NCBI RefSeq assembly: GCF_008831285.2
Contig: NC_045148.1
Span: 62,001-126,000, forward strand
Direction of reading: 5' to 3'
DNA: 64,000 nt
DNA from: Nymphaea colorata
Lineage: Eukaryota; Streptophyta; Magnoliopsida; Nymphaeales; Nymphaeaceae
A model generated the notes under the pieces. The model was not told where the DNA came from and made no database searches. It worked only from the letters and a program-made list of their open reading frames with translations. Position 1 is the stretch's first letter, and every line of letters begins with the position of its first letter. The position numbers were made by a program, and so were the translations under genes. Positions 1 through 64,000 of the stretch are shown here, one piece after another.

Positions 1-2536
1 TGAAAAAAAATTTTTGATTTTTATTTTGATAACTCGAAAAAAGAAACCAGTACCGATGGGCCGAACTGATTCGGACGTCACATTCGTTTTTTTTTTTTTT
101 TTGGTTCGAAAAAAATGAAAATGAGGGCGTGCCGTAACTTGTAAGAGACGTCTAAGAGGCAGGGCCGTCCCAGTTTCCTGTTTAAGTGGGTTTTGCCGGG
201 GCCCGGATGTGAGCGTCCCCGGAACAAGAAGAGTGGCGGCCTTTGATAGTTGATAACCATTTGGGTTTTTCTTTTCGTCTTTCAATGGGTTGCCAAATAT
301 GACCTTTATTCCTTGCTGCGTAGGTAGGAGTGGACCACCACCATGTCCTGTAAAAAGACTTTTTCTGTATCGGATCTGGATCCTTCCCATATTAGACTGG
401 ATTCAGGTACTAGAGAATATTGCAGGACTTTTGCTCAGACCCACCACGATGGACAGCAGAACGTCCGGTCAGGTCCCCATCTGATCGAGACTGCGGGCAG
501 CGTTGTGGTCTTAGGCTGCGTTGGGCTCTGATCTTGGCTCGCTTCTTGAGATTTTGATTTTGGACCCTTTTGGTATCGGACCTGAACTGGTTTAGTTTCA
601 TGCGCATGTTCGTGGACTTGGCCCTTTTTTTCTTCTGCTCTGATGGGGAATGGGCGGCCCTTTTCTTCTTTGGCTATTGGAAATGTCTTGCTTCTTGACA
701 ATCCACCCGCGGATTAGTGGACGGGGCGTGGAATTTCACCCACTGGGTCCAGCACCAAAGTTATCTGCATGGCTTTCGTATGGGTGAAAGGATCACGAGA
801 GGCAAAAATAGGCTCCCGCTTCACATCCCTCGACTGGCTTTGGCTCCGCGTCATGCATAAGTAATATATGCATTCATTATAACTGTCTTGCTTGGAGACT
901 AGTCTAACTAGATTTTATGTCCATATCCTATTCCAAAAACAATTATGCAAATATAATTTATCATATCAACTGCTTAAGAACACACACTACTAAACAACAA
1001 TATTCTAGCCACCAGTGTTTCTTGAGTCCATAAAACTTAATTTCCTTTTACATGCATTTCAATGTCCAATGTTCTTAAAAGCCATCAATTAGAGGTACAA
1101 TATTTAATTGTTTATAATATGTGTGTCCTCGTGAAGCTATGCATGTCACGATCGTAACGGTGATATCATCCGCGTGGAATAAGCAAAGAAACTAATTTGA
1201 AAATTGAAATTGGTGTATTCGATTCCCAAGTACGAATAAGTGAATAAGGTTTAAATAAATCAGATGTTTGTGCTGCACAGTTGCGTGCTTGAAAAGAAGT
1301 ACGAACGATATCGCAAAGAAGGTCACTGATAAAATGTGCTGCTGCCTTTCATAAATAATATGAAGCTTGTCTTTTGTGCGTAGCGAAAGCCATCTCAGGG
1401 CAAGAATGATTATTAAATTGGAGAACCGTCCAGCCATATTGATATCAGGTTGCTCTCTTATCTTATAAAGGTAGGTATGGTGTGTGCATTATGGAGATGG
1501 CTAAGTATCTTTCTTTCTTTGCTTACAGTAAAGCTTCATGCCTCCTACTCCTTCCTTTTTTTACCAAGGGATGATGTTCATCTGCAAAATTCAAAAAACA
1601 AAGTAATAAACGACACTCGCTAAGGGCAGTGTTGTCACTACTGGTCGTGCATCTGCTCCTAATTACAGCAAGGATGCTTCCTATACGGGGATTTAGAAAA
1701 TTAAACTGTTTTTTGTTTTCTTCAATATTTTAAATATTTATAATTAATTTTTAAATATAAAAATAGCCCAATACCGGCTTACCTGTATGGATCGATTCGA
1801 TGTCATGTTAGCTTGCAAACCGATACAGATGGTATATGTTAGTTTGCAAACCGATACAGATGGTATTGGTTATTAGGTCAGCCCGATGCTTCGAGCCCGA
1901 TGCTTGAAGCCTGAATTTGAACTCAGTTCGGTTAAAATAAAAAAATATTTATTTTAAATATAAAATAAAAATTTTTAAATAAAAATATTATAAAGAAATT
2001 AATCGAGTGGAATCGAGCCCCATCCAATGGACCAAAGCCGGTCTTTTGTGATTGAATTCAGATATTCATAATGGACTAATCATATGATTAGGATCAAGAT
2101 TGCCAGTTGACTCACTACAACAAGTAGGTTGGTTCGGGCGCTAAAATAAGATCAGCGATTGCTGATAGGAGCCTGTGGCGCTGCAGCCGCGCAGTGTCAG
2201 TGCCGGGTTTCAGACCAATGTGAATCACGTTGGAGGACGTATAATATGAATATTTGTGTATATACTTAATAAATTTGTGATATTTCACAATTCAAAAAAT
2301 AACAAACTCTAATATTCAGAAGAAAAAGAACATGTAATTAATTGACGATCGTGGATGATCTAGCCGACTCAGGTGACTTGTAACTCGGTTCCGTGAAAGA
2401 AAAAACATAAAAAGAAAGAAGAAATGAAAATTGCCAAAGACTCTTTCCTTAATTCTCCAAGTTTTAAAGCAATTCATTGTATCTGATTCTTATGTTGGGG
2501 ACAACTTAGAGCACTTCAACCGTCTCCACTTGGAAG
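1..2536. other. Intergenic DNA without a recognised gene
   Basis: I see no gene family here. Open frames are short (at most about 88 codons) and overlap on opposite strands. The segment around 340-850 is more GC-rich and mixed in composition, but its frames match nothing I know. A minus-strand frame at 1192-1437 (81 codons) starts with a hydrophobic stretch, but has no recognisable continuation. A 31-bp sequence is repeated twice at about 1805-1866. The stretch 1680-2000 is AT-rich, low-complexity DNA. Confidence 0.5.
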
Positions 2537-2542
2537 TTTATT
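2537..2542 (-). promoter_or_regulatory. Candidate poly(A) signal of the IDH gene
   Basis: The plus strand reads TTTATT here, which is AATAAA on the minus strand, about 305 bases after the isocitrate dehydrogenase stop codon. That distance suits a plant 3' UTR. Such hexamers are common by chance in AT-rich DNA, so this is only a candidate. Confidence 0.25.
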
Positions 2543-2846
2543 AAGTGCAGCAGTTGAATAACCACCATACGTAATGCCTGATTAATGCAAGGCACTGAAA
2601 ACAAGCTATGCAGTGAGTAACAAGGAAAAAACATGGACGATTTTCCTGCAAAGACATGTATTCTGTGGGGAAAAAAATCTTATTACTTCGTTCTGGAAAT
2701 GACTCCGTTATTACTGTGAATGGCTTGTATGATCTCGAGCACAGTCGAAATCTTAATTAATAAAAAGACACCACAAAAAATTCTCAGATGGAGAGAATCC
2801 GGACAAGATTCAAAAATCAAGCTACAGAGAGAAGAGACAAGTGTCA

Positions 2847-5800
2847 CTAATCCAGTTTCTCAATTACCGCATCAACCACTTCTTGGGTTGTGCTGCTCCC
2901 TCCCAGATCCTTCGTCCGGTACTTCCCTTCTTCAATCACACGCTTCACAGCAGTTTCTAACCGATCTGCAAAGGATGGGAACTGCAAATGGCGCAACATC
3001 ATCGCAGAGGATAGAAGCAACGCTACCGGGTTTGCTTTCTTTTGCTCCACCAGCTTCTCATTTCCCACATTACCAGCAGATGCCCCCTGCTCAAAAATGG
3101 CATGGTTCGCCCCAACATTACCTGCAGCCAATAATTCGATTGCTGCTTTAGCAAGACACATTTGGACTGGTGGCTTTTGAACTCAAAAAGTGAGTGCACA
3201 ATCACTATTTCCTTAGTATTGGCAAGTACTTGAGAATTACGAAAAATGGAACGTGAAAATTAGAAACTGCCATGTCATGATATTTTTGTGTAATATTAAG
3301 ACATACTGAAGGTCACAAGAGATATGATGAATCAGATGTTTTCTTCTTCCAAGAAAGTTTGAACAATTGCAAAGTTTGCAAAACATCATTGCTATCAGTG
3401 GGTATCGCCCAATAATAAATGGCTCAAATTCCCGCATCTTCCAAAAACTATGTGAAAGACGGTCTTGTGCCCTTAGCCTTCCCTTTTACCCTGTTTTGGG
3501 CCATTGATGGTAAAACACAAGCACAGGGATCGGCATTTTCTTCCCACAGCTTGAGCACAAGCAGAAGAGCATTTCTTGCATACGCAGGGTTTAGGCTGGT
3601 GGGAAGAAATGATTTTGTTCTAATGCTAATTCACTATCTTAACCAGGGCAGTGAGAGGCAACAGTATGGCAGAGAGAACTTCCACAATTTGCAGGAAAAA
3701 ACACATTTGAGCAAACTTCGTGAAACATGCCTCCAGTACAATCAAAAGATTATCTTCAGACTCTTCATAGACTGTAACACCTAAACTTTACTTTCTTCAA
3801 CTTATATATACCTATTGACATGTTCATAGAAAAGGAACAGCAACAAAACCAAAAGAGAAAATGAAGCCTGCAAAACTAGCTCCAGGCATCACACCGGTAA
3901 GAGCTTTCCTTGCATATGCAGGGTTCAGGCTGGTGGGAAGAAAGATTTTGTTCTAATGCTAATTCACTATCTTAACCAGGCAGTGAGAGGCAACAGTATG
4001 GTAGAGAGGACTTCCACAATTTGCAGGAAAAAAACACATTTGAGCAAACTTCGTGAAACATGCCTCCAGTACAATCAAGAGATAGTCTTCAGACTCTTCA
4101 TCGGCTGGAAGAACTAAAGTTTACTTTCTTCAACTTATATTATACCTATTGACATGTTCATAGAAAAGGAACAGCAACAAAACTGAAAGGAAAAATGAAG
4201 CCTGCAAACCTACCTCCAGGCATCACACCAGTACCCCCAGCAATACCAGCTGCTGTATTGGCGACCAAATTTCCGTACAGATTCGGTGTAACCTGCAGAT
4301 ATTATGGGAGTTAGTTTCCTTAGGTACACATTGACAATACAAATTATATAACAATTGACAATGCAACAAAATGAATCCCACTCCACACAGATGAGGCCAG
4401 GAGTTCTAATTTTTTCAGAAATGAGGGCAGTGGCATGGCAAGTCCCAGATAAATACCCTAAGTGCCACAAAGTGAATGCAGTAATGTTGAGTTTAAAATA
4501 TTACACGTTCTGAGGAATAAAACCATACAATCAGTTCCGAGTAAAGAGCAATTCAGAGTGTTTTGTCAAGGTCAGGCATTTATAAAGCCCTTATCTAAGG
4601 AGATAACAAAGCAAACCCTGACACATCTGCTATCCATCCATAAATTTTCATTAGCCACTGTTCACAAACAGTGCCACAGGATGAGATGGCTTTATCAGCA
4701 AGAAAAAGACGTGCATGTGCCTGATTATATGAATCATCCCATCAGCTCAGTTAATATGTAAACATGAATTTGTGCAACTTTCTCACCCTGATGATCTTGA
4801 AAAGTAACCCCATGTTTACGATGTCAACCATACAACACGAGAAAAAGTTTAGGAAACAAAATTTGTGGAATGGATTGAAGGAAACAATAGATTCCACGAC
4901 AAAAAAAATCAATTTACTCAGAAGATGAGAAATAGAAAAGCCATGACAGAATGTTAGGCATATTAAAAGGGATATGTTAGCACAATCACATATTATACAA
5001 ATATGAACTGAAAAACAGTCAAATTTGAAGCTCTATCACAATTAAGAATTATAAAACTGATAAAGAGAGCCTATAAAGTATAAAATTAGCAAGGCACCAT
5101 AAATCTAAGTGAATATGTTGACAAGCTACCAAAGTTTCAGAAGCGTACCATAACGTCAAATTGCTCAGGTTTTGACACAAGTTGCATGCAACAATTATCC
5201 ACAATAATCTCATTATACTTTATCCCAGGATAGTTCTTTGCAACCTCACGACATGATTCTAAGAAAAGACCATCGGCTAGCTTCATAATGTTAGCTTTGT
5301 GCACAGCTGTCACCTGCTTCCTGTTGTTGAGATAAGCGTACTCAAATGCATATTTAGCAATTCGCTCTGAACAGAACTTTGTAATCACCTAGCAAAATTA
5401 CTAAATCAGCACCAAAATTGGCAGATGCAAAAAATGAAGAAAGAAAGTAAAAAACATCCTCAAGCAACTGCAGAGGATGCATAACAAGCACAGAAAGTAG
5501 ATAAAATCCATCATGTTCAAAAAGGAATCCAGTTTTACTAATCACATACAATGGAACAAGAGAAGAAAAATAGAAGAGGTATGACACATGAGGAAAAAGA
5601 ACCAGAAAGGGGAGCAAATGCAACAGCCATTGTATTGCAAGTATAACCTTTCTCCTGGGACAATTTTCTGCAATTCCATTGAACTTGTGTTTTATTTATG
5701 ATCTAGAAACAAGAAAAATGAGTAGGTTATGCTAATAAGTTGTGGAAGAACATAGATACCACACTCAAATAATGATGAGTTTTCCGTTGATCTTCATGCT

Positions 5801-8498
5801 TATTTAAGCAAGTCTATAAGATATCTGGTATACAAACAAACAGCAGAAAATTACAAAGCCCAACAAAAGGACTTTAAAAGAAGAACCAACAAACCCCAAC
5901 AACTGACACATGATTGCATGAGATAGCAAAGAAGATACCCTTGATGAATCCCTGAGGCTTTCCATCATCTGCATTACCAATTTGGTAACCGTTAGGGGAT
6001 GGGAAAGATATGGCAAGCAAAAAAAACAAAAAAAATTTCCACTTTCAATTGAATCCCCATAGGTATGTTGCGTGCAACTCAATCCCCATCAATCCTCTTA
6101 TGACACTTCTCAATGTCTGACTGCTCATCTAATTCTCCATGGTCTAAGACCCTGATGGCTCCTTAGTCCTTTCTAATGCACAATATGTGTCCATCAATTT
6201 TCAGGATTTGCCAGATCTACATTCTTATGTTTTGCTTGATCCCACCGAAACAGATCAGTTGCTTTGTGTAGACATTAGACAATGATAGACAAGTCATAGA
6301 CAGCTGGATCACTAGAAAGCAAGCAGGAAAATGAAATAGGAAGGGCACCAAGCTGATTGCAGACTGTCATTTTAGACCATAAAAAACTATTTCATGTGGA
6401 TCTGAGAAAATGTTTACCCAAGCAAGATGACACTGGATAGACAGTCAGAAGCCAAAGCAGGATGAAAATAGGAAGGCCAGTTCTAATAGCTAAGATAAAT
6501 GGAATTTCATTCTTAGATAACAGTATATGTCCACTATAGTCTCTTTAATGGTTGTGCATTCCTTCACCAACGTTTGTTTATATACCACAATAAGTTTATT
6601 ATGTGGCAAGAGAACTGCGGCAAAATAAACAAGTAGTGTTTGATGCAACCCACATGAATAAAATGGTTCAGATCATAACAGAACTAGCACAGGGTGCACG
6701 ATGAGAAAATATTTAAGTAATACACCTGGTGGGCAAATATCACATGTTTAATTGAAAAAAACCAACACAACAGCAAAAACTGATGCACAGTTCATTATAA
6801 TGTGATGGGTAGCTTTCAAAAGCATCAATCTAAAGGAGAAAGACAAAGCATGATGCATTGTGCTGCTATTTTACTGTAGGACTTTTCTAGGTTAAAACTC
6901 CAACATAGGGCAGGAGACTAATAAGAAGTGTCACCAGACAGTCAATATGAGGTTCGATCGCTTGAAGAAGTCAAAGTGAACAGTTTGTTTTGAAAGACGA
7001 TATTTCCCGATTGCACACGATCAAATTAGAATGCCAGCAAACAATTAGTTGACATCTAAAATTAACTAAGACCAAAGTGTCTTAAATAAAATAAATCTCT
7101 CCTCTTTATCCTTTTATTGTTCATCAACTATTCTGACATTGGGCCTTACCAATCATGAAGCAGGAGCCCAACGCATCAAACGTTCTCTCTGCATAATATG
7201 CTACAAAAATTTAGGTAGCAATAACTGCCTCCAGGGAATCAAGTAGCATGAATTGTTATTTATGCCCAGAAAAACCAAAAATTTGCTAAGGGTCACCATG
7301 GAACAGAACGTTAAGTGGGATAGGCTGATAGCTTATTCAAAAAAGCCAGTTTCATTACAAAACAAACGCCAGCAAAACTGAACAGCTCGTTCAATAAGAT
7401 CATAAGTAATCATCGCCTAGCATGAATAGCTTGTTCAAAGAGAATCAACCCAGAACAAAAATTCGTTGCCAAACACATCTCTTCCATTTGGAATTGACCT
7501 CATTACACACAATCATCGCAAACACAAATAGCTCGTTCAATTGAAGGCTACATAACTGACAAATAACTGTTGCCAAACAGAAGCACTGGACCTTCATAAG
7601 GCATCAATTTCCTATTAACCACATCTATATATTAAACAAACGACGTTGTCGGAACCTACAAAATCTTTAGAAAGTAAACTCCAGGCAATACTCGATTGAA
7701 TGGCACTAGATATTCACACGTATAAATACAAAACTTCACAAAGAAAGAACCAAAAAAACCAAGAAAGTCGAGTACCATCTAAATGTTGAAATTAGCTAGA
7801 AAAATGACAAAATCAACGTGAAAAATACAGTTAAGGAAGATAAACGAAAGCACAAATAACCACAGTTAGAAGCAACAACATCAGCTCAAACAAACTATAA
7901 GCCCCACAATTGCGATTAACTCATATCAAAATGACATAATCTAACAAGGAGAAAATGGACAGACCTTGAGGCTCTCGACGACGCCGGGGACGACCTCGTG
8001 CTCGAGCCCTGAATACTCTCCCTCGGTATTCTCCCTGATGACGACGATGTCGACGTTCTCGTGGCGGGTGGGAAGTCCTGGCAGGTTGAAGCAATGGACC
8101 AGGGAGGCGTAGAGGTCGAGCTCCTTCCTCAGCTGCACGTTCAGGGAGCTAACACCGCCGCCCACCGGCGTCGCGAGGCCGCCCTTCAGGCAGACCTTGT
8201 TCTTCTTGACGGACTCGATCACCTCCTCCGGCACGCTCTCCATGTCGCCGTGAACCTCATAGGTCTCAAAGTAGACGGGGGCGTGCATCGCCTCCATCAC
8301 CTGCTTCACCGCGCCGGTGACGAGTGGGCCAATTCCGTCACCGGGGATGAGAGTCACGGCCCGCGGGGCGCCGTCGCCGGGCCGAGGCATGTACGACACG
8401 CCACGGGCGGATCCTGGGCCCAACAAGTGGGGGTGAGGCCGGTCGGATGCTCCCCTCCTGAGGAGCTCCCTGATCGCCCACCGGACGCTCCTCGCCAT
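2847..8498 (-). CDS. IDH1: NAD-dependent isocitrate dehydrogenase, regulatory subunit, mitochondrial
   Basis: Regulatory subunit of the mitochondrial NAD-IDH complex, which oxidises isocitrate to 2-oxoglutarate in the TCA cycle. Four exons on the minus strand: 8498-7965, 5388-5149, 4292-4214 and 3121-2847. All three introns are GT-AG, and the joined frame is 1128 nt, 375 residues, close to the known plant protein length. The arginine-rich N-terminus ([15 protein letters not shown]) looks like a mitochondrial presequence. LIPGDGIGP near residue 51, [14 protein letters not shown] near residue 155 and the TPNLYGNL block at the start of exon 3 are family hallmarks. The segment LVHCFNLPG is typical of regulatory subunits; catalytic subunits have an arginine-containing version. 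The start codon at 8496-8498 precedes the presequence, and the stop codon follows the C-terminal [10 protein letters not shown]. No frame breaks are seen, so the gene looks functional. The symbol rests on similarity to the Arabidopsis regulatory subunits and could equally be IDH2 or IDH3. Confidence 0.95.
3565..4232. repeat. 334-bp tandem duplication in IDH intron 3 that copies the end of exon 3
   Basis: Two adjacent direct copies, about 3565-3898 and 3899-4232, share long near-identical stretches offset by 334 bases. Examples are the blocks beginning GGCTGGTGGGAAG and TTTGAGCAAACTTCG. The unit includes the last roughly 20 bases of IDH exon 3 plus its donor. The real exon end lies at 4214; its duplicate lies near 3880. 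In the duplicate the donor GT reads CT (minus-strand GAGCTAG instead of GAGGTAG), so this partial exon should not be spliced. Confidence 0.85.
5389..7964 (-). other. Intron 1 of the IDH gene (2.6 kb)
   Basis: This 2576-bp stretch separates exon 1 (ending AAG|GTCTGT on the minus strand) from exon 2 (starting TAG|GTGATT). It is AT-rich, has no long open frame, and I recognise no transposon domain in it. Several minus-strand frames of about 90 codons are hydrophobic, low-complexity readings of T-rich sequence and are not taken as coding. Confidence 0.7.
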
Positions 8499-8804
8499 AG
8501 CCGAATATTCTGGGTTTTTCCCCGGATTGGTTTCCCCGGATTGGCTTTGGTTTTCTTCTTCTGTCTTCCTTCCCTCTGGTTTGGGTCTTTCTTCCTATAA
8601 GATTGTGCGACCGATGAAAATTTGGGGATTTTTAGATCGAAGAGAGGAAGGGAGCAATCGCCATGGAAAGTGGGAAGGGGCTTTGAAGCGGAGACGAAGG
8701 AGGGTTGGTCGACTTTCCGAAGCCGTCACAATATATCGGCGGTCTTTTGAAAATATCGCACACGACGATACTAGTCTTTTACCACTTGTATTCTTCAAAA
8801 AACC

Positions 8805-8908
8805 GCAGATAACTTAAAAATTTTGGTACGTAACAAAACTAGGCGCAGCCATCGCTGCAGATAACTTAAAAATTTTGGTACGTAACAAAACTAGGCGCAG
8901 CCATCGTT
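8805..8908. repeat. Two-copy 52-bp tandem duplication upstream of IDH
   Basis: A 52-bp unit starting GCAGATAACTTAAAAATT and ending GCGCAGCCATCG occurs twice in direct succession with one or two mismatches. It begins about 307 bases upstream of the IDH start codon, so it lies in or near the promoter. No known element was recognised inside the unit. Confidence 0.9.
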
Positions 8909-9364
8909 GCAACGCTTCCGGCAAAAATTCCGGGAATTTTTTTCTCTGCAGGTTTCTTATATGGAGCTAAAACCCTACAACCATCCGGAGATTCCGACCT
9001 GACATGGACATTTCCGACCTCTCAGCCTCTCACAACACAAATCTCCGACGGTTGTAAGATTTCATCCTCTCTCTCTCTCTTTCGTGCTGTAAATATGATG
9101 TAATTAAAATACATGACTTTTTGTCTGTGTTTGCGAATTGGCATTGGCTTCCAATAAAATATCAACTCCCAAAGTAATAATAATGCACGCTGATTCTATT
9201 TTATCATCAAATTAAAGTCAAAACAGTGCATGCTGCCTTGCCTCTCTTCCATGTAGTATTTTATGATCGTTTTTTATTTTAATAAAATAATTGCCAATAT
9301 CATTGTTCACAAAAAAAATAATAAAGTCAAATGATTTCGTGAAACCCTTAAATCATTCTTAAGA

Positions 9365-9652
9365 AGCGTTTGGATGACACCTCAATACAAGTTTTCGAGG
9401 GTTAAAGTAATTAGATTTACAGAGAATTGGAGGGTTATCAAAACCTAGCTTTGAAAAAAAAGGAATAAAAGATCTTACCCACCTCAAGCTATTTATAAAA
9501 CATTAGGTTTTAGGTGCCACCCAAGTTAGATCAGTTTTTTAGGCATCACCAAATAAACAAATGAAGTTTCCAACATTCATTAAAAATCTTGGTTTTCAGA
9601 AAACCAAGTGTTCCCATAACTGGGTTAGATGAGGGTGCCATCCCATCGCCCC
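9365..9652. mobile_element. Degenerate Tourist-like MITE
   Basis: The left end reads GCGTTTGGATGACACCTC. The right end, reverse-complemented, reads GGCGATGGGATGGCACCC, so the ends are imperfect terminal inverted repeats. Termini and parts of the interior (a stretch like ACTGGGTTAGATGAGGGTG) match the better preserved element at 21506-21808. No open reading frame is present, so it is a non-autonomous element. The ends are worn, and I cannot define a target duplication here. Confidence 0.6.
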
Positions 9653-12600
9653 TTTAGTGTTTTTATACATAAACAATTGATATATATGTGTATCAAAATA
9701 TTAAGTACGAGCCAAGATAATATTTTGGACAGAAACTATAAAATATGTGAACTAAATAAAACTTTTGTAGATGTATTATTGATGGTTGATGACTAAGCTC
9801 TCACTTTATGTAGATCCTGGATCCGAATATAAAGCACTATTTTCACGCTCGGACCCTGATCCAATGCACTCAACGAGGAAGACCGAACCTGAAATGATAA
9901 ATACAATCTCATCTAGTAGCCATACCATTTGTTATAGATCCCAGTATCATCTGGACATCTTTTTTTTCACCAAAGCAGATCTAATATACCAATTTTGCTG
10001 TTGGGGAGGAAGACTTCGCTTTTATGTAAGTGGAACTCTTAGAAAATTAAACAAACACATGGTATGCACATAGAATGGACCCCTTGACAAAGCAATTCTA
10101 AAGCATCCATCACCTCAAATCCATGAGAATATAATAAGAAAATAATAACAAACTATAAAAGACATTAAGCAAAGAAAAAAAACACACCAATTTACATGGA
10201 AAACCATATTTTAAATGAGAGAGAAAAACGACGGGGCCAACGCATGAGATCCATCATATGAAAGAGAATGCAATAGACCTTCTCAAGCCTTCAAACTTGA
10301 GGAATTCTCTTCGCATACAAGAATCCCCTTTGCTCTCTTGATGGTAGAAGAAGCTCTCTTTCTCTCTCTATTACATGTAGAGGAGCACCCAAACACGGAA
10401 GCTCTCTCCCCTTCAAAGAAACAAGACATATAAAAGGTTCAGGACAAAACATTGACGACATATAAAGGTTCAGCACAAAATATTGACAAGTTAGATCCCT
10501 TGGTTAAACTCCATGATTGACTCTCTATATCAAAGAAAACTAAAGAGAAATAGGCTACTCTCCCAGATGAGGATGGCTTTGCTTCTAGTAAAATGAGCTA
10601 CTTTCCAAGGTTTGTTTTTCAGGGCATAGTTCTAGTTTGCTTACGAAAGCATTTTTTGGCTAGATCCATTTGACTAGAGATGGAATTTACAAAGGTAATC
10701 TAACATTTTTAACAGATAAACATAACTAAGAATTTTCGAATTGTGTGGGCTACAAGATAATTAATCATGCAGTCTTGAAGATTGAAGTTTTCTTGGAGTT
10801 CATTAGATAGAGCCGTGTGGTTTTCTAACATTATCTGCCACAGTTACGTAGTATTGATATCTTGAGTGAGAAATTTTAGGTGAAGGATTCGGACATCACA
10901 ATAAACAAGTTCTAATGACTTAGCAGCCACTTTGTCAAATATGGGCAGAGTCGTTTTTGAGCTTTATATGCGGCATGACCATATCTGTGTAGCGACCTTA
11001 ACAGGGTTCTTCACGACTTGAAAGAGCAAAGGCTCTATTATATATTTTGTTCAAAGACAGAGAGACCTATGGACTTTCTTCCTTCACCAATCATTTTCTC
11101 CCTCCTCAAATCTTGACTTGCATTAGTGAGCGAAAAAAATACTTTGCAGACAGAAGCTGTATGTGTTGGTAATCCTTGCAACTGACATCAGGCTAATTTG
11201 AAATTAAAGGTCATGAAGTATGAAAGAACTTTATCGTCGTCACTTGCTTTCTTGAGAAACTGTGTGTTGCTAATTAATACCTTTCACAATGACGGAAGAC
11301 CCATTTGCGCAGGTGTAAGTTTCATTTTAGATTGATTCAAATTATTCAAAGATTATATTATGTTGTTAACCATGTGGACAATGGCCTCTAGTCAATGACA
11401 CCAGCACTAGTCATAGCACTGGAGAGGGGTTCAACGTTACCAAAAGCAGCAGCTGTTTCTGGGCTATTCCATATGCATGAAGAAATTTTTTCAAGCTTTT
11501 GAATGATGACAATATTATCATCACTATTGGTTGTGGTTGGATGCAGTTCATAATTGATAGATGCATTAGAACCAGACATCATTCACCTTTCCCTCTTTCA
11601 AAATTTCAGATCTATGATGTTCTGGTTCGCTGTGAATAAGCCATGGAGCACGCTTCCTTGGCGTGACTTGATCTTTTGCACTGAACGCATTTAAAGAACT
11701 TGTCTGTATTTCTTTAATTGTTGATTGTACTAGTTCTCCCACCCTCCTCGTTGACATTATAGGGCAATTCTTCAAGAGTTTTGATTGATCAGCTGTATCC
11801 TTTTTTGTTGGATACATCACTTCCAGACATACTTCTTCTCCCATGTTATGACAGCACAACTACCATTGATGAGAGGCAATTCAGCCTCCATGAGAACCCA
11901 ACTTCTCATAACAAATCAGTATCTATTCAAAAAGTCAAAAGATTCTTTACTGCTATTTCAATTTGTGTATGTCAATGGGATCACAATTTGGCACAGTGTA
12001 CAAGTCTAGCTAGTCCCACACGGCTCCCAACTTGCTCACGTAATCACTAAAGGGTTCTTATAATGTGTATTTCTTGATGCAGCTGGTATATGCAGGCAAT
12101 GTCGTATTGTTCATAATTAGAGATATATGATTTAATTTTGCAGTTGTTTCAGTGTTGTTGTTCTCTGAGTTATCCAAGCTATCAGCCAAAATGATGTTTA
12201 TCCTTTCAACTTGGCTCTGATACGATGCAAATTTTGAAGGAATAGAAAAAAGGTGAAAAGACAAACACAAAGAGATTAACTTGTGGCTTAGCCTACTTTC
12301 GGTCGATGTTGAAGAAGGTCTGTTTTCATTTTGATTTTGGATTCTGCTCAGTTGAAGACGAAAATGCAGAAGCACACATACATTGATTTAGGATGCTTTT
12401 GGAAGATAGGGATCACAGATCAACGATTCCCGAAGAGCTTGGTGTAAAATGGTTCAATATAGAGTTTTGAAGGATGTTTTTGTGCCTAGACATTGTAACA
12501 AGTTAGCTGTTCTTTGGGCCAAATTGGCAACTCTTTCCTTGCAAAGTTGATGGAAAGACTGAGCGCATGATCGAACTCCATTTTTGAAAATTTGTAAGGG

Positions 12601-15378
12601 AAATGGGTATTATCAATGACCCTTAAGTTACTACTCAAGCAAAAAAATGCTTTGGTTCAAGTTGATTCTATAGAATATCGTCATTTTATGACAAAAGTCG
12701 TTAACTTTATAATGGAAAAATGACCGACTTAATGTACATGAATGTCTACAAGATTGGTTTGCAAATGAAGAAGATACTAGCCATGCAATTTAAGTTGTAT
12801 TGTTTAATTTGGTTCCCGATCAAGTGGTTTGGAATATATATCCCTCGTGCTTGTCACTATGTACCTCTTGTCCGACGATCCTTGCTAGTAATACATATAG
12901 AAGGAGTCTGCTTAGCCCCAGTTTTTCATTCGATATAGAAAGTTCATGAGATGTTCAAGGTCCACCTCCATTTGGGCCTTAACCATGAACCACCAAGAAT
13001 CCAATGTTCAAGAGAACAGATAAGGTGCAGACTTGCTCTATGAAAGAACAAAGCATCGCCTTTTGTGGGTGTTGAGACTTGTAGTGCAAGCAATTCTGTC
13101 ATTTGAGATGATGGCTGGTAATTTGATGCTACACTGACTGGTGATTAAGAGAATTAAGCAGAGACATGTCTGCATTGAAAAGATGACTCTCAAGTAGTTT
13201 AAGAGGAGGGTGAAAATCTTCCTGATATGAAGAGAGTATTTGCCAGGGATGAAGCTCCATTAATAAATACAATACCGAATAGAAGCTTCAAAATGAAGAG
13301 ATTGCGATTTCTTGGTTGAATAGATGGGGCTTCAAAATTCTATTGCTTACTGCTCCTTCAGGTTTGGGATAGAATTTCATTGGACTGATGGACAAGGAGC
13401 TGCGATGCTGAAATATGCTACAGACTCAGAGGTTTAAGCTGTCTTCTCTCGTTGGCCTTTTCTTCTGCTTCCTCGTACCTTCACCAAGAATCTGATGTGT
13501 TGTAGTTAAGTGATGAGTTGAAGAACATCAAGCATCTGCTCACAAAGGTGAAAAAGACATAGTGTGGAACAATTTATTTCCTCCAACTGCAGGTTGGTTT
13601 ACCTTCGTGTTGGTTTCCATGGCAGGTACATTCGGGTTAACTCTAGCTAAAAGATGCTTTTGTGTTGTTTAGATGTACAATCAAATGAACGTTTGTTTTT
13701 TAAGTATTCGGTGCGGGCTGCCAGAGTTTGAAATCTGGACAAATTTGAGAGGAAAATGAAACCATATGCATCATTTGCCTGATAATTTAGATGGTGGATA
13801 CGACAGAGGTTCAAATTTAAATGACTGCAGAAATGCTGGGCGAGAAAGGGAGGTTCAAAGTTGCCATTAGTTAGATAAACATTGACGGCCTTCAAGAAGG
13901 GTCGCTCTACAAATATGGGGTTCTGAGTTGTTACGTATTCCAGATGAGATGCTAGGAGCCTAGGACAAATATGGGTTCAGGATACTTCCATCACTGTAAA
14001 GTCCAGCAATGAATGCTGGTTGGATGAATTGGCTTACAGGGATGACAGAAGACAGAAGATACCTTCATTTGAAGCTTAGTTATATCTATCAGGCCTTGCC
14101 CTCTCTGAAGTTAATTTCCATCTGATTTTTCTGGGACTGCAGGTCGTCTTTTGCTATACCTGTTGAAGGGTGTTTCAGCTTTTTCTTGGACCGATAAAGT
14201 CACCAAACTTGGGTTCTGGAAAGGGTGAATATAAATTGCATCTGTAAAGTGCTTCTACGACTGTATGGGTAATTATTTCACTTTCCATAATGAGGGTTCA
14301 ACTCCATCATTCTTCACAAAGAAAAACTTTTCACGAAATTTCCATAATGAGGGTTCAACTCCATCATTCTTCACAGAGAAAAACTTTTCACGAAAAGGCT
14401 TCACACATTGCCTACATAGTGCGGTTCTTTCCTAAGTTACCACGGTTGGAATCTGCACATAGTTCTTACTTTATAGATAATTGTTTTATTTTGCTTCTCC
14501 CTCACTCTCTCTCTCTTCCCTCTCTTGAGAAAGAGAGAGAGAGATCTTGGAATATCTAGAGCCACTGGTTACTTTCCAAACTTCATGATAGTCATGCTCC
14601 AGCCACCCGACAACACCTTTTTAGCTTAACCTATGAAGATAGCATTTATGCAAAGGCCAGTTAAAGCTAGAAAATGAATCGCCAAGACTATATTTGCTGC
14701 CCCCTTTTGGATGTTAATGTGGAATTCCCTTTTCTGGAGTAATGATGGAAACCCAAAAAGCTCTTTCCTTTTTCTTGTTCGGTTGTGGACTCATTGGTAA
14801 CACAGAAGTGCACACCTTCTAACAGGTCTTCTATTTGCCCAACTGGTTGAACCTGAGAAATTCAAGTAGAGGCCAGGTGAAGAGTTTTATACTTCAAACC
14901 GCTTCTATTGGCATAATATAGTATTTGCCTAGCGAGAGTTCATAAAGTTCTTGAGGTGACTGCCTCTCCAAATCAGAGAATGCACTTAGTTTTAACCTTG
15001 AGGAAGTGCAGACCTTCTAACAGGTTTCAACTTTCAAGTGGGTGGCATCCTGTCCACTTGGTGAGTTTTAGAAACGATTCTGACCAGACCAACTGGGGCT
15101 ATAAGATCAGAGATAGTTATGACTTTTTCCTGCTACATTTATGTGGCAAATTTTATACCTTGGCCTGGATTTATAGAATTTCCTCTAGCACTTTGGGTAG
15201 AACAAAAGTATTAATTTTTAGAATCTCGTTCAGTCGTTTGTGCTCTGACATAGCCACCCAGGACAGCTCAAAACACATTACTGAACCTAAACTTGGAGAT
15301 GTCTGGAATTATAAGCGCGAACAAGTGAAAATGGAAGTAGCCGGAAAGTTGGTATATATGCAGTTAGATGGTGAAGAT
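9653..15378. other. Intergenic DNA with unidentified open frames
   Basis: No gene family recognised. Minus-strand frames at 11388-11582, 11566-11859 and 12058-12375 lie close together and could be remnants of one decayed coding sequence. Their residues match nothing I can name. A plus-strand frame of 142 codons at 14956-15384 is also unidentified. The sequence near 10185-10260 resembles flanks commonly seen in plant LTR elements, but no LTR pair is visible. CT-rich microsatellite tracts occur near 14495-14545. Confidence 0.4.
14285..14398. repeat. Two-copy 57-bp tandem duplication
   Basis: A 57-bp unit beginning CCATAATGAGGGTTCAACTC is repeated head to tail (14285 and 14342) with a few mismatches. 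Because 57 is divisible by three, a plus-strand frame runs through both copies, but nothing else supports coding. Confidence 0.85.
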
Positions 15379-16142
15379 GTTTAAAGCTTTATCAGCATAT
15401 ATATAGGAAAACAGGGCCACCTAAATATAAAGGCGCCATGGCAGTTATTATGCTACAGGGCATCCTCAAAGACAGAAGGCAAGGAGCCATGAAACTGTGA
15501 GGACTAAAACAAGCAGACGGCGGTAAATGCCCTTCTGCAAAAAGGTCACGCATTGAGCAAATAAAAGGGAAAGTGGAAACAGACAATTCGGTGGGATGTC
15601 TAGCAAAGTTTGACGAGGGAATAAAGGCACAGAATATTTTGAAGAATGGGGCAGAATGCCTTAGTGAGGCCACTGGCCTGTGACTGATGCCAGGGGTTCA
15701 GAGAACAACTCTGCCAACAAAAGCCAAGAGAATGAAAGATCAATCACGATTCATGGTAGTGCAGTAATCATGGAATATCTGATTTTGGATAGTTTTATGT
15801 TGAAAAAGTTGGATGAAGAGTGTCAGATTGCTTCGAAAGTGCTAATAACTGGAAAAATAAGTAGTGGGGAATTAGATGCAAAAGTATTGTTTTGAGGGTG
15901 CATTATAAGCATGACGAACTAGATTCAGATATGTCAATAGTCCGAATTAAGTGATTAAGAATACAAGTTTAAACCTGCTTAGTTGCATTCAATAAAGAAA
16001 TAAGACCTTATTGGAAATCGGATTCAGATATAGTGTAGCTTTGCAGTTGAGTCTTTGTCTAGTCCATTACATGTTAAACTTGTTCTGGTCTGTAACTCAG
16101 TTATCACTGATCTTGGTGTTATCGTTTGAGTCCAACCTCATA

Positions 16143-16147
16143 CATAG
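16143..16147. repeat. Target site duplication (left) of Copia element 1
   Basis: CATAG immediately precedes the left LTR. The identical CATAG follows the right LTR at 21225-21229. Five bases is the usual duplication length for Copia integrases. Confidence 0.85.
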
Positions 16148-16356
16148 TGTTAGAAGTCGAGCATCATGGGAGAATGATGCTAACGTTTACAATGTTAACG
16201 TCTAGGTTGAGAATGGTAACAATGTGATTTCCAATATCAAATGTTTCTATGTATGACATGACATTTCCATGTATGTCAGCCGTGGGTGTCTCATGCCAAC
16301 GGTAAGTTGTGGGTGTCTCATGCCAACGGTCTGCCGTGGGTGTCCAGCTCTTGACA
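16148..16356 (-). repeat. 3' LTR of Copia element 1
   Basis: It runs from TGTTAGAAG to CTTGACA on the plus strand, the same termini (TG...CA) as the 5' LTR apart from one base. At 209 bp it is shorter than the 277-bp partner: it lacks a stretch of about 100 bp corresponding to 20978-21078. It also has one extra copy of a repeat of about 29 bp containing GTGGGTGTCTCATGCCAACG. Confidence 0.9.
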
Positions 16357-16370
16357 CTCCCCCTCAAACT
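16357..16370 (-). other. Polypurine tract of Copia element 1
   Basis: On the minus strand AGTTTGAGGGGGAG ends directly against the TG of the 3' LTR. This is the expected place and composition for the plus-strand DNA primer. The same tract occurs in Copia element 2 at 60145. Confidence 0.85.
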
Positions 16371-19300
16371 GGATAGTAAAGATTTTTAATGCTCAGTTTG
16401 CTTAGAAGATGTTGAAACGCTTCTCGTCTTAGAGCTTTAGTAAATAAATCTGCGAGCTGGTCTTTGCTTCTAAACATAACATGTCCGAATCGTGCCTTGT
16501 AGGAGTTTCTCGCAAACAACATAGCAATCCAGTTCAATATGCTTTGTACGCTCATGAAAGACTGGGTTGGCCGCAATATGTAAGGCTGCTTGATTATCAC
16601 AATAAACTGTCACATGAGAAGTATGAATTACTTGGAAATCGTCCAACAAGTTCTTTAACCAAGTTACTTCACATACGACATTTGCCATTGCCCTGTATTC
16701 AGCTTCTGTAGAAGATCTAGAGACTGTCTGTTGTTTCTTAGTCTTCCATGAAATAGGAACTGAACTGAGGAACACACAGTAGCCAGTGACTGAACGTCGT
16801 GTTTGTTTACATGCCACCCAATTGGAGTCACAAAATGCACTTAGTTGCATGTTGTTGTGTTTCCTCATCATAATCCCTTGGCCTGGATTGAACTTGAGAT
16901 AACAAACGACCCTTAGAGCTGCATGAAGATGAAGGAGACGTGGCTATTGCATGAAGTGGCTTAACATATGGACTGCAAATTGTATGTCGGGCCGTGTAAT
17001 ACTGAGATAAATCAATCTTCCAACTAAACGACGATAATATATATGATTTTTAATGAGCTCTCCTTGATCAACTTTTAATCCATGTTACTGCTCCATTGGA
17101 AATTCCATCGGTTTTGCTCCAAGTAGGCCTACTCCATGTATGATATCCAATGCATATTTTTGTTGCAATAAATAAATACTTTGGTTGGATGGAGCAATTT
17201 CAATCCCCAAAAAATACTTCGGTTTACCTAAGCCTTTCATGGAGAATTTTTGACATAGAAATTGCTTAAAATTTTTAAGGCCATCTTCTTTGTTTCCTGC
17301 AATAAGTAAATCATCAATATATACTAGAACAACAAGGAATATAGTTTTTCTTTTATATGTAAACAAAGAGTGATCGGCTTTTGATTGAGTGAATCCGAAT
17401 TCTTCTAGAGCCATTGATAATTTATGAAACCAATTCCTGGGAGACTGCTTACTTATGTAATTTGAAGACCTGATGCTCCCCCTGTTTAGCATATCCTTGA
17501 GGCACTTCCATATATACTTCTTCGTGTAGGTCGTCATGTAGGAATGCATTGTTGACATCCATATGATACATAATCCAATCCCGGTTAGCAACGATTGCGA
17601 ACAGTGTGCATACCGTTACCATTTTTGCGATTGGGGCAAAGGTCTCATTGAAGTTTAGCCCCTCTTCTTGTGAATAACCCTTGGCAACGAATCTAGCCTT
17701 GTAACGTTCTATGGATCAATCAGACTTGTACTTGATTTTGTATACCCATTTGCATTCGATTGGCTTGATTCATTTTGGTAAAATAGTTATAGTCCATGTT
17801 TTATTATCCTATAAAGCTCGAATTTCAGCATCCATCGCCTCCCGCCATTCTTTGTGTTGGATTGCGTCATAGAAGCTTTCTGGTTCAGGCTTAGACACTA
17901 AGGATGTGAGAAATGTAGTATGTTTAGTAGAAAAATGTTGAAAAGAGGTGTAAGTTGATATAGGATACCTGATACCTTTCTTTTGTCCTGGTGTGTAGAC
18001 ATGATTGGTGTAACAAGGGAACAATAGAAATCTTTCAGCCATGGAACAAATTTTCGGATTCTAGTGGACCTCCTAACTGGCTCAACATTGGTGGTATTTG
18101 ATTCTGGTGGAGCGATTGTATCTCATTTCTTTCGACATCGGTTTTGTCGAAGGGAAGTGTTTTCAACTAAATTTGGTCTACTATCTAGACTATTATTTTG
18201 GTGGTTATCTGGATCTTGTGGATCAGTTTAGTCACTATCCAATGGTGTGTTTCGTAAGTTTGAAAGTTGGTCATACACATCTTCTTCGAAATCACAAGGC
18301 ATAGGGAGGACGACTTCTCTCTCACAATCTTTTGCTTTATGAAAATGGAATATATTATCGTAGAAGACAACATCTCTACTAATAAAAATGTTATGAGATT
18401 CTAAATCATTCTGTTTAGTCACTATCTAATGGTGTGTTCCGTAAGTCTGAAAGTTGGTCATATGCATCTTCTTCGAAATCACAAGGCATAGGGAGGACGA
18501 CTTCTCTCTCACAATCTTTTGTTTTATGAAAAGGGAATATATTCTCGTAGAAGACAACATCTCTACTAATAAAAATTTTATGAGATTCTAAATCATACAC
18601 TTTGTAGGCCTTTTGCCCATTCAGATAACCTATAAAAATACATTTATATGCCATTGACTCAAATTTATCTTTGTTGGAACCTATTTTGGTAGCATAACAT
18701 AGGGAGACAAAAGTACGAAGGTGTTTGGAGGAAGGTTTTCTTTTAAAAAGAATTTCAAAAGGCATTTTTCCATTTGTGTTGGGTGTAGGAATACGATTAA
18801 TTAAGTAGGTTGCAGTCAAGATGCATTCCCCAAAAAACGAAGAGGAAGATTTGATTCAAACTGTAAAGCTCTAGCTACCTCAACTAAGTGCCAGTGTTTA
18901 TGTTCTACAACACCATTTTGTTGTGGTGTTCCCACACAACTATGTTGGTGAATGGTTTCTTGTTGGCATAGAAAATCCTTCATTTCTTTAGAAAAAATTC
19001 AGTTTCGTTATCGGAACGCAAAATTTTTATTTGACAATTAAATTGAGTTTTGATCATAAAAAAGAAATTTTGAACGACATGCAAAGTTTCATATTTGTGT
19101 CTCATAAGAAAAATCCATGTTGCACGAGAGAAATCATCTACAATACTTAAAAAATAATATGCACCGGATAGAGAAGCTTGGGCATACGGCCCCCAAATAT
19201 CACAATGTATTAAATCAAAAGAGTGAGTAGACGAAGTCTCACTTAAATCAAACTTTAAACGAGTCTGTTTAGCACGATGACATGCATCACACAAAAATTG

Positions 19301-20061
19301 GTCATTCAATTCAAGATTCAAATCTAGATAATCATTAACTAATTTTAAACGTGCCAGAGAATGATGTCCTAGCCTTTTGTGCCAAAGCTCGTGGTTGGAA
19401 ATTGCTAAGCAGGGGTTTTGTTCTATTGTGGTCTCTGGCCGAAGCATATACAATCCTCCCCTTACATCACCTCTATCAATCATCGTCTTCAATGCCATGT
19501 CCTGCATAACACAGTAATTAGGAAAAAGCGTGATGGAGCAATTCATGGTTTTAGTTAGCTCACTAACAGATAAGAGATTCACTTTGAATGATGGAATATT
19601 TAACACATTGTTAATATCAAAATTAAGTAGCGACACCTTACCGATATGACAAACAAAAACCACCTTATTATTTGGTAGTGTCACCGGTATATCACATGAT
19701 CTTATGTCTTTGAGAATAGATTGATCAGCACATATGTGCTGACTTGCTCCTGAGTCAATGATCCAAGGAGAGTATTCAAGTTTTGAGGTGATAGCGTTAC
19801 CTGCAAAGTTGACATTCGGTGTTTGATTTTTCACAAGTGATAGCAGTTTGTGATACTCCTCCATCGTAAAAGCTGGGGCTGCCTCTTTAGGATTTTGTCC
19901 ATTGCTATTTGACCCATATATGCTGTCGTTGGATGCCACATGCAGACTTGGTGCAGTTTGATTTGATGTAACATTGGCTGCCACAACATGTTTAAAGTTT
20001 GGATCATAGAATCGATGCCCTGGTGGATATCCGATGTTTTTAAAACATTTTTCTTTGACAT
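16364..20061 (-). pseudogene. Broken Copia pol (protease, integrase, reverse transcriptase, RNase H)
   Basis: Read on the minus strand from high to low coordinates. Aspartic protease with the IDSGASQH motif lies near 19740-19765. The GAG-pre-integrase zinc region (H-x-H, then CDACHRAK) is at 19270-19390. The integrase core has CDIWGPYAQ and RSDNETEF at 19000-19230, and its C-terminal part is at 18415-18819. Reverse transcriptase has the YIDD active site near 17311-17326. RNase H has FCDSNW, STEAEYRA and YCDNQAAL at 16470-16860. The frame is lost repeatedly: a stop after the FFLKK residues at about 18980, a shift near 18830, the out-of-frame duplication at 18226-18599, and stops or shifts between 17591 and 17809 and before 17085. 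The key catalytic motifs are still readable, which suggests moderate age. Confidence 0.93.
18226..18599. repeat. 187-bp tandem duplication inside Copia 1 pol
   Basis: Two direct copies start at 18226 and 18413 (GTTTAGTCACTATC) and stay near-identical over about 187 bp. The duplicated protein segment contains SRDVVFY and CEREVVLPMPCDFEED. Since 187 is not a multiple of three, the duplication throws pol out of frame at the integrase-to-RT transition. Confidence 0.9.
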
Positions 20062-20928
20062 AACCTATGCCACAATAATGACTGCATATAGGTTTAGATT
20101 GCCGACTTCCTTGGCCTTTCTGAAATCTGAAATTGGTAGTGTTGCGGTTGGCAACTTTGTCGTGGTTTGTTTGTGAAACGGCTAATGCAGCAGTCCCTTC
20201 ATTTGTTGTGCTAAAGATCCTAGCTTCCCATTGCTTCTCTTCTTACAAGATTAACGCATAAATTTTCATCACATTTGGCAAAGAGTTTAAGAGAAGCATT
20301 TGCCCTCTAATGGCATTGTAGGAGTCATTTAACCTCATCAAAAATTGAATAATTTTTTCCCTTTGAATCTGGTCTGCATAAACTCTCAGTGCCCCACACG
20401 AGCATTCAGGGAGAGGGGAATATGAACCCAATTCATCCCACAAAGCCTTCATTTTTGTGAAATAAGAAGTCACCGACATAGTCTCTTGCTGTAAATGAGA
20501 GATTGAACTTTGGACTTGATATATCCTAGTGGCAAGACTGTGGGTAAACCTTTCTTTTAGATCTTGCCACACCTCTCTCGCTGTGGTAGCATAAATAATG
20601 CTATTTGCAATATTTTTGCTAATGGAATTAAAAATCTATGATAACACAAGATGGTTACATTGAACCCAATGAAGATACAGTGGGTTTGTTTTCACAGGTT
20701 CCGTAATTGAACCATTAATGAAACCAGTCTTGTTTTTTGCTGAAATAGCCATAGACATGGCCCTACTCCATGTACCATAGTTGTCCTCATTGAGAGGTTG
20801 CGCACCAGCATATTTCCAGGGTTATCTGAATGGTGAATGTAAAAAGGATTAGACATCACCTGGTATGGATCTGAACCGACAGAGTCGCCATGAAGTACAT
20901 CGATCATTTTTGCTCCTTGGATGTTCAT
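20062..20928 (-). pseudogene. Broken Copia gag of element 1
   Basis: The start methionine at 20926-20928 follows the primer site by a few bases. The N-terminal part carries NPFYIHHSDNPGNMLV, a motif typical of this Copia gag family, and then the frame shifts near 20800. The core resumes at 20243-20572 (WQDLKERF, QETMSVTSYF, LNDSYNAIRGQ). A zinc knuckle at about 20050-20090 is degenerate: cysteine spacing is changed and the histidine position reads tyrosine. No single frame spans the gene. Confidence 0.85.
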
Positions 20929-20936
20929 GCTTCAAT

Positions 20937-20947
20937 GCTTGATACCA
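20937..20947 (-). other. Primer-binding site of Copia element 1
   Basis: TGGTATCAAGC on the minus strand starts immediately after the 5' LTR end. The first eight bases match the standard primer site complementary to initiator methionine tRNA (TGGTATCAGAGC); the rest has drifted. Confidence 0.8.
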
Positions 20948-21224
20948 TGTTAGAAGTCGAGCATCATGGGAGAATGAGAATAGCGGTAGAAAGAAACGTT
21001 GAATTGCTGTATTTTTTTGAATTACTTACAAAAGAGTGTATAACGGAATATATACAATAGATTCTCAACTTGGCTAATGTTAACGTTTACAATTTTAACT
21101 TCTAGGTTGAGAATGGTAACAATGTGATTTCCAATATCAAATGTTTCTATGTATGAGATTTCCATGTATGTCAGCCGTGGGTGTCTCATGCCAACGGTCT
21201 GCCGTGGGTGTCCAGTTCTCGACA
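20948..21224 (-). repeat. 5' LTR of Copia element 1
   Basis: A 277-bp LTR with TG...CA ends, reading TGTCGAGAACTGG inward on the minus strand and ending CTTCTAACA against the primer site. It contains a TATA-like stretch (GAATATATAC on the plus strand near 21048) that is missing from the 3' LTR. CATAG follows at 21225-21229. Confidence 0.9.
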
Positions 21225-21505
21225 CATAGAGTTTTCGATATGATTTCTATCTATCAGATCAATTGCTTTTAACTAATCGTGTTTGATGCATTATAAGCTT
21301 CAAAACTCGATTACCAGATTGATCTTAAGAAATTATGTTCCAAAAGAATGATGAACTCAACTTTTAACACATGAAATGATAAAAAACTTCTTAGTTTGGG
21401 GGGAAATTGTCAGTTAACTAAAAATGAAGGTGTTAATTGCTACCATCATCATTCTTTTTGGTATAATGGAGGCTTATGATAGAACAGCAGAAATGATATG
21501 ATTTA

Positions 21506-21808
21506 CGGAGCATTTTGAATGACACCTTTATCTAGCCCAGTTTTGTGAAAGGTTTGTTTTAGGAAAACCAATTTTTTTAAATTTGGTTTGATTGTTTGGA
21601 CGTCACATCCAAAACCTGTTTTTTTTTTATGAATGATATTTGGTATCAAACTTTTCACTTCCTTTTACAAAACCTGTCTTTGCTAAAACTGAGTTTTCCT
21701 CAAATCTAATTATGATGGCATCCAAATAATCTAAAAACGTTGATTTGAAGTCAAAAAATAACGTTTTGCCTACAAAACGAGGATTTGAGGTGTCATCCAA
21801 ATGCTCCC
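21506..21808. mobile_element. Tourist-like MITE with TTA target duplication
   Basis: A 303-bp element. The left terminus CGGAGCATTTTGAATGACAC and the reverse complement of the right terminus GGGAGCATTTGGATGACACC form inverted repeats. TTA flanks it on both sides (21503-21505 and 21809-21811). In duplication copy B the same spot reads GAGTTAAGGGCG with a single TTA and no insert, which is a natural empty site. A TTA duplication and non-coding content point to the PIF/Harbinger (Tourist) class. A relative lies at 9365-9652. Confidence 0.85.
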
Positions 21809-21811
21809 TTA

Positions 21812-23639
21812 TAAGGTCTAAAGGGACAAGGGACTCGTGCATCTGCGTTGAAAAGAAAGGAAAAAGATAAAACTACTAGAGGACAAGAGAGGCGATGAAG
21901 GTTTGGCATGTCCCTGCCCTCCTCTAACATCCACACAGTTCCTTGATGAATTAGTTCGATCGCTCAGAATATGTAGACACATAATTACTTGCATGCATGT
22001 ACAAAATATACATATGGATGCACGAGTTCATAGGCGTGTACACGCATGTAGAGATTGTCAACATATCATATTTGATTTACTATATCTTATTTATCGGATG
22101 TTCATATGTTTGGATTTGAAAATGAATGACGAGAAGTCTAAAGCATATCTGAATCAGTTCTTAAATTATAATTCCAATCCGATTTGAGTCTGACTTTTAG
22201 ATTGACATGTGTATCTAAATTTGACTTTTTATTAACCCATGCATTATGATACATTAAGAATCAACTTTCCAAATGTTGGATGTTAACTTTTTTCATATGT
22301 GCCTTATTGAAGTAATTATCTGCCTCTGCCTCGGAATGCAAAATGGTTGCAAAAGCGATAACAAGAAGCGACATGCATAGAGCATGAGTGAGGAATGACC
22401 ATACAAGACTCATTTGTATGTCATTAGAGTACTCACCATACCAAAAAGGTCAGGACTCATTATGGAAAAGTCAAGAAAGTGAGTCTAAAAAATTGCTAGG
22501 ATGCAAAGAGAGGTGATTATGTAACACTACATTATGAAAAAAATAAAATGAAAATGAAATTGGTACTAGTGGAATAAATAAACATATAACGGGTGACCAG
22601 TGAAAAGCAAGATAAGTATGTATCGTAAATGGATATCAAATGCATGGTTATATGAATTTTCTCATCAAGTAAAATAGGTTTCCTACAAATGAAAAATTTA
22701 TCCAGTTATTAATTCGATTTTCGTAGATATTATTCTTCTAGTAACATAAGTTTGCTTAGATTCTAATACAACCTTCGACCCCAAGGACAGGGGTAAGAAG
22801 AGAGGCGCTTTGGCTTCTTCAAGGGATTTCCATGTGCAATTTATTTTACTCTTGTCGCAGACATTTACAACGTATTAACTAATTTTATTTCCTCTCTCTC
22901 TAACTCCAAGAAACCTAACATAATTGATTGGCCTGATGTGCCCTATAACATATCACTCAACCACTTATCTTCGTGCATAAAAAAAAGAAAAAAAGAAAAA
23001 AACAAGACAGCTAATAGTTGTAAACATGTTAGGTGATAAAATATGAAAATGGCAAGCATTAAATTAAAAAAAAAGGAATAAAAGTACATTGTTCTTGGGT
23101 TGGTTCTAGTTTCGTGCGTAGGTTGGGCTAGTTAAAAAAAAAGAGAGATGTTTCTTATTATTGGAAGAGATATAATAAAATAATATTTGTCAATATGAAA
23201 AAGGACGTCCGATCTGGTTTGGATCCGTTGGTTGGACTGCCGTCCCCGAGACAATGGTTAGGTTGGTTCAGGTCACGTCACTGTTGAGGACTGAATCATT
23301 GCGGTGGCAGAATCGTGCAAGGCCCCGGCTCGACGGCCCAGACTGTCAGCCCAGCCCACCCTGAGAGGCGAACCGGGCCGGTGGGTTCACATCCCCACGC
23401 ACTCACCCACCGTGATCAAGATCTCGTGCACAACAATCATCGCCTGCCTCAAGTTTTCGAGTTCTGACCTCCCCACTGGCTCTCCATCTTCTATTACGTG
23501 CACTTAAGAACAACTTGTGGTTGGTTTCTCGAGGCCCTGTGTTTCTGATGTCCTCCTGCGTCATTGGTGCGTCGAAGTTACTTTGTGGCAGCATTGCCTT
23601 GATGAGATGAGATCAGAAAGATCTGGATCCAGATTCATG
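21812..23639. other. Copy A intergenic DNA upstream of the trihelix pseudogene
   Basis: The start (21812-21920) matches copy B at 28270-28380, including TGCGTTGAAAAGAAAGG. After that the two copies diverge until a pyrimidine-rich stretch near 22885 that resembles copy B at 30860. The segment 23280-23500 is GC-rich without a recognisable product. No gene seen. Confidence 0.5.
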
Positions 23640-24330
23640 AATTCTAGAGGTCTAGACCCAGTTAGGAAGATCCTGCTGCTCCGTCAGGACGCAGGCTCCC
23701 GGTGGATGAAGGTGCAGAGTCCGTTCAGGCTGCCGGGTTTCATCCTTGGCGGTCTATTCGCAAGGCTGCGCCACCCCGGCATGATGGTGGCGGTGGCTAA
23801 ACTACGGTGCGGATTGTACTAAATGGAAAAGGTTTTTCTCCGGCAACTCTATTCCCCCCACCCCTGCCACCGTCACTGCTAATTCTGCAAATGGCTGCAG
23901 GTATCTTCTTTTGAGTAGTCACACAGCAATGGAAACAACAACAATTGTGATGGCGCGACAATGGTGGTAAAAACATGAAGGGATTTATCGGTATCGTCTT
24001 CGCCAAATGAGAAGATGGAAGAGAGTGGAAGAGGAGGGGATGGAGAAAGCAGCAAATGGCCGAGGCATGGAACTCTCACGCTTCTGGAGCTAAGGGCAAA
24101 AGGAAGCCACTCAAACGGGTGCACTGTGGGAGGAGCTATCCAGCTGAACAAGTTCTCGCTTCTTCTTCCTCATGGCTAACAAAAGAATTCTTGTATTTTC
24201 TTTCTTCCTTAATTTGTTGTTGTTGAAACAACATGTGGTGCCAATAATGTTCGAAAATTGCATGTATGGGTACATATGATTTGTAGTTCGGGTGATAAAA
24301 GATTAACGAAGGAAACGAATTGTGAGAAAA
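23640..24330 (+). pseudogene. Trihelix gene pseudogene: exon 1 remnant in copy A
   Basis: This stretch aligns with exon 1 and the start of the intron of the intact trihelix gene (32693-33480). Shared blocks include GCAGAGTCCGTTCA, CACCCCGGCATGATGGTG, ATGGCCGAGGCATG and the LTLLELR codons of the first trihelix helix. It is dead: a stop follows CGLY near 23820, several indels shift the frame, part of the helix-1/2 coding is deleted near 24100, and the splice donor reads CAGCTGAAC where the intact gene has CAGGTGAAC. Exon 2, which carries most of the first DNA-binding domain and all of the second, is absent from copy A. Confidence 0.88.
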
Positions 24331-27260
24331 ACTATTTTCGTTATTTGATATTAGATTATACTTTTTACATTGTTTTTCTCTCAATTATTGATCTCAACCA
24401 CTAATCTGAAAATGAACAAGACACCGTCAAACATGTAAGTGTCTACCATATATATGTATATATATATATATATGTAAAATACCGTGAAAATTGTAGCTTG
24501 AGGGTTGATTTTGCAACTGATCATGGCCTTGTGTATGGACCAAGTTACTGTTTGCCTGTCATGTGCACTTCCTTTTTTGTTGTTTTTAACATATACCAGT
24601 ACTTTCTGATGCTAGCTAGCTACATGTTAAGGATTCATCTTGGCGTTTCTCGTTTGTGTACTCCTTTCAGTGAGATTTGTTTCTGCTACCAGGCGTCTGT
24701 AATGGTGGTAGCAGATACCGTATAAAAAAATGAGTTTGCACGTCCACATGGAACGTCGGAGGTGATGGATTCCTTGGAAAACTTTGATCATACCTCCCAA
24801 GCTAATCAAACAACTAATTGAGAAACCACCAGCGGTCAGGCTGTCAAACTGGGCAACTGGAAATCCAGCAGACTATGAGAAATAGAAACTGTATCTGGAA
24901 TCCCACAAGCATTCGGACCGAAGAGAGACTAAGTGACGTCGAGACACTTTTAATTGTGATTTTAAAAGGTTACAACAAGCTTCTGCTACAAGTAAATTGG
25001 AGCTCAAATGTTTTGAAGATTGTTTAGTTTGAAATTGCCAAACCATATCAACGATTCCTACACTGGAAATTGGGTGGTGTTTGATGTGGTCAGAATTGTA
25101 GAATTCTAAAATTATAATTCATGAAATGAAAACTGTGTTACCAAACAAAGAATTTTGATTATGAAACTATAAACTCAATCTTTATCAGAATTTGGAATTG
25201 TGATTTCACCCTAGGAGGTGGAATTGGATATTTCGGGCGCCTGTCCACAGTCCATGGCGCGATCTCCAAAGCCAGGAGCACGGACGTAAGACTTATCATG
25301 GCAAGTCTGTGTCTGGGATCCTTTGGTCGGTGGAGGATTTAAGATTCCTTCGCTCCAGTACTGAAAATTGGATCTGTCATCCACATCTAATCTTGAATAG
25401 CGTGTTCAAGGACTTTTGTTAAAGATATACGTGCTTCTCTCCAGTCTAACAACAGGTAGATCACTAATCGACCTAAAAATTAATTTTGGAACTGGTTGCA
25501 CAAATCATTAGTCACCATAGATTTCAAATATTTTCCTTCCACGTACAATTTTGGACATTCCACTGTAGGCATACCGCTGAATTTATGCATCTTACTGTTT
25601 TTCTGATCTCTGATGCATCGCTTCAGGCTGAACATTGAGAATATGTGTTATATTCTGCTCAGGTATGCAGACTATATGTATATAATATATGCACATCTAT
25701 GACGTTGTGGATAGAACTAATAGTGTGATCAACTTTCAAGAATTGTTTGCGATTCATGTTCCAATGCTTCCAATTTTGAAACAATTCATTTGTTTTGCAA
25801 GTGAACCAACGGAAGCTTACCTCGGTATACAAGTATGCAGAACATTAAACTACTAAGTAATGTCCTTCAGCCCAAATCTCTCATCGTTATTAGGAGAGTA
25901 GCTCCAACAGGAATTGAACAAGAGACATGGTCAATACGCGCTTTCTGCGCCGGACCCTTTTTTATGTGTGTGAGAGAGCAGAGAATTAGAGAAAATAAAA
26001 ATAATAGAGAAGTTGGCATTGAAGAAAGTGATAATTTAGTATGAGAAAATTACAATTGTTATGAATGAAAGCACTTCATGTCTCATGTCTGACACGAGCC
26101 CTACTTTTAAAGCCGATCGACTTAAGTTCGATCAATTAGTCTATGATCTGGCCTTTATATGCAATTGAATTGAATTTTTATCAGAAGCTGGTCCCAGACT
26201 CTTGCACATTTGGATATAAAGCTGCACACTGAACCTGAATCAGATCCAGATTCATTAACAAATTTGACTAGACCGATTCCGAAACTCGAGCCAAATCCAA
26301 TTCACTCACACCCCTACCCTACGTGGTTAGAAAGTTTTGTGCTAATTGGCAAGAAATTTCTGCGTCAATACAATCTCTTGCCGCTGTTTGGGGCACTTTA
26401 ATTGCCTTTATACAAAGCAATAGTGACCTTTATATTAATAAAGACAACAAATTAAGAGATAAGGGAACAAAGCAGATAAGCACGACCGCTTTCTCACTCT
26501 AGATCTCTACAAACTTTTAAGGAAATTAATGCCGTATTCATAGTGTGGGTTCCATCCTCTACATCCACCGAAACCCAATCCTCCAATAAAAGCACTATTT
26601 TGCTTGTCAGCCTTCTTCTCACTCCCCTTGAAATATATGCCTTCGAAGAAATATATCTACTTGCACTAGTGTTGCTGCCTAATATGCTTTATTTTTTCCC
26701 CTTTTTCCCCCTAACAAAACAAAGTGAAAAGTCGAGAAACTAAGAATGATTATATTAAGGTTTTATGTTGCTTCTAGTGCAGATGTAAAAGAAGCTAATA
26801 AAGTCTTCAGTTAAGTTGAAAAAGATGCTGATTACATCAAATGAATCTTGATGACAATAATGTTATATCTATCGCACATATATGCTTTTAACCATATATG
26901 CTTTCAACCAGCTACTAACTGGAGCTTAACTACCATGCTTAATTAGCATGTACAACTCATGCTCATTTATAATTTCTCAGGTCTAACCGTTGGCACGAAC
27001 TCAATTCATTTATAAATGAGTCTCGTTCTTATGAATCCTTACTGCTTCGACATCGGTAATTGATGTGTTGCATTGACTTAAATTAGATATCTCCTACACT
27101 TCTAATAATGTAAATGATTCAGATTCATTATCTTTGTACATAAAAACACATACATAGACAAATTTTATATACAACCAAAGAAACTATAATCTTTAAACTA
27201 GCTACATCCTAATAACGCAGGTTTCACTCATAAGCTTGCTTGTGCTTGTATGTCTTGATG
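24331..27260. other. Copy A region matching DNA downstream of the intact trihelix gene
   Basis: After the truncated intron there is a TA-rich tract (24450-24476). The sequence then joins DNA homologous to 36455 and beyond, so the equivalent of about 33480-36370 is missing. Later homologous blocks are 24735-25030 with 36665-36900, 25250-25430 with 37810-37970, and 26190-27170 with parts of 39680-41610. A stretch at 25075-25215 lacks a counterpart in B. No gene recognised. Confidence 0.6.
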
Positions 27261-30200
27261 TTTAAAGCTTATGAGTATTTGCATATCTAAAAACAGAGCC
27301 ACCCACGTACAAATTTAAAGCGCCATGGCACTTACAGTAGTAGATCAGGCATCGTCAACGATAGAACTAAGTCAGGGGCAAAGAAACTATACATGTGATT
27401 ATATAAAGCAGACAACAGGACGTGCCCTTCTGCAAAACGGTCAGGCATTGAGAAAATAAAATGGAAAGTGGAAACAGACAATTCGGTGGGATGTCTAGCA
27501 AAATTTGTCAAGGGAATAAAGGTGTAGAATATTTTGAAGGATGGGGCAGAGTGCCTTAGTGAGGTCACCGCATGCAACGGGTGCTTCAGAAACGCCTTTA
27601 CCAACAAATCAAAACCGTGAGAATGGAAGATCAATCACGGCCCAACAGTGCAGTAATCATGGGTCTGGTTTTGGATGGTCTTATGTTGACAAGAAGTTGG
27701 ATGAAGAAGGTCAGCTGGTTGCTTCAGTATATATATACATACAAGTATTTCTTGTTGGTGCATTGTAAGGATAATGAACCAGATTTAGAGAAGTCAACTG
27801 TCAAAATTAAGTGATCAAGAACCCAAATCTAATCCCATTGGGATTCAGTTAATAAAATAAGATCTGATTGACAATGGTCAAGTTCAGATACAGTGCAGCT
27901 TTGCAGGACTCTGTCTCCATCTTGATAAACTTGTCTGGTGCACAGCTCTCTTAAGCCCAACCTGATCATGAATAGATGGTTTTCATTTCACTTATCTGTC
28001 AGACCAATTGTGTAATTCAGCCAATCATCATCAATGCATTATAAGATTCAATACGATCTACTATATGAGCCCTACAATCTTAAGAAATTAAGTTCCGCAG
28101 AGATTGCTGAACTCGACTTTCGACGCATGACATGATAAAAACCTTCTTTCCTTTGAAACAAGTATGTTAGTTAGCTAAAGATGAAGGCGCCAACCGCTAC
28201 CACCATAATTTTCTTGTTGGTACGATCGAGCCATATCGCAGAACTGCAGAAAGCAGGCGAGTTAAGGGCGTAGGGGACAAGGGCCACGGGGGCATTCGCG
28301 TTGAAAAGAAAGGAAAAAGAGAAAAGTACTGGCGGAGGAGAGAAGAGAGGCCATGGAGGTTGGCACGTCCCTGTCCTGCTCGCCTTTGTCAGTGTCTCTC
28401 AGTCGTGGTGATGGTGGCGGTGCACCTCCTCCGCCAAGACAACTCACAACCGGTGGGGGATCCCCCGCCACTGTGCAACCGTACTGGTGGAGACTGCTCT
28501 GCAGAGCCACCATCCTTCTGTAACAAAGAAAAACAAAGGCTAAAGAAAGCATTTCCCAACCTCTAATCAGATCTAGTGCAGTATAACTGGATAAAAATCA
28601 AACATTGTCTTCCAGAAACCGAATTTTCCTTTGTTTTACAGGTATAAGATCACTGTTACCTAACTTATAGATCCACTCTTGAATCAATCTGTTATGAACT
28701 ATCAAATTCTCAAACATATATCACAACTTCCGAAGGTTTCATGGAAGTAAATATTGCTTGCTTTCTGCTGTAATTTGGCGTATCAGGAGATTGGTTTTCT
28801 GTGGGTAGTGCCGCCCATGTGGGATGGGAAGGGACGGTGGGTCCTCTTATCTGGCCTGCGCAATCTCCTGAGTGTGTTCAGGAGCTTGCACGTGCAGTCG
28901 CTCACCTTACAGACATCGACGTGGCAGCCTATGGAGGGACGTGCTGGAGGTTCGAAAGAGATCGGTGGTCGTAGATCACACAGAAAATTGAGGCCTTAAA
29001 CGCCAAGGAAATGGAGCCTCGCAGACTGGCCCACGTATTTAATGAACGGGTCAGGAACGTAGGCCGGACAGGTCGATCGGCCCTGAGCTTCGGCACTTTA
29101 TTTATGTTTAGTCTCTCAGCAAATCGTCCGATAGCTTAGAAGGTCAGGTCTCTATTGCTATTCCACTGTGATTTTTACATGTCAACAGTTCAACAGTAAG
29201 AGAACCGAGGATGCATTTGATTATATATATCTTGAGTTCTAGACTAAACGGTTTGGTTTTAAAACAAGGTTCACCTTATATTTTTAGCGTCAGAAGATTG
29301 TATATTCGGCAACCATGACATTTATATGAGTCTCTGCTATGCTTCAAATTCATGGATGTCAAGTGAAGGAGAGATACTCTGAGGGGTGGTAGCGCACTGA
29401 GCGGACAAGTGCTCCGTCTCTGCTAAGAACTTGGAATCGAGTACTTAGGGCGTCACTTACCTGTTTCAGGAAGCGCTCTACCTCTGGCCCGTAGAGGGCC
29501 CGAAGCAAGCTCTGTGAACCTAGGGGGCGGGCACAAAGGAGAGACCTGTGGCCATCTTTTAAGGTGATGGAATGAACCATTCACCCTAAAAGAAAACAAA
29601 AAAAAGTGAGGGAGAGAAAGAGGAATGTATTTAGTGAATTCCAAACATGGGAGGTTTACAAATGTATGGTGTAATTTTTGCACAATTTAAATAAAATATT
29701 TCACATTCATCCTACGGTATGAGACGCTACATTTAAAATTTTAGCTAAACAAGGATTCCATAAGTGCTTTGATTATCTCAAATTATATCTTAGGTACTGA
29801 TCGAGTTTGGGGATATCGTATCTTTTGTTTCCAACAAAGATATGAAATATTTTGTTTCTAATAAATACACTGTCTAGATGATGATTCGTAGTCTTTGCAC
29901 TTTAAGATCAATGCATATCATGGTATCCTCCTCTTGAGGATTATAAGTTCATAGTTTTCAAATCTACAACTTGCAAAAACATATAGATTTATGCGGAACT
30001 CATTTTCTAGATGTAACTCTCACATCAAACTCCCCCTAGATGAGTCTCTTAGTAATGGGGATCTGCATAATCCTAGCTTCCATATATAAAAAAGCATTAG
30101 ACGAGTGTCAAAAAGTATCTTGGATGGCTGTCCCCAACATTGAACTTAAAGAAGTATTGATTTGGTCACTTGATCATGTCAATTAATTAAGCTGCTTCGA

Positions 30201-32692
30201 AGTATCCTGGAATTTGTTCATGGCATCTGTAGGGGCCAAAGGGGGGAAAGTTCCTCATGATTACCAACGATTAATTTCAAAGAACTCTCATTGTCTTCTT
30301 AAAATTTTTATAGAAATTTTGAATGCAATCTTCTAAGACTTCTACAAAATAACATGAATGATCATATATATATATATCTTCTGGCTCAAGGTCATTGCCG
30401 CCAATGATAATTATGTGACAATTGTATCCTTACAAGTGCCATTAATGGCGATGAGTAGGATGGTGCAGGCAATGAGTCAGTGGTCCCTTCAAACTATGTC
30501 GCCGCAGGACTTGGTCATTGTCGATGCTTGGGACCAGATTCATAGTTCCACGAACACTAGTATAACAGTAAATAAATATCTATAGTTATTGCATGTAAGC
30601 ATTCATGTATATATAGATGTATGTATGTATGCGTGCATATATTATCAGCAGGTAGGGATGCAGATGTTGGACATGGAGAAGAATGTGTTTGAGATCTAAA
30701 GCCGAATTGAAATCCATACCTTGCGGGGCTTATGCATAAACAAACAATGGACTTGGACATGGTAAATTTCAGATCTACAGTTTCAATTCGTAATCTAATT
30801 TGAAGTTTGTTCTCCATATGCAATCTGCGCTACCTTCGTCACCGACAGTCTCGTCGAAACTAATTACCTTTATTTCCTCCCTCTCTCTAAGCCCCAAGAA
30901 GAAAAATATGTTAGGACTGTAACCACGTACTACTACTTTATATGGAACCCACTTGAGTACTGTTTTCTTACAGGGGATATCAGTATTCGACTAAGAACCA
31001 CCAGATTCAAATACTCTTTAACGTTTGTCTCCAGTCCTTCGAGGCACGATCACAAAGATAGGATGCATGAAAATATATCTGATATAATGTGGTACAGTTT
31101 GTCACGTTAGGTGCAATGGTAAAATTAAAATGTCATCATAACAAACAACACAACCTGTTGTGTGAGCGTGTCTTTAAAATTTAAGACAAATATACAAGAT
31201 AGAATAAATTGTTAGATCTAGAAACCTTATCATTTGAATTTAAAAGAAAGCGGTATTTCTTGTTTTACAGAAAACGTTGAAACCCCGATTTGAACTGTCC
31301 AAAACTGAAAACAGGTCGTAATGAATTTCGGAGAGTCTGAAACTTCATTTCCAGAATTTGTAAACATGCAAGCTCCTCGAAATTGCAAAAGTGAGGGTCG
31401 AAACCTGTTTCTGCGAATCAAATACCGAACAGGGGGCATAAGCGAATAAAAGCTGTATCCACGATTTTGAAAATTGCAGCAAAAATTATGTGGCTGCGTT
31501 GAAAATTGATTCACGGCGGAAACCTCTCCCCAACCTGATTTTCATTTTTCACCCGCCGTTTCTCTCTCCTCTCGACTTTTCTTCTTCCATCTCGCATTTT
31601 CTCAGAGGCCGTAAGTTCCCATGTTCGGCTCCGGCCCACGTCGGCTTCCGGCGGGCCCGGCGGCCTCCAACCACCGGCGGCCGTCACCTCCACAACTCAG
31701 GTGGCCCCGCTCTCATTTACTTATCTTTTTATTTTCTTTTCCATTCAACGTTTCTCTTCCCATTTTGTAATTTTGTATCTTTTTTCGGGATTTGGGGAGC
31801 CGGAATTAGCAGCGGGCCAGTTCCGGCCACTGCCGGCGACTGGCGTGTGTCGGTAGCTTGATGCCTTCAGAACCCAATTTTTTTTTTCTTTTGTTGGTTT
31901 CATTATATATTCATTTAAAGGCCAAGGGTGTGGCTCCCTACATAGCAAATCCATGGGTACAGAGGGATGTCCCCTCTTCTCAAGTTAAAAGCCCTTCTCT
32001 TCGAAAAGAACAAACAGTAGAGAGGAAAGACAGTGGAATTAAGCTGGCTTAAAGAAAATAAGGTACTACATTGAAGACAAAGAAAACAGAGATAAAAATG
32101 GAGAAAAGAAAACAGACCAAGCAACACGATGTCTTCTTCCTCCTTTTCTTTCCAATCATCTAATAAGCAGTGTGATCTTTGACTGTTCATGATTCATGCT
32201 AGCATGGCGATGATACTGAGAAACACCATCATCACCATGTGCAGATGCCTCATGATGGTCATGGAAGCATTCATAAACAATATATATGCATGCCAACAAA
32301 TCATGTCCCACACGATATGCCATACTGTGTTCACAGAAATGGTAAGTTACCGCACTGCCTTGCCACGGCAGCCATTCGTGGCAAGCGGGCCCAACACGTC
32401 GCTGTCGCGCGCCGCAGCCTGGGAGCTCATTGGGTAACGCTGCCGAGTAGTCAAAAGGGCAGGAGGGGAATGGCGACCCAGGCCGCAGTACATGAGTCGG
32501 CACCATGGGGCGTGTCTCCAACACGCGTCGGGAGGTCGATCGGCTACCGTTTAAGGCCGCTCTCCCAGATAAGAGAGCGAGGGGGAAGCTTCTCTTTCCA
32601 TCTCGCTCTGGCGGAAGCGACGGCCGGAATCTGGGATTTTCCGGCGGTGTGTCGGTGAGGCACATTGACCGCCAGCATTTGTTTGCGGAAAG
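27261..32692. other. 5.4 kb upstream of the trihelix gene, no certain gene
   Basis: The block 27445-27566 is about 90% identical to 15549-15670 in copy A, the best conserved stretch outside the trihelix exon. It contains a 32-codon plus-strand frame from 27460 whose start codon is lost in copy A. GC-rich stretches at 28350-28550, 28790-28960, 29380-29560 and 31500-31860 contain short frames without recognised products. At 32340-32690 the DNA is GC-rich and is probably the promoter and 5' UTR of the trihelix gene; a TATA-like run sits at 32280-32287. Confidence 0.45.
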
Positions 32693-34763
32693 ATGGACAT
32701 GGGAGGGCAGTACGCCAGGACCGAGTTGGAGGCCCTGTTGAAGAGCCACCACCACCACTTCCTCCCTCCTCTACCGCTGCCGTCTGTTCCGTCGGCCAGC
32801 GGGCTCTCGGTGACGGAGATGATGGCGCAGAGTCCGTTCAAGCTGCCAGGGTTCTTCCATGGCAGTCTGTTTGGAAGGCCGCACCACCCGGGCATGATGG
32901 TGACGGCGGAGGATGAGGCGGCGGCTCAGTTGGGGTGCAGTATGGACTACGGGGCGGAAAGATTAGATTTTTGCTCCGGCAGCTCTATTCCCACTACCGC
33001 CACCAATCTCATTGCTAATGTTGCAAATGGCGCTGGAGATCTTCTTTTCAGTAGTCACAGCAATGAGAACAACAACAATTGTGATGGCGGTCGTAGCGGT
33101 GAGAACATGATGAGATTTATGGGTACGTCGTCTTCACCAAGCGAGAAGATGGAAGACAGAGAAGGAGGAGGGGATGGAGGAAGCAGCAGATGGCCGAGGC
33201 ATGAAACTCTTACGCTTCTGGAGCTAAGGGCACAAATGGATTCCAAGTTTCGCGAAGCCACTCAAAAGGGTCCTCTATGGGAGGAGTTATCCAGGTGAAC
33301 AAATCTCACTTTCTCCTTTTACCTCGCTAATAAAAAATTTCTTGTACTTTTTTTTCCCCTTCCTCTCTATCTTGCTGTTTCTAGAGCAACAATGTTGGCA
33401 AAATTGCATGTGTAGGTAACTGCATGCTGCACATGTGATTTGTAGTTTAAGTGATAAAATTAGTAAAGAGAACAAAATTGGTCAGCAAATATACAAATAA
33501 TTAACTCTGAAGTATTTCTTATTTTTGAGAGAGAGAGAGAGAGAGAGAAATGAATGCTTGTTGGTGCTGTTTGTTTGCAGGGAAATGGCAGAAGGATATG
33601 GTTACCACAGGAGCGGAAAGAAATGTAGGGAGAAATTCGAGAATCTGTACAAGTACTATAAGAAGACTAAGTTAGGTAGAATGGGGAGGCAAGATGGGAA
33701 ACACTATAGGTTCTATGCTCAACTTGAGGCCCTTTGTGGTGGAGGAGAAGGAAGGACGACTAACAACAGCAGCAGCATCACTCCTAATGTAAATTCGAGT
33801 ACCAACAGCCAGTTTGATCACGAGCTCCACAATGGTAGGGGAGGAAAGAAGGCTTTGGAGGAAAAGACAAAAGTGGACTCACCAAGCATTTCGGAGTCCG
33901 ACATGGCGATGGGAAGCTCAGACTCGTCAGAAGAGGACTTGGGTATTGAAAAAGGGAAGAAGAAGAAGAAGCAGAAGACGGCAGAGGGGAAGAGCTGGAG
34001 GAAGAAGATGAAGGTCTATATAGAAAAGCAGATGAAGGTGTTCATCGACAGGCAAGAGGAGTGGTTCGAGAGGATAGTGAAGACTTTAGAGCGCAGGGAA
34101 GAGGAGAGGCTCGCCACAGAGGAGGCATGGAGAAAGCAAGAGAATGAACGCTTGCAAGTGGAGCACCAATTTTGGGCCAAGGAGAGGGCATGGATGCAAG
34201 CTCGTGATTCCACATTCATCGAGGCACTGCGCAAAGTAATGGGACAGGAATGCACTAGGGCCTCTTCCTCTCCTCCCTCTCCTCCCCTGAGCTTTGACCT
34301 GAAGGAGATGCAGGAGTTGGAGACGAACAAAGAGGACCAAGCATTATACAACACTAGCAACAACAACAACGAGAGCACCAGCAGCAGTAGCAGCAGCAGG
34401 AGGTGGCCCAAACATGAGATCTTGAGCCTTATAAGATTGAGGACGGCCATGGACGGAAGGTTCCAGGAAGGGGTCTCTAAGGGCAGCCTCTGGGAAGAGA
34501 TCTCCTTGAAGATGACACAATTGGGGTACGAGAAGAGTGGGAAGAGGTGCAAGGAGAAATGGGAAAACATCAACAAATACTTCAGGAAAGCAAAGGAATG
34601 TAACAGGAAGAGGAGGGAGAACTCCAAAACCTGCCCTTATTTTCAATACCTAGAAGAGCTATATGACAGTGGGGACATAAGGGTCATTCATGAAGGTTTT
34701 GACAATGATTACTGCGAGCAGGAGCAAAAGGATGCAGAAGCATCGGCAGAGGGATTATATTGA
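32693..34763 (+). CDS. GT-2-type trihelix transcription factor, PETAL LOSS-like
   Basis: Nuclear DNA-binding factor of the GT-2 group, which binds GT-rich light- and development-related promoter elements. Two exons, 32693-33294 and 33581-34763, with GT-AG ends joining inside an arginine codon, give 1785 nt and 594 residues. The first trihelix domain spans about residues 166-253 (RWPRHETLTLLELR, then SGKKCREKFENLYKYYKKTK and GRQDGKHYRF) and is split by the intron. A lysine run KGKKKKKQK near residue 327 is a likely nuclear signal. A long charged helix at about 338-422 (RQEEWFERIVKTLERREEER) is the central coiled-coil domain. The second trihelix is at about 474-563 (RRWPKHEILSLIRLR, SGKRCKEKWENINKYF). 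Domain layout, the first-domain sequence and length resemble Arabidopsis PETAL LOSS, which acts in flower development, but orthology is not proven. The frame is intact; copy A holds its dead sister. Confidence 0.95.
33527..33548. repeat. (GA)n microsatellite next to the trihelix intron acceptor
   Basis: A pure GA run lies about 30 bases upstream of the TTTGCAG acceptor at 33574-33580. Length change here could alter spacing to the branch site. Copy A lacks this part. Confidence 0.9.
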
Positions 34764-36369
34764 GAGCAGCGAGGCAATAATGAGAAGAAGCTACTGTGAT
34801 AGACGAAGGCTTGAGGTAGGCTTTGCTCTTCTTCTTGTGATCTTCCTCTCGCCTCTCTCTCTCCGCCACTGTAATGCAGCTAGGTTTCTCGCCTTCGGCA
34901 CATGTTGAGAGGGGTCCAGATATACTGTCGCCTGTGATTTCTTCTTTTCTGTTTTCCTTCTTCTTTCTTTTTTTTTTTTTCCTTTTTTCTTTGTCATGCT
35001 AGGACAAGCTTTTCTACCAATAGTATATATGTTGGACGCAAGGAAAAATTTACCACGTTCTGACGTTCATCTAAGAGGAACAAATGTCAAGGCCATGTTT
35101 CACATTTTCTTATTACTAGTTCATGTATGAAGTCGTTGTGTATATATAATTTTTCTGACATTGAAATCTTGATTTTATTCGACATATTACATGTAATGTA
35201 CCATCCTGTGATTTCGTATGATTAGGTAACTCTTGAGGCATTTTTGTGGATAGTTATAATAATTGCTTGCTGAGAGTTGTAGAACAAGAGTACGGTGCCA
35301 TTATTGACGACCAGTTCCGCTTTTTTATATATAATATGTATATAAAAAAAAGTTCAGGCGTGCCTCGATTTCTTCGCCCTATCATTTTCTAAACCATCTG
35401 AACATTGTCGTAACTGTGTCATGGACACATTGTAAATCCGAAATGCATCAGCGGTAGAATAGCAGTCTGAGTTTTCCCTGCTGACACTTCGACTTTGATT
35501 TCTCCAAATGACTGGCAAAAGTTTTTCGATGTTCGAATACTTTTAAATTTCAACAGGATTCAAATGCGCAAACGGCTGTTCTGGACGCAATTATCACCCT
35601 CGCAAGTTAGCGAAGAAAAAGCCAAAAATCTACGTGCCTGAGAGAGTACAGTTTTAACGTTTTCTCATATGGTGCGCAGAATAAGAAGCCCAAGTCTTTT
35701 CACCATTTTCTTCCTCCGTCTTTTCTTCTGTATAGTATCTGTTGTCACACCACGGAATGCAAATGCTCTCTCTTAGGTAGATATCGTAACTAATTGTTCC
35801 TCCTGACCATCCGAATAAGATTGTAGTTGATTCAACTGCGGTCCTATTCGCATATAGCTTGTTACTACAATGTTGCGTTATAGGTACGCAGGGGGATGAG
35901 TTTTTATACTCTTTCAGAAGTAATTGCATGTGACATTGCACCAAATTTAAGAAATTGAGGTTTCCTTCTTCAAATGAATTTTCTGTGTATTTGAATTCTT
36001 ACATGCAAAAAAAATTAAGTAACAAAAACAATATAGAAGAATTGAATTTAACTGGCTACCAATAGATATTTTCTTTTCAATTTTGTGCTGTTAAAAACTG
36101 CATTGACAACCGCTAGTTCCTTGGCCATGGTTCTTTTGGTATTGTCCAATCAAAGTTGCCTGATAAAATATAAGACATAATTTTTCAATTTGAGTCATAT
36201 ATATATATATATATCTATCTGCCTAGGCGATGAATTGACATAATAACTCGGATCCTAGTCAAGGTGGTCACATGACGGCATTCTCAGGACCCACAGCTAC
36301 TGACCGTGGGTCCCACTCTTAATGCTGCCATGTGATTGATCGTGACCGCATAGCTAATGAAATAAGTGT

Positions 36370-36419
<50 letters not shown>

Positions 36420-38210
36420 AACGGCAGAATAGCGTATGGTTTGAGCGCTGCTATATGCAGACTGATCATGGCCTTGTGTTCGGACCAAGTTACGGATATT
36501 GCTCTCTCAGTGCCTGTGGGTCTGAAAGTTGTATGATTTTTTCACATACACTAGTACATGTTAAGGGTGATCATGGTGGTTCTCTGTTGTGTATTCTTTC
36601 AGTGAGATTTGTTTCTGCAACCATGCGTTTGTAATGGTGATACCAGAAACTGTATAACTAAATGACTTGGCACGTCGGCATGGAATCTCCAAGGTGCTGG
36701 ATTCCATGGATAATTTTTTTAAAACCTCCGTAGCTAATTGATTAAGCAGTTAGCCGTGGAACTGTCTCTGGAAACCACTGGCAGTCAGACCGCAGAGAAA
36801 CCAAGCGACGTAGAAGACACTTTGATAATCCATCTTAATAACTTGACACAACAAGCATCTGCAGTTCGTAAATGGGAGCTCAATTTATTCGAAGATTGTT
36901 TAACTCGTGGTTACCAAACCGTATGATTAATATACTGGGATCCCAAATACTTAGTCAGGATGAAAAATCAGCTGCAACCGCTCTTTTTCAGAAGGGTTTT
37001 GTGCATCCCTTGATCCAACGCCGAATGTGGGTGTCCTCCTTGATGGCTCGACAGGCTTCAAGTGTCCTTCTACGTGTTTGAGATCAACCAATTTCTGACC
37101 GGAGATTGCCCGGAGCTTTGCCAAAAGAAGAAAGCACGACCATTCTTTCTGTTTCTCTCAGCTGCCTTCCTTCGTCTTTTTAACTTTTCTGAACTAACTT
37201 ATGCTTCATGCCTTTGTTTTTGTCGATCCCCGACTTCCCGCTTCCTACACTGGAATTACTAAATGATCTTAATGTGCAAAGTATATGATGAAGAAAAGAA
37301 AGCAGACTCTTGTTACTAAGACGCTGGCCCACTTTCCCGAAGGAAAAAAGAAAGGCAGGGATATATCTCCAAGTCTAATCTTACTATTCAAGTATAGACT
37401 ACAAAGGCATATGGCATTCATTGCATTGAGAATCTTTTGGGTCCTTTTTGAAGCATGAAGTAACTGTGTAGGGTTACATCACACATGTGCTGCTGTCTGT
37501 TGTCCTACCCCTTTTGCACCTAATCTCTGGTTGACATTAGGGCAGGGTTGGGTACAACGGCATCAAGTACACTCACATGGGGTTGATATTAACGCCCATC
37601 ATCCACAGCTAAGTTTCAAGGCTCTGCTATCAGCTTCAGTGGAAGCCTGTTCGTTTCTGCATCTAACTAGTTCATACTGTCTAAGAGCATGGCCCTACTG
37701 GCCAAACTGATCTTTTGAGAGGTTACATCTTTGGGAGTCTACAGACAAGGTTTCATGCTTAGAATTATAATCGTGGTTTGAAATTTTAAACGAGTCGGTT
37801 GTCTCGACCCCGACAGATCTGCGGCTCCATCTCCAAAGCCAGTAGCACGGTTATCGTGAGACTTACCATAGCAAGTCTGCGTTTCAGATCCTTTGATTGA
37901 GGATTTAAGATTCCTTGCTCGAGTACTGAGCATTGGATCTGGCAACAAGATCTTGAACAGCGTGTTCAAGGAATTTAATCAGTTCTCTCCAGTCGGCAGC
38001 AAGGTGGAAGCAAAAGGCTGGTGATAGGTCGCTTGTTCACTCTGGGTAATAGAGGTAGAAATTTTGGGGCCGGGTAAAACTGTTTCATGCCATCGAATTC
38101 AGAAGATTGACTTCTCACCTTGGAATGCATCTTGCTTTGTTTAGTCTTGAACGTAGTGTAGCTGGTTGGATTAGATTTATTGGTTGAGACTCCCATCAGT
38201 TTGTTTTTAT
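34764..38210. other. Downstream of the trihelix gene, no gene recognised
   Basis: It begins with the trihelix 3' UTR, with T-rich runs near 34960-34990. A (TA)n run lies at 36374-36414. From 36455 the sequence again matches copy A. Plus-strand frames at 36738-36926 and 36872-37081 are short and are not conserved as open frames in copy A, which argues against coding. Confidence 0.55.
36374..36414. repeat. (TA)n microsatellite at a duplication breakpoint
   Basis: About 20 TA units. Copy A has a shorter TA tract at 24450-24476 at the matching place, exactly where its deletion of trihelix exon 2 ends. Confidence 0.9.
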
Positions 38211-38928
38211 AGATTCTAAGTACCTAGGCTAATGAGATAAACTGGGACATCAAGTTAACAATACACTGTCTCTATTTCTTATAGATTCTAAGCACCTAGG
38301 CTAATGAGATAAACTGGGACATCAAGTTAACAATACACTGTCTCTATTTCTTATAGATTCTAAGCACCTAGGCTAATGAGATAAACTGGGACATCAAGTT
38401 AACAATACACTGTCTCTATTTCTTATAGATTCTAAGCACCTAGGCTAATGAGATAAACTGGGACATCAAGTTAACAATACACTGCCTCTATTTCTTATAG
38501 ATTCTAAGCACCTAGGCTAATGAGATAAACTGGGACATCAAGTTAACAATACACTGTCTCTATTTCTTATAGATTCTAAGCACCTAGGCTAATGAGATAA
38601 ACTGGGACATCAAGTTAACAATACACTGTCTCTATTTCTTATAGATTCTAAGCACCTAGGCTAATGAGATAAACTGGGACATCAAGTTAACAATACACTG
38701 TCTCTATTTCTTATAGATTCTAAGCACCTAGGCTAATGAGATAAACTGGGACATCAAGTTAACAATACACTGTCTCTATTTCTTATAGATTCTAAGCACC
38801 TAGGCTAATGAGATAAACTGGGACATCAAGTTAACAATACACTGTCTCTATTTCTTATAGATTCTAAGCACCTAGGCTAATGAGATAAACTGGGACATCA
38901 AGTTAACAATACAATGTCTCTATTTCAA
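38211..38928. repeat. 72-bp minisatellite, ten copies
   Basis: Units start at 38211, 38283, 38355, 38427, 38499, 38571, 38643, 38715, 38787 and 38859 with AGATTCTAAGCACCTAGG. Copies are identical or differ by single bases: the first has TACC for CACC, the fourth has CTGCCTC, and the last has ACAATGTC and ends a few bases short. Stops occur in the frames checked, so it is not a coding repeat. It is absent from the corresponding part of copy A. Confidence 0.97.
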
Positions 38929-40362
38929 ACCGCAAAAGCACGAGAGTTTGTCTCAGCTTCCAGGCAGTGGGGTTACCTCCTGCTCACCCAAAAGTTTGTA
39001 TCTACAAGTCTAAGAGAGGTTGGGATGGTGAAGCATTGCATTGGTAGTTCTAAAGTTGTAGGTTTGAGCTCTATACTGAACCAGCTTTCTCCACAAGCCA
39101 AAACATGAAAAGGTTCTAAGCAACCACGCATACAGTTCCATGAAATTCATTGATTTATATGTTAGATAGCCTCAACTATTTGCTTATTTATATTTGGTTG
39201 CATCTGACGGCCATGGCCCCTCTTCAGACTTTTAAAAAAATAAAAAATTTACATGTAAATTTTAAAAAATTTAGTAAATTATGTCTCGATCGCTGCAATG
39301 AAATGTTTCTTGCTCTACCTCCTGAGCTCACAAATATTTACTTATTTATATATAGTATCCCTCAATGATTTTGCCATGCATTTGAAAGGTTTAAGATTTT
39401 CTGAGTCAGCGCCCCTCACCAGAAAAGATTTTAAGAAGTTCATATACATCTTCTTCAAGTGCTTTTGGATGCAAGAAAAATGGCCGGAACTTTGATTTGG
39501 ATGCAAGAAAAATGGCCGGAACTTTGATTGATGTAAGCAGTTCAGATTCATGTCCAAAAACTCTTAAACAAATTCGAGTACATCAGTTTCTTTATCATTT
39601 TGGTTCCAACTTGTATATGGCCATATTTTACCGACAACGTCTGGCATGTATATGAAATTGAGTGGGACTTTTAACAGAAGTGGGTCTCAGACCCCAATTG
39701 GAACATCAAGCTGTACACTGAATCTGAATCAGATCGATAATCAGATCCGGATTCTTTACCAGATTTGACTGGACGGATTCCCAAATTGGTGACATCATAT
39801 ATGATGCGAGTGATCAATATTGCAGATAAGCACGAGGAATTTCTCGGTCTAGATCTCTACAAACTTAGGGAACGGCGAGATTCATAGTGTGGGTTCCATC
39901 CCGTACGTACATCCACCGAACCCATTCTCCAATAAACAGACTGCTTTGCCTGTCAGCCTTTTTCTCATTTTCCATTTAAATATATGCCATCAAGATATGT
40001 TTCGATATATGTACCAAGCAGCTTTCACTTTACTGTCTAATGTGCTATATAACTTTTTTTCTTTTCTCTTTCCGCTAATGATAGGGAGTGAAAATGGAGA
40101 AAATAAGAGTGTTTATATTAAGGATGCTTCTAGTGCACTTTTGCCATTGTATGCATGGTCAGATAGATGGGTTGGGTTTTTAAAAACTTCAAGTTGAAAG
40201 AGAAGCTAAATAAAGCAGTAGCAACCCATACTATTAGAACGAGCGGATTTGCCTCTAAAGTCATATGTTGAGCGAGTGACAAATTCTTTCACCTTGAATG
40301 CGGTTGATTTCGAGAAGGAAAAACAAAGAAAGAAAGCCAAGCTAATCTATTGCATGCATCAT
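38929..40362. other. Copy B intergenic DNA
   Basis: No gene recognised. A tRNA-like box (GTAGGTTTGAGCTC near 39056) hints at a decayed SINE, but no A box at the right distance is convincing. The stretch 39680-40140 aligns with 26190-26790 of copy A. Confidence 0.4.
39465..39528. repeat. Two-copy 32-bp tandem duplication
   Basis: The unit TTGGATGCAAGAAAAATGGC... occurs at 39465 and 39497 without visible mismatch over most of its length. Confidence 0.9.
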
Positions 40363-40665
40363 ATAACAACTCGACCCACTCCCGGGCTGGGGCTCCTGGT
40401 TCGACGGATCCCAACTCGCTCCCTAGCAGTTTCGGTTTCAATCCTAAAAGAACCAGGACAATCATCTCATTAATAGCTTCCCATTATAAGCCCTTGAAGA
40501 TTCCTCACAATCTTCGATTCAGGACTAAACTTCTGGGGTGTTACAATCCACCCCCCTTAAGGCACACCCGTCCGCGCGTGTGGGACCCCAGGTCCGAGTG
40601 TTAAACCGGCTCTGATACCATTATAACAACCCGACCCACTCCCGGACTCAGGCCAAAATTGGGAT
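40363..40665 (-). mobile_element. TRIM-like LTR element fragment
   Basis: Read on the minus strand. A primer site TGGTATCAGAGCCGG (40606-40620) is a good match to the initiator-methionine tRNA site. After about 45 bases comes a polypurine stretch TTAAGGGGGGTGGAT (40546-40560), then an LTR starting TGTAACACCCC (40545 downward to about 40363). The inner edges of both LTRs share ATAACAAC-CGACCCACTCCCGG (40363 and 40623). Only about 75 bp separates the LTRs, typical of terminal-repeat retrotransposons in miniature. The upstream LTR appears truncated, and no target duplication was found. It has no counterpart in copy A. A full-size element reduced by deletion is the alternative. Confidence 0.55.
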
Positions 40666-40957
40666 TCAAGAGAACTAGAAGTTGACAAAACCAGGTTTTG
40701 TAAGGAGTGAAATAACCCCACCCTTCAAAGTTGCCTATAAAAACTGGGATATGAGTTTCGTCGGAACAAAGAGACCATATTTTCAAAATCTCATTCAAAA
40801 CTTGATTTTCATTAACTAAATTTTCATAATTAGGCTGAATAAGGATGTTCCATGAATCTTTTTCAATTTTTGGGGGTGGATTCGAAAATAAGTCTGTAAG
40901 TTTATTATGACTTTTTTCCCATAACAAAGAAACCATTTCTATAAGATGGGACTGCAA
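40601..40957 (-). other. Unidentified 118-codon open frame next to the TRIM-like fragment
   Basis: An uninterrupted minus-strand frame running into the LTR-like sequence. It contains KIEKDSWNILIQPNYENL and DETHIPVFIGNFEGW. I recognise no family. It may be part of the element's LTR or of captured host sequence. Its end overlaps the primer site, so a free-standing gene is unlikely. Confidence 0.2.
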
Positions 40958-43900
40958 AGGAGCAGAGTTTGAGATTTTGCCTTCTTTCTATCGTGACTCG
41001 CTCGAGTCTATGACTTGGCTTGGTCTAACCTAATAAATCTCAAATTCTGGTCGCTAAGCTCAAGCCGAGTTGCGTAGGAGCTGTGATAGGGGTGGAGCCA
41101 GACATTTTTCATGAGGGGCTCAAATTAAAGTTTCTAAATTTTGACCTGCGCCAAAATATCATTTTTTGAAATTTTTATGTAAGATAAATAATTTTTTTAA
41201 AATTTATATGTAAAATTATTTTTTTTTGTGGTGGGGTCAGGGCCCTTGCGTCATCCCAAAAAGATGCTCATGATATATTAAATACATTTAATGACAATAG
41301 TATTGCATCTACAACACCAACACATATGCGCTTAATCAGCTGGGTCAAGCTTAATGGTCACCATGCTGAATGTATACAACTCTTTCTTTAAAAAAATTCA
41401 ATAATTTCTTTACTCTAACCACTGGCACGAACTCAATCCATATTAACATATGAGTCTCTTCCTTGTAGATCCTTTCTTGCAGCTTGGAGGTCCACGGTAA
41501 GTGGTGCACAGAATTGGCTCAAATTATATATTTCTTCCACTTACAATATTTAAAATGAACGATTTAGATTCAGATTTAAAAGTATAGACATAAGACGAAT
41601 TTTATATACCATAGGTGTTGATCTATTAGGATTTGAATTTAGATTCAAATGAGAAGGAGAAAAGCATGTTCATTTTTCTCACTCTTAAATTTCAAATCTG
41701 AAGATCTTCTCAATCCGACTTTTTTAAAATTCCACAATCTATATGAATACGACTTTTAAATTCACAACCGAAATCGGATTTTATCTGACCTCTCTGATTT
41801 TCATTATCTGATCAGATAATTGAATTAAAACTAAATCCCAAAAATCCGGATTGAATAAGATTGCATAATTTGATGTCAAGTTTTCCGCCATAGCCGACTT
41901 TTTTGAAGCTGTTCCGTCAACTAATCCCTCCTACTGACATCGCTAAAGGGCTTGCATTCAAACAAGGGTAGGTGAGAAGGTTGTTTCAAACGAATGATGC
42001 CCGAAATGGGCCTGTACAAGATAATGTGTTTCAGACTAGATTTTCCCTTTCAGGCAAAGACGATCCTTTCCATATGAAAGCAGCTGAAACAAAAGCAGCT
42101 AAATGAAGCAAAATATATATATATATATTTTTGACAAAACCCTCAAATTTGATGGTGGGGAATCAGTTTGCAATACCAAATTCTTGATCTGAAGGAGAAG
42201 TTGGTAGGAACAGAGCCGATCAGTTGTACATTAATTTCATGTTTTTTAAATAAGAATTAAGTGTATATAGGATGTAATCCTGATGTCTAAAAGTATAGAA
42301 AAGAACATAAAGATCATGCTTTCAAATCCATAAGATATGTTAAGAAGCTGAATCGAAGTTGAAAGCAGATTACATATTGTAGTTACAAGTTGAATTACAT
42401 TCATCTGAGCGATATGTAGTTGTAAATACCTTCGCGTAGCAGTAAATTGGTTCTTTATATTTCTCCAGAACGTTCTCAAAATGATTCGATTAACTCTATT
42501 TTCTCAGTTTCACCCTTGCCTGTGGATATATGTATACAAATTCTTTATCCATCAGTGAGATCATTGCGAAGAAATTTCTCCATTCTCCATTCGTTTGATT
42601 CCTCTGTGGGTGTTTTGTTCTCAAGGTATGTTTTGTAAATAAAAGCAGTCCATGCCAGGCAGTATGTTGAGTCTTTCAATTTGTATTTTCATAATGGTAG
42701 TTGCAACATTGCAAAGATCAGGATCGAGTTCTTCTTTCTATTTACAAGAAGGAAAGAAGAACTGAAAAGTTAAGACTTCCGACACATTAATGTTCATTTA
42801 GTCAATGAAAAATTGATGCCTTGAGCAGGAAAAAAGTAAAAAGACTGATTCCTTGAGCAGGAAAAAAGTAAAGCAACAACCAAAAACAATTGTACGCAAA
42901 ATATCTTAACGTGTAATTAGTGAACAAGGCTTGCATATGAAAAAAAATGTTGGTGATCACTTTGCAAATACTTTATATATATATATGATCATAAGAAAAA
43001 TGAAAAAAATGTTAAAGAGAGAGAGAGAGAGAGGGGTAATCAAGGTGGCTCATACTTGAGAACATTTCATGAGAGAAAAATGGGGTGACTTCTTCAACGT
43101 GGGGATGGCTTCTTCTGTGTTTGAAATTAAGGAAGAAACAGTTCGCTCGTACTTTTTACCAGAAGTGAAGAATGTGGCGCTTAAGAGATAAATGGCTGTA
43201 CTGGTTAGAACTACCGGACTTGTCTGCATACCTGAAACTAGAAGATTCTTTTGAGGGTGTTTATGGGGCCGATTGGCAATTGAGACAATTTATTACTATT
43301 CTATAAATCTACCTCAGAAAATAGAGGCAAGATTTATGGAACGCTAAATATGATACTATTCTCTGAATTTGTCCTTGTTCCTCAATGATTAGATTTATGG
43401 AATAGTAACTAAATAGCTACTGTGTATCCAGATAGCCTTTTTTCCTGTTACTAGCATTTGTTTTTTGTTTTGTTTTGTTTTTTGTTTTTTGAAACAGGAA
43501 GACATTTTACTGGAGAAAGGATATCCTGCTCTTCTCCCCGAGTTTTGCAATCGCATCGTTGAATTTCGCATCATCCTGTAAGAGCTTGGAGAGTTAAACG
43601 CGACCTTCCGGCCACGGCAATTTTTGTCAGTACTGGCTCTTGTCAGCTTTGCACTGTTGGCTTCTACTCCCTCTACCGTCGAGTCATGGCTGCTCTGCTT
43701 TCTGTAGTCTGGCCCACATTTTTGGAATAATTTTGTAGGTCTTTAGGCGGACGCCCTGTCCTCCGGCCGGCTTCACTTAATTCTCCTGGTCTCTTAATTA
43801 GATCTCATCTGCATTCAAGTGCCACCGGCTGTCTATACACCACAGGGTCTCTCCATATGATCACGTTATATTGTAGTCTTGCGTACGTTGAACACATGTT

Positions 43901-46900
43901 CGTCACAAAAACAATGAAGAAAAGGGGAAAATGATGCTGTGCACTAGCGGGACGTGAGAGTTGGTAAGGTGGGTCACCTGCTGAATCATGGAAATTTTCT
44001 TGCCCATGAGAGGAAGTGAAGTATGAAAATGTTTCGTATGAAAAGATGGTACGCAATATTAAACTAAATTTCAAGAGAAGTGTTATAAAGAATCGTCATA
44101 ACTTGGCCGACTACCATGAAAGCAATGATGAAATAAAACATTCAGATATTTTCGGCAGCAACACACAGGAGGAATGACGCATGCGCTTGCGTGAGAGTTG
44201 CAGCCATTTTTTACGCAAAGCTGGACAGAGACGGCTTTGGAGAGGGGGAGACAGTGAGAGAGACCCATATCTGCCGCACTGAGAAGATGTGCACCACCCA
44301 AAACAGCTCATAGTCGCCCTCCAAACAGAGCTTCACGTCCTAATTAATTCTCTCTCTGTCTCTTGTGGGACAAGGTTGCCTCATCAGGGCAACCTCTTCC
44401 ATTGTCCACATTAATTGGTTCGGTGGAAGTATCTTTCAGTTCCATGCTTAACATGGAGATGGCAGTGGGCGTTCCATCCTTCCCTCATCGTCCCACATCT
44501 CCCTCTCATTCACCATCTTTTCCACAGATCTTCAAATTCAACTAATACATCTTTGGTTTGAAGGACCATAACATTGCAGTCATGTGAATGACACAGCTGG
44601 TCGGATTGCAGCCATGTGAATGAGATGCTGACGCCAAATATAACTAGTGGCCAAGCCAAAAAAGTTTTCTAAAAGGGGCACCTATTCATAGATTTTCACA
44701 TAAGAAGGAGCACTCACATATAGAACAAAACAAATATTTGAAGATACTAATGTAAAAATAAACAAACATTGAGGGATATTTGACGAAGCTTTGATTTCCA
44801 ACTCAAACTCAAACTCAACTCGATTATTTGAACATGATGAACCTACTTAAAAAATTAAGGTAGATTCATGGTACATTAGTTTTATTATTTTACGAATCTG
44901 CTTCAATCTTTGGGGCAAATTTATATTGCTACCATTTAATGAAGTTGTTTAAAAAATTGAGGCAGATTTATAAACCCTATAACATAATGTTTCATAAATC
45001 TATTCTAAATTTTGGTGTAGAATCATTAAACAAGAACAATATATTATAGATACCAAACAACCCCTAAGAAACATGGCAATCCTGATCTAGAATCTCATGT
45101 GACTGCACACTGGATTAATGCAGCCTATAATATATATATATATAATGTGAATAATTATCCTAACTTAGTAGGTTACAAACAATGAATCCATTCGTATGGA
45201 AGCAATTCTCACCGAGTATGAGTTCTGAAATGAGTTCAAACTTAGAACATATAATTTAAATGATAATAGAGGGAATCCCTTTTGGAGTGGAGTGCATTTA
45301 TTTTAAAAATGATTGATGACAATTGCAGCTGGAAAAAAAAATCCAATGGAGAAATCTTGGGCTGGCATGGGCAAGCGCCCACGCCAGCCCCACGCTGGCT
45401 CCGCCACTGATTATATAACCCATAGATCTTCTTAAAGACACGAAGTATGAGAGAAGCCTTCGGGTTCTTTTCCAAGTGGTGGTCACATGCCTCCCGCCAG
45501 CATGGAACCAACACCTCCTTCTCTCTCCCTCTCTCTCCCTCTCAATTTTGCCAATTGGCTCCCTCATTCAATATGATTTAATAAGGAGAGAGACTGCCGC
45601 ATGATTTTAAAGATGGTAGTTATAGGCATACGTAAATGTATGAAAATTATGCGCTCTCAATTCATTTTGTTATTAATGTGAGACAGGTGGTTGTCAGATC
45701 CTCTCTGTTTCTCTCTCTTTCTTTATATTTTTCTTTGTGTAGATATGTTGTGTGTAAATGACACGGCTTGTAGTTGTATTATGAATCTATATTAAAAATT
45801 GAGGCATGAAACACTTTCTTTAAACTTTTTTTTTTTAATGTATCTGTGTTGTGTGTAAATGACACAGTTGTACTTGTTTTATGAACCAATACTAAAGTTT
45901 GAGGCAAATTCATGAATTTATTTCAAAGAGAGCCAAGACTCGGGAGGCCAAAGCCTTACCTCTGCCACCCAACAAATATTGTCAAGAAATGTTCAACAAA
46001 TTTCCACCTTATACCTCGAATTTCTGCTTCTCGAAAGAAAATATTAAAATAATCATAAAAATGATGAAATCGATCTCATCACAAGTCAATAGAAAAGAAA
46101 AAAAAAAAAGGTGACAGCGAAAGCTGACAAGGGAAATGCAAAAGACTTATTTTCAGCATAAAAATAATGAACCCTGCGATCTGAATAGCTAGCATGAAAG
46201 ATCTTTCTATTTCTCCACCAAAATGGATGACTCAAAATAATTCGATAATGTAGGGAAAATTCGATCGGAGTTGTGCGGCCGATTTCGGCTTCGTTGACCT
46301 CTGCACATGCATGCATTCAATGGCTTCGCCTTCATTGACAGTGAGCTTCTTGAAGCGTGGCTGACCAAACGAAAGGGAAAACAATTATGTTTCGGTTGAC
46401 AAAACCATCAATCATTTCAATACATTTACTGGAACGGTTTGGATTTACCAGCCCACATATACGACAGTAGTGCGTGTCATAGACTGCTTATTGCTTATAA
46501 TTTTTTTTGTTTTGATGTTATTCAGTAAATTTGTTCTTGTTCATTATATACCTTTTAAATTTTAATTTTTAGTCTTAGAAAAAAGTGTATTATGAGCCTA
46601 AAAATCTAAATTTATCAAAGCAGTTGAGCATATTATATATTTTTTATCGGCCTGGATGATTTTGTTTGAACCTGCCATTTTTAAAACACCGTCCAAGAGA
46701 ATTTTTGGAGGTATGGTGTTCCGTAAATCTACCCTAATCTTGATGCATTATAGAACATCTTGTTAGCGTCGTCGTCGTCGTCGTCTTCGTTGTCAAATAC
46801 CTTCTTAAAGATTATGCTACAGTAATGTGCGTGTTTAAACAGATGTTTTGTTAACACAATCTCATAACCTGGGTTTGTTCTAACTCCACTTTAATTGTGC

Positions 46901-47942
46901 CTCCATCTTGAGTTAAATAACCATAATAATAGAAAAGAGAGATGGATTTAAGATCTTGGATTTGAAAAAGCATAAAGCATTAGCTTCAGCCTCATTTCTA
47001 AGCACGTTAGGTAAGGTTAGGCACCGACCTGGCCCTAGTCGGGGCCTACGCATGGGCCCCTAAATTTGACCGTCAGGTTGGCCTGATAAGTTATCAGGTC
47101 AGGCCGGGCCGACTATTTATCCAGCTTTGTTAGGCTGCACTTGGCTAACAAATAAATTTATTTGAGTACATGATTAGCTATACTTAAGTACATTCATTTT
47201 TTATTTGACATAAAATGTTGTGTCAATTGGATGATCTCCTAAATTTATCAAAGCAGTTGAGCATATTTCCCGGCTTACCTTATAGAGGGTAAAATATATA
47301 ATATAACTCTACTAATTCAACTATTACAATGACAGAACAATCTTATAAAATCTCTTTAACTGATCATGATCATGCTAACAACTTAGTTATCTTTCGAATA
47401 ATATCATGAAGTTAAGTGTGCTTTAATTGTTGGTGAATCCCTTACATGCAGTTTTCAGAAAAGAAAAAAAGGTGAAGCAGCCGAACAAAGGTCATAATCT
47501 GAGTAACGAGCGGTTCATCTGTATAATTTATTTCGCATATCAAAATCTTGCCTAGATTTGTCGAACAGGCAGCTTCTCCGATTGAGCTCGGTCGCTTGTA
47601 AATTGGCTAAAAATGTCTTTAAAATTATATTTAAACTAAATTAAAATATATGACAATTAATTAAAATATGAAAACCTTAAAATGTTTAAAAATATTCAAA
47701 AGTTTATCATGCGGCACCTTTAGTCGGCATTAATCGAATTGAATCCGTTTCCCAGTGATTCGATTTGATTTAAATTGACTGATTCACCTTTCATATACTC
47801 TCATTTGTTTGATTTCTTAGAACTTTCGTTTCAGGTAATTTTAGTAAGTTCCTTGCTTGTTTGTGCATGAAACTTAAATACCATCTGTTTCTAACAATAG
47901 TTCAACAGCAGTAAATCGAAAAAGATGCAGGCATTTCAATGT

Positions 47943-47975
47943 TAAAAAAAAAAAACACACACACACACACACACA
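47943..47975. repeat. A-run plus (CA)n microsatellite
   Basis: A run of about 12 adenines is followed by about ten CA units. Confidence 0.9.
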
Positions 47976-49733
47976 GAAGAATAAAATTTTACCTATTTTG
48001 ATGGAACTTTATTGCTTGAGATAAAGTTCCCCATCTCAAGGGAAACTCCCAAGTGTTTGGTTCCACATAGATGGAACTTTCTATCTAATTTAAACTTTTG
48101 TTTCCACGTATTCAAACGGACCCTTGTAGAACCTCCACTCAAGTGCAAAGGTTCTCTTTCAAATTACATCCAACTTACCTCATACTTTGTGATTACCTCG
48201 AAATTTAGACCCTTCTGTTTGGTGAAATTTACTTTTTAGTTTGAAATATTCGCATTTACTCTCCCTTTTCCGCATTGAATGGTTGGTGTTTATAATGTAT
48301 TTTCATTGCATAATCAGTCTTTTATCTATATAAAAGAATATTAATATGTCTTCTTACTGTCTTTGACTGTGAGTTGGTCTTTCATTCTTTTAGGGTTTGA
48401 CTTGGACCTAAATTTGAAGGCATTAAATCAAATAGCGTCCAGATTCGGTCACAAGGCAGTGGGTTTGTTTAAGAGTTTCACATTGGCCGAAATTGTCAAC
48501 TCTCCATTAATTTATGCATCCGAGCATGCTTTATAAAATTCCATGGTTGGCGTTCAAAATATTTTATAAGGAACAAACTTTTTGAAAAATACGTGATAGG
48601 TTCGCTTTTTACCAAAATTTGAACCCTAGTGGACGTTTCTTACGTATTACAGGTTTGACCTAGACCGTTTTGGACGTAGGTTCTATTCAAGATGACTGTA
48701 AACAGGGGTTTTGGCCCGACCGGTCGCTTCTCGTCGTTTCTCTTGGCTCGACCCTAAAAAAAATCTTGGCTCCGCTCTTGGCTGTAAACGAGATTGATAT
48801 TGAATCCTGCCTGAACTTATGAATTTAAGTTTAAGCGATTCATTATATTTAGGGTTTGCATCAAGGGGCATAGCACAATTGAATGGGCAAAACAGGTCAC
48901 ATTCTGACATGTTAATTCTTTGAGCTATAAGCAATGGCAAACAAATATTCGGAACTCAAACTCTGAAGCAAGACAGAACCGTGGAGGTATTGATATTATG
49001 AGTTTTACATCGAACGCGATTTCTACTATTAAAAGAAGAGTTTGTGGTGGGAAAAGACTTAGATTTGGATGCAAAGCACTTAGATTTGGATTCAATTCCA
49101 GAATTCAATTGGATCAGCAAAAAAAAGTTGGATCCCACTGACGAATCCTTGAAGACACCTGTAATATGTTCTTTTTCTTTTTCTCTTTTGTTTCTCATTT
49201 CTGCAAAAAGTGAAAAAGAAACTGCACTTAAAAAAAAAAAAAAAAAGGCTTCCAATTGAAACGCGCGTAGTAAAGATCAGAGGCCGTACGTGAACTTTTG
49301 ACTTCTCCAAACAGCCCGTCAATCTTCGAGGCAATGGCTGCATCTTTTAAAGAATCCCATATGAAAAAGACATAGACCTAATCGAAAGATATAAAATTAC
49401 CCTCCGAACAACTTAATAATTGAGTTCATTTTTCTCTTTATTAAATGCTTTGATTAATTTTCTTTTTATTATCTTGTTATTATTTCCCTGCATTCAACAA
49501 AGAAAGAAATTTATATTCAATCGATACTGCTGCGAAACAAGCTTTTTACCTTCACTTTTTCTTTTGATTCTTCCATTTATTTATTTATTTTTTCTTTCTA
49601 CTTTTGTCTCCTTTGTCAAGAACATAGTCTGTAGAGATAGGAAACTTTGAATGCCAATGTTTATATAACAGCTCTTTCTTAGTCACACATTTTTAATTTC
49701 TAGCCATATATTAAAAATAGAGGCGACATAGAA

Positions 49734-49836
<103 letters not shown>

Positions 49837-50709
49837 GATCAAAAGTTAGTACCATGTATCATGAAGATAATAAAAAATGTTGTATTCTGATATTGGCATG
49901 ATGTGGCCATATGCCAATGACATGGGTTGAAGTTATTTTCTTGGTCCTCCCAAATGCCTTCACGTGAAAAGAAATTGTGCCTTTAACTTTTTCTTTTTCA
50001 AAGGGCGAAATTTGTACCAGTCCTTTTATCTCGTGTTGTTTGATTTCAACGACTGAATGCTCACATTTTTTCCACTTTCAAACATATTCACCGTCGGAAT
50101 GTCAATCTTGTGACATCTGGATCTCAGTTTGTCTCTCCCAAAGTCAAAGCCCCATTAATGTAGTGGGGTTGTTGAGGGTCGGGCCAACATTTTATTTTTC
50201 ATATTTCCTGTTGTTTTTGACTTTGAGAGTGTTTCCTACCTCACATTTCCTTTTACATTTTTTCATTCTGCGGCTCTTCATAAAACCTAGTTTTTTTTTT
50301 TTTTTGAATAACTTGAGAGATGTCAGATTTTTTAGTTTCGTTTACAAAACCAGCTTAAAAACCCGAATTTGATGGCTCCCAAACCATCTAAAATCCCGAT
50401 TTGGAAAATAAAATTAAGTTTTGGATGTAAAAATGATCTTCCTTCAAAAGTATCCAAGGGGCAGAGGGAGCCATAAGAAAAACGTCAATGTTTTTGCACT
50501 TATATGTTACGGGACGTGATAAAGGCTTCACAGCTGTGAAGGGTGACCCATTTTTTTAAAAGATAAAGAACACAACCCAAGGTTCCTCCCTTTTTTATGA
50601 TGGACGTAACCCCAAGCCAAGTGGGTCGCCGTCGTTTGCCAAAATACTGAGAGTCCACCGTTTGATAGCGACCGAATGCTTATCTTTTTATTACAACCGG
50701 CCGCGACAT

Positions 50710-50862
50710 GTCAACGATAATCGATATATATAAGACCTAACCAAGTCAACCAATATCAGCTGATCGTTGACATCTAATACCAATCAAGCAGCCTCCTGTC
50801 GGTCAACCTTGTCCTGTTTCCACTTAACCACTTAAGCCATTTAGGTCAATGTCTCGTTTGAC
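50710..50862. promoter_or_regulatory. Cluster of six W-box cores upstream of the PAN-lectin gene
   Basis: TTGAC or its complement GTCAA occurs at 50710-50714, 50745-50749, 50767-50771, 50802-50806, 50845-50849 and 50858-50862, six times in 153 bp, ending about 378 bases before the start codon. TTGAC is the core bound by WRKY factors, usually with a following C or T, and clusters are typical of defence-induced promoters. Binding itself is inferred. Confidence 0.5.
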
Positions 50863-51239
50863 TTTTTTCTAGACCCAACTCCAGTGGGGGTTTGATAATC
50901 AGATGTGGCCGATGAACAAAATGAATAACGTAAATCTTATTCATACTATTACTTACTAAAGAATATGTGATTTGTAATTTGAACTCCTTCAACTCATGAA
51001 ATCAGAAACCTAACAAACCCCTTTTTAGAACCTTGAACTGACTATTTAGATGCAAAATAATTATGCCTAAACAATTATAGATCCAACAACCAACGACAAA
51101 TTCAATCCAAAATAATAATAAACAACGAGATGGATTCCTGAAGTCTCCACGATAGCGTTAGAAGTTCCGTTCTACCCTTTTCCGCATTCTTATATCCTCC
51201 ACCACTTTCCTTCAACCCTTCACTCTCACCCACTCGAAA

Positions 51240-54200
51240 ATGAGAACTGCGTCGATGCAAGGGCCGGTCGCCCTCGGCTTCCTCTCCCTCCTCTTCCTCC
51301 TTCCTCCGCCGGCGACCTCCCAGCTCAGCCGCGGATTCTCGGCCACTCCCGATCCCGCGGTAGAAACCTACCAGCAGCTTCTCGACGGCGGTGAGTTCAC
51401 CTTGGGGTTCCGGCGAGTACGCGGCTCCCTCCTCGTCCTCGCCATCGTCCACTCCGGCGACAACCTCACCCACACGCCGGTCTGGACGGCCAACCCATCT
51501 CGACCCGCCAGGTGGGCCCCTACCACCGAGCTCTCCTTCAACGGTACCCTCACCCTCACCGATTCTGGCACCGTCATCTGGTCAACGTCCGGTCGGGCCG
51601 GCGACATGGTCCTGTTCCAGCGCATGGCCAATCTCCAGGTGGTCAAGGGAGACATCGACGAGGGCCGCGTATGGCAGAGCTACGACTATCCGACGGACAC
51701 GATCGTGGAGGGGCAGAATCTCACGGCCGGGACGCCGCTGGTGTCGTCGGCCTCGGGGACGACCTGTCCCCGGGCGCCTACTCGATGCGGCTGGACCTCG
51801 CCGGTTTCGGGCTGTACGCCGACTTTGGGGGCGGGGCCCGCCTGCAGCAGTACTGGAGGAGGGAGGCCATGCAGGAGAAGGCTGTGGTGCGGCCGGACGG
51901 CGGCCCCGTCTACGCGCAGGTGAGCGTCAACGGCTTCCTGGGTATGTACCAGAACGGCTCCCCGCCGCTCGACGTGCTCTCCTTTGACAGCTTCCAGCGC
52001 CGCACCGGCACCCGCATTCTCCGTCTCGAGCCGGACGGCAATCTCAAGGCGTACTACTGGAACGTGACCAGGTGGGTGCCCGACTTCAAGGCGATCTTGG
52101 ACCCCTGCGAGCTGCCGGCCGCCTGTGGCCAGATGGGACTGTGCCAGCCCGGAGGGACCTGCCGGTGCCTCGACTCAACGGCTGACGGTGGCGACACGGG
52201 TTCGAAAGGTAAGCGGCACCTGAACTGCCTCTTTGCTTTTAATTGAAAATAACCGCTTACACAACATGGTTGGTCGTGGATCCGTGGCTTGAATCTTCGT
52301 CTAGGACGCGCTTGGATGGGGGGAAACGAATTTTTAAGATACAATCTTGTGATACTTTATCCCAACTTTCCAAGATCCATTTGATGCAAAAGAAAGATAA
52401 TTCAGATTTTAATCTGCGCGAGAAATCAGATATCAGTCGAGTTACACACTGCCCAGCAAACCAAAACGTAGAAGCTGTATGAGATTCGTTGCCTTATCTA
52501 TGGACGACATAAGGAACGATTCATTTTCGTTATTCTTTTGTTGCAGAAAAGGAAAGTCACTTGTTTATCTTTAAACCGGTTAGTATGATTGGTGCCGCAG
52601 ACAGAGCTTGTGTTTTTTTCTTCCCTGACATCTGCAGAAAGTCTGCTAAAATTAAACTTTTTTCTCTAAACTCGAGCACATTCAGCCAAGCTACTCAATT
52701 AGTGAACTCGTCGGGTAGTCCTTTGTATCATTAACTAGATTTTAGTTTCACTAAAAACTGAAGCCACGCACTCCGGTAGCGACTTCCCAACCACGACAAC
52801 ATCGCTGCTTCTTTATTCATTTTAATGCGGGAACAAGACGTCTGCCATGAAAGAAAGTTTAGCATTTGCCACTACTGGCTGTTTCCATTTGTTGGATAAA
52901 CAGATAAAGTTAGGTATCATGATAAGGGGCCCAATTGGAGCATTCTCTCGGTTTCATGACATTTTTATAATCTTCGATTCCTTACCAGCCGGGGATTTCA
53001 CGGCAACCACTTTGGTTGCCGTGATTTTTTATGAGAACAAAACTCATTGACAGGGCACCAATAGGATAGAGCCAAAGAGCAAGGAGTTCAGGTCCCCCAC
53101 ATGGTAACTTAGTCCATGCTCTGACCACTAACCCTGCAATTTTTTGTCTTTGGTGGCTCGAGTTGAGTGTCATCACTTTACTCTCTTTTTTCATGAAGTT
53201 ATAAATCGAACTGCTTTATTGTCAAGTAAGCCTAAAGTGCTCAAAAGGTTCAGGTTAGGTACAGAGACGAAAAGAGTGAAGCATATCAAAGATTAAATGG
53301 GGACCAAGGTGTCAGTCAGATTAGGTCTTGATAATTCCACTTTCTAGTGTCGGTCACTAAGCCACTTTCCGATAGTGGTGTAACATCAGCTTTCTAATAT
53401 TGTGTGTGTGTTCATTTCTTAGTCAGAGTAGCTAAATGCTGTAACCAAATCTGGATAGCACTTGGGCTTGAATTTGATATTCGTCATGTCAAATTTGACA
53501 TATGAATGGGAGTCTGGATTTGAAAATTTTGGATTCACGGATATGCCTGGAACATGTGCATCTGAGTAGGCAGATACATATATATGACAAACTTTCTGAA
53601 GTATTGTCTCCATTATTAAGTACATAAAGCAAGATACAGTGACTCAATGGCTGTCATGGGATGGATCCAGACGGATCCCAGCCACCATATGAGCATTGGC
53701 TATCTCCTGCTTTTGACATCTGCAGCTCTTTTTGTCCTTTTTCTTTATGAAATCTTATCCTTCTGGTCATGAACAGGGATGTGAATCTGTCGATCCGTAT
53801 GTGAATAGGTCGATAAGATCCAATTACAGACCCAAAACTAGATGCATTTATAAGTCAGGTCCGTAAGACAAAAAGGACCCAAATAAGCATTGGACTTGGA
53901 TACACTAAGTGATTCAAGAATCCGAATCTGAGTTCAAGTCTAAATTTTGATAAAAATCTAAACCCTTCATGAGTCGAACCAACTTGATCTCCACTCGAAC
54001 TCACATTTAAATTTATACTTATAAGAACTCGACTTGTTTAAACTCAACTTGACTCGACAATGACCGTTCATCCTAATTGAATTAGTTAAAGTTAACAAAC
54101 TACAAGAGTTAAAGTAAACAAGACAGGTTAATAGAATGAGTTAAACGAGTTATCCTCTGGGATTTGGCATTTGGTTTGATTTCAAAAGTTAATTTAAATG

Positions 54201-54803
54201 GTCAAAAGTAGAAGATTTGGAACGGTTCATTAATAACAAAAAATCAAAAGCTAAATTCCTGAGCCTTCTTTCCATCTGAGTGCAGGGCCAGCAATGTGCG
54301 GACCGGCGGCGCCGGCAGGTACGGCGAAGGAAGGGTCGTGCCGGTTGAAGGTGACGGAGCTGCGGACCAGCGGCGTCGACGTCCCGTACGAGGAGCTGAT
54401 GGTTTTCGAGAAGATGGCGTCGCTGGGCTCGTGCGAGGCGTCGTGCGCCAAGAACTGCAGCTGCTGGGCCGCCATCTACAACAACGTCTCCGGGGCGTGC
54501 TACCGCCTCGACTACCCCGTCCAGACCCTCCTTCAGGTTCCCGACGGCAGGAAGTCCGCCTACGTCAAGGTGGTGGATCCCCCTCGAGTGATGTTCAGAA
54601 GGAAGTCGTGGGCCGCCGCAGAATTGGCGGTGGTGGTGATCGGCTGCGCCGTGCTAGTGGTCGTCCTGGCCGCCATCGGCCACATGTGGTGGTTGTCGAG
54701 GAGGAGAAAGTACGGCGGGTCGCTCAGCGAAGGCTTGGCGCCCGGCCCGTACCGTGATCTCGACGAGAGCTCCGGTGGGTCAGTCGAGCTATCCAAGGCT
54801 TAG
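51240..54803 (+). CDS. PAN/B-lectin domain membrane protein (At5g03700-like), frameshifted as read
   Basis: Cell-surface lectin-like protein without a kinase, resembling Arabidopsis At5g03700; its ligand is unknown. Exon 1 is 51240-52208 and exon 2 is 54286-54803, with a 2.1-kb GT-AG intron that splits a glycine codon. Residues 1-27 form a signal peptide (ALGFLSLLFLLPPPATSQ). A B-lectin region covers about 40-180 (GEFTLGF, PVWTANPSRP, WQSYDYPTDTI). An EGF-like part is near 288-312 (ELPAACGQMGLC), a PAN/apple domain at about 342-421 (CEASCAKNCSCWAA), a membrane helix near 432-460, and a short basic tail (LSRRRKYGG) follows. Length would be about 495 residues, normal for the family. Near 51755-51760 the frame changes by one base in a run of four G: before it the frame starting at 51240 codes, after it the frame two bases on codes. 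This is either a sequencing error in the run or a recent disabling mutation; everything else looks intact. Confidence 0.88.
52209..54285 (+). other. Intron of the PAN-lectin gene
   Basis: The donor GTAAGC follows TTCGAAAG, and the acceptor TGCAG precedes GGCCAGCA. The 2077-bp intron is AT-rich against very GC-rich exons and holds the SINE-like insert described separately. No other gene seen inside. Confidence 0.85.
52998..53150 (-). mobile_element. SINE-like element with perfect hairpin in the PAN-lectin intron
   Basis: On the minus strand GGTTAGTGGTCAGAGCATGG (about 53113-53132) resembles a tRNA A box. About 30 bases later GGGGGACCTGAACTCC resembles a B box. Together they suggest a tRNA-derived SINE head. 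Downstream lies a perfect 12-bp inverted repeat with a 3-base loop, TCACGGCAACCA and its complement, at 52998-53024. Direct repeats at the ends were not found, so the exact borders and class are uncertain. Confidence 0.4.
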
Positions 54804-57489
54804 ACACAAAAAAAGGGTAGGTCGGTAGAATTTTACCTGATTAAGCGGGTCAGGTTTGAAGAGCTCTAAGTTGAAGAAGGCCAAAAGGTCAACACTCAGA
54901 GAGTGCATCAAAGGCCAGTAATCGCTACAAACCAGGTTCTTCTCCTCCATTCTTGACTGCTTTCCCCTGCAGATGGTATTTGACAAGGAATCACCATCTG
55001 AAAAGGATCTGCAGAGTTTACCATCCACTCTCCAAGGGCATCAACAGCACTTGAAATGGAAGATTGAGTTTAAGAGTCAGAGGTTTGAGTTTCAACGGAG
55101 AATGGTGTGATATACAACCCCTACAAGGCATGCAGGGGTGCTTCATTAATTTTTGTTCGGTGCCATCTGTTCAGGCTGTGTTAATTTTGGTCAGTAGAAC
55201 GCCGGACACCGAATACTGATGCTCCTCCCTTTGATCTTATTAATAAAAGTGGTGTGTATATAAGAGATACATGTAACCAATTGGAAGTTAAGTTGAACAC
55301 GTTTACCCGTATAAGCAGGTACACACTCAAGAGATGGATAAGGTGCTTAAGAAAATTCACGTAGGGTGTGCCGGAAGTACCTCACCATGTGAATTAATTT
55401 AAGATCTTAAGATTTTAGTTTGTTAAGTTTTCAATAAGGATTTGAAATATCTTTACGTATATAACATGCAATAATTAATAGCATAAACATATAAGAAAGT
55501 CCCATTTTGATGTCCATGGATCTCATCTCTTACTCTTTTAAATGGCTGACTTTACATCCATGGATTCGAGATACAATATGTTAAGTTCATAGTTACTAAA
55601 TTTATATTCTGTTAGAACTATGTATGCATTTAAGGTGGGTTCCTTACTAAGCCTGACCTTCATTCTAAGTAATCTAACCCGTCCATGAAAAGCCGGATAT
55701 GGTAGAGTTATCAAATGGCAGTATAGTTCCTTATGAGGTCTTTTGGCAGCATAGACACCTTTGATATAGATTCATGTAGCAATAGTTCCTGTGTTCCATG
55801 AATGTGCCTTAATTTTTGAAGTATAACAGATTCATGAGACACTCACAAAGTGTCATATCCCTATGCAAAAAGATCAATAAGTGTTTAAAAAAAAGTGGCC
55901 AAGACTTAATGTCTTGGCAAGATAGTGGATTTACAAGAAAAGGCCAGGTCACATGCAAAAATCTGTCATCTTAGTGATCTGCAATTTTTCTTTCAACCAA
56001 ATAACTTTTAATACATCTGAGTTTTACCAAGCAGTCCTGTGACATCAAATAAGCGGAACTTCTTAGCTCAGTTTGCTTAAGCTCAACATAGGAAATCGTT
56101 TGCCAACGGATTACGAAATTCTCTTTATTCTGAACAGCGTTGTAATGGTATTTTCCCCTTTTTTAGCAAAATCGATGTAACTTAACAAAATTTTCTTATG
56201 ATTGGCCTGGACTAAATTTTCAAATACGTACCTTTTACATTCTAAACGTGCACGAGTGCATGCATTGCATAGTTTACTTAAGAGATTTACCAACAAAAGT
56301 AACATATATTTTTTTTGTTTGTCCAACCATATAAAGGCAATTTGATTACATAATTTTGGTAGAAAACAGGCGTTGAGTTTGTAATTTTTGTGTAAACCTG
56401 TATATCTTGATACCTTACAAAGTCAATACACTAGAATCTGTTGTTTTCTTTATTAACTAACTTTATTGATATTATCTAACTGCGTCATTTTTCTGGAGGA
56501 CTAAGTGGTCTATCTTGTAAATTTTTAAGTCGAAAGGACACCATCCGAGAAATAATTCGCACAAAAAGCCATGCAGAATGTGTGCACAAGTTCTGGATTA
56601 GTGGCGGAGACAAGAATTTATGGTGTGATGACATGCCAAGCCGGTCCATGTAGGTTTGTACATAAAGTTCTTATTGCAGAACACATAGAACACCACACAA
56701 CCTAATGAGGTTCAATCTTCTTATCCCTAGCCAGCAAATTGTTAGGAAGTTTTAAGCCTTCTACATTCAGGGTTTCCGAAAATGTTCCCATTCTTGGATT
56801 TTTTTTAATTTGTTTTATTCCTTATTCTATGGCTGATAAAAAGGTACCAAACAGGCTTGCATTGGAAAAAAATGTTTTAAGTTCAAAATTATATTACTTA
56901 TCCCCCAAATAGTGTATTCTTTGGATAATAAAAGGATGCTAATAAAAAGGATGCGTCAGTAATGAGTCTTGTTTTCGGTAGACAACTTATTCCCACTTGG
57001 AGGCGCTTGGCAACATGGCTGTTATATAAACCAATCCCAAATTAAGGTAGATTTAAGAAAAAGATTGTGTTCTAGTGTTTCATGAATCTATGTTAACTTC
57101 TAGGGCAGATCCTATAACCAAATGCTCCTACTGTTCGTGCTAAGCTTGGACTTGCTGCATTCTTAGCTCATCACTACAACTAGCCGAACTTGATGGCCCT
57201 TTTGATTAGTCTATTCATTCAATTTATAAACACAATTAAAATCTTTGCCACCAAGTTGTTTTACTTCTATTAAATTATTTTTTTGGTCAATGATGAGAAG
57301 AATAACGCATCTTTTCAATTTAGATCCATATTTTGCTGTTTAAAAAATTAGTCATTTGCCAATATGAGATTCTCATATCTCGTAGCATGGACCTTGAAGA
57401 TTTGAACCCATTTCCCCCCTTCTTGAGCTCATCTGACGCTCTCTCCTTCTCTGGATGTGCTTCGTTGTCCAACCACGAACTTCTACCAT
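54804..57489. other. 3' flank of the PAN-lectin gene and intergenic DNA
   Basis: AATAAA at 55242-55247, about 440 bases after the stop, is a candidate poly(A) signal. Beyond it the DNA is AT-rich with no gene recognised. Pieces of the GAGGCAGATT-type repeat family occur at about 55765-55840 and 57030-57115. Confidence 0.5.
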
Positions 57490-58990
57490 TGTAACGCTCT
57501 GACTGCTTGTTTCTTCGCTCTTTGTGCCACTATTGCTTCTCCTTTTTCTTGTTTTCCCTTCCCTACCGTCGAGATTCCATGGTAACCCTTGAGGCGTTGG
57601 AAGTTTTTTGGCTTCTCCGTTGTGGCCGTCTTTTTCTCTATCTAGAAGTTGGCATTAAACTCCAACTCCTTAAAACTATTCAGAAGCACTATTTGCTATG
57701 CTTCTACAGAAGGTTCGCAGAACTCTGTTGCATTGTGTATGTTTGAACTAGTTCCTTATTTACACTCCATCAGCACTGCTGAAGTTTCCCATTTTCCGTG
57801 ATCGATGCTATTAGATGTTGGAATCAGTAAGAATGTTGGCACATAGGAATCTGAAAGAGGGACCTTCCTTGTTACTAAGAAGAAGCAATCGACTCCGCCG
57901 ACTGAGCTCAATGCTATTTTTGGTGTTGGGATCGCGAGAATGTTGGCACAAAGGAACTGCAATTAGACGAGTATCTTGTCCGAAAAGGACATAGTTGTTT
58001 CATTAGAGTATTTCAAATTAGTGTATGCGACTAAATTCAAGCACACCATATGCACACCAAGGTAATGATGGAGAAGCTTGAATCAATGAAGGATGTAAAT
58101 GGTGTTCAATTACTATTGCAACAGATGAAATTAGAGGCTTTTCCTACTATGCAGATATATTTGTTAGCATTAAAAGGTTACCAGGAACTCGTGGAATCGG
58201 AATTAACTTTCAAGGTGTTCTACCGCGTTCAAGGTTTCGATGTTGAGAACTACCACAATCTTTCGAATGATGAATCCCATATACAGTAACATGAAAAACA
58301 CTGGAGTCTAGGTGATTATTGGTACGTATGAAATCCTCTTAAAAGGATTATGCGAAAACAACCACATAGATGCTACATACGAATTGCTCGATGAAATGTC
58401 TGAGAAGGGATGTAAACAAACCTGATAATGTGAGTCGCACAACAATGTTATCTACTATCTGCTGTCAAGGTGAATTTGCTAAGGCCACAAATGTTTTTGA
58501 TACAGTGCTCCTGTAAATGTCCCATCGGACCAATACTGAAAACTAAAAGCTACGATTTCTGGTGGATAAGATGGTGGGCAGCCTTGGATCACAGGCTAGT
58601 ATTAACACTTACATAAAAATTATGGATGTACTTTGTGAGATGGAAAATGCAAAGCTCTTTGCAGCCATTGTCCGCTGCTTGCTAATCAGGGACTGCAAAC
58701 CTAACATTATGATGTTCACTTCCTTGATGAAGGGTTTTTTCAAAGGCAAGCTTTATGATGCTAATTCAATATGGAATCAAATGCTAATAGAAGAATCTAA
58801 GACCAGTATATATAGTGTGCGTATATATAGTTGCACACAGTGCCATAAGACCATGATATATGACCTTTGTCTCAATGGGAAGATGCGTAAAGCTATGTGT
58901 TTCCAGTAAAATGGCAAAAAATGAGTACCTACCAAATGTCGGGAAGTACTGTATTTTCTTAGGTCATCTGGTAATTTGTTGGGTGATTTG
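57490..58990 (+). pseudogene. Broken P-class PPR protein pseudogene
   Basis: Pentatricopeptide repeats are readable in pieces: TYEILLKGLCENNHIDA and YELLDEMSEKGCK at 58320-58420, MLSTICCQGEFAKATNVF near 58445-58500, and NTYIKIMDVLCEMENAK with NIMMFTSLMKGFFKGKLYDA at 58600-58770. PPR proteins bind organelle RNA. The frame is lost near 58220, and stops follow at about 58310, 58425, 58515 and 58908. The part from 57490 to 58050 may be the decayed N-terminus, with a near-repeat around 57811 and 57920 containing GAATGTTGGCACA. No frame spans more than about 115 codons, so no full-length PPR protein can be made. The true 5' end is uncertain. Confidence 0.75.
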
Positions 58991-59756
58991 AAGATGTAGA
59001 ACATGATGATAGGCAAGTGGGTGGCATGCCCATATTGTTGATATCTTCCAAATGCTTGACTTATTGGAGTGATATCTTCCAAGTGCCCAAATTCTTAAAA
59101 TGGATCATACGAATGGAAGACCTTTTAAGAATGTTAAAAGTGCCTTTTTGTCTAGTAAATAGAAACAGTAATTTAGAAGTATTTATGTTTTCCATTCACG
59201 TATTTTTTTCTACGCATTCAATAACAAATATGGCTTACTTGAGCAAAGTCATGTTAGATAGCACCCCACATTACTCGACATATTTCTCATATTCACAGCC
59301 TTCCAAATTTTGATGTTTTGGGGGCTTCTATTTTCCAGCTGACCATAAAGCCAGTGTCCGTAGGTTGTCCTACGTACTCCTTTTTTTTTTCTATGAGAAA
59401 TTAAATCAACACTGGACACAGTTTTATTTGTGCTATTTCCAAATCATCTTTCAGCCTGCTTTTCGAAGGTTTGCCTTATCTTTTGTCAAATAACATGTCA
59501 ACATCAATGCGGTATGAAGCCAATTAGCAAGGAAATGCAGTCATTCGTGGTGATTCAGTTCTTGAATATGGGTGTTTATTTAGACAATGCTTTTGGAAAG
59601 ATGTCAGTATGGAAACCGGTAGTCATTCTAGTCGGAGCTGAGAAGAAGATAGTTTGGAGTCAACATGTTGCTAACTATGCTATGATTCATGAAACAGGGC
59701 GACTGAAGTTTTTGCTATCACATTATTGACATTCAATGCCTCGAATCTAGGTTTGC
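58991..59756. other. Intergenic DNA between PPR pseudogene and Copia element 2
   Basis: Short plus-strand frames at 59017-59313 and 59430-59729 are unidentified and may be further decayed host sequence. Nothing else recognised. Confidence 0.4.
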
Positions 59757-60144
59757 ATGTGTAAAAAGGAAGGAGCGACAGTGAGACGTATGTGGTTCTG
59801 CTGCAAAATTGCTCTATAATAAGAACAGAGCAGTAGATACAGATGATAAGAAGAAATAAAAGCAACACACCAAAAAAACAGAGAAGGCAGAGCTCTGATC
59901 AGTGAGATATCTGTTTCCCTCGTCTTCTTTATTACAAAAGAATTATAACCTATATATACAAGAGGTGGCCTTGGCAGCGAGGCAAACAACCTAACCAAAT
60001 GGCAAATTACAGAAAGACCTTCACAGGTCAACAGGGTTGTTACAACAAAAATATCAATTCTGATATTTTTACAATATGAGAAATTGAATTCAATGAGATA
60101 AAGAGGCTTCCAGAACCCTACGCACTCCAGGAGAGATGTTAACA
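59757..60144 (-). repeat. Probable 3' LTR of Copia element 2
   Basis: The inner border is firm: minus-strand TGTTAACATCTCTCC starts at 60144, directly after the polypurine tract. The outer border is a guess at TGTGTAAAAAGG (59757), giving CA at the LTR end; without the partner LTR this cannot be confirmed. A TATA-like run (TATATATACAAG on the plus strand) lies near 59952. Confidence 0.55.
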
Positions 60145-60162
60145 CTCCCCCTCAAACTGAGG
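60145..60162 (-). other. Polypurine tract of Copia element 2
   Basis: CTCAGTTTGAGGGGGAG on the minus strand abuts the LTR start at 60144, the expected position for second-strand priming. Confidence 0.85.
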
Positions 60163-63100
60163 AGTACAAGTCTTGTAATCCCAATTTGCTCTTAAGAATT
60201 GAGAACTGATTTTTCCCCAATGCCTTGGTGAAGATATCTGCAACTTGGTTTGAGGATGTAACGTATAATGTTCTGATTAGGCCAGATTTGATATAGTCTC
60301 GAACAAGGTGGCAATCAATCTCTATGTGTTTCGTCCACTCATGAAACAGGATTGGTTGAGATTTGAATAGCTGCACGATTATCACAGTAAATCTCAATAG
60401 GAGTTGTGATGTGTACCTGAAGATCTGATAACAAGGATTTTAACAAAAAAACTTCACATGCAACATTTGCAAGAGCACGGTATTTTGCCTCCGTAGATGA
60501 TCTAGATACTGTTGGTTGTTGTTTTGTCTTCCAAGAAACTAAATTGTTTTCCAAGAAGATGCAAAAACCAGTGATCGATTTTCTTGTTTCTCTGCAAGCA
60601 CCCCAATCCGCATCACAAAAGGCCTTAATCTGAAAATTGACTTTTGCTGAAACTAGCAAACCTTGACCAGGGTTCTGTTTTAGATATCTTACAACTCTGA
60701 GAGCAGTAGCAAGGTGTTCTGTCCGAGGTCTTTGCATAAATCTGCTGAGTATATTTACTGCATATAGAATGTCTGGTCTTGATATTGTTAAGTAGATTAG
60801 TTTACCAACCAACCTACGATAACAACTTGGATTCTTTAAGAGTTCTCCATCATTTTGGTATATGAACTTCTGTTGTTCCATGGGTGTTTCAGTAGGTTTC
60901 ACATTTATACAGTTAGCTTCCTCCAAGATTTCTAAACAATACTTTCGCTGTGACATATAAATTCCCTCTTTGTTTCTAGACAGCTCAATGCCTAGGAAGT
61001 AGTTTAAGTTGCCAAGGTCCTTCATATGGAAGACAAAATTGAGACCTTTAGTTGATCTATAAACTTCTGATTGCTACCTGCAATTACTAAATCATCCACA
61101 TAAACAACAATAGCACAAAATATTTCACATTTACAATATGTAAACACGGAATAGTCAGCTTTTGACTGCTTGAAGCCAAACTTTTCTAGTGTAGTTGAGA
61201 GCTTTTGGAACCAGTTGCGTGGAGCTTGTCGTAAGCCATACAGGGATTTCTGCAATCTGCACACGCGTGTCTCCCCCTCTTCCTCAAATTCAGGAGGCAA
61301 TGTCATAAACACTCTTTCTTCAATAACACCATGAAGAAAGGCGTTGCATACATCCATTTGTTGCAACACCCAATTCCTCTTAACTGCGACTGAAAGTAAA
61401 CATCTAATTGTAGTCATTTTAGCTACTGGTGCAAATGTCTCGTGAAAATCCTGCCCTTCAATTTGTGCAAAGCCTTTATCTACCAAACGAGCTTTATGCC
61501 TCTCGATCTGACCATCAGCCCTATACTTAGTCTTATACACCCATTTGCATCCTATGGGTGTTATCCCTTTTGGACAATGTTCAAGTGTCCATGTACCGTT
61601 TTCTTCCAAGGCTTTAATTTCTGCTGTCATTGCATCTTTCCAACAAGTGAACTGATTTGCTTCTTCAAAACATGTTGGATCAGGTTGAACAGAAATATTG
61701 ACTAAAAATGCCTGATGTATAGGAGAGAAATTTTGAAATGAGACAACGAAAGACAAAGGAAATTTTGTTGTTGACTTTTTTCCAGATTATGATTGTTTAG
61801 TAGCCCTTGTGGTAGATACATTGCAGTAAAAATCTCTAAGCAGCACTGAAGGTTTCTGAACCCGTAATGAGTGACGAGGTTTTGATTGATATGTTTGTCC
61901 AGGATTTGGGATATTATGGGCAAACTGATTTTGCTTATATGAGGTATGTGGGCATTCATGGTCAATTGAGATATTTTGGTCTAAGCTTGCTGATTCATGA
62001 GTAGCCTTATGAGTCGATTCAACTGGCACATTAGATAGTTCACATCTGTTTTGAAACTCATAGTCTTCAACATTATTGTCGCTTATGGGAAGAGGCACAA
62101 CGGCAGATTCAGCTAGTTCTTTTAATGTGGAGTAAGGAAACACTTTTTCATGAAAACAACATCTCTACTAATGAGGAGTTTTCTATTTTCTAAATCATAA
62201 AATAAGCAGGCCTTTCTGCCAAAAGGGTAACCAAGGAAGACACATTTTCGTGCTCTTTTATCAAACTTGTCATTAGGATTTAGATTGGTTGCAAAACATA
62301 AGCAACCAAAAACCCTTAGGTGTGAATAATTTGGTTTCCTTTGGAAGAGTTTTTCAAATGGTGTCCTTTTTTCAAGTAGTAGGGAAGGTGTTCGATTAAT
62401 TAAATATGTTGCTGTCATTACACACTCACCCCAAAACCTATTTGGCAACTTTACTTGAAATTTTAAGGCACGTGCAACCGACAGGAGGTGACGGTGTTTT
62501 CTTTCGACTACACCGTTCTGCTGGGGTGTATACGCACAACTTAACTCATGAATTATTCCTATTTCCTTGAACAGTTGTTCCATTTCATGAGAAATGAACT
62601 CCATCCCATTATCTGACCTTAGTTTTAAAATAGTTGTATCAAACTGATTTTCAACTAAATTAATAAATCATTTTATGTTGTCCTTTTTTTCATATTTGTG
62701 CCTCATCAAAAATATCCAAGTGGATCTAGTAAAGTCATCTACTATGCGCAGAAAATAATGAGCACTTGACATTGATTCCTGTGCATATGGTCCCCATATG
62801 TCACAGTGCACAAGTTCAAAGGCTCTTAAAGAAGTGATTTCACTTGCATCAAAAAGCAATCTAGCTTGTTTTGCCATTGAACACACCTCACATAGGCATT
62901 CAGAGAACTTTACCTCATGACAACATTCAGAAAACAACTTATTTCTAGTCATAGATGGATGACCCAATCTCATGTGCCAGAGATCGAGATGCATACCAGG
63001 TGAATACACTGTGGTGGAGACAAAATTTCTAAGATCTGGACAGGTAGAGCTTAGATTCCTGGTGCCACTTAGGTTAGGATGCAAACTAGTTGTTGTGCTG

Positions 63101-63532
63101 TTTGAGATATCTAAGCAATATAGTCCACCTTTCAGGCTATCAGCTCCAATCATCATCCTGGATGTTAAGTCCTGCAGGAAGCAACAAGAAGCATTGAAGG
63201 TAAGTTCACTGTTAGAGGATTTCAGTAACTGATAAAAGATTAAACCTGAATTTGGGAACATACAACACATTGGACAATGATAAGCCAAGAAGCAAGGTAA
63301 CACTTCCCTTATGAGTTGCATAGACGAACTGGTTATTAGAAAGGCGAACAGGGTATGGTTTCTCAAATTTGATGACGTTAGAGATAACTGAAATAGTTGA
63401 CGTCATATGATCACTGACACCACTGTCAATGATCCAGACGTCACTCGAAGAGGTCGACATACCTGCAAAGTTGACTTGGGATGATGAGCCCTTGTCCTTA
63501 AGAAGTTGGACAAATTTCATATATTCCTCCAT
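60152..63532 (-). pseudogene. Broken Copia pol of element 2
   Basis: From high to low coordinates. The protease has WIIDSGVSDH near 63415-63445 (valine where alanine is usual). GAG-pre-integrase has LWHMRLGHPS and CEVCSMAKQAR at 62870-62970. The integrase core has CDIWGPYAQ near 62785 and continues through QQNGVVERKHRH to 62122. Reverse transcriptase is at 61022-61756 with the YVDD site near 61095-61110. RNase H has FCDADWGAC, SSTEAKYRAL and YCDNRAAIQ at 60370-60640. Breaks occur near 63366-63212, 62668-62604, 62143, 61787-61756, 61025 and 60397-60339. Most motifs survive, so the damage is light to moderate. Part of the apparent damage could be sequence error. Confidence 0.9.
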
Positions 63533-63562
63533 GGTAAAAGAAGGAACAAGTTCTTTGCTAGT

Positions 63563-64000
63563 TTAAGACATATTGGCATCAGGAATCAGATCACCATTGG
63601 TTGAAGCAGGTGCAACAAACACAGGTTCAGAGTTTTTTTCATTTGTAGCAGGTTTGTCACCACGTCCTTTGTCAGACCGGAATGTGGCATTGTTGTTTGA
63701 CGTTGGGTAACCATGCAGTTTGTAACAACGTTCTCTAGTATGTCCAGGAATTTGGCAGTACGTACATGTCACCTGAGGACGCCTCTAATATTTTCCCTTG
63801 TGTGAGCATGACCCACCAGTGTTGGACATCAGACTGATATGCTCAGAGGATGGAAGCAGACTTGCCTCCCTTTGTTTTTCTTCCTGTAGAATCAATGAGT
63901 ACACTTTTCCAAGAGAGGGTAAAGGTTCAATAAGAAGAATCTGACCTCGAATGGCATTGTAGGAGTCATTTAACCCCATCAGAAATTGAATGACCTTCTC
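63563..64000 (-). pseudogene. Copia gag, C-terminal part, element 2 (runs off window)
   Basis: Two minus-strand pieces. 63785-64000 carries the gag core end (LNDSYNAIRGQILLIEPLPS, LILQEEKQREASLL). 63563-63772 carries an intact CX2CX4HX4C zinc knuckle (CTYCQIPGHTRERC). A stop separates them near 63785. The N-terminal gag and the 5' LTR are outside the window. Confidence 0.85.

Follow-up and report, generated by a model that had tools for sequence, protein, structure and literature searches.

A direct tandem duplication in Nymphaea colorata that pairs an intact trihelix gene with a decayed copy

A 64,000-nucleotide stretch of the Nymphaea colorata genome (contig NC_045148.1, positions 62,001 to 126,000; here called the window) almost certainly carries an old direct tandem duplication in which one copy of a trihelix transcription factor gene has stayed intact while the other has decayed in a neutral fashion. 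We refer to the upstream copy of the duplicated unit, which holds the dead gene, as A and to the downstream copy, which holds the intact gene, as B. All positions are those of the window, and the features are collected in Table 1. Leaving aside one preserved noncoding segment, a duplication with one dead trihelix copy is ordinary gene birth and death.

The initial annotation had linked the two adjacent segments by at least nine collinear homologous blocks in the same order and orientation. Comparing the window with itself, we found ten significant blocks between A and B, all of them collinear and on the same strand, and the coordinates originally assigned to the pair were right. The block ends were drawn from two BLAST scorings, with E values of 5.0e-5 to 3.3e-87 in the first and 4.6e-6 to 5.7e-111 in the second. 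Ungapped identity over all ten blocks was 81.9% (3287 columns); the identities of 65-79% given by BLAST count gaps. If order and orientation were random, the chance of ten blocks this orderly would be about 5e-10, a figure that ignores the A-B matches outside the series, namely one inverted match (21522-21714/40848-40654; E 8.9e-5 and 0.002 in the two scorings) and some short AT-rich ones (about 24.44-24.52 kb against 36.4 and 42.1 kb). The self-comparison thus returned ordered, significant blocks, not scattered short matches, as expected of the direct tandem duplication that had been proposed. When A and B were aligned over their full lengths in one piece at low gap cost, chance matches were chained through unrelated stretches, and we used the significant local blocks instead.

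Nine of the ten block pairs matched only themselves and their partners anywhere in the window (E≤1e-3) and are therefore not repeats dispersed through it. The exception, block 6 (24385-25068/36333-36940), had further matches to the (AT)n run at about 49.8 kb, to AT-rich parts of itself, and to two short pieces of sequence, 36160-36218 and 42114-42173. Positions 49755-49832 form a perfect (TA)39 run. Homology starts and ends at boundaries common to both copies, no block extends beyond the unit, and the flanks are without any longer match. The blocks cover 53% of A (with the Copia element described below excluded) and 25% of B. At present A is 11.8 kb long and B is 14.4 kb long; both have gained or lost sequence since the duplication, and from these two lengths we would guess at an original unit of perhaps 10 kb.

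Table 1. Positions of the duplicated unit, its blocks, genes, insertions, and neighbors in the window
Feature	Position	Strand	Remarks
Copy A (upstream, dead gene)	15376-27174	+	Ten collinear blocks with copy B
Copy B (downstream, intact gene)	27257-41611	+	Ten collinear blocks with copy A
Block 1	A 15376-16089 / B 27257-27939	same	Self-comparison
Block 2	A 21226-21508 / B 27972-28267	same	Self-comparison
Block 3	A 21812-21924 / B 28263-28381	same	Self-comparison
Block 4	A 22829-22912 / B 30813-30900	same	Self-comparison
Block 5	A 23672-24334 / B 32780-33493	same	Self-comparison
Block 6	A 24385-25068 / B 36333-36940	same	Self-comparison
Block 7	A 25245-25416 / B 37811-37976	same	Self-comparison
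Block 8	A 26147-26293 / B 39640-39794	same	Self-comparison
Block 9	A 26443-26781 / B 39791-40137	same	Self-comparison
Block 10	A 26819-27174 / B 41258-41611	same	Self-comparison
Junction filler	27175-27256		82 bp; does not align with the ends of A or B
Intact trihelix gene, exon 1	32693-33294	+	Start codon to GT donor
Intact trihelix gene, exon 2	33581-34763	+	After CAG acceptor, to stop
Dead copy, exon 1 remnant	about 23672-24143	+	5' end absent, frameshifts, stops, donor lost
Residue of exon 2 region in A	24335-24384		50 bp where B has 2839 bp (33494-36332)
Best-preserved segment, A	15528-15669		130/142 identical to B, no indels, noncoding
Best-preserved segment, B	27423-27564		130/142 identical to A, no indels, noncoding
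Copia LTR retrotransposon, A only	16178-21224 (ends by eye)	pol on -	Empty site in B at about 27940-27971
MITE-like insert, A only	21507-21808 (ends by eye)		About 300 bp; imperfect terminal inverted repeats of about 20 bp
72-bp minisatellite, B only	38207-38926		10 copies, 99% matches
Isocitrate dehydrogenase gene	2.8-8.6 kb	-	Neighbor of the duplication
B_lectin/PAN gene	51.2-54.8 kb	+	Neighbor of the duplication
PPR sequence	58.5-58.9 kb		Neighbor of the duplication

The gene in copy B appears to be live in the sense that its predicted reading frame is intact: two exons separated by a canonical GT-AG intron encode a product of 594 amino acids. The spliced protein contains two Myb_DNA-bind_4 stretches (Pfam PF13837, E=1.1e-41, 141.5 bits against a cutoff of 27). 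The second trihelix domain matches the GT-1 structures 2ebi and 2jmw in the PDB, and the first, N-terminal one is interrupted by the intron. Judged by this predicted protein, the B gene is a trihelix transcription factor of the two-domain type, and we tentatively take it to be PETAL LOSS-like by its resemblance to the Arabidopsis sequence. Its neighbors offer a lead only, in that Arabidopsis, too, has an isocitrate dehydrogenase gene and a lectin gene of this kind in the neighborhood of PETAL LOSS or EDA31. The isocitrate dehydrogenase region itself contains two adjoining direct copies of about 335 bp (3565-4233) that are 92% alike. The trihelix family is plant specific and, together with the Copia elements and the neighboring genes, marks the stretch as plant DNA. 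As expected for a plant gene, a search for relatives in bacterial and archaeal genome contigs gave 37 pattern matches, none of which was confirmed. Besides the intact gene and the Copia element, we scanned 24 ORFs of the unit against Pfam (out of 144 ORFs of at least 60 amino acids in 15000-42000) and found no match; two of the 24 are frames of the exon 1 remnant. Rfam likewise gave no RNA family in the whole window at gathering scores.

The gene in copy A, by its disabling lesions and its intact partner, is best described as a duplicated pseudogene. All that is left of it is a part of exon 1 and a part of the intron (23672-24334). The alignment of the two first exons begins 87 bases into the B coding sequence, leaving the start codon and 29 codons without a counterpart in A. 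The exon remnant has 12 indels, 10 of them of a length that is not divisible by three and so shifts the frame; stops are present in each of the three frames, and the GT of the splice donor has become CT. The 2839 bp found only in B comprise the end of the intron, exon 2, and the 3' flank, and a search of A for exon 2 gave no match at E<0.2, the best (E 0.22) lying within the exon 1 remnant. The reading of the pair as one live and one dead transcription factor copy is thereby borne out. The further suggestion that the locus shows how a gene copy was lost holds for the lesions, which are visible, but not for their order, which is not.

Mismatches in exon 1 numbered 26/157, 25/154, and 30/156 at codon positions 1, 2, and 3, with no clear third-position excess over these 467 sites of a single alignment; the intron had 42/178. 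Since the three codon positions are nearly even, there is little sign of long protein constraint on copy A, in a sample that is small and from an N-terminal part that may be loosely constrained in B. Directly upstream of the two gene copies, 30901-32779 and 22913-23671 showed no homology at E≤0.01, and the proximal promoter region may have been replaced or lost in at least one of them.

The annotation had also described divergence of the copies by transposon insertion, deletion, and minisatellite growth, and we could find an instance of each: the Copia and MITE-like insertions are confined to A, 50 bp in A stand against 2839 bp in B, and the minisatellite is confined to B. In B nothing corresponding to the Copia element lies between the counterparts of its two flanking blocks, and the sequence is contiguous at the site of the MITE-like insert. 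The reading frame of the Copia element is split over several ORFs, and a search by eye revealed no perfect target-site duplication. Between the two LTRs of the element, 5 of 142 aligned sites differ (K2P 0.036 without indels; 90.8% identity in BLAST, with gaps counted). Against a K2P of 0.214 for the duplication, this places the Copia element much later, if rates were alike, and we infer from the LTR divergence that it inserted after the duplication. Inside the element, 18223-18596 is a 187-bp tandem duplication with 95% identity. A second Copia element lies at 60150-63560 on the minus strand, with integrase and RVT_2 matches, and is 62-64% like the first at the DNA level over two stretches. 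The weak inverted similarity (about 60%) noted above joins the MITE-like insert to a B-specific stretch (40654-40848), and the two possibly belong to one element family. A comparison of two copies polarizes little of this change, and some of the sequence that looks deleted from A may instead have been inserted into B, except where the gene shows the direction.

The duplication is old. Pooled noncoding divergence between A and B was 0.214 (K2P, 2824 columns), which corresponds to about 7, 16, or 41 million years at 1.5e-8, 6.5e-9, or 2.6e-9 substitutions per site per year; these rates are assumed, and we choose no single date among the three. Identities did not differ significantly between blocks (chi-square 15.2, df 9, P 0.087) and so fit one rate, as neutral decay predicts.

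One segment of 142 bp decayed more slowly than the rest of the unit, with moderate significance. It lies in the first block, near the 5' extreme of each copy and far upstream of the dead gene as well as of the intact one, and is 91.5% identical without a single indel, whereas the blocks as a whole have about 1 indel per 18 columns (196 in 3483). It was the top-scoring of all segments, and its score was reached in 0 of 1000 permutations. At a fixed width of 142 columns, the three alignment settings that we used gave P values of 0.0015, 0.0005, and 0.0005; at 100 columns they gave 0.0065, 0.007, and 0.004; and at 60 columns, 0.08, 0.07, and 0.05. We picked both the width of 142 bp and the scoring of the scan post hoc, and columns are treated as independent in the permutations. 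With 200 columns, the highest-scoring window fell in exon 1 instead (P 0.09, 0.04, and 0.04), and for the longest indel-free run P was 0.005, 0.072, and 0.006.

The segment may be a retained regulatory element, a lead with weak to moderate support that two sequences cannot prove. We would put even odds on gene conversion between the copies, or a low local mutation rate, having preserved it in place of selection. Two sequences cannot separate these three causes, and the P values of the scan, in part post hoc, are moderate. Recent conversion should have left a nearly identical tract, against the 91.5% seen here; a conversion of older date, or a locally low rate of mutation, is at least as likely as a control element. 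The stronger proposal, that the A segment was kept by selection after its gene had died and, with its twin in B, now serves the surviving gene as a duplicated (shadow) enhancer some 17 kb 5' of that gene's start codon, is a speculation that we think unlikely.

How the unit was duplicated can be judged from its boundaries. Of the filler between the copies, 13 bp recur in direct orientation at 27379-27391 (P about 0.003, the lowest value that 300 shuffles can give), and 12 bp recur inverted at 27265-27276 (P 0.01, weak taken alone); these were the 2 of 12 comparisons with P of 0.01 or less. Filler built on local templates is typically left by error-prone end joining. Between the left flank (13876-15375) and the right flank (41612-43111) we found nothing longer than 28 bp (best E 0.007), and between the left flank and the junction there was no match at E≤1. 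With no repeats at the boundaries, end joining is a likelier route than unequal crossing-over between flanking repeats. Unequal crossing-over is a common route to tandem duplications, and repeats that once mediated it could have decayed; however, sequence of the same age within the unit aligns readily, whereas the left flank, junction, and right flank have nothing in common beyond those 28 bp at most, and the filler with its local-template matches is of the end-joining type. We therefore regard crossing-over as improbable. Both filler matches are exact to B at places where A and B differ. The filler may for this reason postdate the duplication, and it would then mark a later repair of the junction.

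Two further readings fare worse still. It seems very improbable that the 142-bp segment is exonic coding sequence or yields a structured RNA: on the minus strand one frame runs open through both copies, but in it 10 of the 12 changes fall in codons whose amino acid is altered, stops interrupt every one of the other five frames in one copy or both, ORFs over the segment had no Pfam match and the two in copy A no PDB match, RNA folding z-scores of 0.15 to 1.13 (four strands) made it no more stable than shuffled sequences, and the window had no Rfam match at gathering scores. Also very improbable is an assembly artifact, in which two haplotypes or homeologous segments were misjoined end to end, for although this would give the same order of left flank, A, B, and right flank, a noncoding divergence of 0.214 with kilobase indels is far too great for the haplotypes of one plant (old homeologs could differ as much), the window is free of N and hence of any scaffold gap bridged with N, and the junction is 82 bp of ordinary-looking DNA.

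Under the tandem duplication that we favor, a segment with one trihelix gene and its flanking DNA would have been copied head to tail once in an ancestor, probably when a break was repaired by error-prone end joining, as the absence of boundary repeats suggests. The downstream copy would have been kept intact, and the upstream copy, being redundant, would have been left to decay like neutral sequence, taking on the frameshifts and losing the start region, the splice donor, and the stretch with exon 2, lesions that can be seen directly. The Copia and MITE-like elements, observed only in A, and the growth of the minisatellite, observed only in B, would have come later. The slower decay of the 142-bp segment might, speculatively, reflect a lasting cis-regulatory role. 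Were that true of an element that outlived its gene, the fate of an enhancer would be separable from the fate of the coding sequence after duplication. The duplication itself is a clear and well-bounded case in which the tandem copy of a developmental regulator dies while its surroundings stay readable, and the locus carries its own internal clocks in the LTR pair and the pooled divergence.

Judged by title and the opening of the abstract, none of the papers listed on PETAL LOSS and trihelix duplication, plant tandem pseudogenes, and conserved noncoding sequence concerns tandem PETAL LOSS genes of which one is dead. Compared with other tandem duplicates that have one pseudogenized member, the locus has the same features, with adjacent direct copies, an intact partner, frameshifts, a lost splice site, and a lost exon; nothing essential differs, and the flanking blocks here can still be aligned in both copies. 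With the two-domain trihelix proteins PETAL LOSS and EDA31 of Arabidopsis, the B gene shares two Myb_DNA-bind_4 stretches, the second matching GT-1 structures, and an N-terminal domain split by an intron; its identity as PETAL LOSS itself is tentative, suggested by sequence resemblance and by the neighboring genes. PETAL LOSS is described as having a role in Arabidopsis perianth development (PMC7125107; PMC4195496), and one of these accounts describes EDA31 as its close member (PMC4195496). The same account suggests that the rice genes Os03g18330 and Os03g18340 arose by tandem duplication within the trihelix family, as we propose for Nymphaea; the rice pair differs in consisting of two separately numbered genes, and the passage on it mentions no dead copy (PMC4195496).
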